A DNA stretch of 64,000 bases from Streptomyces sp. NBC_00154 (GTDB lineage Bacteria; Actinomycetota; Actinomycetes; Streptomycetales; Streptomycetaceae). The translations under genes and the position numbers were made by a program. Within the stretch, counting starts at the first letter, position 1. The number at the start of each line of letters is the position of its first letter. The notes below the pieces were generated by a model. It did no database searches. It saw only the letters and a list, made by a program, of their open reading frames with translations, and was not told the origin of the DNA. Of this stretch, positions 1 through 64,000 are shown piece by piece. The DNA lies in assembly GCF_026342835.1 (NCBI RefSeq), contig NZ_JAPEMI010000001.1, positions 1,432,501 to 1,496,500 of the forward strand. The letters run 5' to 3'.

Positions 1-194
1 GCGCGCATGACATTGGTCAGCGGCAGCGGGTGGGAGGTCGGCGGTACGTCTTGGTCGGCGACCTCGGAGACGCGGGCGACCGCGCCGATGATGTCGTCGA
101 GCTGACCGGCGAAGTGATCGAGCTCTTCGCCCTTCAGCTCCAGACGCGCCAGCCGGGCGAGGTGGGCGACCTCCTCGCGCGTGATGCCAGGCAT
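1..194 (-). CDS. gatC: GatC, amidotransferase subunit C (3' end outside window)
   Basis: Small subunit of the GatCAB amidotransferase, which converts misacylated Glu-tRNA(Gln) or Asp-tRNA(Asn) to Gln-tRNA or Asn-tRNA in the cytoplasm. The minus-strand reading begins [20 protein letters not shown] and continues through [20 protein letters not shown], the usual GatC N-terminal pattern of a REEV helix followed by a Q-D-I-(I/L) helix. About 64 of roughly 98 residues lie in the window; the rest runs off base 1. The ATG at 194 is the natural start for the family. gatA would be expected just beyond the left edge. Confidence 0.93.
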
Positions 195-363
195 GCAGCG
201 ATCCTCAGGGGTGAGTGTTGTGGTTTTGGCCCCAATCCTATGGGGTCCGGCGCTGACGGAGCCGCCACCCACCGAACACTCGCCTCCGGTCAGCCTCCGG
301 CCGTGCCCGTATCGGGGGCGATCGGCTCGATTCCGCCGCCGGGATCCGGGCCACCGGGCCGGC

Positions 364-2553
364 TCATGTCGTCGCCGGACGCGACTGCGCGGTCCGCCCC
401 GGCTGCCGCTGCTCCAACTCGGCCACCGCTGCGGTCACGCCCGTCACGCCCGTCACCCCCGTTGCGGCGGCAGCGGCCGCGGCGGCAGCCGCCGCCAGCT
501 CCGCCGGCCGCCGCCAGCCGTGCTCGCCGCGCGCCCGCAGCCACGCCGTCGTCTCCTGCGGCGGCATCGCGGCCGCGACCAGCCACCCCTGCACCGCATC
601 GCAGCGCAGGTCCCGCAGCCGCTCCCACGTCTCGTCGTCCTCGACGCCCTCGGCGACGACCAGCAGGCCGAGCGAGTGGGCCAGGTCGATGGTGCAGCGG
701 ACGATCTCCGCGTCCTCGTTGTCGACGGCCAGCCGGGCGACGAAGGACCGGTCGATCTTCAGCTCGCTGACCGGCAGCCGGCGCAGGTGGACCAGCGAGG
801 AGTACCCCGTACCGAAGTCGTCGAGGGACATCTTCACGCCGTGCGCGGTCAGGCCGGCCAGCGTGTCGGCGGCGCGCTGCGGGTCCTCCAGCAGCACGTG
901 TTCCGTTATTTCCAGCTGGAGGGAGCCGGCCGGGACGCCGTGCCGGGCGAGCTGGGCCGCGACGCCGCCCGCGAAGCCCGGGGTGTGGACGTCGCGCGGG
1001 GAGACGTTGACCGCGACCGGGACGAACAGCCCCTGCGCCCGCCACCGGGCGACCTGGGCCAGCGCCGTCTCCAGCACGTACTCGGTGAGGTGCGGCATCA
1101 GACCCGACGACTCGGCGATGGCGATGAACTCGTCCGGAGGGACCCGGCCGCGCTCCGGGTGTACCCAGCGTACCAGCGCCTCGAGCCCGGCCACCTGGCC
1201 GTCGAACCGGACCTTCGGCTGGTAGTGGAGCTCCACCTCGCCGGCGTCCAGCGCGCGCCGCAGGTCCCCGAGGAGTCCGAGCCGGTCCGGGGTGTTGCTG
1301 TCCCGCTTCGACTCGTACACCTCGACACCCGTACGGTCCCGCTTGGCCTGGTACATCGCCACGTCCGCCCGTCTGAGCAGCCCTTCGGCGTCCAGCGCGT
1401 GGTCGGGGTAGACGGCGACTCCGGCACTGGCCTCCAGCACCAGGGTGAGGCCGTCGAGGTCCAGTGGTGAGGAGAGCTCGGCGACCAGATGACGGGCGAC
1501 GCGCTGAGCACTGGTGGTGGAGTCCGCGGTCGGCAGCAGTACGGCGAACTCGTCGCCGCCGAGCCGCGCGGCCTCCGCTCCGCGCGGCAGGGCGAGCCGC
1601 AGCCGCTCCGCGATCTGCAGCAGCAATCGGTCCCCCGCGAGATGGCCGAGGGTGTCGTTGACCGCACGGAACCGGTCGAGGTCGATCAGGACGAGCGCGG
1701 ATCTGGCGCCGATGCTCTCGGCGTCCTCCAGCGCTGTCCATGTGCGCTCCAGCAGCCACTGCCGGTTGGGCAGCCCGGTCAGTGGGTCCCGCAGCTGCTC
1801 CTCGGCCCGGGCCCGGGCGATCCAGAGAGTGGAGTCCAGGGCGATCAGCGGAACGGCGAACAGCGGCAGCAGTACGGGCGTGGCGATCGCGACGACGCAG
1901 ATCAGCGGGGCGAGCCCGAGGAGCGCGACCGCGACGAGCCCCTGGCGCAGCAGGGCGGTGCGGGCGATGGTCGGCAGCCCGCCGCCCTGGGGTGCCCGTG
2001 CGTACCAGAGGAGGACCCTGGTGACGACGAGATAGGTGGAGGCGACCAGAATGACTTCCGGGACGGCGTCGATGCCCCAGTCGAGTGGCTGCCAGGGCGA
2101 CTCGACGGTCTGCAGGTCGCCGAACGCGGCGAGGACCAGGGCCGCCGCACCTATCCCCAGGATGTCCACCGCACCATGCAGCAGCCCCTGCCACCAGCGG
2201 TGTCTGCGCGCCACTCCGACGAGCACGACGACGACCAGGCTGACCAGGCCGGCGGGCACCCAGCCGTAGAGCAGCAGCACGGCGAGGGCGAGGGCGGCGC
2301 CGGATCCGGTACCGCCCCACCAGCGGTCCCGCCCGAGCGCGACGAGATGCCCGACGATGATCCCGGTGAGGACGGCGAGCGACCAGCCTGCCGCACCGTT
2401 CGGGAAGAGTGCGTGCCCGGCGCTCAAGGTCCGGTAGAAGCCGGTCGCCAGCTGAACAGCGGCGATCAGTACAACGGCGGCACCCACTTTGGGCATGAGG
2501 CCGAGGAAACCTTGCAGCCGTGACACCGGTGCGGCGCTCTCGGTCGGTTTCAT
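364..2553 (-). CDS. Membrane GGDEF-EAL protein, RmdB-like c-di-GMP turnover enzyme
   Basis: Bifunctional c-di-GMP protein of 729 residues. Several hydrophobic segments fill about residues 15-250. A GGDEF domain follows (LTGLPNRQW, intact GGDEF at 332-336), then an EAL domain (EAL at 458-460, later [11 protein letters not shown] and EGVE). Both active-site signatures are intact, so synthase and phosphodiesterase activity are both possible. The ATG at 2553 is preceded by GAGGGACGGA, better than an in-frame ATG 54 bp upstream. The position next to ligA matches, from memory, S. coelicolor rmdB (SCO5495), a phosphodiesterase affecting development. The C-terminus is an alanine-rich tail of about 50 residues that includes a run of ten alanines. 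Confidence 0.9.
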
Positions 2554-2831
2554 TCCGTCCCTCTCACAGCCGGCGGTGCCGATGTCACCTGCTCGTCCCG
2601 CTCCCATGCCACCACGAACCCATGACCGTCACGCAGCCGGGATTACCGTCACGCATCCGGGCACGGCAGGCGCACGTCTCAACAGTAGGCCGCGGAACGC
2701 CCGTACGGGCAGCGCTCTACAGCTCTTGCCCGAATGCGAACTGACCATCACTCAGCATCTGGTATGCGCCGAACGGGTGAACCGGGCTTACCGGTCGTGC
2801 CCCTTGCCCGTCCGGGTCCGCCGCGGCCCGG

Positions 2832-5042
<2,211 letters not shown>

Positions 5043-5057
5043 TTACCCGATACCCGC

Positions 5058-6083
5058 TTACTCAGGGTTGTCTGCGAGCGATCTCGCGGCCCGGGCGCAG
5101 TGGGCGAGCGCGGCGCGCGCATACGCGGGCGACGCACCTGCGAGCCCGCACGACGGGGTGATCACCAGCGACTCGGCGAGAGTCCCCGGATTCAGCCCCA
5201 GCCTGCGCCACAGCGTCCTGACACCCATGACGCTACCGCCCGGGTCCGACAATGCCCCCGAAGCCGGGTCGGTGCCGGGCACCACCCCGAGGAAGAGCTG
5301 CGTACCGCCTTCGACCGCTTCGCCGATCGCCTCCTCCTCACGCTCGGTGAGCAGTGAGAAATCGAACGAGATGCCGTCGGCACCGGCCCGGCGCAGCAGC
5401 GCGAACGGCACGTCGGGCGCGCAGGTGTGCACGAGCGTCGCCTCTTCCCCGTTCGCCGCCAGGACATCGCGGAGCGTGCCCTCCACCACCTGCCGGTCCA
5501 CGGCCCGGTAGGTGCGGTAGCCGCTCGCCGTCCTGATGTGCCCGCGCAGTACGCCGGTCAGGGACGGTTCGTCGAGCTGGAGGATCACCCGGGCGCCGGG
5601 CATCCTGCGCCGTACCTCCGCGAGATGACCCAGCAGCCCCTCGGCCAGGGAGGCCGCCAGATCACGGCAGGCACCCGGGTCGCCGAGCACGGCCTCGCCG
5701 CCCCGCCGTTCCAGCGCGGCGGCGAGCGTCCAGGGACCGACGGCCTGGACCTTGAGCGGGCCCTGGTACCCCTGGGTGAACTCCTCCAGGGCGTCGAGGT
5801 CCTCACCCAGCCAGGAGCGGGCCCGCCGGGTGTCGCGACCCGGTCGGTCACTGATGCGCCAGCCGCTGGGCTCGACGTGGCCGTACATGTCGACGAGCAG
5901 TCCGATGGTCCGCCCGATCATGTCGGCGCCGGGCCCGCGTGCGGGCAGCTCCGGCAGATACGGCAGGCCCTCACCGTCCGCCAAGGACCCGGTGACGGTC
6001 TTCGCCGCCTCCCGCGCGTCTCCCCCGGGCATGGATCCGATCCCGGTCGCGCGGCACCCGCTGAACTTGCTTTTCTCGGTCAC
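5058..6083 (-). CDS. MetE C-terminal-like (cobalamin-independent methionine synthase family) protein
   Basis: A 341-residue protein resembling only the catalytic C-terminal barrel of cobalamin-independent methionine synthase. Visible features are the N-terminal GCRATGIGSMPGGD, VQAVGPWTLA, the barrel strand ILQLDEPSL, the candidate metal-site segment LVHTCAP and the C-terminal ITPSCGLAGAS. The His and Cys residues suggest a bound zinc as in MetE. Substrates are unknown; stand-alone proteins of this type need not make methionine. The start is GTG at 6083. It lies just upstream of ligA in the same direction, an arrangement common in Streptomyces. Confidence 0.8.
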   Translation of the reverse strand: MTEKSKFSGCRATGIGSMPGGDAREAAKTVTGSLADGEGLPYLPELPARGPGADMIGRTIGLLVDMYGHVEPSGWRISDRPGRDTRRARSWLGEDLDALEEFTQGYQGPLKVQAVGPWTLAAALERRGGEAVLGDPGACRDLAASLAEGLLGHLAEVRRRMPGARVILQLDEPSLTGVLRGHIRTASGYRTYRAVDRQVVEGTLRDVLAANGEEATLVHTCAPDVPFALLRRAGADGISFDFSLLTEREEEAIGEAVEGGTQLFLGVVPGTDPASGALSDPGGSVMGVRTLWRRLGLNPGTLAESLVITPSCGLAGASPAYARAALAHCARAARSLADNPE

Positions 6084-6216
6084 GCAGGAAGCCTACGGTC
6101 CGGGCCGCCGGCGCCGTCGCGGGCCCGGCCGGCCCGGCGGCCGACGCTCGCGGGCCGGGGCCGGGCTCCACTCGGCGTCGGGGGACCCGGCCTCTGCGGA
6201 CCCGGCGCCCAGGGCC

Positions 6217-6906
6217 TCAGTGCCCGGGGCGGACCGTGAGGTCGTTGACCTCGGCGTCGCGAGGCAGGTCGATCGCCATCAGGATCGTGGTCGCCACGGA
6301 CTCCGGGTCGATGAACCGGGAGGCGTCGTACTCCCTCCCCTCCTGCTGGTGCACCTTGACCTGCATGGGGCTGGCAGTACGTCCGGGGTAGACGGAGCTC
6401 ACCCGGACACCGTTTCCGTGCTCCTCCTCGCGCAGCGAGTCGGCGAGCGCCTTCAGGCCGTGCTTGCTCGCGGCGTACGCGCTCCACTCGGCGTGTGCGC
6501 TGAGCCCGGCGCCCGAGTTCACGAAGACGACATGGCCCTGGGCCACGCGCAGTTGCGGCAGGAAGAGCCGGGTCAGCTCGGCAGGGGCGACCAGGTTGGT
6601 GTTGAGCTGGTAGTGCCATGCCTTGGGCGTGAGCTCCCCGACCTGGCCCAGCTCCACGACGCCCGCGATGTGCAGCAGCGAGTCGATCCGCTCCGGGAGC
6701 GACTGCTGTGCGAACGCCCAGGAGAGCCGGTCAGGGTTGCCGAGGTCGCCGACGAGCGTGCGGGCTCCGGGGTGGAGCGCGGCCAGTTCCTTGGCGCGGC
6801 CCGCGTCACGGGCCAGCAGCACGAGTTCGTCACCGCGCTCCAGGAGACGGCGGGCGACAGCTGCTCCGATGCCGGAGCCGGCGCCGGTGATGAGGTGAGT
6901 GGACAT
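6217..6906 (-). CDS. Short-chain dehydrogenase/reductase
   Basis: Classical SDR of 229 residues. The N-terminal dinucleotide site is TGAGSGIGAAV (TGxxxGxG). The active site has Ser in VFVNSGAGLS and the YxxxK motif in YAASKHGLKA, and the post-YxxxK loop reads YPGRTASPM. The natural substrate cannot be read from the sequence. It lies 28 bp downstream of the LOG-family gene on the same strand, so the two may be one transcript. Confidence 0.9.
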   Translation of the reverse strand: MSTHLITGAGSGIGAAVARRLLERGDELVLLARDAGRAKELAALHPGARTLVGDLGNPDRLSWAFAQQSLPERIDSLLHIAGVVELGQVGELTPKAWHYQLNTNLVAPAELTRLFLPQLRVAQGHVVFVNSGAGLSAHAEWSAYAASKHGLKALADSLREEEHGNGVRVSSVYPGRTASPMQVKVHQQEGREYDASRFIDPESVATTILMAIDLPRDAEVNDLTVRPGH

Positions 6907-6934
6907 GCGCCCATGGTCGCATCCGGCCGCGTGG

Positions 6935-7474
6935 CTACTGAATGCCGGACCACTCTTCCAGGTAGGCCAGCGCGCCGACCCCGTCCTTTGCGAAGAACAC
7001 CAGGTCGGTGAGGGGAAGGGGCAGGAAGCCCTCGTCCTCCATGCGCTGGAACTGCAGACGCAGCCCGTCGTAGAAACCCGCCGTGTTCAGCAGGACGACC
7101 GGCTTGTCGTGCTTGCCGTGCTTCTTCAGCTCCAGGATCTCGGTGGCCTCGTCGAGCGTCCCCATACCGCCCACCATGATCACGACGGCGTCGGCCTTCT
7201 CCAGGAGCAGCGCCTTGCGCTCGGCGAGATCGCGTGCGATCACCATCTCGTCGGCATCGGTCCGGGCCTGGGCGGCCATGAAGTCCACCGACACCCCGAC
7301 GAGCCGCCCGCCCGACTCCTGCACCCCGTCGGCGACGACCTTCATCAGCCCGCTCTCCGACCCGCCCCAGACCAGTGTGTGCCCGCCGCGGCCCAGCAGC
7401 TCGGCGAACTCGCGGGCGGGCCGGGTGTAGCGGTCGTCGAGGTCGGCGGCGGAGAGAAAGACGCAGATGTTCAT
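6935..7474 (-). CDS. LOG-family (TIGR00730) Rossmann-fold protein, possible cytokinin-type nucleoside 5'-monophosphate phosphoribohydrolase
   Basis: A 179-residue protein with the lysine-decarboxylase-like Rossmann fold of LOG proteins. Diagnostic parts are the N-terminal strand MNICVFLSAAD, WGGSESGLM and the GGMGTLDEATE loop, the family's PGGxGTxxE motif with a Val-Gly start. Characterised members hydrolyse N6-modified AMP to a free base and ribose 5-phosphate. The physiological substrate here is not known. The sequence upstream of its ATG holds the left side of the TnpB-like element. Confidence 0.85.
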   Translation of the reverse strand: MNICVFLSAADLDDRYTRPAREFAELLGRGGHTLVWGGSESGLMKVVADGVQESGGRLVGVSVDFMAAQARTDADEMVIARDLAERKALLLEKADAVVIMVGGMGTLDEATEILELKKHGKHDKPVVLLNTAGFYDGLRLQFQRMEDEGFLPLPLTDLVFFAKDGVGALAYLEEWSGIQ

Positions 7475-7689
7475 ACAGCAACGGTAGGTGCCCCCACTGA
7501 CACTCCACGGGACGGGGGGTTGTGAGCTGCTGTCGGTTTACTGAGCTGAAGTGAGTGGTGGCGGACGGGAGTGGGTCCTGGCGGGGGGTTGGCGGGGGCT
7601 GAGAACGTAGGTTCTGGGGTCGAATGGGTGACCTTGGTGGCTGTTGTTCGTTGGGCTGGGTGGTAGGTGTCCGGCCGTGAGGGGGTGAC
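7475..7689. mobile_element. Probable left flank of the TnpB-like element
   Basis: This 215 bp lies between the start of the LOG gene and the TnpB-like gene. It is unusually G- and T-rich on the plus strand (GGCGGGGGGTTGGCGGGGGC near 7578-7597), unlike the balanced GC of its surroundings. It must contain the LOG gene promoter on the minus strand and possibly the left end of the element. I could not identify a terminal hairpin or target site. Confidence 0.35.
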
Positions 7690-9374
7690 GTGGTGGATGG
7701 TTTACGGAAGCTGACGGCCTCCTTCGTGGTGCCCGCGCCTGCCGGGGTGGCGATCCGGGACCGTCTCAAGCACCTCACCCCCCAGGACCAGAAAGTCCTG
7801 CGTGCGGTCGGTGAGCATCAGGGTGCGCTGGCCTCCCGCGATCTCAAGGCTCGCTGTGCGGATGGTCTGGAGCACGGTGCGGACACCTGGGCGTCGCGTA
7901 AGCGGGAACTGACGAAGGAGTCGTCGTCGCGGATCGCGGGTGCGATCACGAAGGCCACGCACGATCAGTGGGCACTCGCCCGGCGTTGCCAGGCGGCGTA
8001 CATCCGGACGCTGGAAGCCGGGATCAAGACGTTGCGGCACCGCCTGTCCCTCCCGCTCGGGGTGCCCGGAACGAAGCGGGCCGCGGGTGGCTACCGGTCG
8101 AAGAACGAGTGGTTCCGCAAGTCCCGCCGGCTCGCGGCACTGGAAGACCGGCATGCTGCTGCTGTTGCCGAGTGGCAGGCCGGGCGGGTGCAGGTGGTAC
8201 GGGGTGGCAGACGTCTCCTGAACACCCGCCACCATCTCACCCAGGCGGCCGGTCTCACCGAGGAGCGGTGGCGGGAACGGTGGGGGGTGGGACGCTGGTT
8301 TCTTGCTGCCGACGGTGAGTCGGGGAAGCGGTTCGGGAACGAGACGATCCGCGTCACCCGGGACGGCCAGGTCAGCATCAAGCTGCCTGCTCCGCTGGCG
8401 CACCTGGCCAATGCCCAGCACGGCCGGTACATCCTCGCCTCCACCGTGGCGTTCGCGCACCGGGGCGCGGAGTGGGCCGACCGCATCACCGCGAACCGGG
8501 CCGTGGCCTACCGCATCCACCTCATACGGAGCGCGGCCGCTGGTATCTCACGGCCTCGTGGCAGCACCCCGTCGTCCAGACCATCCCGTTGGAGACCGCC
8601 CGTGCCCGGGGCATGATCGGGGTCGACACCAACGCCGACCACTTCGCCGCCTACCGGCTCGATGTCCACGGCAACCCCGTCGGCGGGCCCCGGCGGTTCT
8701 TCTACGACCTGTCCGGGACCGCAGGTCACCGCGACGCGCAGATCCGGCACGCGCTGACCGGGTTGATCAGCTGGGCGGTGCGTGCCGGTGTCGCTGCGAT
8801 CGGGATCGAAGACCTCGATTTCACCACCGAGAAGACCCGCGAGAAGCACGGCCGCCGGAAGCGATTCCGGCAGCTCATCTCCGGTATGCCCACCGGGAAA
8901 CTCAAGGCCCGGCTGGTCTCGATGGCCGCCGAACACGGCCTGAGCATTGTCGCGGTCGACCCGGCCTACACCAGCATGTGGGGTGCCCAGCACTGGCAGA
9001 AGCCGCTGGCCACCCCACGCCGAAAGATGTCCCGTCACGATGCCGCGGGCATCGCGATCGGACGACGTGCCCTCGGACACTGGATCCGGCGAAGGACGAC
9101 ACCGCCCCCACACGACCGGAGTGATCGTGCGGGGCATCGGACCGTCCAGGCCGGGTCAGGTGACCAAGGGCGTGAGGGAACCCGCCCACCCACCACGGAC
9201 CGGCCCCCTGGAGAGCCGTCGCCGAGCGGGAAGCGAAAGCGGGGGACCAGTGCATCCAACACCGTTCGGGATGCGCCCAGAACACAGCAGTGGGTCCAAG
9301 ACTCACTCACGCACACTGGTCAGGAACGGTTTGATCCGGGGAAGAATCCGGCGCACGGCACGGCTGTACAAGAC
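7690..9374 (+). pseudogene. TnpB-like (IS200/IS605 OrfB) nuclease gene, frameshifted
   Basis: Two reading frames together make one TnpB/OrfB-type protein. The first, GTG at 7690 to about 8523, carries the N-terminal part ending AVAYRIHL. The second resumes near 8526 with ERGRWYLTASWQHP. It contains the RuvC-like acidic motifs: GVDTNADHFAAYRLD (first Asp), AIGIEDLDF (Glu) and SRHDAAGIAIGRRALGHW (third Asp). The junction CTC-AT-ACGGAG fits loss of one base, and no slippery heptamer is visible. The usual Cys4 zinc finger between the second and third motifs is absent; the segment reads PAYTSMWGAQHWQKPL. The second frame has no stop and runs into the DUF427 gene. Ends of the element were not resolved. 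Confidence 0.8.
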
Positions 9375-9710
9375 ATGACTTCCACTTCAGGACACGTGAT
9401 CACCGTCGAGCCCGGCACGGAGCATGTGCGCGTGGTGCGTGACGGTCAGCTGCTCGCCGAGAGCCGCCGTCCGCTCGTACTGCGCGAGACGGGCTCTCCG
9501 GTCCGCTACTACCTGCCGCCCGAGGACGTCCGCACGGAACTGCTCACGGCGTCGGACACCCACACCCACTGCCCGTTCAAGGGGGATGCCTCCTACTGGT
9601 CACTGCCGGACGCGGCCGATCTCGTCTGGGCCTATCCGGACCCCAAGCCCGAAGTCGCCGCGATCAAGGACCACTTCTGCTTCTACGACGCCGAGACGGT
9701 CTCCGGCTGA
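9375..9710 (+). CDS. DUF427 domain protein
   Basis: A 111-residue protein of the DUF427 family (small beta-rich domain, function unknown). Typical parts are VVRDGQLLAESRRPLVLRE, VRYYLPPEDVR and the conserved THCPFKGDASYWSL. The ATG at 9375 starts the conserved region. The frame is open far upstream and continuous with the broken TnpB-like gene, so a native leader may have been replaced by the insertion. It ends about 100 bp before an alpha/beta hydrolase gene. Confidence 0.85.
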   Translation: MTSTSGHVITVEPGTEHVRVVRDGQLLAESRRPLVLRETGSPVRYYLPPEDVRTELLTASDTHTHCPFKGDASYWSLPDAADLVWAYPDPKPEVAAIKDHFCFYDAETVSG

Positions 9711-9806
9711 TCACCAGGCACCGTGCTGAGCTGCGGAGTTGAGGAATCTCGAAAAACTTCGTCGCCGCAGCGATGAGTTCTGCGGTCCGCCGCAGTCCAT
9801 CTGCAC

Positions 9807-10607
9807 ATGGACAGGACTCCTTCCCGTGACGGCACTTTGATCGCCCACCGGCGCAGAGGTGACGGGCCGCCCGTGATTCTGGTGGGCGGGGCGCTGAGCA
9901 CTGCGGCGACCGAGGCACCACTGGCGGAACTTCTGGCGTCGCGGTTCAGCGTCGTGACCTACGACCGGCGCGGCCGCGGCTCCAGCGGCGACGGTGTGCC
10001 GTACGCGGTCGAGCGCGAGGTCGAGGATCTGGCGGCGATGATCGATCGGGTCGGTGGCCGGGCCGCGGTGTTCGGGATGTCGTCCGGCGGCGCCCTGGCG
10101 CTGGAGGCGCAGGCCTCGGGGGTGCCCGTCGACCTGCTCGCGGTGTACGAACCGCCGTTCGCCCCGGACGCACCGGGCCGCCGGGCCAAGGCGCGCTACG
10201 CGACCCGGCTGCACCGCCTGCTGTCCGCCGGGGACCGGGCGGGGGCACTCGAGCTGTTCCTGTCGCTGGCGGGGATGCCGCCCGACACGGTCGCCCGGAT
10301 GCGGCACGCTCCTCTGTGGCGCGGCCTCGAATCACTGGCGCACACCCTGGCGTACGACGACGCGATCCTCGGCAATGGCACGGTGCCCGCCGAGCGTCTC
10401 GGGTCCGTCACCGCGCGCACCATGGTGATCACGGGGGGATTCAGTCCCACCCCGATGCGCACCCTGACCCGCATCCTCGCGGACGCGATCCCACGCGCCC
10501 GGCACCGCACGCTGACGGGCCAGACACATGACCTGGCGCCGCAGGTGGTCGCGCCTGTGCTGGCGGAGTTCTTCTCCAAGGACGTGTACGTCAGCCGGGC
10601 GTCGTAA
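9807..10607 (+). CDS. Alpha/beta hydrolase
   Basis: A 266-residue alpha/beta-fold hydrolase. The oxyanion-side strand is PPVILVGGAL, the DRRGRG turn follows at about 53-58, and the nucleophile elbow is GMSSG with Ser92. The probable catalytic His is in LTGQTHDLAP near the C-terminus. The substrate is not predictable. No strong ribosome-binding site precedes the ATG at 9807. Confidence 0.87.
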   Translation: MDRTPSRDGTLIAHRRRGDGPPVILVGGALSTAATEAPLAELLASRFSVVTYDRRGRGSSGDGVPYAVEREVEDLAAMIDRVGGRAAVFGMSSGGALALEAQASGVPVDLLAVYEPPFAPDAPGRRAKARYATRLHRLLSAGDRAGALELFLSLAGMPPDTVARMRHAPLWRGLESLAHTLAYDDAILGNGTVPAERLGSVTARTMVITGGFSPTPMRTLTRILADAIPRARHRTLTGQTHDLAPQVVAPVLAEFFSKDVYVSRAS

Positions 10608-10667
10608 GGCCCGCGGCCCACGACGCCTCGGTGCAGCCCGAGCCCGGCCCGCTTCGAAGGAACGGCC

Positions 10668-11804
10668 CTAGCCCAGGCCGACCGCAGCCTCGGTGCGCCG
10701 CACCGTCGTCGCAATCGTCGCCGAGCCGACCACCCGCGTCCCGTCGTACAGCACGACCGCCTGGCCGGGGGCCACACCTCGTACCGGCTCGGTGAAGGTG
10801 ACGTTCAGCGTGCCGTCCACGAGCTCGGCGGTCACCTCGGTCTCGCCGCCGTGGGCGCGGAGCTGCGCGGTGTACGTGCCGGGGCCGGCCGGGGCCGTGC
10901 CGCACCAGCGGGGCTTGATCGCCGTCAGCGCCGTGACGTCTAGGGCCTCCACCGGGCCGACCGTCACCGTGTTGTTCACCGGGGAGATGTCGAGGACGTA
11001 GCGCGGCTTGCCGTCGGCGGCGGGGTGGCCGATGCGCAGACCCTTGCGCTGACCGATGGTGAACCCGAAGGCGCCCTCGTGGGTACCGAGCCTGTTGCCG
11101 GACTCGTCGAGGATGTCGCCCTCGGCCTTGCCGCCGAGGCGGTCGGCCAGGAAGCCCTGGGTGTCGCCGTCGGCGATGAAGCAGATGTCATGGCTGTCGG
11201 GCTTCTTCGCCACGGCCAGGCCACGGGCCTCCGCCTCGGCGCGGATCTCGTCCTTGGTGGTGAGGGTGTCGCCGAGCGGGAACATCGCGTGGGCGAGCTG
11301 CCTCTCGTCCAGGACACCGAGGACGTACGACTGGTCCTTGGCCATGTCGGAGGCGCGGTGCAGCTCGCGGCTGCCGTCCTCGTTCAGCACGACGGTGGCG
11401 TAGTGGCCGGTGCAGACGGCGTCGAAGCCGAGCGCGAGCGCCTTGTCGAGCAGCGCCGCGAACTTGATCTTCTCGTTGCAGCGCAGACACGGGTTGGGCG
11501 TGCGGCCCGCCTCGTACTCCGCGATGAAGTCCTCCACGACGTCCTCGCGGAAGCGTTCCGCCAGGTCCCAGACGTAGAACGGGATGCCGATGACGTCCGC
11601 GGCGCGGCGGGCGTCGCGGGAGTCCTCGATGGTGCAACAGCCGCGCGCTCCGGTACGGAACGACTGCGGGTTCGCGGAGAGGGCGAGGTGCACACCGGTC
11701 ACGTCGTGGCCCGCCTCGGCGGCGCGGGCCGCGGCGACGGCGGAGTCGACACCGCCTGACATGGCGGCGAGCACACGGAGGGGGCGCTGGGAAGTCTGAG
11801 TCAT
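10668..11804 (-). CDS. mnmA: tRNA 2-thiouridylase MnmA (TrmU)
   Basis: Installs the 2-thio group on the wobble uridine of tRNA(Lys/Glu/Gln), receiving sulfur from a cysteine desulfurase. The protein has 378 residues. The PP-loop is SGGVDS at 16-21, the catalytic cysteines are expected at Cys106 (TPNPCLRCN) and Cys208 ([11 protein letters not shown]), and [11 protein letters not shown] is the tRNA-binding loop. An open frame extends 240 bp upstream, but the ATG at 11804 opens the conserved region. A cysteine desulfurase gene lies 0.8 kb away on the same strand, a functional pairing. Confidence 0.96.
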
Positions 11805-11865
11805 AGCTCCACCAGGGTACGGGGCGCCGGGAACCGAAAGCTCGCGGATATGCGTTGTCGATCTC

Positions 11866-12546
11866 ATGGGGACCAAGAAGGCGGCAGGCGCCAGGCAGTC
11901 GGCGGGGGCCAAGGCGGAGCACGGCATCAGTCGGCGAGGGTTGCTGATCGGCGCTGCTGTCACGGCGGTGGGCACGGCGGCGCTGGCCCGGGAGAAGCTG
12001 GAGCACGCCTGGTGGCGGCTGCCCGGTGTGGAGAAGCCCCGCAAGCCCGGCGAGCTGGATTACGCGCGGGCTCAGTGGACGGCGGCGTCCCCGGCGAACT
12101 GGCGGCGGGCGGACCGCCCCGCCGACTACGCCATAGACCGGGTCGTCATCCATGTGACCCAGGGCAGCTTCCGCGGCGCGGTCAAGGTCTTCCAGAACCC
12201 CGCCCATGGTGCGGCGGCGCACTACGTGGTGCGCAAGGACGGTCATGTGACGCAGATGATCCGTGAGCTGGATGTGGCGTTCCACGCGGGGAACAAGTCG
12301 TACAACGAGCGCAGCGTCGGCATCGAGCACGAGGGGTTCGTGGACCGGCCGCACGACTTCACGGCCGCGATGTACGAGGCGTCGGCGCGGCTGTCGGCGG
12401 CGATATGCGGGCGGTACGGGATACCGGTGGACCGGACGCACATCATCGGGCATGTGGAGGTGCCGGGCACGGACCACACCGATCCGGGTCCGCACTGGGA
12501 CTGGGACCGGTATATCGAGCTGGTGCGGGCAGCGGGCGCCCGGTGA
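11866..12546 (+). CDS. Tat-exported N-acetylmuramoyl-L-alanine amidase (Amidase_2)
   Basis: A cell-wall amidase of 226 residues predicted to cleave the lactyl-amide bond between MurNAc and the stem peptide outside the membrane. A twin-arginine signal ([20 protein letters not shown]) lies at about residues 25-44. The Amidase_2 zinc site is suggested by His in VVIHVTQG, His/Asp in [11 protein letters not shown] and the conserved [10 protein letters not shown]. It reads divergently from mnmA and converges on the cysteine desulfurase. Confidence 0.9.
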
Positions 12547-12567
12547 TCGCGGGGCCCGCCGCCCGGT

Positions 12568-13737
12568 TCAGCTGAGGCCCGCCGTCCGCGCGCGCTCGAC
12601 CGCCGGGCCGATCGCCCGGGCGACGTCCTCGACGTCCTGCTTGGTCGAGGTGTGTCCGAGCGAGAACCGCAGCGTGCCGCGGGCCAGGTCCGGGTCGGTG
12701 CCGGTGGCCAGCAGTACATGGCTGGGCTGGGCGATTCCCGCCGTGCAGGCGGAGCCGGTGGAGCATTCGATGCCCTGGGCGTCCAGCAGCAGGAGAAGCG
12801 AGTCTCCCTCACAGCCGGGGAAGGTGAAGTGGGCGTTGGCCGGGAGCCGGCCGCCGGGGGCCGGATCGCCACCGAGGATGGCGTCGGGAACGGCCGCGAG
12901 CACGGCCGCGACCAGCTGGTCGCGGAGCCCGCCGATCTCCCGGGAGAACTCCTCGCGGCCGTCGGCGGCGAGCCGGCCGGCCACCGCGAAGGCGGCGATG
13001 GCGGGCACATCGAGGGTCCCGGAGCGCACATGCCGCTCCTGGCCGCCGCCGTGCAGCACGGGTACGGGGGTGTAGGCGCGGCCGAGCAGCAGCGCGCCGA
13101 TGCCGAACGGGCCGCCGATCTTGTGCGCGCTGACGGTCATGGCGGCCAGTCCCGACCGGGCGAAGTCGACTTCCAACTGACCGAAGGCCTGCACCGCGTC
13201 AGAATGCATCGGCACATCGAACTCACCGGCCACGGCAGCCAGTTCACGTACCGGCATGATGGTGCCGATCTCGTTGTTGGCCCACATCACGGTGACCATC
13301 GCGACATCGTCGGGGTCGCGCGCGATCGCCTCGCGCAGCGTGTCCGGGTGGACGCGGCCGTAGGCGTCGACGGGGAGGTATTCGACGGTCGCACCCTCGT
13401 GTTCGGCGAGCCAGTCGACGGCGTCCAGCACGGCATGGTGCTCGACGGGACCGGCGAGTACGCGGGTGCGCCGGGGGTCGGCGTCGCGGCGGGCCCAGTA
13501 GAGGCCCTTCACGGCGAGGTTGTCGGCCTCGGTACCGCCGGAGGTGAAGACCACCTCGCTGGGGCGTGCGCCGAGGGCGTCGGCGAGGGTCTCTCTCGCC
13601 TCCTCGACGGTACGGCGGGCCCGGCGCCCGGCGGCGTGCAGTGAGGACGCGTTACCGGTGACGGCGAGCTGGGCGGTCATCGCCGCGATCGCCTCCGGAA
13701 GCATCGGCGTGGTCGCGGCGTGGTCGAGGTAAGCCAT
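12568..13737 (-). CDS. Cysteine desulfurase (IscS/NifS type)
   Basis: PLP enzyme of 389 residues that removes sulfur from cysteine for tRNA thiolation and Fe-S assembly. It begins [12 protein letters not shown] as in NifS/IscS. The PLP Lys206 is in VSAHKIGG, and the persulfide Cys331 is in the short loop GSACTAG. An open frame reaches 14016, but nothing upstream of the ATG at 13737 resembles the family. The nearby mnmA gene is its likely sulfur acceptor. Confidence 0.95.
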
Positions 13738-13891
13738 GGTGGGCTCGATTCTACGAGCCCGGGGCGGGGCGTATGCCGGGCGCATCGCGGTCCGTACCCG
13801 CGCACGGCGGACAGGTGTCGTGTCACCTGCCCGATTCGGAGCCCGAACCGGAGCCCGATCCGGCCGGGGCGGCGGCGCAGGACGCCGTCGG

Positions 13892-14224
13892 TCAGCTGCC
13901 GAAGCTCCAGGAGACGGTGCCGTTTCCGGTGACCAGGAAGGCCAGGACGACGAGGTCGGCGATGCCGAGGGCGAGTCCGAGGAGGGCGCGGCCGCGGCGG
14001 GCGGTGGAGCGGGCAAGGGCGATGACCGCCATCACGATGGCGATCGGGCCGAGCACGATGTTCATCACAAGGAGGCCGATCAGCCCGAGCACGAAGGAGG
14101 CGACGGCCAGACCGTCGGCGTCCCGGGTGCTCCTCCTGCGGCCGACGGGCCGCGGGGCGTCATCCCCGGCGGTGGCGGCTTCCGTGCCGATGCCGGCTCG
14201 GCGGGCGAATGCGGTGAGTGTCAT
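13892..14224 (-). CDS. Small DUF4190-type membrane protein
   Basis: A 110-residue protein with a basic N-terminal half and two hydrophobic segments ([20 protein letters not shown] and [17 protein letters not shown]). The glycine-spaced pattern and short charged loop ([10 protein letters not shown]) match the DUF4190 family of actinobacterial membrane proteins, function unknown. It lies downstream of another tiny membrane gene in the same direction. Confidence 0.7.
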
Positions 14225-14281
14225 GGTGCGGGCTCCTTCGTCTCTGTCATTGGCTCGAACGTCGGATCGGAACAGGCCGGA

Positions 14282-14443
14282 TCAGTGGGACCGGCGGTGT
14301 GCGCCCAGCCGCTCACGGACCGCGAAGATCAGCAGCCAGCAGCCGATCGCGGCGGCGAGGGCGAGGGTCAGCGGGAGCGGGATCTGGACCACCGCCCCGA
14401 GGACGACCCCCAGCAGGAGCAGGGCGGCGACGAGGATGATCAT
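14282..14443 (-). CDS. Very small two-helix membrane protein
   Basis: A 53-residue protein, almost entirely two hydrophobic segments (MIILVAALLLLGVVLGAVV and TLALAAAIGCWLLIFAV) with a basic tail RERLGAHRRSH. The ATG at 14443 has AAAGG about 7 nt upstream. An in-frame ATG at 14539 would add an unlikely N-terminus encoded by tandem repeats. No function is recognisable. Confidence 0.55.
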   Translation of the reverse strand: MIILVAALLLLGVVLGAVVQIPLPLTLALAAAIGCWLLIFAVRERLGAHRRSH

Positions 14444-14483
14444 GTTTGGCCTTTCCGGGAGTTCTCGGGGCACTCGGACACTC

Positions 14484-14517
14484 TGCGCACTGTGCGCACT
14501 GTGCGCACTGTGCGCCC
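14484..14517. repeat. Tandem 9-bp repeat TGCGCACTG
   Basis: Three complete copies and a partial fourth of TGCGCACTG lie head to tail. Each copy holds the palindrome TGCGCA, so four such sites are spaced 9 bp apart. They sit upstream of the minus-strand membrane-protein gene and opposite the TetR gene. They could be a slippage array or clustered protein-binding sites. Confidence 0.75.
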
Positions 14518-14537
14518 ATTTGAGAGTACGAGTGTTC

Positions 14538-14551
14538 ACTGACTTGTCAGT
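14538..14551. promoter_or_regulatory. Inverted repeat, candidate TetR operator
   Basis: ACTGAC-TT-GTCAGT is a perfect inverted repeat with 6-bp arms. It lies 54 bp upstream of the TetR-family start at 14605 and between divergent genes, the usual position of a TetR autoregulatory operator. A related half site (TTGTTTACTGA) follows at about 14588. Binding is inferred, not shown. Confidence 0.5.
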
Positions 14552-14604
14552 CTAGACCCATCCACCCCTTCCGCGGCCCGGAGAACAGTTGTTTACTGAA
14601 TGGC

Positions 14605-15234
14605 ATGAGTCACACCGTCGGCATCCGCCAGACCCAGAAGCTGAAAACCCGTCAGGCACTGCTGGACGCAGCGCTCCAACTGTTGGAGCACCAGAGCCTG
14701 AGCAGCCTGGGACTGCGCGAGGTGACGCGGGTGGTGGGCGTCGCGCCGACCGCCTTCTACCGGCACTTCGACGACACCGCCGCGCTCGGCGTGGCACTCG
14801 TCGAGGAAGCGCTCGGCAGCCTGCACGGAGTGATCGGCGCGATCCTCGCCGAGACCGGCGACAGTGAGGCCCGGCTGGACCGCAGCGTCGAGCTGATCAC
14901 CCGTCATGTACGTGAGCAGCCGGCCCACTTCCGCTTCATCGCCCGTGAACAGCACGGCGGCGTCGGTCCGGTCCGCGAGGCCATAGCTGCCCAACTGCGG
15001 CGATTCGCCGAGGAGGTGGCCGAAGCGCTCGCCGCGGAGCCGGAGTCGCGGGGCTGGACCGGCGAGGACCTGCTGATGCTGGGCGGTCTCTACGTCGACC
15101 ACATGGTGATCACGGCCTCCGCGATGCTGGACGCCGGCCCGGCCGGCGAGGCCCAGGTGGCCGAGGTCACCCGCCGGCGGCTGCGGCTCGTCACCCTCGG
15201 CAGACGCCACTGGCTGGACGGCGCCGACACCTGA
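14605..15234 (+). CDS. TetR-family regulator, FabR/DesT-like
   Basis: A 209-residue repressor. The N-terminal HTH reads LSSLGLREVTRVVGVAPTAF followed by YRHFDD. The LGLREVTRxxGVAPTAFYRHF pattern is the one seen in FabR/DesT-type regulators of unsaturated fatty-acid synthesis. The C-terminal ligand domain is helical. A ligand such as acyl-CoA or acyl-ACP is inferred only from family resemblance. The convergent neighbour is an acyl-CoA thioesterase, which would fit lipid control. Confidence 0.85.
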   Translation: MSHTVGIRQTQKLKTRQALLDAALQLLEHQSLSSLGLREVTRVVGVAPTAFYRHFDDTAALGVALVEEALGSLHGVIGAILAETGDSEARLDRSVELITRHVREQPAHFRFIAREQHGGVGPVREAIAAQLRRFAEEVAEALAAEPESRGWTGEDLLMLGGLYVDHMVITASAMLDAGPAGEAQVAEVTRRRLRLVTLGRRHWLDGADT

Positions 15235-15237
15235 GGG

Positions 15238-15439
15238 CTCTCCCGTACAGGAGGACACCCCGGCCGAGCCGACCGCCGCGCTCACCCGCTGTCTGCAGGT
15301 GGAACAGACGGGTCCGCGCACAGCCGGGCGCCGCATCGAGACCGAGCACGGAGGCTTCGAGGCGCTCGGCATGCTCGGTGGCGGGGACCGGTCCACGGGT
15401 CCGGAGCAGCAGGATCGAGAACAGCCGCTCGGATTTCAC
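15238..15439 (-). pseudogene. Remnant of a WYL-domain/DeoR-type HTH regulator
   Basis: The minus strand from 15439 reads MKSERLFSILLLRTRGPVPA then TEHAERLEASV, very close to the start of YafY/WYL regulators (KSERLLxILLLLQxRGxVxAxELAERLEVSVRT). Similarity stops after about 33 residues, and the reading runs into the convergent TetR 3' end without the rest of the HTH or any WYL domain. I read this as a truncated relic. Confidence 0.5.
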
Positions 15440-15460
15440 GCCGCCCGGACTCCTGGAATA

Positions 15461-15510
15461 CCGGACGCCGCAATACCTGACGCCCTCACGTCAGGTATTC
15501 CGGCGTCCGG
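15461..15510. terminator. Long hairpin between convergent genes
   Basis: CCGGACGCCG plus AATACCTGACG pairs with CGTCAGGTATT plus CGGCGTCCGG around a 6-nt loop (CCCTCA), with one C-C mismatch. That is 21 paired positions. It sits between the convergent TetR and thioesterase genes and probably ends transcription from both sides. No U-tract is present, as is usual in Streptomyces. Confidence 0.75.
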
Positions 15511-15520
15511 GCACAGTGGC

Positions 15521-16366
15521 TCAGCTGCGCGGGGCTCGGGCCAACTGGCGGGACTGGGCGACCAACCGGTCGGCGCTGTCCCAGACGTCCGCGTCCTCCT
15601 CCAGGAAGCCGCCCGCGAGGTTGCGGGTGCTGATGGAGACACGCAGCGGGCCGGGGGCCGGGCGGCAACGGATGTGGGTGGTGAGCTCGATGGTCGGCGT
15701 CCAGCCCTTGAGCCCCAGCTCGAACGAGGTCGGCGGCAGCGCGTCGACGGTGAGCAGCAGGGAGTACGGGTCGGCGTCGCGCCCGTCCGCGAGGCCGAAC
15801 CAGCCGCGCATCTCGCCCTTGCCGGACGGGGCGCCGATGGCCCAGCCGATGGTCGACGGGTCGAGCTTGATGTTGAGCCGCTCGGTGATCGCGGAGCTGC
15901 CGGGGATGGGCGCCGGGCCGTCGCCCGGGCCGAAGCACTGCTCGATCGGCGCCATGGCCGGCGGCTTCGCCGACGTGCGGATGTCGTCGGAGAGCGAGTC
16001 CAGGTCGCCGTAGGTGCCCAGCACCCGGATGCGCTCGACCTCGGTGCCGTCCTCCGCGTACTGGAAGAGCGACGCCTGACCGGTGGAGAGGGTACGGCCG
16101 GTGCGGACGACCTGCGTTCGGATCAGCGCGGGGCCGGGAACCGACGCGGTGAGGTAGTGCGCGGAGACCGAGAAGGGGTCGGAGTGCGGCAGGGCCTCAC
16201 CGAGCGCGCGACCGAGCATGGCCAGTAGATACCCGCCGTTGACGGCGTGGATGATCGTCCAGCCCGCGGAGAGCTCGGCGTCGTAGACGCCTTCTTCGCG
16301 AAGGGTGACGGCGGTGTCCCTGTCGAACTCGCTGTCGCCGATGAGTGCCTGAGCTGCCTGTGCCAT
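15521..16366 (-). CDS. Acyl-CoA thioesterase-like (double hot-dog) protein
   Basis: A 281-residue protein with two hot-dog halves, as in TesB-like thioesterases. The first half has AGWTIIHAVNGGYLLAMLGR and PFSVSAHYLTASVPGP, the second GWAIGAPSGKGEMRGWFGLA and WTPTIELTTHIRCRPAPGP. It should hydrolyse acyl-CoA esters; chain preference is unknown. The ATG at 16366 is chosen over a GTG 9 bp upstream. Neither has a clear ribosome-binding site, but a TACAAT element lies about 20 bp upstream. Confidence 0.8.
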   Translation of the reverse strand: MAQAAQALIGDSEFDRDTAVTLREEGVYDAELSAGWTIIHAVNGGYLLAMLGRALGEALPHSDPFSVSAHYLTASVPGPALIRTQVVRTGRTLSTGQASLFQYAEDGTEVERIRVLGTYGDLDSLSDDIRTSAKPPAMAPIEQCFGPGDGPAPIPGSSAITERLNIKLDPSTIGWAIGAPSGKGEMRGWFGLADGRDADPYSLLLTVDALPPTSFELGLKGWTPTIELTTHIRCRPAPGPLRVSISTRNLAGGFLEEDADVWDSADRLVAQSRQLARAPRS

Positions 16367-16455
16367 GAGATGCACCGTACACCGATTGTATTACTGAGCG
16401 GTAGCTTTTTTGATTCGGTGATGTGTCGGCGCATTGCGACTCGAACCATGGCCGG

Positions 16456-17127
16456 TCAGGTGGCGGCGGAGCCCTCCTCGGCCGCGGCCGAGGAACGCTT
16501 GTACGCGCGGGGCGCCCGCCAGTGGAACCGCATCGCCAGCAGCCGCAGAACAAAGGCGGTGATCACGGCGGTGCCGCTGGTGAAGGCGTTGATCGTGCCG
16601 AAGCGGATGCACAGCACGATCATGGCTGCGCCCACCATCGCGGGCACGGCGTACAGATCGCGGTCCCAGCGCAGCAGCGAAGGCGTCTCATTGGCGAGTA
16701 CGTCACGCAGCACACCACCGCCGACCGCGGTGGCCAGACCCAGGGCCGCCGAAGCGGTGAGGCCCAGGCCGTAGTCGTACGCCTTGACGGTGCCGGTGAC
16801 ACAGAACAGTCCGAGGCCCGCCGCGTCGAAGACGTTGACCGCCACCTGGATCCGCTCGACGTGCGGATGCAGGAAGAAGACCAGGCCGGCGGCGAGCAGC
16901 GGGGTGAGGAAGTAGCCGAGATCGGTGAAGGCGGCGGGTGGCACCGCCCCGATGATCAGATCACGGAACAGCCCCCCGCCCAGCGCTGTCACCTCGGCGA
17001 GCACCGCGATGCCGAAGACATCGAAGTTCTTGCGTACGGCGAGCAGTGCGCCGGAGATCGCGAAGACAAAAATTCCGACGATGTCGAGCGCATGCTGGAC
17101 GGAGGGCGTGAACAGTTCGTTGAGCAC
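16456..17127 (-). CDS. TRIC-type cation channel/UPF0126 membrane protein
   Basis: A 223-residue integral membrane protein with about seven hydrophobic segments and the duplicated glycine-rich motif of this family: ALGGGLFRDLIIGAVPPAAF in the first half and AVGGGVLRDVLANETPSLL in the second. Prokaryotic homologues are trimeric cation channels; some relatives are linked to glycine transport. Substrate cannot be assigned. It lies 18 bp downstream of oppF on the same strand and may be the last gene of that transcript. Confidence 0.87.
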   Translation of the reverse strand: MLNELFTPSVQHALDIVGIFVFAISGALLAVRKNFDVFGIAVLAEVTALGGGLFRDLIIGAVPPAAFTDLGYFLTPLLAAGLVFFLHPHVERIQVAVNVFDAAGLGLFCVTGTVKAYDYGLGLTASAALGLATAVGGGVLRDVLANETPSLLRWDRDLYAVPAMVGAAMIVLCIRFGTINAFTSGTAVITAFVLRLLAMRFHWRAPRAYKRSSAAAEEGSAAT

Positions 17128-17145
17128 CGGGCAATTGTGCCGGTA

Positions 17146-18569
<1,424 letters not shown>

Positions 18570-18573
<4 letters not shown>

Positions 18574-19658
18574 AGCTTCGGCGCAATCTCTTCGGTCCAG
18601 ATCCGGGTGCGCTCCTCGGGTGCCATGTGGCAGGCCGAGTAGTGCCCGTCGCCGACCAGCTTCAGCTCGGGACGCGTGGTGCGGGTGATGTCACCCTTGG
18701 GTACGTCCGCGTACGGGCAGCGCGGGTTGAAGGCGCAGCCGCTCGGGATGTTGATCAGCGACGGCGGCTGGCCCTTGACGGGGATCAGCCGTTCGGTCTG
18801 CTCGCGGTCGATGCGCGGCATCGAGGTGAGCAGCCCCCAGGTGTACGGGTGTTGGGCCTCGTAGAAGACCTTCTCCGCGGGGCCGCGCTCGATGCACCGG
18901 CCGCCGTACATCACCAGCAGCTCGTCGGCCATCTCGGCGACGACACCCAGGTCGTGGGTGATCATGATGACGGCGGAGCCGAACTCCTTCTGCAGGTCCC
19001 GGATCAGGTCCAGGATCTGCGCCTGGACGGTGACGTCCAGGGCGGTGGTCGGCTCGTCGGCGATCAGCAGCTCGGGGTTGTTGACCAGTGCCATCGCGAT
19101 CATGGCGCGCTGGCGCATACCGCCGGAGAACTCGTGCGGATAGGCGTCGACCCGCTTGTGCGGTTCGGGGATGCCGACCCGGTCGAGCATCTCGATCGCA
19201 CGCGTACGGGCGATCTTCTTGCTGACCTTGTTGTGGACCCGGTAGGCCTCCACGATCTGCGCGCCGACCGTGTAGTACGGGTGCATCGCGGAGAGCGGGT
19301 CCTGGAAGATCATCGCCATCTTGCGGCCGCGCAGTTCGCGCACCCGGTCGGCGGTGGCCCCGATCAGTTCCTCGCCGTCCAGCCAGACCTCGCCGGAGAT
19401 CCGGGCGTTGGGGGCCGTACGGTGCAGGCCCATCACGCCGAGCGAGGTGACGGACTTGCCGGAGCCGGACTCGCCGACGATGCCGAGGGTCTGCCCCGGC
19501 TTCACATCGAAGCTGACGCCGTCGACCGACTTGACCAGGCCGTCGTCCGTCTGGAAGTGGATGCGCAGATCCCGTACGGAGAGGAAGGCCTCGTCGTCGC
19601 CGGAACGCCGGCCGACCACCGGCTCGCCCGGCGCCTCGGTCTTGGAAACCTCACTCAC
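18570..19658 (-). CDS. oppD: Oligopeptide ABC transporter ATPase OppD
   Basis: A 362-residue ATPase partner of OppF. It has Walker A GESGSGKS, signature FSGGMRQRAMIAMALV and Walker B LIADEPTTALDV, followed by the peptide-transporter C-terminal motif with CAFNPRCPYA. The start is the GTG at 19658, overlapping the stop of oppB by 4 bp, with conserved sequence beginning about 25 codons in (LSVRDLRIHFQTDDG). An open frame continues far upstream across oppB but is not coding there. Confidence 0.93.
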
Positions 19659-20665
19659 GAGAGCCTCACCCTGGGGTCGATGGCGGCGTACACCAGATCC
19701 ACCAGCAGATTGCAGATGACGATGAAGAAGGCGGCGACGAGCGTCACGCCCATGACGATCGGAAGGTCGTTGTCCTGCACGCTCTTGACGGCGTACTGGC
19801 CGAGTCCGGGGAAGGAGAACACGGTCTCGGTGATCACGGCGCCGCCGAGCAGCAGACCGAAGTCCATGCCGAAGATGGTGACGATGGGCGTCAGCGCGGC
19901 CCGCAGCCCGTGCTTGCCGATGACCCGGCTCTCCTTGAGGCCCTTGGCGCGGGCCGTACGGATGTAGTCCTCGCCCATGGTCTCCAGCATTCCGGCCCGG
20001 GTGAGCCGGGCGTAGAGCGCGGAGTAGAGGAAGGCGAGCGAACACCACGGGATCAGCAGATTCCATGCCCAGTCGGCCGGATTGTCCGTGAATGCGACGT
20101 AGTTGACGCCTTCCCAGATCGGCCACTGCACGGTGAAGACGCCGAGCGCCAGCATGCCGGTGAAGAAGATGGGGAGGGAGACGCCGGCCAGGGCGACGCC
20201 CATGAAGAAACGGTCCAGCAGCGAACCCCGCTTGAGGGCGGAGACGACACCGATGGCGATGCCGCTGATCAGCCAGATCACGGCGGCACCGACGGCCAGC
20301 GAGAGCGTCACCGGGATGCGCTGGGTGAGCTGCGGCCAGACCTCGACGTGACGCTTGAAGGAGTAGCCGAAGCACGGGGCGTGGCACTGCGAGGCGTCGG
20401 GGCCGAATTTGTAGGTGGCACCGACGAAGATCTGCTTGATGAAGTGCCAGTACTGCGTGTAGAGCGGCTGGTCGAGACCCAGGTTGTGCTTGACCGCGGC
20501 AATGGACTGGGGATTGGCATCCTTGCCCACATACTGCGCGGCGAGCTGGTCCATCGTCTGCCCGGCCAGCCGGGGGACGAGGAAGAAAATCGCGAAGGTG
20601 ACTGCGCTGACGATCAGCAGCAACAGCACCGCGCCGAAGACGCGTCGAATGATGTACGCAGCCAC
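19655..20665 (-). CDS. oppB: Oligopeptide ABC transporter permease OppB
   Basis: Inner-membrane permease of 336 residues with an N-terminal membrane anchor (YIIRRVFGAVLLLLIVSAVT) and five further hydrophobic segments. The cytoplasmic EAA loop reads MGEDYIRTARAKGLKESRV, the contact for the ATPases. A large external loop after the first helix (about residues 40-110) is typical of OppB/DppB. The start is GTG at 20665. It is separated from oppA by 145 bp that hold a strong hairpin. Confidence 0.93.
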   Translation of the reverse strand: MAAYIIRRVFGAVLLLLIVSAVTFAIFFLVPRLAGQTMDQLAAQYVGKDANPQSIAAVKHNLGLDQPLYTQYWHFIKQIFVGATYKFGPDASQCHAPCFGYSFKRHVEVWPQLTQRIPVTLSLAVGAAVIWLISGIAIGVVSALKRGSLLDRFFMGVALAGVSLPIFFTGMLALGVFTVQWPIWEGVNYVAFTDNPADWAWNLLIPWCSLAFLYSALYARLTRAGMLETMGEDYIRTARAKGLKESRVIGKHGLRAALTPIVTIFGMDFGLLLGGAVITETVFSFPGLGQYAVKSVQDNDLPIVMGVTLVAAFFIVICNLLVDLVYAAIDPRVRLS

Positions 20666-20680
20666 AGCTGTCCGGCGGCG

Positions 20681-20727
20681 GTGTCCGCCGGCCGGGCGCT
20701 CCGAGGAGCACCCGGTCCGGCGGACAC
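20681..20727 (-). promoter_or_regulatory. Stem-loop between oppA and oppB
   Basis: GTGTCCGCCGG at 20681-20691 pairs with CCGGCGGACAC at 20717-20727, and the inner bases (CGGGCGCTCC/GGAGCACCCG) also largely pair. A long stem downstream of the binding-protein gene inside a transporter operon often protects or partly terminates that mRNA, raising binding protein over permease. That role is inferred. Confidence 0.65.
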
Positions 20728-20810
20728 CGAAACCTTCACCTGCCTTTCGAACTTTCGGGGGTACGGGGGTCGCCCCCCGAATGAATCAGCCCGGCGGACA
20801 GGCCCGGCAG

Positions 20811-22568
20811 TTACTTGGAGGAGCCCATCAGCAGGTAGTCGTACATGCCGAGGTATGCCTGCGTGACCGTGACGTTGGTCGCGGAGACCGGACGCAGCAG
20901 CAGGTTCTTGCGGTAGACGAGCGGCACGGCGGACGCGTTCTCGGCGACCAGCTTGTCGATGTCGCCCCAGGCCTTCGCACGGGCGGCGTCATCGGTGTTG
21001 GCGATGGCCTCGTTGAGCGCCTTGTTGATCGCCGGGTCGTCGAGTTCCTGGACGTTGTTGCCACCGGTCGGCTTGATGGCCGAGCCGTTGATGATCTGGT
21101 CCAGGAAGCCGAAGCCGGTCGGCCAGTCGGCGCCCCACGCGGTCATGATCATGCCGAGCTTGTGCTCGTGGACGTAGCTCGGGTTACCGGCGAAGTTCTG
21201 GAAGTACTTGCCGCCCGGGAACGTCTTGATGTTGGCGGTGACGCCGATCTTCTTCAGGGACGCCTGGACCGCGGTGACCATCGACATCTCGGCCGGACGG
21301 TCGGAGCGGGCGGAGATGTTGGTCTCGAACCCGTTGGGCTGGCCGCACTCCTTCAGCTCGGCCTTGGCCTTCTCGATGTCGCCCTTGTGACCCTCGGTCT
21401 CGTACAGGTCGAACTTGCTGTAACCGCTGACGGTCGGCGGCAGCAGCGTCGTCGCGACGTCACCCTTCGGGTCGCCACCCTGGGCGGCCTGGACCGACGC
21501 CTTGTCGATACCCCACTGCACGGCCTTGCGGCAGTGGATGTTGTCGAACGGCTTCACGTGCACGTTCAGACCGATGTACGAGGTGGCGCCCGCGTACGCG
21601 TTGTCCGTCTGCTTCTTGAGCTTCTGGTCGGTCAGGACCTTGGGCTGCGTGGCCGGGGCCACACCGGTGCCGGCCGCGTCCACCGTGAGGTTGTCCGCGA
21701 GAAGGTCGTTGTCGACCGTCTCCTGCTTGACCTTGAAGCGGATGTTGATCTTGTCCGGCAGGGCCGGACGGATCGGGTCCGTCTTCGGGTCCCAGTTCTC
21801 GTTACGGACGAGGCTGGCGCTCTTGCCCTCCTCGTACGAAGCGAACTTGTACGGGCCCGAGGACACGATGTGCTGGACGTACTCGGCGCCCTTGTCCTTC
21901 GCGGCCGGCACGGGGGACGTCTGCGAGAAGGTCGCGAGGTAGTCGAAGTCCGCGAACGCGTCCTTCAGCTTGAAGACGATGGTGGTGTCGTCCGGGGTCT
22001 CGATGGACGCGATCCCGTTCGGGTTCTTGTCCTTGTAGGGACCCTTGTACTTGTCGCCGCCGATGAGGTGCGCCTTGAAGTACGTCGGGCCGTTGGACAG
22101 CGCCTCGGGCGAGAAGTTGCTTCGCTCGATGGCGTACTTGATGTCCTTCGAGGTGATCGGCGAACCGTCCTCGTACTTCAGGCCCTTCTTCAGGGTGTAC
22201 GTCCACGTCTTCGCGTCGGCGCTGGGCTTGCCCAGCGACTCCGCGAGGTCCGGGACGACCTCCAGACCGGCGCCGCCGGCGGCCGGCTTGAAGCTGGTCA
22301 GCGTACGGCCGTAGAGGCGCGCGAAGTTCTGCACCCAGCCGTAGTACGTGTTGCCGGGGTCGAGGGAGTCCGGCTCGTCCGACAGTGCGAGGGAGAGCGT
22401 TCCACCCTTCTTGTCCGACTTGTTGACTACGGAGGTCAGCGCGGCGTCGGTGGCGCCACTGCTACCACCCTTGCTCTTGCTGTCGCTGTCCGAACCGCCA
22501 CAGGCGGTTGCCCCCAGCGCGATCGCCACAGCTGTGGCGATCGCAGCTGTCGCTCTTTTGGTCTTCAC
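20811..22568 (-). CDS. oppA: Oligopeptide-binding lipoprotein OppA
   Basis: Extracytoplasmic solute-binding protein (family 5) of 585 residues, anchored by a lipidated Cys in ALGATACGGSD after a signal peptide of about 24 residues. The body shows the family segments LSDEPDSLDPGNTYYGW, WTYTLKKGLKYEDGSPITS and GKYFQNFAGNPSYV. It captures peptides and delivers them to OppB/OppC. The start is GTG at 22568 with GAGGGGG upstream. It is the second gene of the operon. Confidence 0.94.
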   Translation of the reverse strand: MKTKRATAAIATAVAIALGATACGGSDSDSKSKGGSSGATDAALTSVVNKSDKKGGTLSLALSDEPDSLDPGNTYYGWVQNFARLYGRTLTSFKPAAGGAGLEVVPDLAESLGKPSADAKTWTYTLKKGLKYEDGSPITSKDIKYAIERSNFSPEALSNGPTYFKAHLIGGDKYKGPYKDKNPNGIASIETPDDTTIVFKLKDAFADFDYLATFSQTSPVPAAKDKGAEYVQHIVSSGPYKFASYEEGKSASLVRNENWDPKTDPIRPALPDKINIRFKVKQETVDNDLLADNLTVDAAGTGVAPATQPKVLTDQKLKKQTDNAYAGATSYIGLNVHVKPFDNIHCRKAVQWGIDKASVQAAQGGDPKGDVATTLLPPTVSGYSKFDLYETEGHKGDIEKAKAELKECGQPNGFETNISARSDRPAEMSMVTAVQASLKKIGVTANIKTFPGGKYFQNFAGNPSYVHEHKLGMIMTAWGADWPTGFGFLDQIINGSAIKPTGGNNVQELDDPAINKALNEAIANTDDAARAKAWGDIDKLVAENASAVPLVYRKNLLLRPVSATNVTVTQAYLGMYDYLLMGSSK

Positions 22569-22624
22569 CTGAGGAATGCCCCCTCGATCGATGGTTGCGG
22601 CAGATGATTGGCAGGTGCCGCGGA

Positions 22625-23623
22625 TTACTTGCTGCGCGGGTCGAGGGCATCACGAAGCCCGTCACCCAGCAGATTGAACGCCAGAACGGTGATGAAGATC
22701 GCCAGACCCGGCACGATCATGTACTGCGGATCGGCCGTATAGATCTCGGCGGCCGTGGAGAGCATGCCTCCCCAGGAGGCCTGCGGCGGAGCGATTCCGA
22801 CACCCAGGTAGCTGAGCCCCGCCTCGAAGAGGATGTTCGTCGGGATCAGCAGCGTGGAGTAGACCAGGATCGGCGCGACCAGGTTGGGCAGCAGCTCCCG
22901 CAGCAGGATGAACGGGCCGCGGGCGCCCAGGCTTCGGGCCGCCTCCACGAACTCCCGCTCGCGCAGGCTGAGCGTCTGGGCGCGGACGATCCGGCCCATG
23001 TACGGCCAGCTGAAGAAGCCGATGACGAAGATCAGCACCGCGATCCTGAGCGGCAGCCCCGACAGTCCGAACGCTCCGTCCTGGAGCGAGGCCGAGATGG
23101 AGATCGCGAAGAGGAGCAGCGGGAAGGCGAGGAAGACGTCCATCGTGCGGCTGATGAGGCTGTCGGCCCAGCCTCCGTAGAACCCTGCGGTGACGCCCAT
23201 GATCACGCCGATGATCACGGAGACCAGGGTCGCGCCGCCCGCGACGAGGAGGGACACCCAGGAGCCCTCGATGATGCGGGACAGGATGTCGCGTCCGTAC
23301 TGCGGATCGACACCGAGGGGATGATCCCAGCTCATGCCGCCCCAGGCGCCCTTGGGCGACAGCAGGGCCGGGTCGATCAGGTCCTGGTGGAACTCGTTGG
23401 GGTCGAGACCGAACATCGCCTGGATCGGCTTGGAGAGCACGGCCAGCAGCACCAGCAGGATGACGATGATGCCGCCGGCGACAGCCACCTTGTCGCGTTT
23501 GAAGCGATTCCAGGCGATCCGTCCTAGCGAACGACCCTCGATCTGTGAGGCCTTGACGCCCTTCAGCACAGACTCGGGCTGAGAACCGGCCTGCGATTCA
23601 GTGGTCTCTATGGGTGCGGTCAT
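22625..23623 (-). CDS. oppC: Oligopeptide ABC transporter permease OppC
   Basis: Second permease, 332 residues. It has a soluble N-terminus, a membrane helix near 45-65 (VAVAGGIIVILLVLLAVL), and the OppC-type DPNEFHQD and HPLGVDPQYGRDILSRIIEG segments. The EAA loop is FVEAARSLGARGPFI. It is the first gene of the opp operon. The ATG at 23623 has GAGGGACG just upstream. Uptake of peptides by such systems influences aerial growth in streptomycetes. Confidence 0.93.
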   Translation of the reverse strand: MTAPIETTESQAGSQPESVLKGVKASQIEGRSLGRIAWNRFKRDKVAVAGGIIVILLVLLAVLSKPIQAMFGLDPNEFHQDLIDPALLSPKGAWGGMSWDHPLGVDPQYGRDILSRIIEGSWVSLLVAGGATLVSVIIGVIMGVTAGFYGGWADSLISRTMDVFLAFPLLLFAISISASLQDGAFGLSGLPLRIAVLIFVIGFFSWPYMGRIVRAQTLSLREREFVEAARSLGARGPFILLRELLPNLVAPILVYSTLLIPTNILFEAGLSYLGVGIAPPQASWGGMLSTAAEIYTADPQYMIVPGLAIFITVLAFNLLGDGLRDALDPRSK

Positions 23624-24127
23624 CGTCCCTCGTGCTTGCCCGTGCCGACGGTTGCCGACGATGCTTGGCGGCCGCCCGGGTCGACGGTGCGGTCCGTTGC
23701 TGCCGTGTTGCCGGGTGGTTCAGGTGGTGCCGAGGGACGGTGTCCGGTTCCGGAGCGCTCCGCACCGGATCCGATATCCCTCTGTCCGGGGAGTCTTCAA
23801 CGCGCCTGCGATCACCCGCCAGACCTGACGGGGAATGTTTGCTCAAACGTGATGAGGTCAGAAGGGTTCCGTAATCCGGACAGCGTTGCTCCAGGAGCGG
23901 TTTCAGGCTTTCCAACCGCCGCTGTTTTCCGGACAGTTGCCCCGGGATCCACGGGAAGCGCCGGATGCTCCGGTAGGCAGGAAATGCCCGGACTTGGGCT
24001 TCGGTGACGGCATTTGCAGGTAGCTCAACCGATTTCGGCAGGATCGGCGCACAGCCCGGGTCAACTCACCGGGCGCGCCTGGCCGTCGGGGCGCGGCACG
24101 GGACAATCCCGGGCGTCTCCGGCTCTT
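23624..24127. other. Gene-free stretch upstream of the opp operon
   Basis: No convincing coding sequence is visible in these 504 bases. The operon promoter must lie here on the minus strand. AT content rises around 23830-23960, the likely promoter zone. I see no clear -10/-35 pair that I would defend. Confidence 0.5.
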
Positions 24128-24910
24128 CTACCCGAAGGGGTACCCGTAGGCGGAACCGGCTGCGGGCGGCGGACCGGCCTGGGCGTGCGCCTCGCGGTCG
24201 TAGAACGGGCGAGCGTTGGCACGCAGCCACATCGCGACCGGGTCGTACTCGTCGGACATGGCGACGGTCGAGACGGGAAGCCCGTCCGGGACCGCGCCGA
24301 TCGACTGCTGCATCATCGCGCGCACCGCGTCGACGGAGGACTGACTCGTGTCGTAGAGATCCAGACCGATGGCGAGATAGGGGACGCCGAGCGCGGGCTG
24401 CACCCAGGCGCGGCGCAACGAGCGGATCGCAGGGGTGCGATGGGCGTTCTGCGAGAGCAGTGCGTAGAACTGCGGGATCTCGACGGCCGGCTCGGTGAGC
24501 CGGAGCGGCCCTGCGGGCATCCGGTCGAGGCCGGTGGCGATCCGTCTCAGATCCAGCCAGGGAATGCCGACGCCGCCGCCGGGGGCGTGCGGGTTGAGCC
24601 AGATGCCCCAGCGGTCGGGGAAGAGGGCGCGGGCGATGTCGACGCCGGTGACCACCTCATGGGCCCGGTTCCAGCCACTGGCCGCGAGTTCCTGGGCCGA
24701 GGTCACACAGGGGGCGTAGCCCAGCCCGTCGATCTCCATGTTCCCGTACTGGGCGTCCGGCGATCCGGCCTGTCCGTGCCAGAGCAGCATCCAGATCCGG
24801 TCCTGGGCGAGGGCCCGCAGCAACGCCTCGTACGCGTCGTAGCGCCCGGGCGTCACTTGGCGCAGCATGTGCTCGACCTGCCCGGCCGCCGCGGTGCCTG
24901 ACGCACTCAC
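24128..24910 (-). CDS. SseB-like protein (enhanced serine sensitivity family), copy 1
   Basis: A 260-residue protein with two alpha/beta parts. The N-terminal SseB domain has YDAYEALLRALAQDRIWMLL, TSAQELAASGW and LFPDRWGIWLNPHAPGGGVG. The C-terminal part has PYLAIGLDLYDTS and VDAVRAMMQQSIG. SseB of E. coli was found through altered serine sensitivity; its molecular role is unknown. A GTG at 24910 opens the conserved region; an in-frame ATG at 24991 is possible. A paralogous gene lies upstream. Confidence 0.75.
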   Translation of the reverse strand: MSASGTAAAGQVEHMLRQVTPGRYDAYEALLRALAQDRIWMLLWHGQAGSPDAQYGNMEIDGLGYAPCVTSAQELAASGWNRAHEVVTGVDIARALFPDRWGIWLNPHAPGGGVGIPWLDLRRIATGLDRMPAGPLRLTEPAVEIPQFYALLSQNAHRTPAIRSLRRAWVQPALGVPYLAIGLDLYDTSQSSVDAVRAMMQQSIGAVPDGLPVSTVAMSDEYDPVAMWLRANARPFYDREAHAQAGPPPAAGSAYGYPFG

Positions 24911-25095
24911 CCTGGGTCCCGCCCCTCTTCGATCCACTGTGTCGGCCTGCCGCTCCCGGGGCACACGGGTGCGGCACGGTGGCCGAGGCACTAGCCATCA
25001 AACCAGCTTAAGCGGCGTCCCTGACACCGACTTGACGTCACAGGCCGACGCGTCGCGCACTGGCCGCCGGGCTCCGGCAAGGGGGTACCCGCCGC

Positions 25096-25866
25096 TCAGT
25101 GGCCCTGGCGCTGGTAGAACGGCCGGATCCTGGCCCGCATCCAGTCGGCGACCGGGTCCTGCGCCACGTCCAGCAGGACCAGGTTGACCGGCCACGGCAC
25201 CTCGACACGGCCGAGCGCGCGGCCCAGGGCGTCCATCGGGGCGTTGCGTCCGGCGCCGTCCCAGGTCGAGAACTCCACACCTATGAAGAGCACGGGGTCG
25301 CCGCCCTCGATGCTGGCCAGCGTGCGGCGGGCGGTGCGCACGACACCGCTCTCCTCGAATTCACCGGCCGCGGCGGCGAGGAAGTCGACGGGCTCCTCCT
25401 GCCAGTCCGGCTCGTACAGCCGGACACGGCCGCCGCTGGCCGGCCCGTCCAGAGAGGTGCGTCCGGCACGGCAGAGCTCGGCGACGGCGGGCGGCGGCAG
25501 CGGCATGCCGACGGCGCCACCCGGGTTCACCGCGATGCCGAGCTGCGGGGGCAGTCCGCGGGCGAATTCGCGGGCAGGCGCCACGGTGAAGGACATATGG
25601 GTGCCCACGCAGCTCAGGAACTGCTGTTCGGAGCTGAAGACGGGGACGTACGCCGTGCCCTCGATCTCCACCGTGGGCAGATCGAGCGACGGGGCGTCGG
25701 GACCGCCGCCGTTGGGGAGCGGCACCCAGAGGTGGCTGCGGCCGAGCACTTCGACGAGCCGGCCGCCCGCCTCCGGGCTGCCGAGCGAGGCCCCGAGCAC
25801 CTCTTCGAGCTCATTGGCCGGCCATCCGCCCTGCGGATGGGTCTGGACCGGTGCCGGAATGTCCAC
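25096..25866 (-). CDS. SseB-like protein, copy 2
   Basis: A 256-residue paralogue of the downstream gene. It has the same layout: LWVPLPNGG and YVPVFSSEQQF in the SseB half, LGIAVNPGGAVGMPL, then PVLFIGVEFSTWDG and the shared C-terminal pattern DWMRARIRPFYQRQ, compared with MWLRANARPFYDRE in copy 1. The GTG at 25866 has GAAGGGGAAGCA upstream. The two are probably an old tandem duplication. Their closeness to the glycine/serine operon is suggestive only. Confidence 0.75.
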   Translation of the reverse strand: MDIPAPVQTHPQGGWPANELEEVLGASLGSPEAGGRLVEVLGRSHLWVPLPNGGGPDAPSLDLPTVEIEGTAYVPVFSSEQQFLSCVGTHMSFTVAPAREFARGLPPQLGIAVNPGGAVGMPLPPPAVAELCRAGRTSLDGPASGGRVRLYEPDWQEEPVDFLAAAAGEFEESGVVRTARRTLASIEGGDPVLFIGVEFSTWDGAGRNAPMDALGRALGRVEVPWPVNLVLLDVAQDPVADWMRARIRPFYQRQGH

Positions 25867-25946
25867 TGCTTCCCCTTCTCGCCCCATGGCTTGCCGCAGA
25901 ACAGTAACTCCGGCGCGCCCCTCCGCGCTGACGGGCGGCAGAGCCC

Positions 25947-26627
25947 TCAGGGGCTGTGGTCGGCGAACGTGATCCGGGTCAGCATCCCGGCCGCCTCCCG
26001 GTCCAGCAGCACCGCCGAGCAGCAGCCGGGCGGCAGGATGCCGGCCTCGGTGTCCCGCAGCAGTCTGCCGACGGCCCGGCGGTGCCGGGCGAAGGCGTAT
26101 CCGGAGACTCCGCGTCCGCGCTCGCGCTGGCCGTCCCTCGCCACCTGCGGGGTGACGTCCAGCAGCACGAGGTGAAGGACACGGCCGCGGCGTCGCGCGT
26201 CCCGGGCCAGCCAGCCCCGTACCCACGCCTGGGTGCCGCAGTCGTGGACCACGACCGAGTCACCGGAGCGCAGCGCCCGCCAGAGCCCCCAGTAGTGGGC
26301 GACCCGGACCAGCGGGCGGTAGAGGGCGTACGGGAGTAAGCGGGGCACTCGCTGCGCCCAGCGGTCCCGGGTGTCCTGGGAGTCGATGGCCCGTACGGTC
26401 ACCGCTCGCCGGATGAGCGTCGATTTGCCGCTGCCGGGCAGCCCGGAGACCACCACCACATCGCCCGCGGCGAAGTGCAGGCCCCGCGGGCTGCGCCCGG
26501 CCCGCTCGCGCAGATCGCGCACGACGGGTGCGTGCGTGCCGAGCCTTCCCCGCACAGGTGTGCCCGGCTGTGCGGGCATCGCGCCGTGCGCGACCCCCGC
26601 GGTCGTCGCGTACCGCTGCAACGTCAT
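25947..26627 (-). CDS. P-loop ATP-binding protein, kinase-like
   Basis: A 226-residue protein with a Walker A motif SGLPGSGKST at residues 61-70, then an RAIDSQDTRDRW segment and DSVVVHDCGTQAWV. The fold resembles small-molecule kinases or zeta-toxin-like NTPases. No partner antitoxin gene is visible, so I do not call it a toxin. It is divergent from the glycine-riboswitch operon. Confidence 0.75.
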   Translation of the reverse strand: MTLQRYATTAGVAHGAMPAQPGTPVRGRLGTHAPVVRDLRERAGRSPRGLHFAAGDVVVVSGLPGSGKSTLIRRAVTVRAIDSQDTRDRWAQRVPRLLPYALYRPLVRVAHYWGLWRALRSGDSVVVHDCGTQAWVRGWLARDARRRGRVLHLVLLDVTPQVARDGQRERGRGVSGYAFARHRRAVGRLLRDTEAGILPPGCCSAVLLDREAAGMLTRITFADHSP

Positions 26628-26792
26628 TGCCCTCCCCCTGTCGGTCGCCCACGCCTGCCCACGAAGTGTAAAGAAAAGGCAATGCGAGACAACCGTCCCA
26701 CTGTTCGTTTCCCTCACGGGGTACCGACGCCCCACTCTTCCGCAATGCGTGCGATGATGACCCGGCCAACTGCATAAAGGCCGCTTGAATCC

Positions 26793-26987
26793 GCGCGGGA
26801 GAGTTCCGGCCATTGACTGTGCCGGGCGCCGAAGGAGCAAGATCCTCCCTTGAATCTCTCAGGCCCCGTACCGCGTGGATGAGGCAGATCTGAAAAGCGA
26901 GTCGCCACGGCGGCTCCACCCAAGGTGCAAGCCGAACCCGTCAGGGTCTCTCGGCGAACCTCTCAGGTTCCGATGACAGATGGGGAG
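26793..26987 (+). ncRNA. Tandem glycine riboswitch
   Basis: Two glycine aptamers lie in series before gcvT. The first has GCGGGAGAG, GCCGAAGGAGCAA, TTGAATCTCTCAGGC and GATGAGGCAGATCTGAAAAG. The second has GGTGCAAGCCGAACCCG, GGGTCTCTCGGCGAACCTC and CTCAGGTTCCGATGACAGA. These are the conserved strands of the class, including GGAGCAA and CUCUCAGG. It should switch on the downstream glycine-cleavage genes when glycine is abundant. Confidence 0.93.
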
Positions 26988-27024
26988 GGATCGTCCTCGC
27001 CGTCATGCCCTGGGAGCCACACCT

Positions 27025-28140
27025 ATGAGCAACGCCCCCCGTCTCACCGCCCTCGACGCCCTGCACCGCTCGCTGGGCGCGACCATGACCGACTTCGCGG
27101 GCTGGGACATGCCGCTGCGGTACGCGAGTGAGCGCGACGAGCACAACGCGGTGCGTACGAAGGCCGGCCTCTTCGACCTGTCTCACATGGGCGAGATCAC
27201 CGTCACCGGCCCGCAGGCGGCGGCATTCCTGAACTTCGCGCTGGTCGGCAACATCGGCACCGTCGCCGTCGGCCGCGCCCGCTACACGATGATCTGCGCC
27301 GAGGACGGCGGGATCCTGGACGACCTGATCGTCTACCGCCTCGGTGACACCGAGTACATGGTCGTCGCCAACGCCGGGAACGCCCAGATCGTGCTGGACG
27401 CGCTGGCCGCCCGCGCCGACGGGTTCGACGCCGAGGTGCGCGACGACCGCGACGCGTACGCGCTGATCGCCGTCCAGGGCCCCGAGTCCCCCGCCATCCT
27501 GGCCTCGGTCACCGACGCCGACCTGGACGGTCTGAAGTACTACGCGGGCCTGCCCGGCACCGTCGCCGGTGTGCCCGCGCTGATCGCCCGTACCGGCTAC
27601 ACCGGCGAGGACGGCTTCGAGCTGTTCGTCGCCCCCGAGCACGCCGAGCAGCTCTGGCAGGCCCTCACCGCGGCGGGCGCCCCGCACGGCCTCATCCCGT
27701 GCGGTCTGTCCTGCCGTGACACGCTGCGCCTGGAGGCCGGCATGCCGTTGTACGGGCACGAGCTGACCACCGAGCTGACGCCGTTCGACGCCGGCCTGGG
27801 CCGGGTCGTGAAGTTCGAGAAGGAGGGCGACTTCGTCGGCCGCAAGGCGCTGGAGGCCGCCGCCGAGCGCGCCGAGACCGCCCCGCCGCGCAAGCTGGTC
27901 GGCCTGATCGCCGAGGGCCGCCGGGTGCCGCGCGCCGGTTTCCCCGTCGTCGCCGAGGGGCAGGTCATCGGCCAGGTCACCTCCGGCGCCCCGTCCCCCA
28001 CCCTCGGCAAGCCGATCGCCATCGCGTACGTCGACGCCGCGCACGCCGCGCCCGGGACCACGGGCGTCGGAGTGGACATCCGCGGCAGCCACGAGCCGTA
28101 CGAGGTCGTGACCCTGCCGTTCTACAAGCGGCAGAAGTGA
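27025..28140 (+). CDS. gcvT: Glycine cleavage T protein (aminomethyltransferase)
   Basis: Transfers the methylene group from the aminomethyl-lipoyl H protein to tetrahydrofolate, releasing ammonia. The protein has 371 residues. Folate-site motifs are seen as FAGWDMPLRY, GLFDLSHMGEI and RTGYTGEDGFELF, with GLSCRDTLRLEAGMPLYGHE near the centre and FVGRKAL in the C-terminal half. The ATG at 27025 follows GGGAG and lies about 40 bp after the riboswitch. gcvP is not in the window. Confidence 0.96.
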   Translation: MSNAPRLTALDALHRSLGATMTDFAGWDMPLRYASERDEHNAVRTKAGLFDLSHMGEITVTGPQAAAFLNFALVGNIGTVAVGRARYTMICAEDGGILDDLIVYRLGDTEYMVVANAGNAQIVLDALAARADGFDAEVRDDRDAYALIAVQGPESPAILASVTDADLDGLKYYAGLPGTVAGVPALIARTGYTGEDGFELFVAPEHAEQLWQALTAAGAPHGLIPCGLSCRDTLRLEAGMPLYGHELTTELTPFDAGLGRVVKFEKEGDFVGRKALEAAAERAETAPPRKLVGLIAEGRRVPRAGFPVVAEGQVIGQVTSGAPSPTLGKPIAIAYVDAAHAAPGTTGVGVDIRGSHEPYEVVTLPFYKRQK

Positions 28141-28209
28141 CGCAGTCGCGTCTCACCCCGTAAGACCATCGTTCATCAGCACTCCCCCGCGTACAGGAGA
28201 ATCCAGGTC

Positions 28210-28587
28210 ATGAGCAACCCCCAGCAGCTGCGTTACAGCAAGGAGCACGAGTGGCTGTCGGCCGTCGAGGACGGTGTGGCCACGATCGGTATCACCGAGT
28301 TCGCGGCCAACGCGCTCGGTGACGTCGTCTACGCCCAGCTCCCCGAGGTCGGTGACACGGTGACCGAGGGCGAGACCTGCGGTGAGCTGGAGTCGACCAA
28401 GTCCGTCAGCGACCTGTACTCGCCGGTGACCGGCGAGGTCACCGCCGCGAACCAGGACGTCGTGGACGACCCGGCGCTGGTGAACTCCGCTCCCTTCGAG
28501 GGCGGCTGGCTGTTCAAGGTACGCATCACGGAAGAGCCGAAGGACCTGCTCTCCGCAGACGAGTACTCCGAGTTCTCCGGCAACTAA
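28210..28587 (+). CDS. gcvH: Glycine cleavage H protein
   Basis: Lipoyl carrier of the glycine cleavage complex, 125 residues. The lipoylated Lys64 is in [14 protein letters not shown]. Other family marks are [10 protein letters not shown] at the start and GWLFKVRIT near the end. It lies 69 bp after gcvT with CAGGAGAATCC before its ATG, in the same riboswitch-controlled transcript. Confidence 0.97.
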
Positions 28588-28607
28588 AGACCCCAAGGGA
28601 CCACCTG

Positions 28608-29867
28608 ATGTCGCTTCTCAACTCCTCCCTCCACGAGCTGGACCCGGACGTCGCCGCCGCCGTCGACGCCGAGCTCCACCGTCAGCAGTCCACTCTCGAA
28701 ATGATCGCCTCGGAGAACTTCGCTCCGGTCGCGGTCATGGAGGCCCAGGGCTCCGTCCTCACCAACAAGTACGCCGAGGGCTACCCGGGCCGCCGCTACT
28801 ACGGCGGCTGCGAGCACGTCGACGTGGTCGAGCAGATCGCCATCGACCGGATCAAGGCGCTGTTCGGCGCCGAGGCCGCGAACGTCCAGCCGCACTCCGG
28901 TGCGCAGGCCAACGCCGCCGCGATGTTCGCGCTGCTGAAGCCGGGCGACACGATCATGGGTCTGAACCTGGCCCACGGCGGTCACCTGACCCACGGCATG
29001 AAGATCAACTTCTCCGGCAAGCTCTACAACGTGGTCCCGTACCACGTGGACGACACCGGTGTCGTGGACATGGCCGAGGTCGAGCGTCTGGCCAAGGAGT
29101 CCAAGCCGAAGCTGATCGTCGCCGGCTGGTCCGCGTACCCCCGCCAGCTGGACTTCGCCGCCTTCCGCCGCATCGCGGACGAGGTCGGCGCGTACCTGAT
29201 GGTCGACATGGCGCACTTCGCGGGCCTGGTGGCCGCGGGTCTGCACCCCAACCCGGTGCCGCACGCCCATGTCGTCACGACCACCACGCACAAGACCCTC
29301 GGCGGTCCGCGCGGTGGCGTCATCCTGTCGACGCAGGAGCTCGCCAAGAAGATCAACTCTGCCGTCTTCCCCGGCCAGCAGGGTGGTCCGCTGGAGCACG
29401 TGATCGCGGCCAAGGCGGTCTCGTTCAAGGTTGCGGCGACCGAGGAGTTCAAGGAGCGCCAGCAGCGCACCCTGGACGGCGCCCGCATCCTCGCCGACCG
29501 TCTGGTGCAGCCGGACGTCACCGAGGTCGGCGTCTCCGTCCTCTCCGGCGGTACCGACGTCCACCTGGTCCTCGTCGACCTGCGCAACTCCGAGCTGGAC
29601 GGCCAGCAGGCCGAGGACCGGCTCCACGAGCTCGGCATCACGGTCAACCGCAACGCCATCCCGAACGACCCGCGGCCGCCGATGGTCACCTCCGGTCTGC
29701 GGATCGGTACGCCGGCCCTGGCCACCCGCGGCTTCCAGGCCGAGGACTTCACCGAGGTCGCCGAGATCATCGCGTCGGCCCTGAAGCCCTCGTACGACGC
29801 GGACGACCTCAAGGCGCGCGTCACCGCGCTGGCCGAGAAGTTCCCGCTGTACCCCGGCCTGAAGTAG
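28608..29867 (+). CDS. glyA: Serine hydroxymethyltransferase
   Basis: PLP enzyme of 419 residues that interconverts serine and glycine with tetrahydrofolate. PLP-binding Lys229 is in [17 protein letters not shown]. Other marks are the [18 protein letters not shown] stretch and [11 protein letters not shown]. It follows gcvH by 20 bp with GGGACC before the ATG. Its pairing with gcvT/gcvH lets glycine be turned into serine and one-carbon units. Confidence 0.97.
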
Positions 29868-29896
29868 TCCGGGAATCGGTTCTGTACGTTTGAGGC

Positions 29897-29944
29897 GGGG
29901 CACCGCGCACACTGGACAGTGAGCGCGGTGCCCCATCCCTTGTC
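29897..29944 (+). terminator. Hairpin after glyA
   Basis: GGGGCACCGCGC at 29897-29908 pairs perfectly with GCGCGGTGCCCC at 29933-29944 around a 24-nt loop. It lies 30 bp after the glyA stop and probably ends, or attenuates, the glycine transcript before sdaA. Confidence 0.75.
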
Positions 29945-30023
29945 CCGCTGCTCTTCGGACCGACCGGTCCGTACCGCACCACCCGGCAGACAACGACGTC
30001 TACCAACCCCTTAGGAGTCACTC

Positions 30024-31406
30024 GTGGCCATCTCGGTCTTCGACCTGTTCTCGATCGGCATCGGCCCGTCCAGCTCCCATACGGTCGGCCCGATGCGCGC
30101 GGCCCATATGTTCGCGCGCCGGCTGAAGAACGAGGGCCTGCTCGCGCACACCGCTTCGATACGCGCCGAGCTGTTCGGCTCGCTCGGCGCCACCGGACAC
30201 GGCCACGGCACGCCCAAGGCCGTCCTGCTCGGCCTGGAGGGCGAGTCCCCCCGTACCGTCGACGTCGAGTCCGCCGACGACCGGGTGGCCGAGATCCGCG
30301 CCTCCGGACGGCTCAACCTCCTCGGCATGCACGAGATCGACTTCGACGCCGACGAGCAGCTGGTCCTGCACCGCCGCAAGGCACTGCCGTACCACGCCAA
30401 CGGCATGACGATCTTCGCGTACGACCACGAGGGCGCCCCCCTGCTGGAGAAGACGTACTACTCCGTCGGCGGCGGCTTCGTCGTGGACGAGGACGCGGTG
30501 GGCGAGGACCGGATCGTTCTCGACGACACCGTCCTCAAGCACCCCTTCCGCACCGGCGACGAACTGCTGCGGCTCGCGAGGGACACCGGACTGTCGATCT
30601 CCTCGCTGATGCTGGAGAACGAGCGCGCCTGGCGCACCGAGGACGAGATCCGCTCCGGTCTGCTCGACATCTGGCGCGTCATGCAGGCGTGCGTGTCGCG
30701 CGGCATGTCCCGTGAGGGGATCCTGCCCGGCGGCCTCAAGGTCCGCCGCCGCGCCGCGAACACCGCACGCCAGCTGCGCGCCGAGGGCGACCCGCAGGCC
30801 CACGCGATGGAGTGGATCACCCTCTACGCGATGGCGGTCAACGAGGAGAACGCCGCGGGCGGCCGCGTCGTCACCGCGCCGACCAACGGCGCCGCGGGCA
30901 TCATCCCGGCCGTGCTGCACTACTACATGAACTTCGCGGCCGGCGGCGCCACCGAGGCCGAGAAGGAGGACAGCGTCGTCCGCTTCCTCCTCGCGGCGGG
31001 TGCCATCGGCATGCTGTTCAAGGAGAACGCCTCGATCTCGGGTGCCGAGGTCGGCTGCCAGGGCGAGGTCGGCTCCGCCTGCTCGATGGCCGCGGGCGCC
31101 CTCGCCGAGGTCCTCGGCGGCTCCGCCGAGCAGGTCGAGAACGCCGCCGAGATCGGCATGGAACACAACCTCGGCCTGACCTGCGACCCGGTCGGCGGCC
31201 TCGTCCAGATCCCGTGCATCGAGCGCAACGGCATGGCGGCGGTCAAGGCCGTCACCGCGGCGAAGATGGCGCTGCGCGGCGACGGCACGCACAAGGTCTC
31301 CCTCGACAAGGTCATCAAGACCATGAAGGAGACCGGCGCGGACATGAGCGTGAAGTACAAGGAGACCGCGCGCGGCGGGCTCGCGGTCAACATCATCGAG
31401 TGCTGA
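30024..31406 (+). CDS. sdaA: L-serine ammonia-lyase (serine dehydratase)
   Basis: Iron-sulfur L-serine deaminase of 460 residues, giving pyruvate and ammonia. It starts [20 protein letters not shown], the beta-domain signature, and has cysteines suited to a 4Fe-4S cluster in [15 protein letters not shown] and [21 protein letters not shown] lies before the ATG. Following glyA, it completes a glycine-to-serine-to-pyruvate route. Confidence 0.96.
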
Positions 31407-31731
31407 GGACAGCGGCCCGACCTGCTCCTTCGCATCTTTCGGAGCTGTCGGGTCCTTCCCTGCCTGCGCAGTGAAAAGCCGCTGCGACGTCCCTGGGAGG
31501 CGGGTGGGGCTCGCCCACTGCGGCGGGACCCCTCAGCTCCCGCCGGACCGAAGACCCCGCCGTCGGGTGGCGATGGCCTCGGCGGCGGAGACGTGAGCGA
31601 CGGTGGGCCTGCCGTGCGCGTGCGTCGGAGCGGTCCTGTCCGTGACGACTCGTCGCCGTGCACGCGCGACCTGCCTCGAAACCCCTTGACCGGGCGGGAA
31701 TCGCGCTCCTGCGAAACCCTGGTCGAAGGCC
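31407..31731. other. Junction between core genes and the biosynthetic cluster
   Basis: No gene was found in this stretch. A hairpin at 31416-31452 (CCCGAC...GCTCC paired with GGAGC...GTCGGG, one bulge, 12-nt loop) lies just after sdaA and is a likely terminator. The remainder is GC-rich with no recognisable product. AT content rises only from about 31730, where the first cluster gene's regulatory region begins. Confidence 0.6.
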
Positions 31732-31749
31732 GCTCAACATATGCTCAAC
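31732..31749 (+). promoter_or_regulatory. Candidate SARP-binding direct repeat
   Basis: GCTCAAC is repeated exactly with a 4-bp spacer (ATAT), so the copies are 11 bp apart. A weaker third unit, GGTCGAA, lies a further 11 bp upstream at 31721-31727. Heptamers spaced one helical turn apart are the known site format of SARP regulators, and a SARP gene lies in this cluster. The site is 68 bp upstream of the flavoprotein's TTG start. Confidence 0.5.
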
Positions 31750-31816
31750 GGAGGCTCCACAAGCAACGCGCATGATCTGGCTCGGATTAAATCGAGCAAG
31801 TGAACGAGGGGGCGCG

Positions 31817-33643
31817 TTGACCGGGGGTTGGGGAAAAGTCGCCGTCGTCGGGGGCGGGCCCGCAGGGCTGTTCCTGGCGCGATTGATCCGTAGAGCGAGA
31901 CCTGCTGCATCGGTCGACGTGTACGAGCAGAACGCGCCCGACGAGGCATTCGGCTTCGGCGTGGTCTTCTCGGCCCGCACCATGTCCGAGCTGTGGAAGA
32001 ACGACCAGGAGACCCATGCGCGCATCGTCGCTGCGAGCGTGGCCGTGTCGGACATGGAATTGCGGCATCCGCGGGCCACGCTGCGGTATGGGGGCTTCGA
32101 CTTCTCCAGCATTTCCCGCCGGGAGCTGCTGCTGATCCTGCAGGAGCAGGCCGCCGAGGCCGGTGCCACACTCCACTTCGGGCACCCGGCGGCGCCCGGC
32201 AGCATCGACGAGGCCGACGTCGTGGTCTACGCGGACGGGGCGAACTCCTCCCACCGGGACGCGCGTCCGGGGCGTTTCGGCACGACCGTCCGGCACGGTG
32301 CGTCCCCGTACATGTGGCTGGGGACGCACGCCCCGTTCGACGCGGCGACCTTCTCGTTCGTCGAAACGGAGAACGGGCACTTCGCCGCCCACGCGTACCC
32401 CTATGCGGACGGTATGGCGACGGTGGTCATCGAGTGCGATCCCGGCACGTGGAAGGCATCCGGGATGGACCGCACCGGGGACTTCTCGCGGAACTCGGGC
32501 GGCAGCGACGAGGAGGCCCTGGGCCATCTCGGTGAGCTCTTCGCCGAACACCTCGGCGGACACGAGCTCATCGGCAACCGGAGCCGGTGGGCCACCTTCC
32601 GGACCGTGCACAACGAGCGCTGGTCCGACGGGAATGCGGTCCTGCTGGGCGACGCCGCCCATACCGCGCACTTCACGGTCGGCTCCGGCACCAAGATGGC
32701 GATGGAGGATGCGATCGCCCTTGCGGCGGCCCTCCGGCGGAACACCGATCCGGGATCGGCCTTTGCCGAGTACGAGCGGGAACGCCGCGGCCCGGTCGCC
32801 CGCACCCAGGAGCTGGCGGAGCCGAGCATGCGCTGGTGGGAGACGTTCGGGCGGCGTCTGCACATGGCGCCCGCCCAGTTCGGCCTGCACTTCATGACCC
32901 GGACCTCCGCACTGTCCTACGAGGGGATGCGCCGCCGCTTCCCCGACCGCGTCGACGAGGCCGAGACCGCCTACCGGACGTCAGGAGGCGCTGTCGGGGC
33001 GGAGCTCGTGGCAGCGGCCGGGGCCGTCCCGCAGCTGAGCGCGGTCGCGGCGCCCCTTCTGATGGGTTCCGTCCGGCTCCGCAACCGCCTGGTCGAGGTG
33101 GTGCCCGAGGCCTGTGGCGACCCGACGGCCGCCGTCCGCGCCGCCGAGGCGCGGGGAGCAGCCCTGGTCCTCGTCCGAGAGGCGCGCCCGGAGGCGGGGC
33201 CGCAGGGGCAGCCCGGGCATCGGCCTCCGGTCGCCCTCGGCCGGCTCGTACCGCCTGACCCGCAGGCGGCGGACCTCGAAGCGGTAGGCCTTCCCCCGCT
33301 CTTCGCCGAGATGGAGTGCCCACCGGCCGACGAGTGGTCGCCGGCCGGCGACGACCTGATGGCGGCCGTGCGGGCACTGGTGGCCCGCGGGGTGGAGGGC
33401 GTACTCCTGACCACGGGCGCCGGGCAGCCCCCCGGGTGGCACAGGCTGCTCGGGCACGCCGGCCGGATCAGGACCGAGGCCGGTGCCGCGGTCGCGGTCA
33501 CGGCACCCGGTGGGTGGGCGCCGGACCCGCACGGGACGGCGGCTGCCGACTCGTGGCCGACCCGGATCCATCTGGCTCTGATCACCGGACGGATCGATCT
33601 GATCGCGTCCGCTCCCCCGGCAGGGACCGGCACGACCGCATAG
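31817..33643 (+). CDS. FAD aryl-CoA monooxygenase (salicylyl-CoA 5-hydroxylase/anthraniloyl-CoA monooxygenase-like) with eroded C-terminal OYE domain
   Basis: A 608-residue flavoprotein. Residues 1-400 are a group A monooxygenase: VAVVGGGPAGLFLARLIRRA for the ADP part of FAD, GFGVVFSARTM, and VLLGDAAHTAHFTVGSG (GD motif). This pattern is closest to SdgC and anthraniloyl-CoA monooxygenases, which hydroxylate aryl-CoA thioesters. The rest resembles the start and end of an Old Yellow Enzyme barrel (GSVRLRNRLVEV; GQPPGWHRLLGHAGRIRTEAG) but is about half size and lacks the usual His pair. The TTG start has GAGGGGG upstream. Likely hydroxylates the CoA ester of the PKS product. Confidence 0.75.
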   Translation: MTGGWGKVAVVGGGPAGLFLARLIRRARPAASVDVYEQNAPDEAFGFGVVFSARTMSELWKNDQETHARIVAASVAVSDMELRHPRATLRYGGFDFSSISRRELLLILQEQAAEAGATLHFGHPAAPGSIDEADVVVYADGANSSHRDARPGRFGTTVRHGASPYMWLGTHAPFDAATFSFVETENGHFAAHAYPYADGMATVVIECDPGTWKASGMDRTGDFSRNSGGSDEEALGHLGELFAEHLGGHELIGNRSRWATFRTVHNERWSDGNAVLLGDAAHTAHFTVGSGTKMAMEDAIALAAALRRNTDPGSAFAEYERERRGPVARTQELAEPSMRWWETFGRRLHMAPAQFGLHFMTRTSALSYEGMRRRFPDRVDEAETAYRTSGGAVGAELVAAAGAVPQLSAVAAPLLMGSVRLRNRLVEVVPEACGDPTAAVRAAEARGAALVLVREARPEAGPQGQPGHRPPVALGRLVPPDPQAADLEAVGLPPLFAEMECPPADEWSPAGDDLMAAVRALVARGVEGVLLTTGAGQPPGWHRLLGHAGRIRTEAGAAVAVTAPGGWAPDPHGTAAADSWPTRIHLALITGRIDLIASAPPAGTGTTA

Positions 33644-33776
33644 GCCGTCGTCCGGCCCTTCCCCCATCCCTTCCCACCTGATTCGTCGACGCGGGCCCGC
33701 CCCATGCCCTGAGGGTCCGGACTGACGCCCCATGGAATCCGTTTTGACCACATTTCAGCGTAAGGGAGACGAGCGT

Positions 33777-36700
33777 ATGTCCGAGACCAACGCACTGCCT
33801 GCCGACGAGGGCAGCGGGACCGAACCGATCGCGATCATCGGCATGGGATGCCGATTCGCCGGTGGCGCCCACTCGCCCGAGGAATTCTGGAACATGCTCA
33901 TCGAGGGCCGGGACGGCGTCGCGGAGATCCCCGAGGAGCGCTGGGCCGAGTACGTCGAGGCGAGCGCAGAGAACGCCGCGGCACTGCGGAACACGACCCG
34001 GGTAGGCGCGTTCCTGGACGACGTGGCGGGATTCGACGCGGGCTTCTTCGGAATCCTGCCCCGCGAGGCCGAGCAGATGGACCCGCAGCACCGCCTCATG
34101 CTCGAGGTGGCGTGGGAGGCCCTTGAGCACGCCGGTGTTCCACCGCACCTGCTCGCCGGCGGTGACACCGGTGTCTACGTGGGCATCGGCACCGAGGACT
34201 ACGGCCGACGGCTGATGGAGGACCTGCCCCGGATCGAGGCATGGACCGGCATCGGCGCGGTCCACTGCGCCGCGGCCAACCGGATCTCGTACCACCTGGA
34301 CCTGCGCGGACCCAGCATGGCGGTGGACACCGCGTGCTCCGCCTCGCTGGTGGCTCTGCACCTCGCCTGCCAGGCGCTTGCCACGGGTGAGACCTCGCTG
34401 GCCATTGCCGGTGGGGTCAACGCGATGGTGCACCCGGCCGTCACGATGATCATGGACGCCGCAGGTGCCTGTTCCTCTGACGGGCGTTCGAAATCCTTCG
34501 ACTCCACCGCGGACGGCTACGGCCGGGGTGAGGGCGCCGGCGCCCTCGTGCTCAAGCGGCTCTCGGACGCGGTGACCGACGGCGACCGGGTGCTGGCCGT
34601 CGTCCGAGGAACCGGCATCATGCAGGACGGCCGCACCAACGGGATCATGCAGCCCAGCCGGGAGGCACAGGCCGACCTGCTGCGGCACACCTACCGGACC
34701 GCCGGGATCGCCCCGAGCTCGATCGGGTACGTCGAGGCGCACGGCACCGGGACCAACGTGGGCGACCCCATCGAGGCCGGGGCCCTGTCCGAGGTCCTCA
34801 GCACCGACCGGCCCGAGGGACAGCCCCTGCTGATCGGCTCCGTCAAGACCAACATCGGGCATCTGGAAGCGGGCGCGGGCGTCGCCGGCGTCATCAAGGC
34901 CGTCCTGGCGCTTCAGCACGGCGAGATCCCGCCAAGCCTGAACTGCACCGACCCGAATCCGGCCATCCCGTGGGACACCAACGGTCTGAAGGTCGTCACC
35001 GAGCCCACCGGCTGGCCCGCTTCGGACCGGCCGCGGCGCGCCGGAGTCTCCGGCTACGGCTTCGGCGGCACCATCGGCCACGTCATCCTGGAGGAGCCCG
35101 CCCGGACCGCCGCGGGATCGGCGGGAGCGGGCGCGAAGGCGGGCAGCGGCCATCACGCGCCGTGGCTGTTCCCCGTGTCGGGGGCATCCAGGGCCGGGCT
35201 GCGGGCCAACGCGTCCCGCCTCGCCGACTGGCTCGACGAAGCCGGCGGCGAGGTGTCACTGGACACCGTCGGCCACACCCTGGCCGCGCGGCGCTCGCAC
35301 CTGAGCCACCGTGGCGCGGTAGTGGCCGCGGACCGTGCCGGACTCGTCACCTCCCTGCGCTCCCTCGCCGCCGGCGAGGAGATCGCGGGTGTGACCACCG
35401 GCATCGTGGAGGGGCATTCGAAGAACGCCGTGTGGGTCTTTGCCGGGCAAGGGGCGCAGTGGATCGGCATGGGCCGTGATCTGCTGGGCGCGGAGCCCGC
35501 CTTCGCGAAGGTCATCGACGAACTCGGTCCCGTCTATGAGGAGGAGCTGGGCTTCACCGCCCGCGCGATCCTTGAGGGCGACACCCTGGAGGGCCCCGAG
35601 GTCCTGCAGCCGGTGACGTACGCCGTCCAGGTCGGCCTCGCCGCGACGTGGCGCTCCCTCGGTGTGGAACCCGCAGCGGTCATCGGCCACTCGATCGGTG
35701 AGCTCGCGGCGGCCGTGACGGCCGGCGGCATGTCCCTGCTCGACGGTGCTCGGCTGGTCTGCCGCCGGGCCCTGATGATGCGTCCGGCAGCCGGCAAGGG
35801 TGCGATGGCCCTGGTGAACCTCTCCTTCGAGGAGGCGACGGAGCGCCTCGCCGGCCGATCCGGCGTCACGGCTGCCATCTCCGCGTCGCCCATCTCCACG
35901 GTGATCGCCGGAAGCGCCGCCGCCGTCGAGGAGACCGTGCGGACGTGGGAGGCGCAGGGGGAACTGGTCGTCCGCAGGGTCCAGGCCGACATCGCCTTCC
36001 ACTCCTCGGAGATGGACCCGTTCGCGGCCGAACTGCCCTCCGTGATGCATGACCTGACCGGTGGCAGGCCCGAGGTCACGTTCTACTCCACGTCGCTGGA
36101 CGACCCTCGGGCGGACGTCGGACTCGGCGCCTCGTACTGGCCGGGGAATCTGCGCAACCCGGTGCGGTTCTCCCAGGCCGTGACCGCGGCGGTCGAGGAC
36201 GGGCACCGGCACTTCCTGGAGGTGTCGAGCCACCCGATCGTGTCCCACTCCGTCAACGAGACCCTCGGCGAGCTCGGCATCGACGATGCCGTGGCGGTCG
36301 GGACGCTCCGCCGCAACACGCCGGACCGGGTCACCCTGCTGGGCAATCTGGCCGCTCTGCACTGCGCCGGTGTGGCCGCCGACCTCGGCGCCCTGTTCAC
36401 GGGCACGACTCTCGCGGAGCTGCCCTCCGTGGCATGGCAGCACCAGACGTACTGGAAGGACACGCGCCCCGGTAGCGGCCGACGGGTGCTGCAGCACGAC
36501 CCGAAGGTCAACACCCTGCTCGGCGGCGCGACCAGGATCGCCGGCAGCACTCCGCTGTGGCTGTGGCAGACGCACCTGGACGAGGAGAGCCGCCCGTACC
36601 CGGGCCACCATCCGGTCCACAACGTGGAGATCATCCCGGCTGCGGTGCTGATGAACACGTTCCTGGAGGCCCTGGCGCAGACCGGGTTGTCCGCGCCCGG

Positions 36701-39134
36701 CGGCCGACGCCCCGCGCTGGTCGACGTGGCCCTGAAGGTGCCCGTCGCCGTCTCCGTACCGCGTGACATCCAGATCTCCTATCAGGACTCGACTCTGCGG
36801 CTGTCCTCCCGAATCAACGAGGAGGGCACCCAGGAGACCGAGGAATCGTGGCTCACCCACACCACCGCCTCGATCGATCCGGCCGGCGGCGTACTGGAGG
36901 ATCGCTTCGACCTCGACGAGGCACGGGCCCGTTGCAGCGAACCGGTGAGCACGGACTACGTCCTGGAGCGAGTGGCCCAGATCGGTGTGGCCGGTATGGG
37001 TTTCCCCTGGGAGATCCAGGAACTGCGGCGCGGCGGCCCCGACGAGCTGTTCGCCGTGATCGACACCGGCGAACCGGGGACAGCCACCTGGGCCTCGCTG
37101 CTCGACGGTGCGATGACGGTCACCTCGGTGCTGTTCCTCGGCGAACCGGTGCTGCGGATGCCCTCGCACATCGCGCGACTCGCGCTGATCGGTGAGCCGC
37201 CGCAGCGGGCGAACGTCCAAGTCCGGGCGGGCGAGGGCGAGGCCGGGGCGGACACACTCGACGTGGTCGTCGCCGACATGGACGGCAACGTGATCGCCAA
37301 TGTCACCGGGATCCGCCTCACCGTCCTGACCGGCGACCCGGGCGCCACTGCCGCGCCCCGCCAAATCGTCCACGAGATCGTCTGGCGTCCGCTCGAACTG
37401 CCCGCTGCCCGTCCGCTGGACACCGTGGTCGCCGTCGGCGGGCACCCGGCGTCGGACGAGGCACTTGCACAGGACTGCGCCCGGGCGGGGCTGGAGTTCC
37501 TCTCCGTACCCGGTCCGGACGGACTTGAGGCTGTCGGGGCCCGGCTCACCGACACCACCGCGGTCCTGGTGACCCCGGCGGCGCCGGCGGCCGACGACGC
37601 CCTGGGCCGGGCTGCCCACGACTCGGCCTGGGAACTCGGGCGTTCGGTACAGCAGATAGTCGCCGTCGCGGCGGGGCGGCCCCGGATCTGGTCCGTCACC
37701 ACCGGAGTGCGTGAGAGCGCGGACCGCAACGCCCTGGCCCAGTCGCCGGCCTGGGGCATCGGCCGGATCGTCGCGGCCGAGCACCCCGACCTGTGGGGTG
37801 GGATCGTCGACCTGGATCCGGCCGAGCCGGAGGCCTTCGGCCCGCTTCTGGAGGTGCTGCGCACCCGTCCCGAAGCCGACGTGATCGCGATCCGCGACGG
37901 CCTGGCGACGGCCTCGGTACTCGTGGCCGTGGGCGACAAGCCGGAGCGGAGCGCGGTCGAGTGCCGGCCCGAGGGGACCTATCTGGTGACGGGCGGTCTC
38001 GGCGCGCTGGGTCTTGAGGTGTCGCGCTGGCTGGCCGGCCGGGGCGCCCGCCGACTGGTCCTGGCCGGACGCCGCCGCTTCCCGGAGCGTTCGGAATGGG
38101 ACGCCCAGCAGGATCCGGAGGTCCGTGGCCAGATCGAGGCCGTGCGTGCCCTGGAGGGCCTCGGCGTCACCGTCGCCGTGGTGTCCCTGGACATCTCCGA
38201 CGCGGAGCAGGCGCGGAAGGTGCTCAGCTCGGCCGAGCTCGGACTGCCACCGATCCGGGGTGTGGTGCACGCGGCCGGTGTCGTCGACGGCCAGATGGTC
38301 GTCGACCTGGAGGAGGACTCGCTCCGCAAGGTCCTGCAGCCCAAGGTGGACGGCGCACTGGTGCTCAACGAGCTCTTCCCCGCCGGCAGCGTCGACTTCA
38401 TGGTCCTGTTCTCCTCCTGCGGCTACCTCTTCCAGTTCCCCGGTCAGGCCTCCTACGGATCGGCGAACGCCTTCCTGGACTCGCTGGCCAGGCATCGGCG
38501 AGCCGCCGGCCACGACGACACGGTCAGCTTCGGCTGGACATCCTGGCGGGGCCTGGGCATGTCGGCCTCGTCCGAGTTCATCTCGGCCGAGCTCGCCGCG
38601 TTCGGGCACGCCGAGATCTCGGCCACCGAGGCCCTGCGGGCCTGGGAGTACGCCGAGCGGTTCGGGGCCTCGCACTACGCGGTGTTCCGGCAGATCGCGA
38701 TGGACGGCGGCCCGCGCCGGATCCCGTTGACACAGGAACTCGCCGAGGTGGGCGACAGCGCCGGGACGGACGGGACCGAAGGCCAGGACTGGACGCAGTA
38801 CGAGGCGCAGGAGCTGCTCGCACTGCTCGTCGACGAGGTGCGCCGACAGGTGGCGGCCGAGATCAAGCTGGCTCCCGAAGAGCTCGATCTGCAACGCCCG
38901 CTGCTGGAGATGGGGCTCGACTCGGTGATGACGGTGGCCGTGCGCCGCCGCCTGGAGCGGCTGTTCCGACTGAGCCTGCCGGCGACTCTGCTGTGGAACC
39001 GGCCTACGGTCCTCGCGATCGCCGAGTACCTGGTGGAATGCCTCGCTCCGGTCGAGACCGCCGCTGAGGGGGACGCTGCCCCCGAAGCCACCGCCGGAGC
39101 AGGAATACCGGCGCCGGTGGTGACCGGCGTATGA
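33777..39134 (+). CDS. Iterative type I PKS, 6-methylsalicylic-acid-synthase type (KS-AT-DH/TH-KR-ACP)
   Basis: Multidomain synthase of 1785 residues building a salicylate-type aromatic acid from malonyl-CoA. KS: Cys187 in DTACSASL, then VEAHGTGT and KTNIGHLEAGAG. AT: GQGAQW and Ser639 in GHSIGE, with IAFHS favouring malonyl. DH/thioester-hydrolase: His945 in HPVHNVEIIP and Asp in LLDGAMT. KR: VTGGLGALG near 1400 and YGSANAFL near 1560. ACP: Ser1716 in GLDSVMT. Domain order and the PYPG-HxxxxxEIxPAAxLxNTFL stretch match 6-MSA synthases rather than orsellinate synthases, which lack KR. In the DH motif HxxxGxxxxP the Gly is Asn949. The ATG at 33777 follows AAGGGAGA. Confidence 0.88.
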   Translation: MSETNALPADEGSGTEPIAIIGMGCRFAGGAHSPEEFWNMLIEGRDGVAEIPEERWAEYVEASAENAAALRNTTRVGAFLDDVAGFDAGFFGILPREAEQMDPQHRLMLEVAWEALEHAGVPPHLLAGGDTGVYVGIGTEDYGRRLMEDLPRIEAWTGIGAVHCAAANRISYHLDLRGPSMAVDTACSASLVALHLACQALATGETSLAIAGGVNAMVHPAVTMIMDAAGACSSDGRSKSFDSTADGYGRGEGAGALVLKRLSDAVTDGDRVLAVVRGTGIMQDGRTNGIMQPSREAQADLLRHTYRTAGIAPSSIGYVEAHGTGTNVGDPIEAGALSEVLSTDRPEGQPLLIGSVKTNIGHLEAGAGVAGVIKAVLALQHGEIPPSLNCTDPNPAIPWDTNGLKVVTEPTGWPASDRPRRAGVSGYGFGGTIGHVILEEPARTAAGSAGAGAKAGSGHHAPWLFPVSGASRAGLRANASRLADWLDEAGGEVSLDTVGHTLAARRSHLSHRGAVVAADRAGLVTSLRSLAAGEEIAGVTTGIVEGHSKNAVWVFAGQGAQWIGMGRDLLGAEPAFAKVIDELGPVYEEELGFTARAILEGDTLEGPEVLQPVTYAVQVGLAATWRSLGVEPAAVIGHSIGELAAAVTAGGMSLLDGARLVCRRALMMRPAAGKGAMALVNLSFEEATERLAGRSGVTAAISASPISTVIAGSAAAVEETVRTWEAQGELVVRRVQADIAFHSSEMDPFAAELPSVMHDLTGGRPEVTFYSTSLDDPRADVGLGASYWPGNLRNPVRFSQAVTAAVEDGHRHFLEVSSHPIVSHSVNETLGELGIDDAVAVGTLRRNTPDRVTLLGNLAALHCAGVAADLGALFTGTTLAELPSVAWQHQTYWKDTRPGSGRRVLQHDPKVNTLLGGATRIAGSTPLWLWQTHLDEESRPYPGHHPVHNVEIIPAAVLMNTFLEALAQTGLSAPGGRRPALVDVALKVPVAVSVPRDIQISYQDSTLRLSSRINEEGTQETEESWLTHTTASIDPAGGVLEDRFDLDEARARCSEPVSTDYVLERVAQIGVAGMGFPWEIQELRRGGPDELFAVIDTGEPGTATWASLLDGAMTVTSVLFLGEPVLRMPSHIARLALIGEPPQRANVQVRAGEGEAGADTLDVVVADMDGNVIANVTGIRLTVLTGDPGATAAPRQIVHEIVWRPLELPAARPLDTVVAVGGHPASDEALAQDCARAGLEFLSVPGPDGLEAVGARLTDTTAVLVTPAAPAADDALGRAAHDSAWELGRSVQQIVAVAAGRPRIWSVTTGVRESADRNALAQSPAWGIGRIVAAEHPDLWGGIVDLDPAEPEAFGPLLEVLRTRPEADVIAIRDGLATASVLVAVGDKPERSAVECRPEGTYLVTGGLGALGLEVSRWLAGRGARRLVLAGRRRFPERSEWDAQQDPEVRGQIEAVRALEGLGVTVAVVSLDISDAEQARKVLSSAELGLPPIRGVVHAAGVVDGQMVVDLEEDSLRKVLQPKVDGALVLNELFPAGSVDFMVLFSSCGYLFQFPGQASYGSANAFLDSLARHRRAAGHDDTVSFGWTSWRGLGMSASSEFISAELAAFGHAEISATEALRAWEYAERFGASHYAVFRQIAMDGGPRRIPLTQELAEVGDSAGTDGTEGQDWTQYEAQELLALLVDEVRRQVAAEIKLAPEELDLQRPLLEMGLDSVMTVAVRRRLERLFRLSLPATLLWNRPTVLAIAEYLVECLAPVETAAEGDAAPEATAGAGIPAPVVTGV

Positions 39135-40837
39135 CGACCGTGGAGGAGGGGGTCGCCGGCACGTCCGGCGGCCGTGCCCCCCGCAGTACTCCGCAGCCCG
39201 GGACGGTGCCGTGGCCTGCCGCGTATGCGGCGCGCTACCGGGCGGCAGGACATTGGGCGGACCGGCCGCTCGGCCACTGGACGCGGCGGTGGGCGCAGAC
39301 GTACGGCAATCGGACCGCGCTGGTGGACGGCGAGATCCGGCTCACCTACCGCGAGCTGGCCGCCCATGCGGACGCGCTGGCCGTGGCCCTGCGCGAGCGG
39401 GGCCTGCACCGGGGCGACCGGATCCTCGTCCAGTTGCCCAACTCGTGGGAGTTCGTGGCCCTGATGCTGTCCTGCTTCAGATCCGGAGTCGTACCGGTTC
39501 TGGTGCTGACCGCACACCGTGAGCACGAACTCGACTACCTGCTCCGCCATACCGAGGCCAAGCTCATCGTGGTGCCGGACCGCTGGCGGGACTTCGACCA
39601 CCAGGACCTGGCCGCGCGACTCGCCGAAGCCGTCCCGTGGGAGTGCGGTGTGCTGGTGAAGGGTACGACGGCCGACGCGGCGCATCTGGACCTGGGGCGG
39701 ATCCTGGCCTGCGGTCCCGGCGCGCCGGAGCGCATCCGTGAGCTCGATGCCGATCCGCCCCACCCCGATGACATCGCGCTCTTCCTGCTGTCCGGCGGGA
39801 CGACGGGTCTGCCGAAGCTGATAGCCCGTACGCACAACGACTACGGGTACAACGTCCGGCGCAGCGCGGAGGTCTCGGGCTTCGGCTCCACGACAGTGTT
39901 CCTGGCCGCACTGCCGGTCGGACACAACGCCGTTCTCGGCTGCCCGGGAATCCTCGGCACCCTGTCCGGCGGCGGCACGGTCGTCCTGGTGCCGTCCCCG
40001 CAGCCGCGTACCGCGTTGGCCGCCATGGAGGCGGAACGCGTCACCGATGTGGCGGTCGTGCCGGCGGTCGCCCGGCAATGGGTGGCGGAGGCGGCGGGCG
40101 GCGGGTACGACCTCGGCAGCCTCCGGCTGGTGACCATCGGCGGCTCGGTGGTCGACCCGGAACTGGCCCGGCGGGTGCGCGACGGACTCGGTGGGCAACT
40201 GCAGCAGCTCTACGGGATGGCGGAGGGCTTGCTCTGCTGCACCCGACCGGACGACCCGGACGACCTGGTGCTCGGTACCCAAGGCCGACCCGTCAGCCCC
40301 GACGACGAGCTGCTGGTCGTGGACGAACAGGACCGTCCGGTGCCGCTCGGCGAGGTGGGAGAGCTGCTGACCCGCGGCCCGTACACGCCGCGTGGCTACT
40401 ACCGGGCGGCCGAACACAACACCCACGCGTTCACACGAGACGGCTGGTTCCGCACCGGGGATCTCGTGCGACTGCACCCCGGCGGCAATCTGACCGTCGA
40501 GGGCCGGCGCAAGGAACTGATCAACCGGGGTGGGGAGAAGGTCTCCGCCGAGGAGGTCGAGAACCTCACCCGCCTGCTCGTCGGGGTCGACCGCGTGGTC
40601 GCGGTGCCGGTGCCCGACAAACAGTTCGGTGAGCGGGTCTGCCTGGTCGTGGTGCCTGCCCCCGGCGCACAGGCCCCCTCACTCAGCGACGTACGGCAGC
40701 GCTTCGTCCGGCACGGAGTGGCGCACTACAAGCTTCCGGAACAGCTGGAGATCCTCACCGACCTGCCGCTGACCCCGGTCGGCAAGGTCGACAAGAAGGC
40801 CATCCGCGAACGACTTGCAACAGAGGAGAAGTCATGA
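39131..40837 (+). CDS. Aryl-acid AMP ligase (EntE/DhbE-like)
   Basis: Adenylate-forming enzyme of 568 residues, overlapping the PKS stop by 4 bp (ATGA). It aligns with 2,3-dihydroxybenzoate/salicylate-AMP ligases from the start (NRTALVDGEIRLTYREL). The P-loop is LLSGGTTGLPKLIARTHNDY, A5 is LQQLYGMAEGLL, and the final lysine is in LTPVGKVDKKAIRE. Probable role: activate the PKS-derived salicylate-type acid as adenylate, then load it onto CoA or a carrier protein. No free-standing carrier is seen nearby, which favours CoA. The substrate is inferred. Confidence 0.85.
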   Translation: MTTVEEGVAGTSGGRAPRSTPQPGTVPWPAAYAARYRAAGHWADRPLGHWTRRWAQTYGNRTALVDGEIRLTYRELAAHADALAVALRERGLHRGDRILVQLPNSWEFVALMLSCFRSGVVPVLVLTAHREHELDYLLRHTEAKLIVVPDRWRDFDHQDLAARLAEAVPWECGVLVKGTTADAAHLDLGRILACGPGAPERIRELDADPPHPDDIALFLLSGGTTGLPKLIARTHNDYGYNVRRSAEVSGFGSTTVFLAALPVGHNAVLGCPGILGTLSGGGTVVLVPSPQPRTALAAMEAERVTDVAVVPAVARQWVAEAAGGGYDLGSLRLVTIGGSVVDPELARRVRDGLGGQLQQLYGMAEGLLCCTRPDDPDDLVLGTQGRPVSPDDELLVVDEQDRPVPLGEVGELLTRGPYTPRGYYRAAEHNTHAFTRDGWFRTGDLVRLHPGGNLTVEGRRKELINRGGEKVSAEEVENLTRLLVGVDRVVAVPVPDKQFGERVCLVVVPAPGAQAPSLSDVRQRFVRHGVAHYKLPEQLEILTDLPLTPVGKVDKKAIRERLATEEKS

Positions 40838-41421
40838 CCGAACTGCACCCCGGTGGGGGGCTGCGTCTGGGCGGCGTCGACCACATCGCTCTCGTCACCT
40901 GGGATCCGGCGGCGACGTGCGACTTCTACACCCAGGTTCTCGGCCTGCCGCTGGTCCACGCCATCACGGCGACGGGCTGGCTCAAGGAGGAGTTCCCCGA
41001 TTTCGTCCACTTCTTCTTCGAGTTGGGCAAGGGCAACTACCTCGCGTTCTTCTACTTCTTCGGCCTCCCGGAGGAGGAACCGGCCGGTGACCTCATGCAC
41101 CGGTCCCGGCACCTGGCATTCCACGTGGACACCGAGGAGGAGATGCTCGCCTGGCGGGAGAAGATCAAGTCACACGGTGTGCGGGTGACCCACCCGATGC
41201 AGCACGAACTCCTCGAGTCGATCTACTTCGACGACCCCAACGGCATTCAGCTGGAGATCGCCCGGCCGCTCCGCCCGTTCGGCGACGTCGATGCCAGGGA
41301 CGCCGAGCTCACCCTCGTGGCCCTGGCAGACGTGGCGGGCAAGGCCGATGCCACGGTGCAGGACATGTGGCGCCGCAAGGCGGAGATCGTCCGTACCCAC
41401 GCGGGAAAGGAGAACAGCTGA
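40834..41421 (+). CDS. VOC-family metalloenzyme (glyoxalase/extradiol dioxygenase fold)
   Basis: A 195-residue vicinal-oxygen-chelate protein. The first half begins LGGVDHIALVTWDPAATCDF and the second RSRHLAFHVDTEEEMLAW. Candidate metal ligands are His17, His93 (or His97) and Glu141 (in QLEIARP), the classic His-His-Glu set. It could cleave or isomerise a hydroxylated aromatic; the reaction cannot be told from sequence. A C-terminal extension of about 50 residues follows the usual fold. It overlaps the ligase gene by 4 bp and the next gene by 1 bp. Confidence 0.75.
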   Translation: MTELHPGGGLRLGGVDHIALVTWDPAATCDFYTQVLGLPLVHAITATGWLKEEFPDFVHFFFELGKGNYLAFFYFFGLPEEEPAGDLMHRSRHLAFHVDTEEEMLAWREKIKSHGVRVTHPMQHELLESIYFDDPNGIQLEIARPLRPFGDVDARDAELTLVALADVAGKADATVQDMWRRKAEIVRTHAGKENS

Positions 41422-41675
41422 TGCCTGCCATCTACATACTCGACATCCCCGAGTTCGAACCAATTCTGCGTACCGCCCTGATCGCCGGAATGGAACAGGA
41501 GGACCTGGACGGCTATCTCAAGGTCAGCACGTCGGAGTCCGAGATCGTGCTCGAACGCCGGCACACGGACGTCCGCCCCGCTGTCTGGTTCGCCGCGCTG
41601 ACCGGGGGACTCGAGGGGCGGATCGTGCACTTCGACTTCGACCGGCTGCACCTGGCCGAGGTCGTGCCGTCATGA
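41421..41675 (+). CDS. Unknown 84-residue cluster protein
   Basis: A small soluble protein with no cysteine, no signal peptide and no family that I recognise. It starts MPAIYILDIPEFEPILRTAL and ends in a beta-rich part (EGRIVHFDFDRLHLAEV). Its start overlaps the VOC gene's stop (TGATG) and its stop overlaps the E1alpha start (ATGA). Such tight coupling argues it is real and needed with its neighbours, perhaps as a partner subunit. Composition matches the cluster. Confidence 0.7.
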   Translation: MPAIYILDIPEFEPILRTALIAGMEQEDLDGYLKVSTSESEIVLERRHTDVRPAVWFAALTGGLEGRIVHFDFDRLHLAEVVPS

Positions 41676-42793
41676 CCGTGCAGCAGGCCGCCGAGCACGT
41701 GGCGGCAGATCCCTGGCCCCCCGTGCAGGATCCGGCCCCGCTGCTGCCGGACCGTGCGACAGTACGCATGCTGGGCACACGCGCCGCGGACGGTGTGGAC
41801 CCCGCTCTGCTGCGGGAGCTCCACAGGCAGCTGGTCATCGGCCGTCGGTTCAACGAGCAGGCGACCGCCCTCACCCGGCAGGGCCGGCTCGCCGTCTACC
41901 CGTCGAGCCGGGGACAGGAGGCATGCCAGGTGGCGGCGGCCCTGGCGCTGCGGCCGCAGGACTGGCTCTTCCCCACCTATCGTGACACCGTGTCCGTGAT
42001 GGCTCGCGGTGTCGATCCGGTGCAGACGCTGACCCTGCTGCGCGGGGACTGGCACACCGGATACGACCCGGTGGAGCACCGGATTGCTCCGCTGTGCACC
42101 CCGCTGGCGACGCATCTCCCGCACGCTGTCGGTCTGGCCCACGCGGCCCGGCTCTCCGGTGACGACGTGGTGGCCCTCGCCCTCACCGGCGACGGCGGCA
42201 CCAGCGAGGGCGACTTCCACGAAGCGCTCAACTTCGCCGGCGTCCTGCGGGCACCCGTGGTGTTCCTCATACAGAACAACGGCTATGCCATCTCGGTGCC
42301 GCTGGCAAAGCAGTCCGCCGCTCCGTCCCTTGCGCACAAGGGCGTCGGCTACGGCGTCCCCGCGGTCCAGGTCGACGGCAACGACGTGATTGCCGTCCAC
42401 AGCGTCCTGTCCGCCGCGCTCGAGAGAGCACGGGCGGGCGGCGGGCCCACGCTCGTCGAGGCGCTGACCTACCGGCTCGACGCGCACACCAATGCCGACG
42501 ACGCCAGCCGCTACCGGGGGAACGACGAGGTGGAACGGTGGCGGGCGCACGATCCCGTCGTCAACATGGAGGGCTACATGCGGGCGGCCGGTCTGCTCGA
42601 CGAGGACGGAGAGCGGCAGGCCCGTGCCGCCGCCGAATCCATGGCGGCGCACATGCGGGCCGAACTGGCCGAAGACCCGATCGCCGATCCCATGGAGATG
42701 TTCGAGCACGTCTTTGCCGAGCCCACGCCTCAGTTGCGTGACCAGCGGAGCCTGCTCGCCGCCGAACTCAGGGCCGAGGCAGGGCACCGATGA
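41672..42793 (+). CDS. 2-oxoacid dehydrogenase E1 alpha subunit
   Basis: TPP-dependent subunit of 373 residues. The TPP site is GDGGTSEGDFHEALNFA through LIQNNGYAISVP (GDG-x~26-NN), and DAHTNADDASRYR is the phosphorylation-loop equivalent. It resembles branched-chain/pyruvate E1 alpha. With E1 beta and E2 downstream it should decarboxylate a 2-oxoacid to an acyl-CoA. The candidate oxoacid is branched-chain, or phenylpyruvate given the prephenate dehydratase in the cluster. Confidence 0.9.
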   Translation: MTVQQAAEHVAADPWPPVQDPAPLLPDRATVRMLGTRAADGVDPALLRELHRQLVIGRRFNEQATALTRQGRLAVYPSSRGQEACQVAAALALRPQDWLFPTYRDTVSVMARGVDPVQTLTLLRGDWHTGYDPVEHRIAPLCTPLATHLPHAVGLAHAARLSGDDVVALALTGDGGTSEGDFHEALNFAGVLRAPVVFLIQNNGYAISVPLAKQSAAPSLAHKGVGYGVPAVQVDGNDVIAVHSVLSAALERARAGGGPTLVEALTYRLDAHTNADDASRYRGNDEVERWRAHDPVVNMEGYMRAAGLLDEDGERQARAAAESMAAHMRAELAEDPIADPMEMFEHVFAEPTPQLRDQRSLLAAELRAEAGHR

Positions 42794-43842
42794 ACATACA
42801 GAGCTCGCAGACCACCATGGCCGAGGCGCTGAACACCGCGCTGCGCCACGCCCTGCGCGACGACCCGTCCGTACATGTCATGGGTGAGGACGTGGGCGCC
42901 CTCGGCGGTGTCTTCCGGATCACCGACGGGCTGGCGGCGGAGTTCGGCGACGACCGGTGCGCGGACACCCCGCTGGCCGAGTCGGGCATCCTCGGGGCCG
43001 CGGTCGGCATGGCCATGTACGGCTTGCGCCCGGTGGTCGAAATGCAGTTCGACGCCTTTGCCTACCCCGCGTTCGAGCAACTGGTCAGCCATGTCGCGAA
43101 GATGCGCAACCGGACCCGGGGCAAGCTGCCCATGCCGATCACGATCCGCATCCCCTACGGTGGCGGGATCGGCGGGGTGGAACACCACAGCGATTCCTCG
43201 GAGGGCTTCTACCTGCACACGCCGGGGCTGCACGTGGTGGCGCCCGCGACCGTCGGCGACGCGTACGGACTTCTCCGGCAGGCCATCGCCTCCGACGATC
43301 CGGTGGTCTTTCTGGAGCCGAAGCGCTGTTACTGGTCGAAGGAGAACTGGTCACCGGCCGAGCCGGTCGCTGTGGTGCCGCCCATAGGGCGGGCCGTCCT
43401 GCGCCGCACCGGGACCGCGGCCGTCCTCATCACATACGGGCCGAGCCTGGCGGTCTGCCTGGAGGCGGCGGACGCAGCGCGGGAGGAAGGCCTGGACGTC
43501 GCCGTCCTGGATCTGCGAAGCCTGGTGCCGTTCGACGACGAGACGGTGTGCGCCGCGGTGCGCGGCACCGGGCGGGCTGTGGTGGTGCACGAGGCCTCCG
43601 GATTCGGCGGGGCCGGGGCAGAGATCGCCGCTCGTGTGAGCGAGCGCTGCTTCCATCATCTGGAGGCGCCCGTGCTGCGGGTGGCCGGTCTGGACATCCC
43701 CTATCCGGCGCCACTTCTGGAACGGCATCACCTGCCTGGCGTGGACCGGATCCTCGACGCCGTCCGCCGGCTGAACTGGCCGGACACCGGCGTCGGCACC
43801 AGGACGGAGAGCGGTGGTGAGTGGTATGCCGTCGGTGCGTGA
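42790..43842 (+). CDS. 2-oxoacid dehydrogenase E1 beta subunit
   Basis: A 350-residue transketolase-like subunit pairing with E1 alpha, ATGA-overlapped with it. Family marks are VMGEDVGALGGVFRITDGL, DTPLAESGILGAAVGMAMYG, RIPYGGGIGGVEHHSDSSEG and LDLRSLVPFDDETV. The N-terminal half binds TPP with E1 alpha. The C-terminal domain VVVHEASGFGGAGAEIAARV is as in BkdB/PdhB. Being inside the operon suggests a dedicated complex rather than the housekeeping one. Confidence 0.92.
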   Translation: MNIQSSQTTMAEALNTALRHALRDDPSVHVMGEDVGALGGVFRITDGLAAEFGDDRCADTPLAESGILGAAVGMAMYGLRPVVEMQFDAFAYPAFEQLVSHVAKMRNRTRGKLPMPITIRIPYGGGIGGVEHHSDSSEGFYLHTPGLHVVAPATVGDAYGLLRQAIASDDPVVFLEPKRCYWSKENWSPAEPVAVVPPIGRAVLRRTGTAAVLITYGPSLAVCLEAADAAREEGLDVAVLDLRSLVPFDDETVCAAVRGTGRAVVVHEASGFGGAGAEIAARVSERCFHHLEAPVLRVAGLDIPYPAPLLERHHLPGVDRILDAVRRLNWPDTGVGTRTESGGEWYAVGA

Positions 43843-45085
43843 CTTCGTGCTGCCGGACCTCGGCGAGGGACTGCTCGAGGCGGAGATCGTGAGGTGGCTG
43901 GTCGCGGACGGGGACCCGGTCGCCGTGGACCAGCCGGTGGTCGAGGTGGAGACGGCGAAGGCCGTCGTGGAACTCCCCTGCCCCTACGCGGGCGTGGTCT
44001 CCCACGTGTACGGCGGAGAAGGCGACGTTCTGGCCGTCGGGCATCCGGTGATCTCGGTCAGGGTCGAGGAGAGCGCGGACCTGCCCGGCCGCGGAGCGGA
44101 AGAGGCGCAGCCGGCAGGCGGCTCGGGCAGCGTCCTGGTCGGCTACGGCACTCGGGAGACGCCGCGGCGTCCCGGTGCGTCCGCTGCGCGGCTCGGCTCC
44201 CGGCCGGCCGCCGTGTCCGCCGCGGCGGCGAACCCCGGCCCAATCCCTGTGATCTCGCCTCTCGTACGGCAGCTGGCCCGTCGGCACGGCCTGGATCTGC
44301 GGACCGTGACGGGCACCGGCTCCGACGGCCTGATTCTGCGTTGCGACGTCGATGCGGCGATCCGCCGGAAGGAGGAGGCCGTCCCCGGCGCGCACATCGG
44401 CGTCCGGGTGCCGCTGCGCGGCCGACGGGCGGCCGCCGCGGCGCAGTTCACCCGCAGCCGCCGGGAGATCCCCGACGCCACCTGCTGGGTGGAGGCCGAT
44501 GCCACCGCCCTGGTGGAGGCGAGGGCCGTGCTCGCAGCTCAAGGGGATTCCCCGATCGGGCTGTTCGCCCTGCTGGCCCGGGTCTGTGTCACAGGCCTCG
44601 CCCGGTACCCGCAGCTCAACGCGAGCGTCGACACCGAGCGGGGGGAGATCATCCAGTGGCCGCAGGTGCACCTGGGCTTCGCTGCGCAGTCGGACCGGGG
44701 ACTGACCGTCCCCGTGATGCGGGACGCGCACCTGATGGACACGGCGCGGCTGGCAGGGGAACTGGCCCGGCTGACCAGGGCGGCCCGCGAAGGAGCGCTC
44801 ACCCCCGCCGAGGTCACGGGCGGGACCTTCACCTTGAACAACTACGGCGTGTTCGGAGTGGACGGCTCGACCCCGATCCTCAACCACCCGGAGGCCGCGA
44901 TGCTCGGGGTGGGACGGATCACCGACAAGCCGTGGGTCCACAAGGGCGAGCTGGCCGTACGCAAGACCGTCCAGCTTTCCTTCACCTTCGACCACCGGGT
45001 GTGCGACGGGGCGGACGCCGGGGGCTTCCTCCGGTACGTCGCCGACTGCGTGGAACAACCCCTGAGGCTGCTGCGGGAGTTCTAG
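43826..45085 (+). CDS. Dihydrolipoyl acyltransferase E2
   Basis: E2 core of 419 residues. Lipoyl domain: FVLPDLGEGLLEAEIVRW with lipoylated Lys45 in VETAKAVVEL. A peripheral-subunit-binding domain follows an Ala/Pro linker (ISPLVRQLARRHGLDLRTVT). The catalytic domain has FTFDHRVCDGADAGGF (HxxxDG). Only one lipoyl domain is present. The ATG at 43826 is chosen because it opens the canonical N-terminus; a GTG at 43814 is also possible. Both overlap the E1 beta end. An E3 must come from elsewhere. Confidence 0.92.
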   Translation: MPSVRDFVLPDLGEGLLEAEIVRWLVADGDPVAVDQPVVEVETAKAVVELPCPYAGVVSHVYGGEGDVLAVGHPVISVRVEESADLPGRGAEEAQPAGGSGSVLVGYGTRETPRRPGASAARLGSRPAAVSAAAANPGPIPVISPLVRQLARRHGLDLRTVTGTGSDGLILRCDVDAAIRRKEEAVPGAHIGVRVPLRGRRAAAAAQFTRSRREIPDATCWVEADATALVEARAVLAAQGDSPIGLFALLARVCVTGLARYPQLNASVDTERGEIIQWPQVHLGFAAQSDRGLTVPVMRDAHLMDTARLAGELARLTRAAREGALTPAEVTGGTFTLNNYGVFGVDGSTPILNHPEAAMLGVGRITDKPWVHKGELAVRKTVQLSFTFDHRVCDGADAGGFLRYVADCVEQPLRLLREF

Positions 45086-45137
45086 CGATGCGGGTGACGC
45101 AGGCGACGTACATGAGGAAAGCGAGCGGACGACAGAC

Positions 45138-45911
45138 ATGGTGAACAGCCTCCCCACGACCGGACCGTCCTGGATCAAGCGGTTCCACCCGGCCCCCGAA
45201 GCCGCCACCCGTCTGGTGTGCTTTCCGTACGCCGGGGGCTCGGCCGGCTACTACCACGGCATGTCTGCGAGGGTGTCCCCGAAGGTTGAGCTGCTGGCGG
45301 TCCAGTATCCGGGGCGTCAGGACCGTTACGCCGAGAAACCCGTGGACGACATCGGGGAACTGGCCGACGAAGTCACCGAAGCCCTGATACCCGGGGCGCT
45401 CGAGAAACCGTTGGCCCTGTTCGGGCACAGCATGGGGGCTTCCGTCGCCTTCGAGGTGGCCCGGCGCCTCGAACACCGCGGCGTCATGCCTTCGGCGCTC
45501 TTCGTCTCCGCCCGGCCCGGCCCGTCCGCAAACAGGAACGAAACACTCCACCTATCCACCGATGCAGACCTGGAACGCGAGATACGCAGCCTCGGCGGCA
45601 CGGGCGCCGAGGTCCTGAACGACGAGGAGATTCTGCAGATGGTCCTGCCGGTGGTCCGCAACGACTACCGGGCTGCCGAGACCTACCGCTATGTGCCGGG
45701 ACCCGATGTGACCTGCCCGGTGGTCGCCTTCGTGGGCGAGGGCGACCCGAAGGCCACGGTCGCGGAGACCGGCGTCTGGGAGCGGCACACCACCGGACCC
45801 TTCGATCTGACGGTCTTCCCCGGCGGGCATTTCTATCTGAACGAGCACCAGGCGGCGGTCGTCGGCGCCCTGCTGCGGCACCTCACCCCGGCCGGCACAC
45901 CACGGCGGTGA
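45138..45911 (+). CDS. Type II thioesterase
   Basis: A 257-residue editing thioesterase of the kind found beside PKS and NRPS genes, removing wrong acyl groups from carrier domains. The nucleophile Ser98 is in FGHSMGAS. Other marks are RLVCFPYAGGSAGYYH, VQYPGRQDRY and the His in FPGGHFYLNEHQ. It lies 52 bp after E2, the last intact gene of the plus-strand run. It could also release the PKS product, since the PKS carries no C-terminal TE. Confidence 0.92.
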   Translation: MVNSLPTTGPSWIKRFHPAPEAATRLVCFPYAGGSAGYYHGMSARVSPKVELLAVQYPGRQDRYAEKPVDDIGELADEVTEALIPGALEKPLALFGHSMGASVAFEVARRLEHRGVMPSALFVSARPGPSANRNETLHLSTDADLEREIRSLGGTGAEVLNDEEILQMVLPVVRNDYRAAETYRYVPGPDVTCPVVAFVGEGDPKATVAETGVWERHTTGPFDLTVFPGGHFYLNEHQAAVVGALLRHLTPAGTPRR

Positions 45912-46165
45912 GCCGGGCGGCCGGACGGGGGCGCCGAACGCACCCGGCGGGATCGGCGCCGTAGGCACCCCGCTGCCCGCCAAGGCCCGCCGGGCGCACA
46001 TCCGGGCGGTGATGAAGGGGTGATGAAGGCACGGAGCCTCTCCGGAAACACACCGGTGACTGCCCGTTGTTCCTCGGGAAACAGGACTCCGTCGACCGCG
46101 TCCTCGAATGCCTCGGCCCCGCAGACTTCGTCCGGGAGAATTCCGGAAATCAACGCGTGGTTCAT
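45905..46165 (-). pseudogene. Truncated, frameshifted Sfp-type phosphopantetheinyl transferase
   Basis: The minus strand from ATG 46165 reads MNHALISGILPDEVCGAEAF, then VLFPEEQRAVTGVFPERLRAF, the N-terminus typical of actinobacterial PPTases (ILP...VEAF...LFPEE...KRRREF). An 11-bp tandem duplication at 46008-46029 then shifts the frame. Removing one copy restores ITARMCARRALAGSGVPTAP and PIPPGAFGAP, the next conserved PPTase block. The catalytic two-thirds is absent, cut where the thioesterase gene ends. It cannot be functional. Confidence 0.75.
46008..46029. repeat. 11-bp perfect tandem duplication
   Basis: GGTGATGAAGG occurs twice head to tail (46008-46018 and 46019-46029). Because 11 is not a multiple of three, the second copy breaks the frame of the PPTase relic, and deleting it rejoins the family sequence. 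It records a recent slippage-type mutation. Confidence 0.9.
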
Positions 46166-46227
46166 GTGGCGGTCAATCCGGAAAACGGTGGCCGGTATCT
46201 ATTCCTGAACTCCTCGACCTCTGACGG

Positions 46228-47127
46228 CTATATCCGGCTGGCGACAGTCTTCTTGGTGAGCGCGAGAAATCTGTCCAGGCTGGGCACGCCCTCCCGGCTT
46301 CGCCGCCATGTCATGGTGGCGGGGGCGCGGAAGTCCGCGTCCTGAAGCGGGAATGCCAGCAGTTCGCCCCGCTCGACCTCGCTGCGGACCGCCATCTCGG
46401 GCAGCAGGGCCAGCCCCATCCCCGCGGCCACGCACGCGCGCAACGGGGCGATGCCGGAGACCTCCACCTCGAGCTTCAAGCTCTCGGGGCCCAGCTCCGC
46501 CATGGCCTTGTCGAACATCTCGCGGAATCCGCAGCCGCGTTGGGTGGCCAGGAAGCGCTCACCGTGAAGGTCTGCCGCGTGGACACGCTCCTGCCTGCTG
46601 AGCCGGTGGCCGACCGGGGTGGTGACCAGGAGCCGCTCCTGGAAGAGCACCCTGCTCGCGTACTTGTCGTCCTTGGGCGGCGCGTCGAAGGTGAAACAGA
46701 CATCGAGTTCCCCCCGGCGCACGGACTCGTACAGCTCTCGCCGGTTTCCCACGTCCACGCTGACGTTCACCTTGCCGTACAGCGCCCGGTACTCGGCAAG
46801 GACGGGCGGGATCGCATGCGTACAGAAGGTCTCCAACCCGCCGATGGCGAGAGCCCCGGTGGGTTCCTGCATGTCGAGGACGCCCACCGTGGCGGCCTCG
46901 TCGATCAGCAGCAGCACCTGGTCCGCGTACTCGCGGAGCCGGATGCCGGCACTGGTGAGGCGCAGCTTCCGGTTCGACCGCTCGAAGAGCTTGGTGCCCA
47001 GTTCGGCTTCCAGCGCCTGGATCTGTTCCGTGACGCTGGATTGTGCATAGTGAAGTTCTGCCGCTGCTTTCGTAAAGCTCAGGCTTTGCGCGACGGCACG
47101 GAAGGACTTCAGGTGACGGATCTCCAT
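46228..47127 (-). CDS. LysR-family regulator
   Basis: A 299-residue LysR-type regulator. The N-terminal winged HTH is MEIRHLKSFRAVAQSLSFTK followed by AAAELHYAQSSVTEQIQALE. The effector domain has GALAIGGLETFCTHAIPPVL and the late segment ACVAAGMGLALLPEMAV. The ATG at 47127 follows GGGAGGGA. It is divergent from the exporter gene, the usual LysR geometry, so control of that exporter is likely. The effector is unknown. Confidence 0.92.
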   Translation of the reverse strand: MEIRHLKSFRAVAQSLSFTKAAAELHYAQSSVTEQIQALEAELGTKLFERSNRKLRLTSAGIRLREYADQVLLLIDEAATVGVLDMQEPTGALAIGGLETFCTHAIPPVLAEYRALYGKVNVSVDVGNRRELYESVRRGELDVCFTFDAPPKDDKYASRVLFQERLLVTTPVGHRLSRQERVHAADLHGERFLATQRGCGFREMFDKAMAELGPESLKLEVEVSGIAPLRACVAAGMGLALLPEMAVRSEVERGELLAFPLQDADFRAPATMTWRRSREGVPSLDRFLALTKKTVASRI

Positions 47128-47257
47128 GTGGCCACGATCCCTCCCCCAGTTCTGATGTATCGGGCTCCCCGATACCACGCATCGTAACTGCCCGCTTCCC
47201 TCTCGTGCTCGAAACCGTCAGGCTCGGTACAAGAAGCCGTCCCGCATGGACGGATTT

Positions 47258-47275
47258 TTAATGGTTGACCATCAA
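47258..47275. promoter_or_regulatory. Near-perfect inverted repeat before the exporter gene
   Basis: TTAATGGTTGACCATCAA has arms TTxATGGT and ACCATxAA around TG, with a single mismatch. It stands 25 bp before the exporter's ATG in an AT-rich patch between divergent LysR and MFS genes. It is a candidate operator for LysR or another repressor. Confidence 0.5.
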
Positions 47276-47299
47276 TTGCGTGATTCACGGGAGTTCTTC

Positions 47300-48745
47300 A
47301 TGGCAATTCCGGCCACCCGGCCGAGCACACCGGCAGGTGCGCCCGGCTCGTCAGATGTCGGCGCCGGCCCGGCCCGTTCCCATCGGGGTCTCCTGGTGGG
47401 CCTCGCGCTCGGCTACTTCATGGTCCTCATGGACACCACCATCGTCACTGTCGCGCTTCCGGGCATCGGGGAGAGCCTCTCGGCGGGCCTCAGCTCCCTG
47501 CAATGGGTGTCCAACGGCTACACCCTGACCTTCGCCGCCTTCCTGCTCACCGCGGGCACCCTCTCCGACCGCTTCGGCGGACGGCGGGTGTTCCTTGTCG
47601 GGCTCTGGACCTTCGGTCTCATCTCCGGGGTCTCCGCGCTGGCCAACTCGGTGGAACTGCTCGTGGTCCTGCGCGGTCTGCTGGGTATCTCCGGCGCACT
47701 GCTCCTGCCCACTTCGCTGGCCATCGTCGCAAACACGTTCTCCGACCCGGCGGCCCGGGCGAAGGCGCTCGGCAGCTGGGCTGCGATCACCGGCGTCGCG
47801 CTCGCGGCCGGCCCCCTCGTCGGCGGCGTACTGACCGACGCCATCGGCTGGCGGGCCATCTTCCTGGTCAACATCCCGATCGCGTTGCTGAGCATCGTCA
47901 TCACCACCAAGAACGCCGGAGAGACGCGCCGCAATGCGGCGCGCGGCCTCGACCTGCCCGGGCAGCTGACCGCGATCGTGGCCCTGGCGGCCCTGACGTT
48001 CGGGCTGATCCAGGCGGGTACGGCAGGCTGGACGGCGCCCGAGGTACTCGGCTCGTTCGCCGCCTTCGTGGTCGCCATGGGGCTCTTCATCGCAGTGGAG
48101 CGGCGGGAAGCCACCGAACGGCACACGCCGATGCTGCCGCTGAAGCTGTTCCGCAGCGGCACCTTCTCGGCAGCGCTGTTCGCCGGCCTGCTGATCAACT
48201 TCGCACTGTCCGGTGTGCTGTTCACGCTCTCCCTGCTCTTCCAGCAGGGCCGGGGATACTCCGCGTTCCTCGCGGGACTGGCCTTCCTGCCACTGACCCT
48301 GCCCACCGCGTTCAACCCGATCTTCACGGGCCGGCTGGTCGCCCGAATCGGCCCGCGCAAGCCGGCCACAGCCGGCTTCGTGCTGATGGGAGTCGGCACC
48401 CTGATCCAGGCGGGTACCACCTCGGACTCGGCCGTGTCGGTCGCGGTGAGTTCGTTCGGACTGCTCCTCCTCGGATTCGGTATCTCCTACGCGATGCCTT
48501 CGCTCGTCGTGTCCGTCATGGGGTCGGTGCCGCGGGAGCTGTCCGGTATCGGCTCGGGCGCCCTCAACTCGGCCCGTCAGACCGGAGCTGTGGTGGGAGT
48601 CGCCATTCTCGGTTCCATCCTGAACGGCGCTTCGTCGATCGAGACCGGCACCAAGGTCGGCGTGATCGTCTCCGGCGTGCTGCTGCTGATCGGAGCCGTC
48701 GTAGTCTTCGGCTTCGTAGGACGGGAGCAGAAGACAACTGCATAG
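47300..48745 (+). CDS. DHA2-family MFS exporter (EmrB/QacA type)
   Basis: A 481-residue drug:H+ antiporter with about 14 hydrophobic segments. Motif A-like GTLSDRFGGRRVFLVG follows segment 2, DTTIVTVALPGIGESL lies in segment 1 (motif D1) and GPLVGGVLTDAIGWRAIFLV is motif C plus the following loop. It probably exports the cluster product or provides self-resistance. The ATG at 47300 follows CGGGAG; an in-frame ATG at 47246 lies upstream of the operator-like repeat and is less likely. Confidence 0.9.
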   Translation: MAIPATRPSTPAGAPGSSDVGAGPARSHRGLLVGLALGYFMVLMDTTIVTVALPGIGESLSAGLSSLQWVSNGYTLTFAAFLLTAGTLSDRFGGRRVFLVGLWTFGLISGVSALANSVELLVVLRGLLGISGALLLPTSLAIVANTFSDPAARAKALGSWAAITGVALAAGPLVGGVLTDAIGWRAIFLVNIPIALLSIVITTKNAGETRRNAARGLDLPGQLTAIVALAALTFGLIQAGTAGWTAPEVLGSFAAFVVAMGLFIAVERREATERHTPMLPLKLFRSGTFSAALFAGLLINFALSGVLFTLSLLFQQGRGYSAFLAGLAFLPLTLPTAFNPIFTGRLVARIGPRKPATAGFVLMGVGTLIQAGTTSDSAVSVAVSSFGLLLLGFGISYAMPSLVVSVMGSVPRELSGIGSGALNSARQTGAVVGVAILGSILNGASSIETGTKVGVIVSGVLLLIGAVVVFGFVGREQKTTA

Positions 48746-48746
48746 T

Positions 48747-48765
48747 GGCTCCCGTCCCGGGAGCC
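48747..48765 (+). terminator. Short hairpin after the exporter gene
   Basis: GGCTCCCG-TCC-CGGGAGCC forms an 8-bp stem with a 3-nt loop right at the exporter stop codon. A terminator is likely. Confidence 0.6.
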
Positions 48766-48880
48766 GGGTGACACAGGAAGAGGTGCCTGCACGGGGCGCC
48801 GGGAGTGCGAGGCGGCAAGGGGGCCGCTTCCTTCATGCCTCTCGGTGCGCCGTGCTGGGACATGACACGGGGGTCTTCCG

Positions 48881-49816
48881 TTGGAAATCGGATTGCTTGG
48901 TCCACTTGTGGTGTCTTACGAGGGGAGATCGGTTCAACCGACAGCCGCCAAGCAGCGCACACTTCTGGCACTGCTGGTGCTGCACGCGGGGCAACTGGTG
49001 CTCACCGACTCGATCGTGGACGAACTGTGGGGAAACGATCCCTGCCTCAGCGCGGCCACCACAGTCCGGACCTACATATGCCAGATCCGCAAGCTCTTAG
49101 GTCATCTCCTGTCCGATCCGCGGCGCGATCCGCAGGAGATCCTGCAGGCCGTCCCGGGCGGATACAGGCTGAAGATGCCCGACGCCGCGTCGGACGCCGA
49201 CCGGTACGAAAGGTCGGTCGCCGCCGGCCGGGAGGCACTCGCCTCGGGTGACTACGCCGTGGCCGGCACCAGATTCGAGACCGCACTCGGCCTGTGGCGT
49301 GGCCCCGCTCTCATGGATGTACGGATGGGAACCCGGCTCCAGGCCGCGGCGCAGCGGCTGGAGGACTCCCGGCTGATCGTCCTGGAGCACCGGCTGGACG
49401 CGGACCTGCAGCTGGGCCGCCACCGGGAACTGCTCGGTGAACTCTCCGGCCTGTGCGTGGACCATCCACTGCACGAAGGGCTGCACGCGCAGTACATGCT
49501 CGCCCTGTACCGCTCCGACCGGCGGTCCGAGGCGCTCGCGGTGTTCCAGCGGCTGCGTACGGCGATGGTCGAGGATCTGGGCCTTGAGCCGTCGACCCGG
49601 GTGCAGAACCTGCAGCAGGACATCCTGCGGTCCGGAAACAACGGGCCCGCGCCCGAGCTGACCGCGTTGCTGCGGGCACAGTCCAGGACGATCGTCGAAC
49701 TCACTCTGCGCATCGCGGAGATAGAGGACCGGCTCGGCCTGGACAGCCCCCGGGTGCCGGGCAGCCCTTCCCCGCAGAGCGGGCCCCGAGAGAGCAGGCA
49801 CAGCTATGCGCGCTGA
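48881..49816 (+). CDS. SARP-family pathway activator with a TTA codon
   Basis: A 311-residue Streptomyces antibiotic regulatory protein. An OmpR-like winged HTH at the N-terminus (MEIGLLGPLVVSYEGRSVQP; TTVRTYICQIRKLLG) is followed by a BTAD helical domain (DADRYERSVAAGREAL; PLHEGLHAQYMLALYRSDR; VEDLGLEPSTRVQNLQQ). The start is TTG at 48881. Codon 73 (49097-49099) is TTA, which needs the bldA tRNA, so translation is tied to development. It likely activates the PKS operon through the repeat at 31732-31749. Confidence 0.92.
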   Translation: MEIGLLGPLVVSYEGRSVQPTAAKQRTLLALLVLHAGQLVLTDSIVDELWGNDPCLSAATTVRTYICQIRKLLGHLLSDPRRDPQEILQAVPGGYRLKMPDAASDADRYERSVAAGREALASGDYAVAGTRFETALGLWRGPALMDVRMGTRLQAAAQRLEDSRLIVLEHRLDADLQLGRHRELLGELSGLCVDHPLHEGLHAQYMLALYRSDRRSEALAVFQRLRTAMVEDLGLEPSTRVQNLQQDILRSGNNGPAPELTALLRAQSRTIVELTLRIAEIEDRLGLDSPRVPGSPSPQSGPRESRHSYAR

Positions 49817-50768
49817 ACCGAGATATGCCTATCTGGGGCCGGAGGGCACCTTCACCGAGGCGGCGCTGCGCTTGCTGCCCGAGGCCGCCGGAGCGGTGTG
49901 CGAGCCGTTTCCGACCGTGAGCTCGACCCTGGACGCGGTGCGGTCGGGTGGCTGCCTCGCGGCCGTTGTGCCGTTGGAGAACTCGGTCCGCGGTGTGGTG
50001 CCCGCGACGCTGGAGGATCTGATATCCGGTGGTGCCACGCTGCAGTTCGACGCAGAGATCGAACTGCCGGTGACCTTCGCGCTGATGGCACGTCCGGGGG
50101 CGGCGGTCCAGGACATCCGGCGGGTTCTCAGCCATCCGCATGCCCATGGGCAGTGCCACCGCTGGCTCACCCAGCGGCTGCCCGGGGTGGAGGTCTGCCT
50201 CTCCACATCCACCGCCGCGGCAGCCCGGGAGATCGCGGAATCCTCGTCGCCGCACGCGCGGTACGACGCAGCGATCGCAGCGCCCATCGCGGCCGCACGC
50301 TACGGGCTGTCGGTGCTCGCCTCGGGCATCGGGGAGCGTCGGGACGCCGTCACCCGGTTCGTCTCCGTGCGGGGCACCGGCCCGTCCCCGGCCCGGACGG
50401 GCCGGGACCGTACCTCTCTCGTGGTGACCGCCGACGGCGCGCACTCAGGAGCGCTGGTGGACATTCTGACCGAGTTCTCCGCCCGCGGGGTGGGCCTGAC
50501 CTGGATCCAGTCCTGGCCGACCGGCACGGCCCTCGGCAGCTACCACTTCTTCCTCGACGTCGAGGGGCACATCGAGGACGGCGCCGTGGGCGACGCGATG
50601 ATCGCCCTGCGGCGCAGGGCCGTGGAGGTGTCCTTCCTGGGCAGCTACCCGCACGTGGGCGGGAAGCCGGGGCGGCTCGACGGCAGCGGCGGGGATGGCA
50701 CTGGCGGCAGTCCCGAGGCCTGGCTGAGCGCCCTGCGCGCGGGGGAGGTACTCGTGGGCGGGCGGTGA
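49806..50768 (+). CDS. pheA: Prephenate dehydratase (PheA) with altered Phe-sensing motif
   Basis: Converts prephenate to phenylpyruvate. The protein has 320 residues: a PDT domain (YAYLGPEGTFTEAALRLLPE, VVPLENSVRGVVPATLEDL, DAVTRFVSV) and an ACT domain. Of the two Phe-binding ACT motifs, GALV is present at 215-218, but the ESRP motif reads QSWP at 235-238, so feedback inhibition may be lost. Its start overlaps the SARP gene by 11 bp, so the two are co-expressed. A role in feeding the cluster with phenylpyruvate or phenylalanine is inferred. Confidence 0.9.
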   Translation: MRAEPRYAYLGPEGTFTEAALRLLPEAAGAVCEPFPTVSSTLDAVRSGGCLAAVVPLENSVRGVVPATLEDLISGGATLQFDAEIELPVTFALMARPGAAVQDIRRVLSHPHAHGQCHRWLTQRLPGVEVCLSTSTAAAAREIAESSSPHARYDAAIAAPIAAARYGLSVLASGIGERRDAVTRFVSVRGTGPSPARTGRDRTSLVVTADGAHSGALVDILTEFSARGVGLTWIQSWPTGTALGSYHFFLDVEGHIEDGAVGDAMIALRRRAVEVSFLGSYPHVGGKPGRLDGSGGDGTGGSPEAWLSALRAGEVLVGGR

Positions 50769-51307
50769 ACGCGGGCGGCGGGGCCGGCCCGGGCACCCGT
50801 GCAGCGACCTCGGCAGCCGGGGGGCGACCCACCGTCATGTGCGGCCACGCCCCGGCTGTCGTACCTGGTCTCCGCGAAGACGCGTCCGCCGCCCGGTGCG
50901 GGGCGCTGCGTCCGACGGGGCGGAGCATCGCGTCATACGACGCGCAGGTGGTTCCGGTCGGCGTCCTCGACCGAGTCGACGCGGCCCCGCGCGTCATAGT
51001 GGCTGGTGGAGACCGTCTGGGCAGACCGGGCTGCCGCTGCTGGGAGGACAGCCGCTGCGTGGAGATCTCGTCACCGAGGACAGGGCAGAACAGCGGACTT
51101 CCCTCAGGCCGACGCATGACAGGGACCCGCTGGGGGCCGCTTGCGCTGCGCCGTGCCGAGCACCACGGCATATTGGGTAGGTGGGGCCCCCAGGAACTCC
51201 ATGTTCCCTGCGGTAGCGGATGACGCCGGTGGGGTGCGACGGGCGCAGTGGACCGGGCGTGGCCGGGAGTGCGTCGAGGTGTTGTCCGTAAGGAGGCACT
51301 GGCACGG
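50769..51307. other. Gap downstream of the biosynthetic cluster
   Basis: No intact gene is seen in these 539 bases. Part of the minus strand carries an RHS-like fragment, described separately. The last 60 bases are the leader of the SpoIIE-type gene (AAGGAGG at about 51290). Confidence 0.5.
50925..51020 (-). pseudogene. RHS/YD-repeat fragment
   Basis: The minus strand reads TVSTSHYDARGRVDSVEDAD then RNHLRVV and a stop, while the frame next to it gives SYDAMLRPVGRSA. Two YD(A/x)xxR motifs about 20 residues apart are the hallmark of RHS/YD-repeat proteins. Here they lie in different frames with a stop, so this is a degraded scrap, perhaps a relic of an insertion event at the cluster edge. Confidence 0.4.
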
Positions 51308-53707
51308 ATGAGTACACGTGAGGACCCCGCCGGTTGCCAGGACGGGTCGGTTGCGGATCAGGGCGCACGGCTGGTGGTGGATGACCACGGGGTCGTGGTC
51401 GAGTGGAGCTCGCAGGCCCAGGCCTTGCTCGGCTATTCGGCCGAGGAGGTGCTGGGGCGCCGGGTGGCGGTCCTGCTGACCGGGCCCGGTGAGCAGACGG
51501 ATCCGGGGGCTTCCGAGGTGAGGAAGTCTGCCCGTGAGCCGGCCGTCCGCCATCGGTCCGGGCAGGGACTCGCGGTCGGCATCCAGGTATGGCCCGTAGT
51601 GGGTGAGGGCGATGCCGTGTGGTGGTCTGTGCTTCTGACCCCGGCGGGGGGTTCCGGTCGGCTGAGTATCGACAGCGCGGTATTGCGCGCGGTGCTGACC
51701 CAGTCCCCGCTCGGCCTGCAGGTCCTTGATCCCGATCTGCGGCTCATGCGGTTCAACACCGCCGCGCCGGGTGTGCGCGGTCTGCCGGGCGATGAGGTCA
51801 TCGGCCGGCCGATTCGCGAAGTGGCACCGGGTGTGGTCGACGATGCGTTGGAGCGGATGCTGAGGGACGTCCTGGACACGGGTCGACCCGTGATCGACGT
51901 CGAGCATGCCGGGCGGCCACCCTCCGACCCCGATCACGAGCACATCTATTCCGTCTCGCTCTACCGTCTCCAGGACCGCGCCGGGGGCGTTCTCGGCCTG
52001 CTGACGGCATCGACCGACATCTCCGAGCGGCATCGGGCTCGCGCGGGCCTGGACCTGCTCCTCGACGCGAGCACCCGCATCGGCACCACCTTGGACGTGG
52101 GGACGACGTGCGAGGAACTGGTCGGGGTCGCGGTGCCGAGCCTGGCCGACATCGCCGTCGTGGACATCGTCGACGAAGTGCTGCAGGGGAAGGCTCCGCA
52201 ACCCGGTCCGGTGAGCTCCCACGCCGTGCTGCGACGTGCGGCCTTCAAGTCCACCGAAGGGGAACTCGCATCGGTCGCCTACCGTGTCGGAGAGGTCAAC
52301 CTCTCGTATCCCCGGTCCTTCCGGGACTGCCTGGCCGATCTGCAGCCCCGCCTCGTGCAGCACCTGGAGATCGACAGTGAGTGGGCCGTACACGATGCCC
52401 GGCGCGCCGAGCTGATCCGCCGGACCGGGGCCCATTCGCTCATGGTCGTACCACTCACCGCCCGCGGGGTCGTCCTCGGCCTGGCCAGCTTCTACCGGAC
52501 CACGACACCGGACCCGTTCGAGGAGGACATCCTCGCCCTCACGGCGGATCTCGGCGCCCGGGCCGCCCTGTGCATCGACAACGCGCGCCGGTACACCCGT
52601 GAACGCACCGCCGCCCTCATCCTGCGCTCCAACCTGCTGCCGGAGGCCCTCCCCGCCCAGAACGCCGTCGAAGTCGCCCTGCACCACGTGTCCGCCGCCG
52701 CAGGAGACTGGTACGACGTGATCCCGCTGTCCGGGGCGCGCGTGGCCCTCGTCGTCGGACACGTGCCAGGACACGGCATGCACGCCGCCGCCGCCATGGG
52801 CCAACTACGCACCGCCATCAACACCCTGGCCGCCCAGGACCTGGCCCCCGACGAACTGCTCGCGGACCTCGACGACCTGGTGACGGGCGCCGCCGGCCAC
52901 GGCGCGCCCGCGACCCGCACCCACCCGGCTCGCGAACAGGCGATCGGCGCAACCTGCGTGTACGCGGTCTACGACCCGATCTCCCGGCTCTGCACGCTGG
53001 CACGCGCCGGCCATCCCGCCCCCGTCATCGCTTCCCCCGACGGCGTGGTGGGCATACCCGACGTTCCTGCCGGACCGGCACTTGGAAGCGGCCGCCCGCC
53101 CTACGAAACGAGCGAGCTGGAAATCCCCGAGGGCAGCACCCTCGCCCTGTTCACCAACAGCCTCATCACATCCCACGACAGCGATCCGCAACAGGGTCTG
53201 ACACGGCTGCGCCGCATCCTGGGCAACCCGCTCCCCGCACTCCAGGACACCTGCGACGCCATCATCCGTGCACAGCACCCCATCACGCACGACAACGACG
53301 TCGTCCTGCTCCTGGCCCGCACCCGCGCCCTCGCCGCCGACCAGGTCGCGTCCTGGACCCTCCCCAACGACCCCTCCGTCGTCACCAACGCCCGCAGCCT
53401 CACCAGCCGGCAACTGGCCAGCTGGGGGCTGCAGGAACTCGACTTCACCACCCAACTGTTGGTGAGCGAGCTGGTCACCAACGCCATCCGCTACGCCACC
53501 GGACCCGTCCAGCAACGCCTGATCCGGGACCGGACCCTCATCTGCGAAGTCACCGACGACAGCAGCACAGCCCCCCACCTGCGCCAGGCGGATCTCGCCG
53601 ACGAAGGTGGCCGCGGCCTGTACCTCGTCGCGCAACTGGCCGGCCGCTGGGGTACCCGCTTCACCGCCCGAGGAAAAACCATCTGGGCAGAACAGTCCCT
53701 GCCCTGA
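51308..53707 (+). CDS. PAS-PAS-GAF-SpoIIE phosphatase-HATPase regulator
   Basis: A 799-residue cytosolic signalling protein. In order: PAS near 25-110 (VVEWSSQAQALLGYSAEEVL), PAS near 145-260 (RFNTAAPGVRGLPGDEVIG), GAF near 270-440, a PP2C/SpoIIE domain near 455-650 (DWYDVIPLSG; LARAGHPAPVI) and a C-terminal HATPase (LVSELVTNAIRYA; EGGRGLYLVAQLAGRWG). Such proteins act in partner-switching control of anti-sigma factor antagonists. The ATG at 51308 has AAGGAGG upstream. Its position beside the cluster may be chance. Confidence 0.92.
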   Translation: MSTREDPAGCQDGSVADQGARLVVDDHGVVVEWSSQAQALLGYSAEEVLGRRVAVLLTGPGEQTDPGASEVRKSAREPAVRHRSGQGLAVGIQVWPVVGEGDAVWWSVLLTPAGGSGRLSIDSAVLRAVLTQSPLGLQVLDPDLRLMRFNTAAPGVRGLPGDEVIGRPIREVAPGVVDDALERMLRDVLDTGRPVIDVEHAGRPPSDPDHEHIYSVSLYRLQDRAGGVLGLLTASTDISERHRARAGLDLLLDASTRIGTTLDVGTTCEELVGVAVPSLADIAVVDIVDEVLQGKAPQPGPVSSHAVLRRAAFKSTEGELASVAYRVGEVNLSYPRSFRDCLADLQPRLVQHLEIDSEWAVHDARRAELIRRTGAHSLMVVPLTARGVVLGLASFYRTTTPDPFEEDILALTADLGARAALCIDNARRYTRERTAALILRSNLLPEALPAQNAVEVALHHVSAAAGDWYDVIPLSGARVALVVGHVPGHGMHAAAAMGQLRTAINTLAAQDLAPDELLADLDDLVTGAAGHGAPATRTHPAREQAIGATCVYAVYDPISRLCTLARAGHPAPVIASPDGVVGIPDVPAGPALGSGRPPYETSELEIPEGSTLALFTNSLITSHDSDPQQGLTRLRRILGNPLPALQDTCDAIIRAQHPITHDNDVVLLLARTRALAADQVASWTLPNDPSVVTNARSLTSRQLASWGLQELDFTTQLLVSELVTNAIRYATGPVQQRLIRDRTLICEVTDDSSTAPHLRQADLADEGGRGLYLVAQLAGRWGTRFTARGKTIWAEQSLP

Positions 53708-54072
53708 ACCATCGGCCCTGACGCCGGCAGAGCACCGGGTCGGCCGATACACCGTGGCTCTCGACCGGGTCGGCCAGGCGCTCACCGGGCGATGACCTCG
53801 GCTTCCCGCGGTTCGGCCGGTACCTCGTTCCGCCGCCCGGTCAGCGTCTCGGTCAGGATCCGCCCCGCGCCCCGCATCAGCCGCGTGCCCGAGCATGCGG
53901 ACGTACCCGGCCCTGCGGATCGCCCACTGCCCACGGCATGTGCGCCCGGCGCACGCCCTCTGACCGGGTGACAGTGCACATCATCTCTCCATGCCCGTCG
54001 TTGATCTTGCGAGTAAATCCACTTCGGGGACCGTCCCGTCGTTCCCCGGCCGACTCGATGGAGAACCATCAA
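53708..54072. other. Gap upstream of the repeat protein, with a possible coding scrap
   Basis: No intact gene was found. At 53782-53877 the minus strand reads MRGAGRILTETLTGRR then NEVPAEPREAEVIAR and a stop, with strong third-position GC, as if it were the 3' end of a lost gene. I cannot name it. The promoter of the repeat-protein gene must lie in the last 100 bases. Confidence 0.35.
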
Positions 54073-54954
54073 ATGAACTCCAGAATGCTCACCGTCGCCG
54101 CTGCACTGACCGTCGCAGGTCTCATCGGGGCCGGATCCGCCACGGCGGCGCCCGGAACGGTCTCGGGCGCCGGCGGCAACCGCATCGGAACGGTGCGTGC
54201 CAACGGCGACGCCCACGCCAAGGAGGGCGGCCTCAGCGCCGGCTGGAACCTGGAGAGCAGCAGCATCAAGCAGATCGCCCTCTCCGGCGACCGCATCGGC
54301 GTCCTCAAGGCCAACGGCGACGCGTACGTGAAGGACGGCGGCCTCGGCGCCACCTGGGTGAAGGAAGCCTCGAACGTCAAGCAGATCGCGCTCTCCGGCA
54401 ACCGCATCGGCGTCCTCAAGGACAACGGCGACGCGTACGTGAAGGACGGCACCCTCACCGCCGGCTGGGTGCACGAGGCCGCCAAGGTCAAGGAGCTGGA
54501 GCTGGCCGGCGACCGCATCGGCATCGTCCAGGGCAACGGCGACGCCTTCGTGAAGGACGGCGGCCTCAGCGCCGGCTGGGTCTATGAGGGAGGCAACATC
54601 GTCGACATCGACCTGGCGGGCAACCGGATCGGGGTGTTCACGGGCGACGGCAGGGCGTACGTGAAGGACGGCAGCCTCAAGGCCACGTATGCGAAGGAGG
54701 GCAGCGACGTCATTCAGCTCGAACTCTCCGGAGACCGCATCGGCATCCTCAAGGACAACGGCAAGACGTACGTGAAGGACGGCAGCCTCAGCGCCGCCTG
54801 GGCCCACCAGGCGGACAACGTCATTCAGATCGCCCTCTCCGGCGACCGCATCGGCATCCTGAAGGGCAACGGCAAGACGTACGTGAAGGACGGCAGTCTG
54901 ACCGCCGCCTGGGTCCACCAGGCAGACAACGTCACCGAGCTCGCCCTGTCCTGA
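54073..54954 (+). CDS. Secreted seven-repeat beta-propeller protein
   Basis: A 293-residue protein with a signal peptide (LTVAAALTVAGLIGAGSATAA) and then seven tandem units of 36-37 residues, each following the pattern LSGDRIGVLKxNGDAYVKDGxLxAxW. A last TELALS strand begins an eighth unit and could close a ring, as in velcro-closed propellers. Units 6 and 7 are nearly identical. A seven-bladed propeller, possibly lectin-like as in tachylectin-2, is predicted; the ligand is unknown. The ATG at 54073 has GGAG 10 nt upstream. Confidence 0.8.
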   Translation: MNSRMLTVAAALTVAGLIGAGSATAAPGTVSGAGGNRIGTVRANGDAHAKEGGLSAGWNLESSSIKQIALSGDRIGVLKANGDAYVKDGGLGATWVKEASNVKQIALSGNRIGVLKDNGDAYVKDGTLTAGWVHEAAKVKELELAGDRIGIVQGNGDAFVKDGGLSAGWVYEGGNIVDIDLAGNRIGVFTGDGRAYVKDGSLKATYAKEGSDVIQLELSGDRIGILKDNGKTYVKDGSLSAAWAHQADNVIQIALSGDRIGILKGNGKTYVKDGSLTAAWVHQADNVTELALS

Positions 54955-54960
54955 TCCACG

Positions 54961-54996
54961 GCCCTCGCCCGGGCACGGTGTTGTCCGGACGAGGGC
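54961..54996 (+). terminator. Hairpin after the repeat protein
   Basis: GCCCTCG at 54961-54967 pairs with CGAGGGC at 54990-54996, and the inner CCGGGC/GTCCGG also pairs. It lies 7 bp after the stop codon and is a likely terminator. Confidence 0.7.
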
Positions 54997-55089
54997 ACTC
55001 CGCCTGCCGGTCACGGCGGACGGCTCCCGGGCGATCCGGCCAGACCCGACGTTCTGGCCGGCGAGTCGCTCGACTCAACGGTTCACCAA

Positions 55090-55147
55090 CTGCTCATAAG
55101 TGAGCAGGCGTTCATGGCGATCAAGCAGTTTCGGTCACGAACTGCTT
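55090..55147 (+). promoter_or_regulatory. Two consecutive hairpins upstream of the terpene cyclase
   Basis: CTGCTCA-TAAG-TGAGCAG (55090-55107) is a perfect 7-bp stem with a 4-nt loop. AAGCAGTT at 55123-55130 pairs with AACTGCTT at 55140-55147, with TCG/CGA extending the stem over a short loop. They lie 230-290 bp before the cyclase start in an otherwise gene-free stretch (54997-55376). They may be operators, leader-RNA structure or a terminator. Confidence 0.45.
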
Positions 55148-55283
55148 CCCTCCACCGCTCTCTCAGGGTTCACTGGATGTGACGAGTGGTGACGCGATCG
55201 CTGTCCGTGTGCGGTCCGCCGCCGTGGCCTACCGGCCCGGCTCCGATGCCCCGGCCCCGGCGGAGGAAAGAGGACAGCGATGA

Positions 55284-56387
<1,104 letters not shown>

Positions 56388-56506
56388 CCGGCCGGGAGCG
56401 GGGCGCCGGGCCAGGCCTGAAACCGGACCGGCCTGATTCGGCCAGATCCGGCCTGATCCGAAAGAAGGCCCTCGCCGAGAAGGCCCTCGCCGAGGCAGTC
56501 GTCCAG

Positions 56507-56532
56507 GGGCGCCGGTTCCGTCACCGGCGCCC
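56507..56532. terminator. Perfect hairpin between convergent genes
   Basis: GGGCGCCGGT-TCCGTC-ACCGGCGCCC has perfect 10-bp arms and a 6-nt loop. It lies between the convergent cyclase and EF-hand genes and probably serves both. A 15-bp direct repeat (AAGGCCCTCGCCGAG) precedes it. Confidence 0.8.
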
Positions 56533-56576
56533 GCCGGCGGCCCCCGGCCGACCACGGTCGGGGGTCCTCCCGGCGA

Positions 56577-56792
56577 TCAGCCCTTGTTCTGGGCAGCCCA
56601 GAACTCGTCGAAGGTGAGCAGACCGTCACCGTTCGCGTCGTGGGAGTTGATGACGGCCTGGGCCACCGGCTCGGTGACGTAGGGGTCACCCAGCTGAGCC
56701 ATCACACTCTTGTACTCGGCAGCCGAAATCAGCCCGTCGCCGTTGAGGTCGTACCGCTCGAATGCCTTGCGCGCCGACTCGATGTCCGCCAC
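56577..56792 (-). CDS. Small EF-hand calcium-binding protein
   Basis: A 71-residue calmodulin-like protein with two full EF-hand loops, DLNGDGLISAAE (15-26) and DANGDGLLTFDE (52-63). Both keep the Asp/Asn/Asp ligands, the Gly at position 6 and the final Glu. No signal peptide is present. Streptomycetes have several such proteins, and the role of this one is unknown. Confidence 0.93.
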   Translation of the reverse strand: MADIESARKAFERYDLNGDGLISAAEYKSVMAQLGDPYVTEPVAQAVINSHDANGDGLLTFDEFWAAQNKG

Positions 56793-56932
56793 TGTTCCGC
56801 CCCTTCATCATGCCTAACTGACGGGGGCCAGATTAACGGGCGCGACCGGCGCCGATCACGGCGGCCGGTCGTCCATCATGGGTGGGGTGTCCGCGGACTG
56901 CGGGCGGGGCCTGGGACCGGGGAGTGGGACGC

Positions 56933-57574
56933 TTGACGAAGGACGCACTGGCTCGGACCCTGACGGCTGCCGCGCACGGGCGCTTCCCCGCGCCGGACGG
57001 GGGCACGACGGTGGTGGCACAGCCGAACGCACGGGACGCCGGGGTGCTGGCCTTCACCGCGCACTCGGTGGTGTTCACCGACGAGGATCCGGCATGGGTA
57101 CGGGCCACGCTGGCCGCCACCCCCGGCGATCCGCTCGCCGCCACGATGAACCCGTACTTCCTGGGCGCACTGCTGGCCCGTACCGGACGGCACATGAACA
57201 CCATCGATCTGCTGACGGTCGCGAGCGCGCTGCCGGGTGATCCCGACATCGGGCTCCGGGAGATCGAGGACCCGGAACATCCGCGGGTGGCACGGGCGAT
57301 GAAGTACCGCGACGAGGTGCGGGCCTGGGCCGCCGACGGCGGTGTGCTGATTCTGGGCCGCGGGGTCGCCGGACGCTGGGAGACGGCGATCGAGGTGGCC
57401 GAGGAGGCGCGCGGACGACGGCTCGGGGAGCGACTGGCGCGAGCGGCCCGCCAGTTGGTGCCGGACACGGTGGTCTGGGCGCAGCAGTCGCCGGGGAACG
57501 CCCGCAGTGTGCGGACGTTCCAGGCGGCGGGTTACCGGCCGGTGGGCTCGGAGGCGCTGCTGATCGCGGGCTGA
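56933..57574 (+). CDS. GNAT-family N-acetyltransferase
   Basis: A 213-residue protein. The C-terminal half shows the acetyl-CoA loop region (VAEEARGRRLGERLARAARQ, with the R-G-R-R-L-G pattern) and the late WAQQSPGNARSVRTFQAAGY strand-helix typical of GNATs. The N-terminal half is less conserved. The start is uncertain: TTG at 56933 has GGGGAG at good spacing, while a GTG at 56924 or 56882 is also possible. The substrate is unknown. Confidence 0.75.
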   Translation: MTKDALARTLTAAAHGRFPAPDGGTTVVAQPNARDAGVLAFTAHSVVFTDEDPAWVRATLAATPGDPLAATMNPYFLGALLARTGRHMNTIDLLTVASALPGDPDIGLREIEDPEHPRVARAMKYRDEVRAWAADGGVLILGRGVAGRWETAIEVAEEARGRRLGERLARAARQLVPDTVVWAQQSPGNARSVRTFQAAGYRPVGSEALLIAG

Positions 57575-57621
57575 CCCGCGGCCCCCGGCGGACGGGCCAA
57601 GGGCGCCGGGTCGCCGGACGA

Positions 57622-58821
57622 TCAGCGGAAGACTCCGGTGTGGCCGAGCGAGTAGCGGCCCGGCTGCGGATAGACGGCGAGCCCATGAGGTCCGTTGCCC
57701 ACCGGGATCCGGGCGAGCTGCTTGCCGGTGGCCGTGTCGATCGCGTACACCTCGGCGTTGTAACGCCCGGACAGCCAGAGGACCTTGCCGTCCGCCGAGA
57801 CGCCGCCCATGTCGGGGCTGCCGCCGTTCGGCAGGTGCCACTTCTTCGTCAGTTTCTTCTTCGCGAAGTCGAAGACGGAGATGGAGCCTTCGCCACGGTT
57901 GGTGACGTACATATCCTTGGAGTCGCGGCTGACGTACAGACCGTGGGCGCCCTTGCCGGTGCGCAGCAGCTTCGGTCCGGTGAACTTCTGCCCGTCCAGC
58001 ACCCAGATGCCGTTCGCGATCATGTCCGCGATGTAGAACGTCCCGCCGTCCGGCGACAGCTTCACATCCTGCGGCATCGCGCCCTTGAGCGGCAGCTTCT
58101 GCCGGCCGACGACCTTCATCCTCACCGTGTCGACCTTGAGGAGTTCGGCGGAGAACTCGCAGGAGACGATGAAGTACCGGCCGTCCGTGGAGAAGTCGGC
58201 GTGATTGACGCCCGCGCAGTCGACCGGGACGGTCCTGGCCTTCTTCATGGTGTGCGCGTCGCGGAAGACCAGCTGCCGGTCCATCGAGGCCATCACGACG
58301 GCGTACTTGCCGTTCGGCGTGAAGTAGAGGTTGTACGGGTCGGAGACCGCGACCGTCCGCCCGGCCTTCCCGGTGGCCGGGTCGATGGCGGTGAGGCTGT
58401 CGCCGAGGTCGTTGTTGACCCAGAGCGTCTTCAGGTCCCAGGACGGGACGACATGCTGCGGCTGGTGGCCGACCGGGATGGTCTCGATGACCTTGTACGT
58501 CTTCGGGTCGATGACCGACACGGTGTTGGACTTGGTGTTGGGTACGTACACCCGCGCCGGGAAGTTCTTGACGACCGGTGACATCATTCCGGCCCGGTCG
58601 GCCGCGTACACATCCTCGGGATCGAGCACCGGCGGCATCCCGGCGAGCCCGGGCGGGGTGGCGCGCTTCGAGGTGGCGTTGTCCGGGACGACGGGCGGCG
58701 CGGCGGCCTCGGTGTCGGCGGTCTCGGCCTTCCCCTTCTCGGCGGGGGTGCCGCAGCCCGCGAGTACGGCGATGAGTACGCCCCCGAGCAGGGCCGCGGT
58801 GCGCTTGGTGGAGGAAAGCAT
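57622..58821 (-). CDS. YVTN/YncE-type beta-propeller lipoprotein
   Basis: A 399-residue lipoprotein with lipobox LIAVLAGC at about residues 16-23 and a linker, followed by repeated propeller strands: RVYVPNTKSNTVSVIDPKTY, TLWVNNDLGDSLTAIDPATG, DMYVTNRGEGSISVFDF and LWLSGRYNAEVYAIDTATG. It is extracytoplasmic. Its start overlaps the stop of the deacetylase-like gene (TGATG), so the two are translated together. Confidence 0.87.
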   Translation of the reverse strand: MLSSTKRTAALLGGVLIAVLAGCGTPAEKGKAETADTEAAAPPVVPDNATSKRATPPGLAGMPPVLDPEDVYAADRAGMMSPVVKNFPARVYVPNTKSNTVSVIDPKTYKVIETIPVGHQPQHVVPSWDLKTLWVNNDLGDSLTAIDPATGKAGRTVAVSDPYNLYFTPNGKYAVVMASMDRQLVFRDAHTMKKARTVPVDCAGVNHADFSTDGRYFIVSCEFSAELLKVDTVRMKVVGRQKLPLKGAMPQDVKLSPDGGTFYIADMIANGIWVLDGQKFTGPKLLRTGKGAHGLYVSRDSKDMYVTNRGEGSISVFDFAKKKLTKKWHLPNGGSPDMGGVSADGKVLWLSGRYNAEVYAIDTATGKQLARIPVGNGPHGLAVYPQPGRYSLGHTGVFR

Positions 58822-59651
58822 CAGGTCAGCAGCTCCGTGGTCGTCACCGCACGCAGTTGTCGGCGGTCGATTTCGGCGAGGAGGACATGCAGTGCGGCAA
58901 CCGTGTCCGCGTAGCCGAAGTGCAGGCTCACCACCGATCCGTTGCGGATCTCCCCGGTGACCTTGCGGGTGACGGCCGCAGCGCCGGGAGAGGTGAAGTC
59001 GAGGGAGTCCACGTCGTACGAGAGGACGTGCGGGTAGCCCGCCCTGCGCGCGAGGCGCTGGACGAGCGGAGTGGCGTACCGGCTGCGCGAGGGGCGGAAC
59101 CAGGTTCCGATGGAGCCGGTGAGCCGGCGCAGCCGCTGGGCGCAGCCGGTGATCTCCGCGTACGCCGCCGCCTCGCCCATTGCCGAGATGTCGACATGGC
59201 TCTGGGTGTGGTTGCCGAGGTCGTGCCCCCCGTCGAGGATCCGGCGGGCCATCTCGGGGTGCTCATCGAGCCAGCTGCCGACGGCAAGGACGGTGACCCG
59301 GGCGTGGGCACGTTCCGCCTCGGCGAGCACGGCCCGGGCGATGGTCGGGTCACCCTGGCCGTGGAAGGTCAGCGCGACGCGGGGGCGGTTGCGAGGGCCG
59401 TGATCGATCTGGACCGGCTGCCCGGGGAAGCGGTGCGCGGCGGGCGCGGAGTGCGGGGGCCGCGCGCTCGCTTCGTTCGTGCCGGTGGTCCGCGCGGGGG
59501 CGCTCGCGGGCGTTTCGGCGGAGGTCTTCGTGGAAGTGCCGACGGCGCCGTGTCCTTCCGTACATCCGGCCGCGAGGGCGCCGACCAGGGCTGCCCCTGC
59601 GCCCGCGCGCAGTGCGCTGCGGCGGTGCACCGATGTCTCGGAGGCGTTCAT
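58821..59651 (-). CDS. Polysaccharide deacetylase-like lipoprotein with altered active site
   Basis: A 276-residue exported protein with an RR-containing signal and lipobox LVGALAAGC. The NodB fold is clear: VALTFHGQGDPTIARAVLAE, then GGHDLGNHTQSHVDISAMG with the HxxxH metal pair, TWFRPSRSRY and SVVSLHFGY. The usual first motif TFDDG reads TFHGQG, so the catalytic-base Asp and the metal-binding Asp are replaced. It may have another activity or bind sugar without hydrolysis. Confidence 0.8.
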   Translation of the reverse strand: MNASETSVHRRSALRAGAGAALVGALAAGCTEGHGAVGTSTKTSAETPASAPARTTGTNEASARPPHSAPAAHRFPGQPVQIDHGPRNRPRVALTFHGQGDPTIARAVLAEAERAHARVTVLAVGSWLDEHPEMARRILDGGHDLGNHTQSHVDISAMGEAAAYAEITGCAQRLRRLTGSIGTWFRPSRSRYATPLVQRLARRAGYPHVLSYDVDSLDFTSPGAAAVTRKVTGEIRNGSVVSLHFGYADTVAALHVLLAEIDRRQLRAVTTTELLT

Positions 59652-59976
59652 GAGCAGAACAGTAGGGGCGCAATGCCAGGAAGATAAAAATTGACCCCAT
59701 TCATACCTATTCAGGGGAGCCCGGGGTATGCAGCCCGCAACCTGGATGCTCGATGAATCACCCGTCGAATCGCATAGTCATTCATGCATTGCCAGGCCAG
59801 TGACTCATCACACCTACGATTCACCGTCGAAGCGTCCGATTATGGCCAGTTTTAAACCGATTAGCACTTTTGGCTCCACGGTCGCCCATCTGGCATAGTC
59901 GGTTCCACGACCCCCATCGACCCGGGCCAGGTCGTCTTACGCGGCCGTGAACACACCCCCCATTTCACGGTCCCCA
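59652..59976. other. AT-richer gene-free stretch
   Basis: I see no gene in these 325 bases. GC is clearly lower than the surroundings between about 59690 and 59900, as in promoter regions, and the deacetylase-lipoprotein operon must start from here on the minus strand. A small CCGTGAA/TTCACGG inverted repeat lies at about 59944-59970. A small RNA cannot be excluded. Confidence 0.4.
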
Positions 59977-60025
59977 CACAGAAGCCCCCGAGGCGCCGTA
60001 CCACGGCAGACCGGGGGCTTCTGTG
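59977..60025 (-). terminator. Strong hairpin after the HATPase gene
   Basis: CACAGAAGCCCCCG at 59977-59990 pairs perfectly with CGGGGGCTTCTGTG at 60012-60025 (14-bp arms, 21-nt loop). It lies 50 bp past the stop of the minus-strand HATPase gene, as expected for its terminator. Confidence 0.75.
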
Positions 60026-60074
60026 CGTCATCCGGACGGGCAGGAGGGGCGGGGACCCGGAAGGCCGGACCGGC

Positions 60075-60590
60075 TCAGCGGTCGGAGATCCGCATCTCGA
60101 ACCAGGTGGTCTTGCCGCGCGGCAGCAGATCCACCCCCCACCGGTCGGAGAGCTTGTCGACGAGGAAGAGGCCGCGGCCACTGATGTCCATCTCCTGGAC
60201 CGGCATGAGACACGGCAGGCCGCGCGAGGGGTCACGCACCTCGATCCTGATCCAGCCGCGGCGGCGCAGCATCCGGAGCCCGAAGACGCGGGCACCGGTG
60301 TGCCGTACCGCATTGCCGACGAGTTCCGAAACGAGCAGAACGGCGTGCTCGGCGGTCTGCGGGGAAAGCGCCCACTGACGAAGCACCACGCACGAGGTGA
60401 GCCGGCGAGCGGTCGCGGCGGACTCCGGACGGGACGGCAGCCGGACCTCGTCCTCCGTCGGATTTCCGAACAACTCCAGCGCCTTGAACGCCTGTTCGTC
60501 CTCGACAGCCGACATCCAGCGTGCCGCAGTCGCACCGCCGCGCTGTCGCGGCTGTTCCACACCCTCCAGGCCCGCCATGCACACCATCAT
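60075..60590 (-). CDS. HATPase_c (RsbW-like) regulatory protein
   Basis: A 171-residue ATP-binding protein of the anti-sigma-factor kinase type abundant in streptomycetes. N box: LLVSELVGNAVRHTGARVF. G1: IEVRDPSRGLPCL. G2: GRGLFLVDKLSDRWG. No phosphatase domain is fused. The start is uncertain: ATG at 60590, 60587 or 60578 all fit, none with a good ribosome-binding site. Partner proteins are not adjacent. Confidence 0.82.
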   Translation of the reverse strand: MMVCMAGLEGVEQPRQRGGATAARWMSAVEDEQAFKALELFGNPTEDEVRLPSRPESAATARRLTSCVVLRQWALSPQTAEHAVLLVSELVGNAVRHTGARVFGLRMLRRRGWIRIEVRDPSRGLPCLMPVQEMDISGRGLFLVDKLSDRWGVDLLPRGKTTWFEMRISDR

Positions 60591-60757
60591 GGCCGCACGA
60601 CGGGCGCTCCGGGGCCGTTCCAAGGGAATCCCCACCCCGGAGGAAGGCATTCCGTGCAGGTCGGTAGGCATATGCCAGTGGCAGAATGCACCTCTGTACG
60701 CCCACTCCGACCTGCACATATATGCCGCCCGAACGGGATTGCCCCGGTCATCGAAGT

Positions 60758-60788
60758 GCTGAGCCTTAAGGTTGCCTTAAGGCTCAGC
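60758..60788 (-). terminator. Perfect hairpin after the enoyl-CoA hydratase gene
   Basis: GCTGAGCCTTAAGG-TTG-CCTTAAGGCTCAGC has 14-bp perfect arms and a 3-nt loop. It lies about 55 bp past the stop of the minus-strand hydratase gene and upstream of the HATPase gene. It is most likely a terminator, but such a symmetric site could also bind a dimeric regulator. Confidence 0.65.
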
Positions 60789-60841
60789 TAATCCGCCCAC
60801 ACGGATGAACCCACGGCCGTCTGTACCCAACTGGCTTTCGG

Positions 60842-61609
60842 TCAGAGGAACTTGGCCTTGCCCGGACCCTCTTCGACAAAGCTGCGCATACCGCGCTCGC
60901 GGTCCTCCGTGGCGAACAGACCGGCGAACCAGTTCCGCTCGATCGTGAGCCCGGTGTCGATGTCGGTCTCCAGCCCCGCGTCGATGGACTCCTTCGCGGC
61001 GCGCAGTGCCAGGGCAGGCCCCTTGGCCAGCCGCGCGGCCCAGGCGTGCGCCTGCTCGTACACCTCGGCCGCCGGCACCACCCGGTCCACCAGACCGATC
61101 GTCAGGGCCTCCTCGGCCTTCACGTGGCGGCCGGTGAAGATCAGGTCCTTGGCCTTGGACGGGCCGACCAGCCGGGCCAGCCGCTGGGTGCCGCCCGCAC
61201 CGGGGATCAGACCGAGCATGATCTCGGGCTGGCCCAGCTTGGCGTTGTCGGCGGCGATCCGGAAGTCGGCGCAGAGCGCCAGTTCGCAGCCGCCACCGAG
61301 CGCATAGCCGGTGACCGCGGCGACGACCGGCTTGGGGATCCGCGCCACCGCGGTGAAGGAGTCCTGCAGCGCCTTGGACCGTACGACCATCGCCGTGTGG
61401 TCCATGGCCTGCATCTCCTTGATGTCCGCTCCCGCCGCGAACACCTTCTCGCCGCCGTAGAGGACGACCGCGCGCACATCGTCGCGCCGGGTCGCCTCCT
61501 CGGCGAGTTCACGCAGCCGGTCCTGGGTGGCGACATCCAGGGCGTTCATGGGCGGGCGGTCCAGCCGGATCGTGCCGACGCCGTCGCTTGCTTCGAGGGT
61601 TACCGTCAT
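60842..61609 (-). CDS. Enoyl-CoA hydratase/isomerase
   Basis: A 255-residue crotonase-family enzyme. The oxyanion-hole strands are KVFAAGADIKEM and ALGGGCELALCADFRIA, and the catalytic Glu lies in GQPEIMLGLIPGAGGTQRL. It should hydrate 2-enoyl-CoA in fatty-acid breakdown. Size and both acid/base positions match housekeeping enoyl-CoA hydratases. Confidence 0.93.
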   Translation of the reverse strand: MTVTLEASDGVGTIRLDRPPMNALDVATQDRLRELAEEATRRDDVRAVVLYGGEKVFAAGADIKEMQAMDHTAMVVRSKALQDSFTAVARIPKPVVAAVTGYALGGGCELALCADFRIAADNAKLGQPEIMLGLIPGAGGTQRLARLVGPSKAKDLIFTGRHVKAEEALTIGLVDRVVPAAEVYEQAHAWAARLAKGPALALRAAKESIDAGLETDIDTGLTIERNWFAGLFATEDRERGMRSFVEEGPGKAKFL

Positions 61610-61632
61610 GGCAGGCAGGTTAACCGGCGCTA

Positions 61633-61681
61633 ACGACGGCGGGCCCGGTGCTGTTGGTCACAGCACCGGGCCCGCCGTCGT
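61633..61681. terminator. Very long hairpin between the LDT and hydratase genes
   Basis: The 21 bases at 61633-61653 are the exact reverse complement of 61661-61681, leaving a 7-nt loop (TTGGTCA). It sits just after the L,D-transpeptidase stop on the minus strand and before the hydratase start, so it probably terminates the transpeptidase transcript. Confidence 0.85.
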
Positions 61682-61696
61682 GTCGTACGTCGCGAA

Positions 61697-62950
61697 CTAC
61701 TTGGTCCACTCCGCCCAGCTCATGTTCCAGCCGTTGAGGCCGTTGTCCGGCTGGATCGTCTTGTCCTGAGAGTTCTTCACGACCACGACGTCGCCGATGA
61801 TCGAGTGGTTGAAGAACCAGGCCGCCGGGGTCGTCTTGCTCCAGCCACCGCGTACGTCCTGCAGACCGACGCAGCCGTGGCTGGTGTTGGTCGAGCCGAA
61901 CACGCCGGGCCCGCCCCAGTAGTTGCCGTGGATGAACGTGCCCGACGTGGACAGCCGCATCGCGTTCGGCACGTCCTTGATGTCGTACTCGCCGCCGAAT
62001 CCGACGGTGTCACCGTTCATCCGGGTCACCTTGAGCTTCTCGCTGATGACCATCTGTCCGTTGTACGTGGTGGTCGCCGGGGCGCCCGCGGAGATCGGGA
62101 TGTTCCTGAGCTGCTTGCCGTCGCGGACGACCTTCATGCGGTGCGTGCTCGCGTCGACAGTGCTGACCTGGCGGCGGCCGATGGTGAACGAGATCGTCTT
62201 GGCCTGCTTGCCGTAGACCCCCGGGCGTCCCTCGACCCCGTCGAGGTTGAGCTTCACGGTCACCTTGGTGCCCGCCGCCCAGTAGTTCTCGGGGCGGAAG
62301 TCGAGACGGTCGTTGCCGAACCAGTGGCCCTCGACGGGGACGGACGGCTCCGCCGTCACCTCGATGGCCTTCTCGACGGCGTCCGGGTCGGTGATGCCGC
62401 GAGTGAAGTGGATCGAGACCGGCATGCCGACGCCCACAGTGGAGCCGTCCTCCGGCGTGTACTGCCCGATGAAGGTGTTCTTCGGGACCAGTGTGGTGAA
62501 GGTGGTGTCCTTCGCCGACTGACGGCCCTTGGAGTCCTTGGCGATCGCGTGGACGCTGTACTTCGTCGCCGCGGCCAGGTGCTGCTCGGGCTCCCAGCTC
62601 GTGCCGTCCGCCGCGATCTCGCCCTCGACCTCGACGCCCTTGGGGTCGGCGACCTCGACCGTGGTCAGCTTGCCCTGCTCGGCGGAGATCTTCAGTGCCC
62701 CGCTGGTGGCGACGGAGTTGGCGCCGTCCTTCGGCGCGACGGTCACCACCGCCTGCGAGGCGGTCGTGTCCTCGTTCTTGCCCCCACCGGTGTTCTTGCC
62801 CTTGCTCCCGGCATCGGTGTCTCCCCCACCGCATGCCGTCACCAGCAACAGCAGCGCTCCCAGTACCAGAGCCAGCAGTCCGGCGGTCCCCCGACCACGT
62901 CGCCTGCCGTTCGCCCCGACCGATGCCCCCGATATCGGCTGCCCGTTCAA
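61697..62950 (-). CDS. L,D-transpeptidase lipoprotein with Ig-like domains
   Basis: A cell-wall cross-linking enzyme of 417 residues that makes 3-3 bonds between peptidoglycan stems. A lipoprotein signal (LLALVLGALLLLVTACGGG) is followed by two Ig-like parts (VTVAPKDGANSVATSGALKI; FIGQYTPEDGSTVGVGMPV) and a C-terminal YkuD domain. The catalytic site is HGNYWGGPGVFG followed by STNTSHGCVGLQD (Ser-His-Gly-Cys). Export and lipidation place it at the outer membrane face. A paralogue lies upstream. Confidence 0.94.
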   Translation of the reverse strand: MNGQPISGASVGANGRRRGRGTAGLLALVLGALLLLVTACGGGDTDAGSKGKNTGGGKNEDTTASQAVVTVAPKDGANSVATSGALKISAEQGKLTTVEVADPKGVEVEGEIAADGTSWEPEQHLAAATKYSVHAIAKDSKGRQSAKDTTFTTLVPKNTFIGQYTPEDGSTVGVGMPVSIHFTRGITDPDAVEKAIEVTAEPSVPVEGHWFGNDRLDFRPENYWAAGTKVTVKLNLDGVEGRPGVYGKQAKTISFTIGRRQVSTVDASTHRMKVVRDGKQLRNIPISAGAPATTTYNGQMVISEKLKVTRMNGDTVGFGGEYDIKDVPNAMRLSTSGTFIHGNYWGGPGVFGSTNTSHGCVGLQDVRGGWSKTTPAAWFFNHSIIGDVVVVKNSQDKTIQPDNGLNGWNMSWAEWTK

Positions 62951-63181
62951 TGTGGTCGTCTCCCCTCACACGGCCTGGCCCCGCCAAGGCCCAGGGAGCC
63001 CGCAGGCTCCCACCCCCGCGCGCTGCTCATGCGCGCTCAGCGAAAGGTAACCACACCGACCGTCGGGAGATCGCCCCCCGGATGTCACCGTTCAGTCCCA
63101 AGTTGGCGCGGAACTTCCCCAGGTGACGCACGGTTCGGAGTGCTTCGCGGGAGTGTCCGGTGCGAGTCCGGCCGATCCGGG

Positions 63182-64000
63182 TCAGTGGAGCGCGGAGCCC
63201 GCCCGCCACTGGATCCAGTTCAGATTCCAGCCGCCCAGACCGTTGTCCGGAGCGACCTGCTTGTCCTCGGAGTTGACGACCTCGACCACGTCCCCGACGA
63301 TCGTCCGGTCGAAGAACCAGCCGGCCGGGGTGTCCCCGCTGCCGCCCTTCACATCCTGCAGCCCGACACAGCCGTGGCTGACGTTCGCCGAGCCGAAGAC
63401 GGCACCGCCCGCCCAGTAGTTGCCGTGCACGAAGGTGCCGGAGTCAGTGATCCGCACGGCGTGCGGAACGTCCTTGATGTCGTACTCACCGCCGAAGCCG
63501 ACGGTCCGGCCGTCCATCCGGGTCACCTCCTGCATGTCGGTGACCACCATCTTCCCGTTGTACGTGCTCGTAGCCGGGGCGCCCGCAGTGATCGGGACCT
63601 TGGACAGCAGCCGGCCGTCGCGGCGTACCTCCATGGTGTGGTCGGCCACGTCCACCCTGGACACCTGCGAGCGGCCCACCGTGAAGGTGACCGTCCTGCG
63701 CTGGGTGCCGAACACACCGGGCGCGCCCTCCACATCGTGCAGCGCCACCGCGACAGTGACCTCGGTGCCCGGCTTCCAGTAGGCGGCCGGGCGGAAGTCC
63801 AGCCGGTCGCCGCCGAACCAGTGCCCCACCACCTCGACCGCAGGCTCGGCGGTGATCCGGATGGCCCGCTGCACCGCCGCACGGTTCGTGATGACGCGGT
63901 CGAACCGGAAGGAAACGATCATGCCGGTGCCGACGGTCGACTGCTCGTCCGGCTCGAAGCTGCTGGTGAAGCGCTGCTGAGGGACCGCGGTGGTGAAGGT
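63182..64000 (-). CDS. Second L,D-transpeptidase (5' end outside window)
   Basis: Paralogue of the preceding gene. The visible 272 codons cover part of an Ig-like domain (RFTSSFEPDEQSTVGTGMIV) and the whole YkuD domain with HGNYWAGGAVFG and SANVSHGCVGLQD. Its C-terminus ends NLNWIQWRAGSALH, resembling the end of the other copy. The reading frame stays open to base 64000, so the signal peptide and start lie to the right. Tandem arrangement suggests an old duplication. Confidence 0.93.
   Translation of the reverse strand, partial: TFTTAVPQQRFTSSFEPDEQSTVGTGMIVSFRFDRVITNRAAVQRAIRITAEPAVEVVGHWFGGDRLDFRPAAYWKPGTEVTVAVALHDVEGAPGVFGTQRRTVTFTVGRSQVSRVDVADHTMEVRRDGRLLSKVPITAGAPATSTYNGKMVVTDMQEVTRMDGRTVGFGGEYDIKDVPHAVRITDSGTFVHGNYWAGGAVFGSANVSHGCVGLQDVKGGSGDTPAGWFFDRTIVGDVVEVVNSEDKQVAPDNGLGGWNLNWIQWRAGSALH

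Follow-up and report, generated by a model that had tools for sequence, protein, structure and literature searches.

A 6-MSA-type polyketide synthase cluster of Streptomyces that may open the aromatic ring it builds

Introduction

What does a bacterial gene cluster make when a single 6-MSA-type polyketide synthase (PKS) is surrounded by genes for aryl-acid activation and hydroxylation, a private 2-oxoacid dehydrogenase, and a VOC-fold enzyme with a small partner protein? Such a cluster lies in the window, that is, the whole 64,000-nucleotide stretch of Streptomyces sp. NBC_00154 DNA that was analysed. Chlorothricin ChlB1 and similar proteins are 6-MSA-type iterative type I PKS systems, and the question is whether the aromatic acid expected from such an enzyme is the end of the pathway here or an intermediate whose ring is subsequently broken.

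Gene content and conservation of the cluster

Open reading frames, coding-bias gene calls, Pfam, NCBIfam and the translations together define a run of 13 genes at 31772-50768, in which all the genes listed in a preliminary description of this DNA were found, in the same order and on the same strands:

31772..33643, + strand: HYD, flavoprotein monooxygenase, with a PRK08255-like N-terminal part followed by about 230 further residues at the C-terminus
33732..39134, + strand: iterative type I PKS, KS-AT-DH/TH-KR-ACP by Pfam domain order, 6-MSA-synthase architecture
39131..40837, + strand: AL, aryl-acid adenylate-forming ligase (PDB 5wm2, TIGR02275)
40834..41421, + strand: VOC-fold enzyme (PF00903), predicted ring-cleaving dioxygenase with a putative metal triad H17/H93/E141
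41421..41675, + strand: p84, small partner protein of 84 residues, predicted DmpM/T4moD/MmoB effector fold
41672..42793, + strand: E1alpha of a 2-oxoacid dehydrogenase (Pfam), taken for the branched-chain type
42790..43842, + strand: E1beta (Pfam), 79% identical to a genomic copy
43826..45085, + strand: E2 acyltransferase (Pfam: lipoyl, E3-binding and catalytic domains)
45138..45911, + strand: type II thioesterase (PF00975, 197 bits)
46228..47127, - strand: LysR regulator (Pfam), in 5/5 PKS-type clusters
47246..48745, + strand: MFS transporter, start unsure, in 5/5 PKS-type clusters
48881..49816, + strand: SARP regulator (Pfam)
49806..50768, + strand: second prephenate dehydratase (NF008865), with altered Phe-binding motifs

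The start of HYD is probably the ATG at 31772, and position 31732, quoted previously, is out of its frame; the Pfam and NCBIfam scans of HYD, the MFS transporter and the SARP regulator were run on shorter starts. The SARP gene carries a TTA codon at position 73, counting from the TTG at 48881.

From the PKS to E2, every gene overlaps its downstream neighbour by 1 to 17 bases. Streptomyces hydrogenans has all 13 genes in identical order, at 74-93% identity, and because the same set recurs in this way the run is not a chance arrangement. Past the dehydratase, no match to the window's genes was found in S. hydrogenans, which therefore marks the 3′ boundary of the cluster set. In the five PKS-type clusters scanned, the VOC enzyme and p84 are accompanied by a PKS, a LysR regulator, an MFS transporter and a SARP regulator (locus L070 was excluded from the cassette and cluster scan because no VOC enzyme is annotated there). 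The earlier view that the locus holds no second assembly line agrees with the Pfam results: the scan of the 20 genes called in 27025-56387 revealed neither a second PKS nor any NRPS or sugar gene. Likewise, the statement that no pathway with this gene set had been described is matched by the literature searched, which, in the portions available, yielded no description of a natural cluster like this one.

Predicted synthesis, activation and hydroxylation of an aromatic acid

The PKS is a single module with the domains KS, AT, DH/TH, KR and ACP in that order (Pfam), and its best NCBIfam model, NF045894, scores 1259.5 bits, under its cut-off of 1740. When four related PKSs were compared, the HxxxGxxxxP site of the DH/TH domain was found to read HPVHNVEIIP here and in S. 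hydrogenans, and HPVQGVEIIP in the other three clusters. The architecture predicts that the product is likely a 6-substituted salicylic acid. A single KS-AT-DH/TH-KR-ACP protein is what the locus has in common with 6-MSA-type iterative type I PKS systems, a likeness of architecture; it differs from them in that a KAS III transferase, a second PKS or NRPS and sugar genes were not found in the cluster, and in that a ring-hydroxylation and predicted ring-opening module is added.

The closest solved relatives of AL are ligases of the DHB/salicylate-AMP kind: its best PDB match is the salicylate-AMP ligase 5wm2 (537.6 bits), which we take to be CahJ of cahuitamycin, and the DHB/salicylate-AMP ligase model TIGR02275 gives 542.5 bits, below its cut-off of 723.55. 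Here, however, this ligase stands without an aryl carrier protein, none having been found in the cluster.

For HYD, the best NCBIfam match is PRK08255, salicylyl-CoA 5-hydroxylase, which covers the N-terminal monooxygenase part only (residues 1-392 of the shorter gene call, 31919-33643); the likeness is confined to that part, at 319.9 bits, far under the cut-off of 1078. The protein also has an FAD-binding monooxygenase domain (PF01494) and a GGGPAGL motif, its best PDB relative is VioD, and its C-terminal part is recognised by neither Pfam nor NCBIfam. In sum, the domain order of the PKS, the solved relative of the ligase, and the PRK08255 and PF01494 matches of HYD bear out the earlier assignments of a 6-MSA-type PKS, aryl-acid activation and an aryl-CoA-hydroxylase-like flavoprotein.

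The VOC enzyme and its small partner

By profile search, the best solved relative of the VOC enzyme is PDB 9u42 (83.9 bits, a match over 163 residues), which its depositors title a homogentisate 1,2-dioxygenase (Acinetobacter, VOC-type), with the molecule name Glyoxalase; no publication on it was found in a literature search. H17, H93 and E141, invariant in VOC alignment A2 and aligned with 9u42, form a putative 2-His-1-carboxylate metal triad that the two proteins share, at 29% identity in the Foldseek alignment. The entry 9u42 lists one chain without a partner, whereas the VOC enzyme here is paired with p84. Readings as a glyoxalase I or a fosfomycin resistance protein were set aside, as the corresponding matches are weaker than that to 9u42.

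The VOC enzyme and p84 form a conserved pair, sometimes fused. Both proteins are uncommon: including the window's genome, the VOC profile is found in 2/396 genomes of a phylum sample and 9/392 of a genus sample, and p84 in 11/394 genomes of a family sample. The model of p84 has the fold of the DmpM/T4moD/MmoB effectors (PF02406), with a weak profile-profile match; despite the similar predicted fold, PF02406 gives no match to the window's p84 at E 10, and 0 matches in its own genome. Unlike those effectors, p84 is partnered with a VOC protein, no diiron hydroxylase having been found. Indeed, PF02332 is absent from all 11 p84 genomes and was recovered in 9/9 PF02406 genomes as a positive control, and on this count a hidden diiron hydroxylase partner was rejected. 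A role as acyl or aryl carrier protein was also ruled out, with no PP-binding match and a model that shows the effector fold. In the model of the VOC-p84 fusion P0065, for which VOC rows alone were used, the p84 part is of low confidence (block means about 51-71); therefore, no docking of p84 on the VOC enzyme is claimed.

VOC-p84 cassettes elsewhere and the fate of the ring

Beyond the PKS-type clusters, the pair occurs in 13 cassettes in Actinomycetota and Pseudomonadota (11 of whose VOC enzymes entered the VOC tree, L032 and L034 being left out). An aryl-acid ligase and an alpha/beta hydrolase are present in 13/13, a salicylyl-CoA-5-hydroxylase-like flavoprotein in 11/13 and a maleate isomerase in 9/13, and these look like ring-degradation cassettes. 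The literature searched, as far as its text was available, contains no description of such an aryl-CoA-to-maleate cassette.

The preliminary description, which gives the VOC enzyme and the 84-residue protein no role, took the CoA-activated, hydroxylated aromatic to be the product itself. In such a pathway 6-MSA-CoA would be hydroxylated and released, with the VOC-p84 pair in some other tailoring role, e.g. isomerisation or aryl-CoA monooxygenation. This is the strongest of the alternatives, though unlikely overall. In its favour, the fold of the VOC enzyme is nearest to CoA-thioester epimerases, and the five PKS-type clusters scanned yielded neither the hydrolase nor the maleate isomerase, so that the rest of their gene content can be accounted for without ring opening. 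Against it, the closest solved sequence to the VOC enzyme carries the title of a ring-cleaving dioxygenase, and the maleate isomerase accompanies the pair in most of the degradation-like cassettes. An aromatic acid as final product is therefore not the best reading, and probably an incomplete one. A search of the rest of the window's genome for an alpha/beta hydrolase, run without a positive control, found none.

Proposed supply of the starter unit

The dehydrogenase set of the cluster is complete, with E1alpha, E1beta and a full E2, and the window's genome has two other 2-oxoacid dehydrogenase sets. The genome encodes another E1alpha, of ~70% identity to that of the cluster, and E2 matches its genomic copy at 70% over 176 residues. 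The genomic copies are presumably bkd, judging from Streptomyces gene order, and the private E1/E2, as previously called, is on sequence grounds taken for a duplicate of that branched-chain-type set. The best PDB and NCBIfam names for E1/E2 are pyruvate dehydrogenase; E1alpha scores 423 bits on TIGR03181, so named, above its cut-off of 411.35.

The dehydratase scores 258.3 bits on NF008865, above the cut-off of 219, and has the TRF motif. SalX and BacA types are prephenate decarboxylases, an identity that the motif and the score rule out for this protein. The genome also has a housekeeping prephenate dehydratase, from which the cluster copy differs in its Phe-binding motifs. Because E1/E2 and the dehydratase occur together in the same 2/5 PKS-type clusters (this one and S. 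hydrogenans), a phenylacetyl-CoA starter made via phenylpyruvate is suggested for these two. A phenylpyruvate-fed precedent is the pristinamycin phenylglycine operon pglABCDE, which has an E1alpha/E1beta pair and a thioesterase (PMC7089894). The cluster shares these by gene content; it differs in having an E2, and no counterpart of pglA or pglE was identified.

E1/E2 could instead act after ring opening, on a beta-branched 2-oxo acid that would be oxidatively decarboxylated to a thioester and freed by the thioesterase. Such an acid resembles the natural substrates of branched-chain dehydrogenases, of which this set looks like a duplicate, and the E1/E2 genes lie directly downstream of VOC-p84 with overlapping start codons. 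The operon order is, however, compatible with either role, and the dedicated prephenate dehydratase of the same two clusters goes unexplained, which leaves this an unlikely second choice. Provision of an isobutyryl or 2-methylbutyryl starter, with the dehydratase serving self-resistance or some other step, would fit the finding that E1alpha and E1beta are about 70-79% identical to the putative bkd copy; it is quite improbable, given that two further sets already exist in the genome and that the dehydratase is again left without explanation.

Proposed pathway

The gene content, conservation and homology, the fold of the p84 model and the hydrolase and isomerase not found in five clusters are direct observations; the route that follows is proposed from them. 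Starting from a starter and malonyl units, the PKS would build a 6-substituted salicylic acid. The extra prephenate dehydratase, free of feedback by Phe, may yield phenylpyruvate, which the private E1/E2 would oxidatively decarboxylate to phenylacetyl-CoA, most likely the starter here and in S. hydrogenans. AL and HYD would then give a 5-hydroxy aryl-CoA, a gentisate-type para-diol. If it works as gentisate and homogentisate 1,2-dioxygenases do, the VOC enzyme, using the putative H17/H93/E141 site, may break the bond that joins the ring carbon bearing the carboxyl group to the hydroxylated carbon beside it, while p84 may gate or couple this reaction, as DmpM and T4moD do with diiron enzymes. 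The product would be a 2-oxo acid of the substituted maleylpyruvate type, or a derivative of it, presumably exported by the MFS transporter.

To the route as a whole, from a 6-substituted salicylic acid through CoA activation and 5-hydroxylation to ring opening by VOC-p84, a probability of about one half is given. The more specific proposal, in which a two-component dioxygenase (a single-domain VOC enzyme and an MmoB/DmpM-type effector) opens the ring of a phenylacetyl-CoA-primed polyketide and a non-aromatic product is exported, is tentative and stands well short of even odds. That the ligase, hydroxylase, VOC enzyme and p84 merely salvage or protect by breaking down surplus 6-MSA outside synthesis is very improbable, for although in one genome (G100) an MSAS-type PKS adjoins a complete cassette in which both the hydrolase and the maleate isomerase are present, neither gene was found in the five PKS-type clusters, which keep VOC-p84 among the PKS, LysR, MFS and SARP genes.

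A parallel to the preferred route is an engineered one in E. coli, where an aromatic acid from a natural-product pathway is joined to gentisate ring cleavage to make maleate (PMC5658364). The two are alike in pathway; the E. coli route is engineered and chorismate-based, unlike the natural PKS cluster described here.

Implications

If the proposed route is true, the cluster would represent an unusual natural pathway in which a benzene ring is made and then broken, and ring opening would be added to the repertoire of bacterial 6-MSA-type polyketide pathways. It would also mean that the effector fold of diiron monooxygenases can partner a VOC enzyme, and the VOC-p84 pair, itself a candidate enzyme pair for the aryl-CoA-to-maleate cassette, would provide a gene handle to find such clusters.

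Organization of the cluster and its relatives

Gene calls and domain scans of the window (G000:C2:1432501-1496500, within the 10.39 Mb genome) recover the gene run given in the preliminary description, which starts with a salicylyl-CoA-5-hydroxylase-like flavoprotein (HYD), continues with PKS, aryl-acid ligase, VOC enzyme, 84-residue protein, E1alpha, E1beta, E2 and thioesterase, and ends with a prephenate dehydratase. The only minus-strand gene encodes LysR and lies between the thioesterase and the MFS exporter, after which come SARP and the dehydratase. From the PKS through E2, neighbouring genes share 1 to 17 bases, and this portion is therefore very likely a single operon with translational coupling. 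Codon 73 of the SARP gene is TTA; the Streptomyces hydrogenans counterpart has no TTA codon. Glycine-cleavage, SHMT and serine dehydratase genes lie 5′ of the cluster; on the 3′ side (window 51374-56387) are genes for a PAS-GAF-SpoIIE phosphatase, for a protein of 298 residues that contains repeated motifs and matched no family, and for a terpene synthase.

All 13 genes recur in identical order in S. hydrogenans JCM 4771 (L012) at 74-93% identity, and the genes called there past the dehydratase have no match in the window. Three further PKS-type clusters (genomes G202, G194 and G584) have in common HYD, PKS, the aryl-acid ligase (AL), the VOC enzyme, its 84-residue partner (p84), LysR, MFS and SARP. 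E1/E2, thioesterase and dehydratase are found in two of the five clusters, the G202 contig ending just past SARP so that a dehydratase cannot be scored there; a carboxyltransferase is present in G194 and G584. Beside the G584 cluster lies a UbiD-type decarboxylase (L053:2217-3713; best NCBIfam match BagN/FevL, 471 bits against a cut-off of 1000).

Polyketide synthase, hydroxylase-like flavoprotein and proposed precursor supply

The PKS is a putative 6-MSA-type enzyme, as judged from its domain order, with the best NCBIfam model under its cut-off. Its DH/TH motif has N in the window and S. hydrogenans and G in the other three PKS-type clusters, a difference that agrees with a different product but is no proof of one.

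The C-terminal extension of HYD (window 32950-33643) occurs in all five PKS-type clusters, is shorter in genome G100 and is missing from the Tistrella flavoprotein. A domain scan of it returned no match, and by eye its start resembles old yellow enzymes; in the S. hydrogenans copy (L012:156-2261) a low-complexity repeat is inserted in it.

The genome holds a second E1/E2 set at 3.02 Mb, to which the cluster E1alpha and E1beta are ~70% and 79% identical, and a third at 3.00 Mb. Two such neighbouring sets are presumably the arrangement of the Streptomyces bkd genes, and because of this fit the cluster E1/E2 is taken for a bkd duplicate, despite family and PDB names that indicate pyruvate dehydrogenase. 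The prephenate dehydratase is likewise a second copy, 48% identical to the housekeeping one, with HSGAL and IQSWP (window and S. hydrogenans) in place of HPGAL and IQSRP. We take these positions to be Phe-binding sites, and therefore infer that Phe feedback is lost. E1/E2 and dehydratase co-occur in the same two clusters, those of the window and S. hydrogenans. For pristinamycin synthesis, PMC7089894 describes PglB/C as converting phenylpyruvate to phenylacetyl-CoA, and PglD as a thioesterase; with this precedent and the co-occurrence as grounds, the PKS starter would be phenylacetyl-CoA.

Distribution of the VOC-p84 pair

Among 5.77 billion proteins, p84 has 12 relatives including itself, at the sensitivity of that search. 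It occurs in 11 of the 394 genomes of the family sample, preceded by a VOC gene in every one (11/11). VOC matches 83 records of a plasmid collection, 22 of them with coverage of at least 80%; the loci examined were eight hand-picked from these and five obtained by a search with the neighbouring hydrolase, one of which (L070) was excluded from the profile scan. That scan, whose profile seeds were drawn partly from the same loci, found VOC in 28 of 29 sources, adjoined by p84 in 25; the three loci with VOC and without p84 (L054, L068, L069) have distant VOCs. VOC and p84 are fused in Variovorax, Cupriavidus, Streptomyces sp. NBC_01450 and protein P0065. At L068:7343-10896 (Variovorax sp. SRS16), the distant VOC without p84 is accompanied by a hydrolase, a flavoprotein of the PRK08132 type and a small DUF2783 protein.

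A second cluster type with the pair (L013, L015, L017, L019, L020, L051, L052) comprises a class-II DAHP synthase, an O-methyltransferase, a 269-residue protein, an AMP ligase, LysR, MFS, VOC, p84 and a PRK08132-like flavoprotein, with S-adenosylmethionine synthetase in three of the seven. Its product is likely shikimate-derived.

Cassettes with ligase, hydrolase and often maleate isomerase

Thirteen cassette loci (L023, L024, L025, L028-L035, L071, L072) belong to neither the DAHP-synthase type nor the five clusters of PKS type. All 13 have an aryl-acid ligase and a hydrolase of ~415 residues (12 by profile scan, the Pseudosulfitobacter one found separately), 11 a HYD-like flavoprotein, nine a maleate isomerase and five, by profile, a small thioesterase. 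The Tistrella and Rhodococcus flavoproteins match salicylyl-CoA 5-hydroxylase best, and the Tistrella isomerase matches PDB 4fq7, a maleate cis-trans isomerase (226.5 bits). For the hydrolase, which adjoins VOC-p84 (L031:6597-7865 and relatives), the Tistrella, Rhodococcus and Variovorax copies have no NCBIfam model at 1e-5, and no PDB sequence matched the Rhodococcus copy. In Mycobacterium avium (L071), more than 10 kb separates ligase and hydrolase from VOC, and the HYD-like match sits in a gene annotated as a heme-binding protein; an annotated 2-oxo acid dehydrogenase E2 (L071:18517-20157, on a plasmid) lies a few kb from ligase and hydrolase.

Within the sequence examined for Tistrella, Variovorax VAI-C and Tsukamurella, VOC is the sole annotated ring-cleavage candidate. 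There are, however, counter-cases: S. chartreusis has a cupin, a fumarylacetoacetate hydrolase and a maleylpyruvate isomerase upstream, Pseudosulfitobacter an intradiol dioxygenase and M. avium a second VOC. On the simplest reading, an aryl acid would be converted to its CoA ester, 5-hydroxylated, released and cleaved in the ring by VOC-p84; hydrolysis would then give maleate and a 2-oxo acid, and isomerisation fumarate.

Evolution and overall reading

In the VOC tree, the window and S. hydrogenans group together (100/99) and 11 maleate-cassette VOCs form a separate group (96/94); the tree leaves many of its other forks open, its bootstrap had not settled and long branches meet in it. At the G100 locus (L073 and L023, G100:C1 about 986600-1001500), an MSAS-type PKS (52% identity) and a KAS III adjoin HYD and AL; maleate isomerase, VOC, p84 and hydrolase run divergently from this set. 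The G100 VOC belongs to the cassette group, a hint that VOC-p84 was joined to a PKS more than once.

The gene run of the preliminary description is confirmed, and its interpretation finds support in part: an aromatic final product is not the best-supported reading. The cluster likely combines an iterative PKS with a ring-opening module that also serves aromatic catabolism; its chemistry is predicted throughout, and within it VOC-p84 is possibly a new enzyme pairing.
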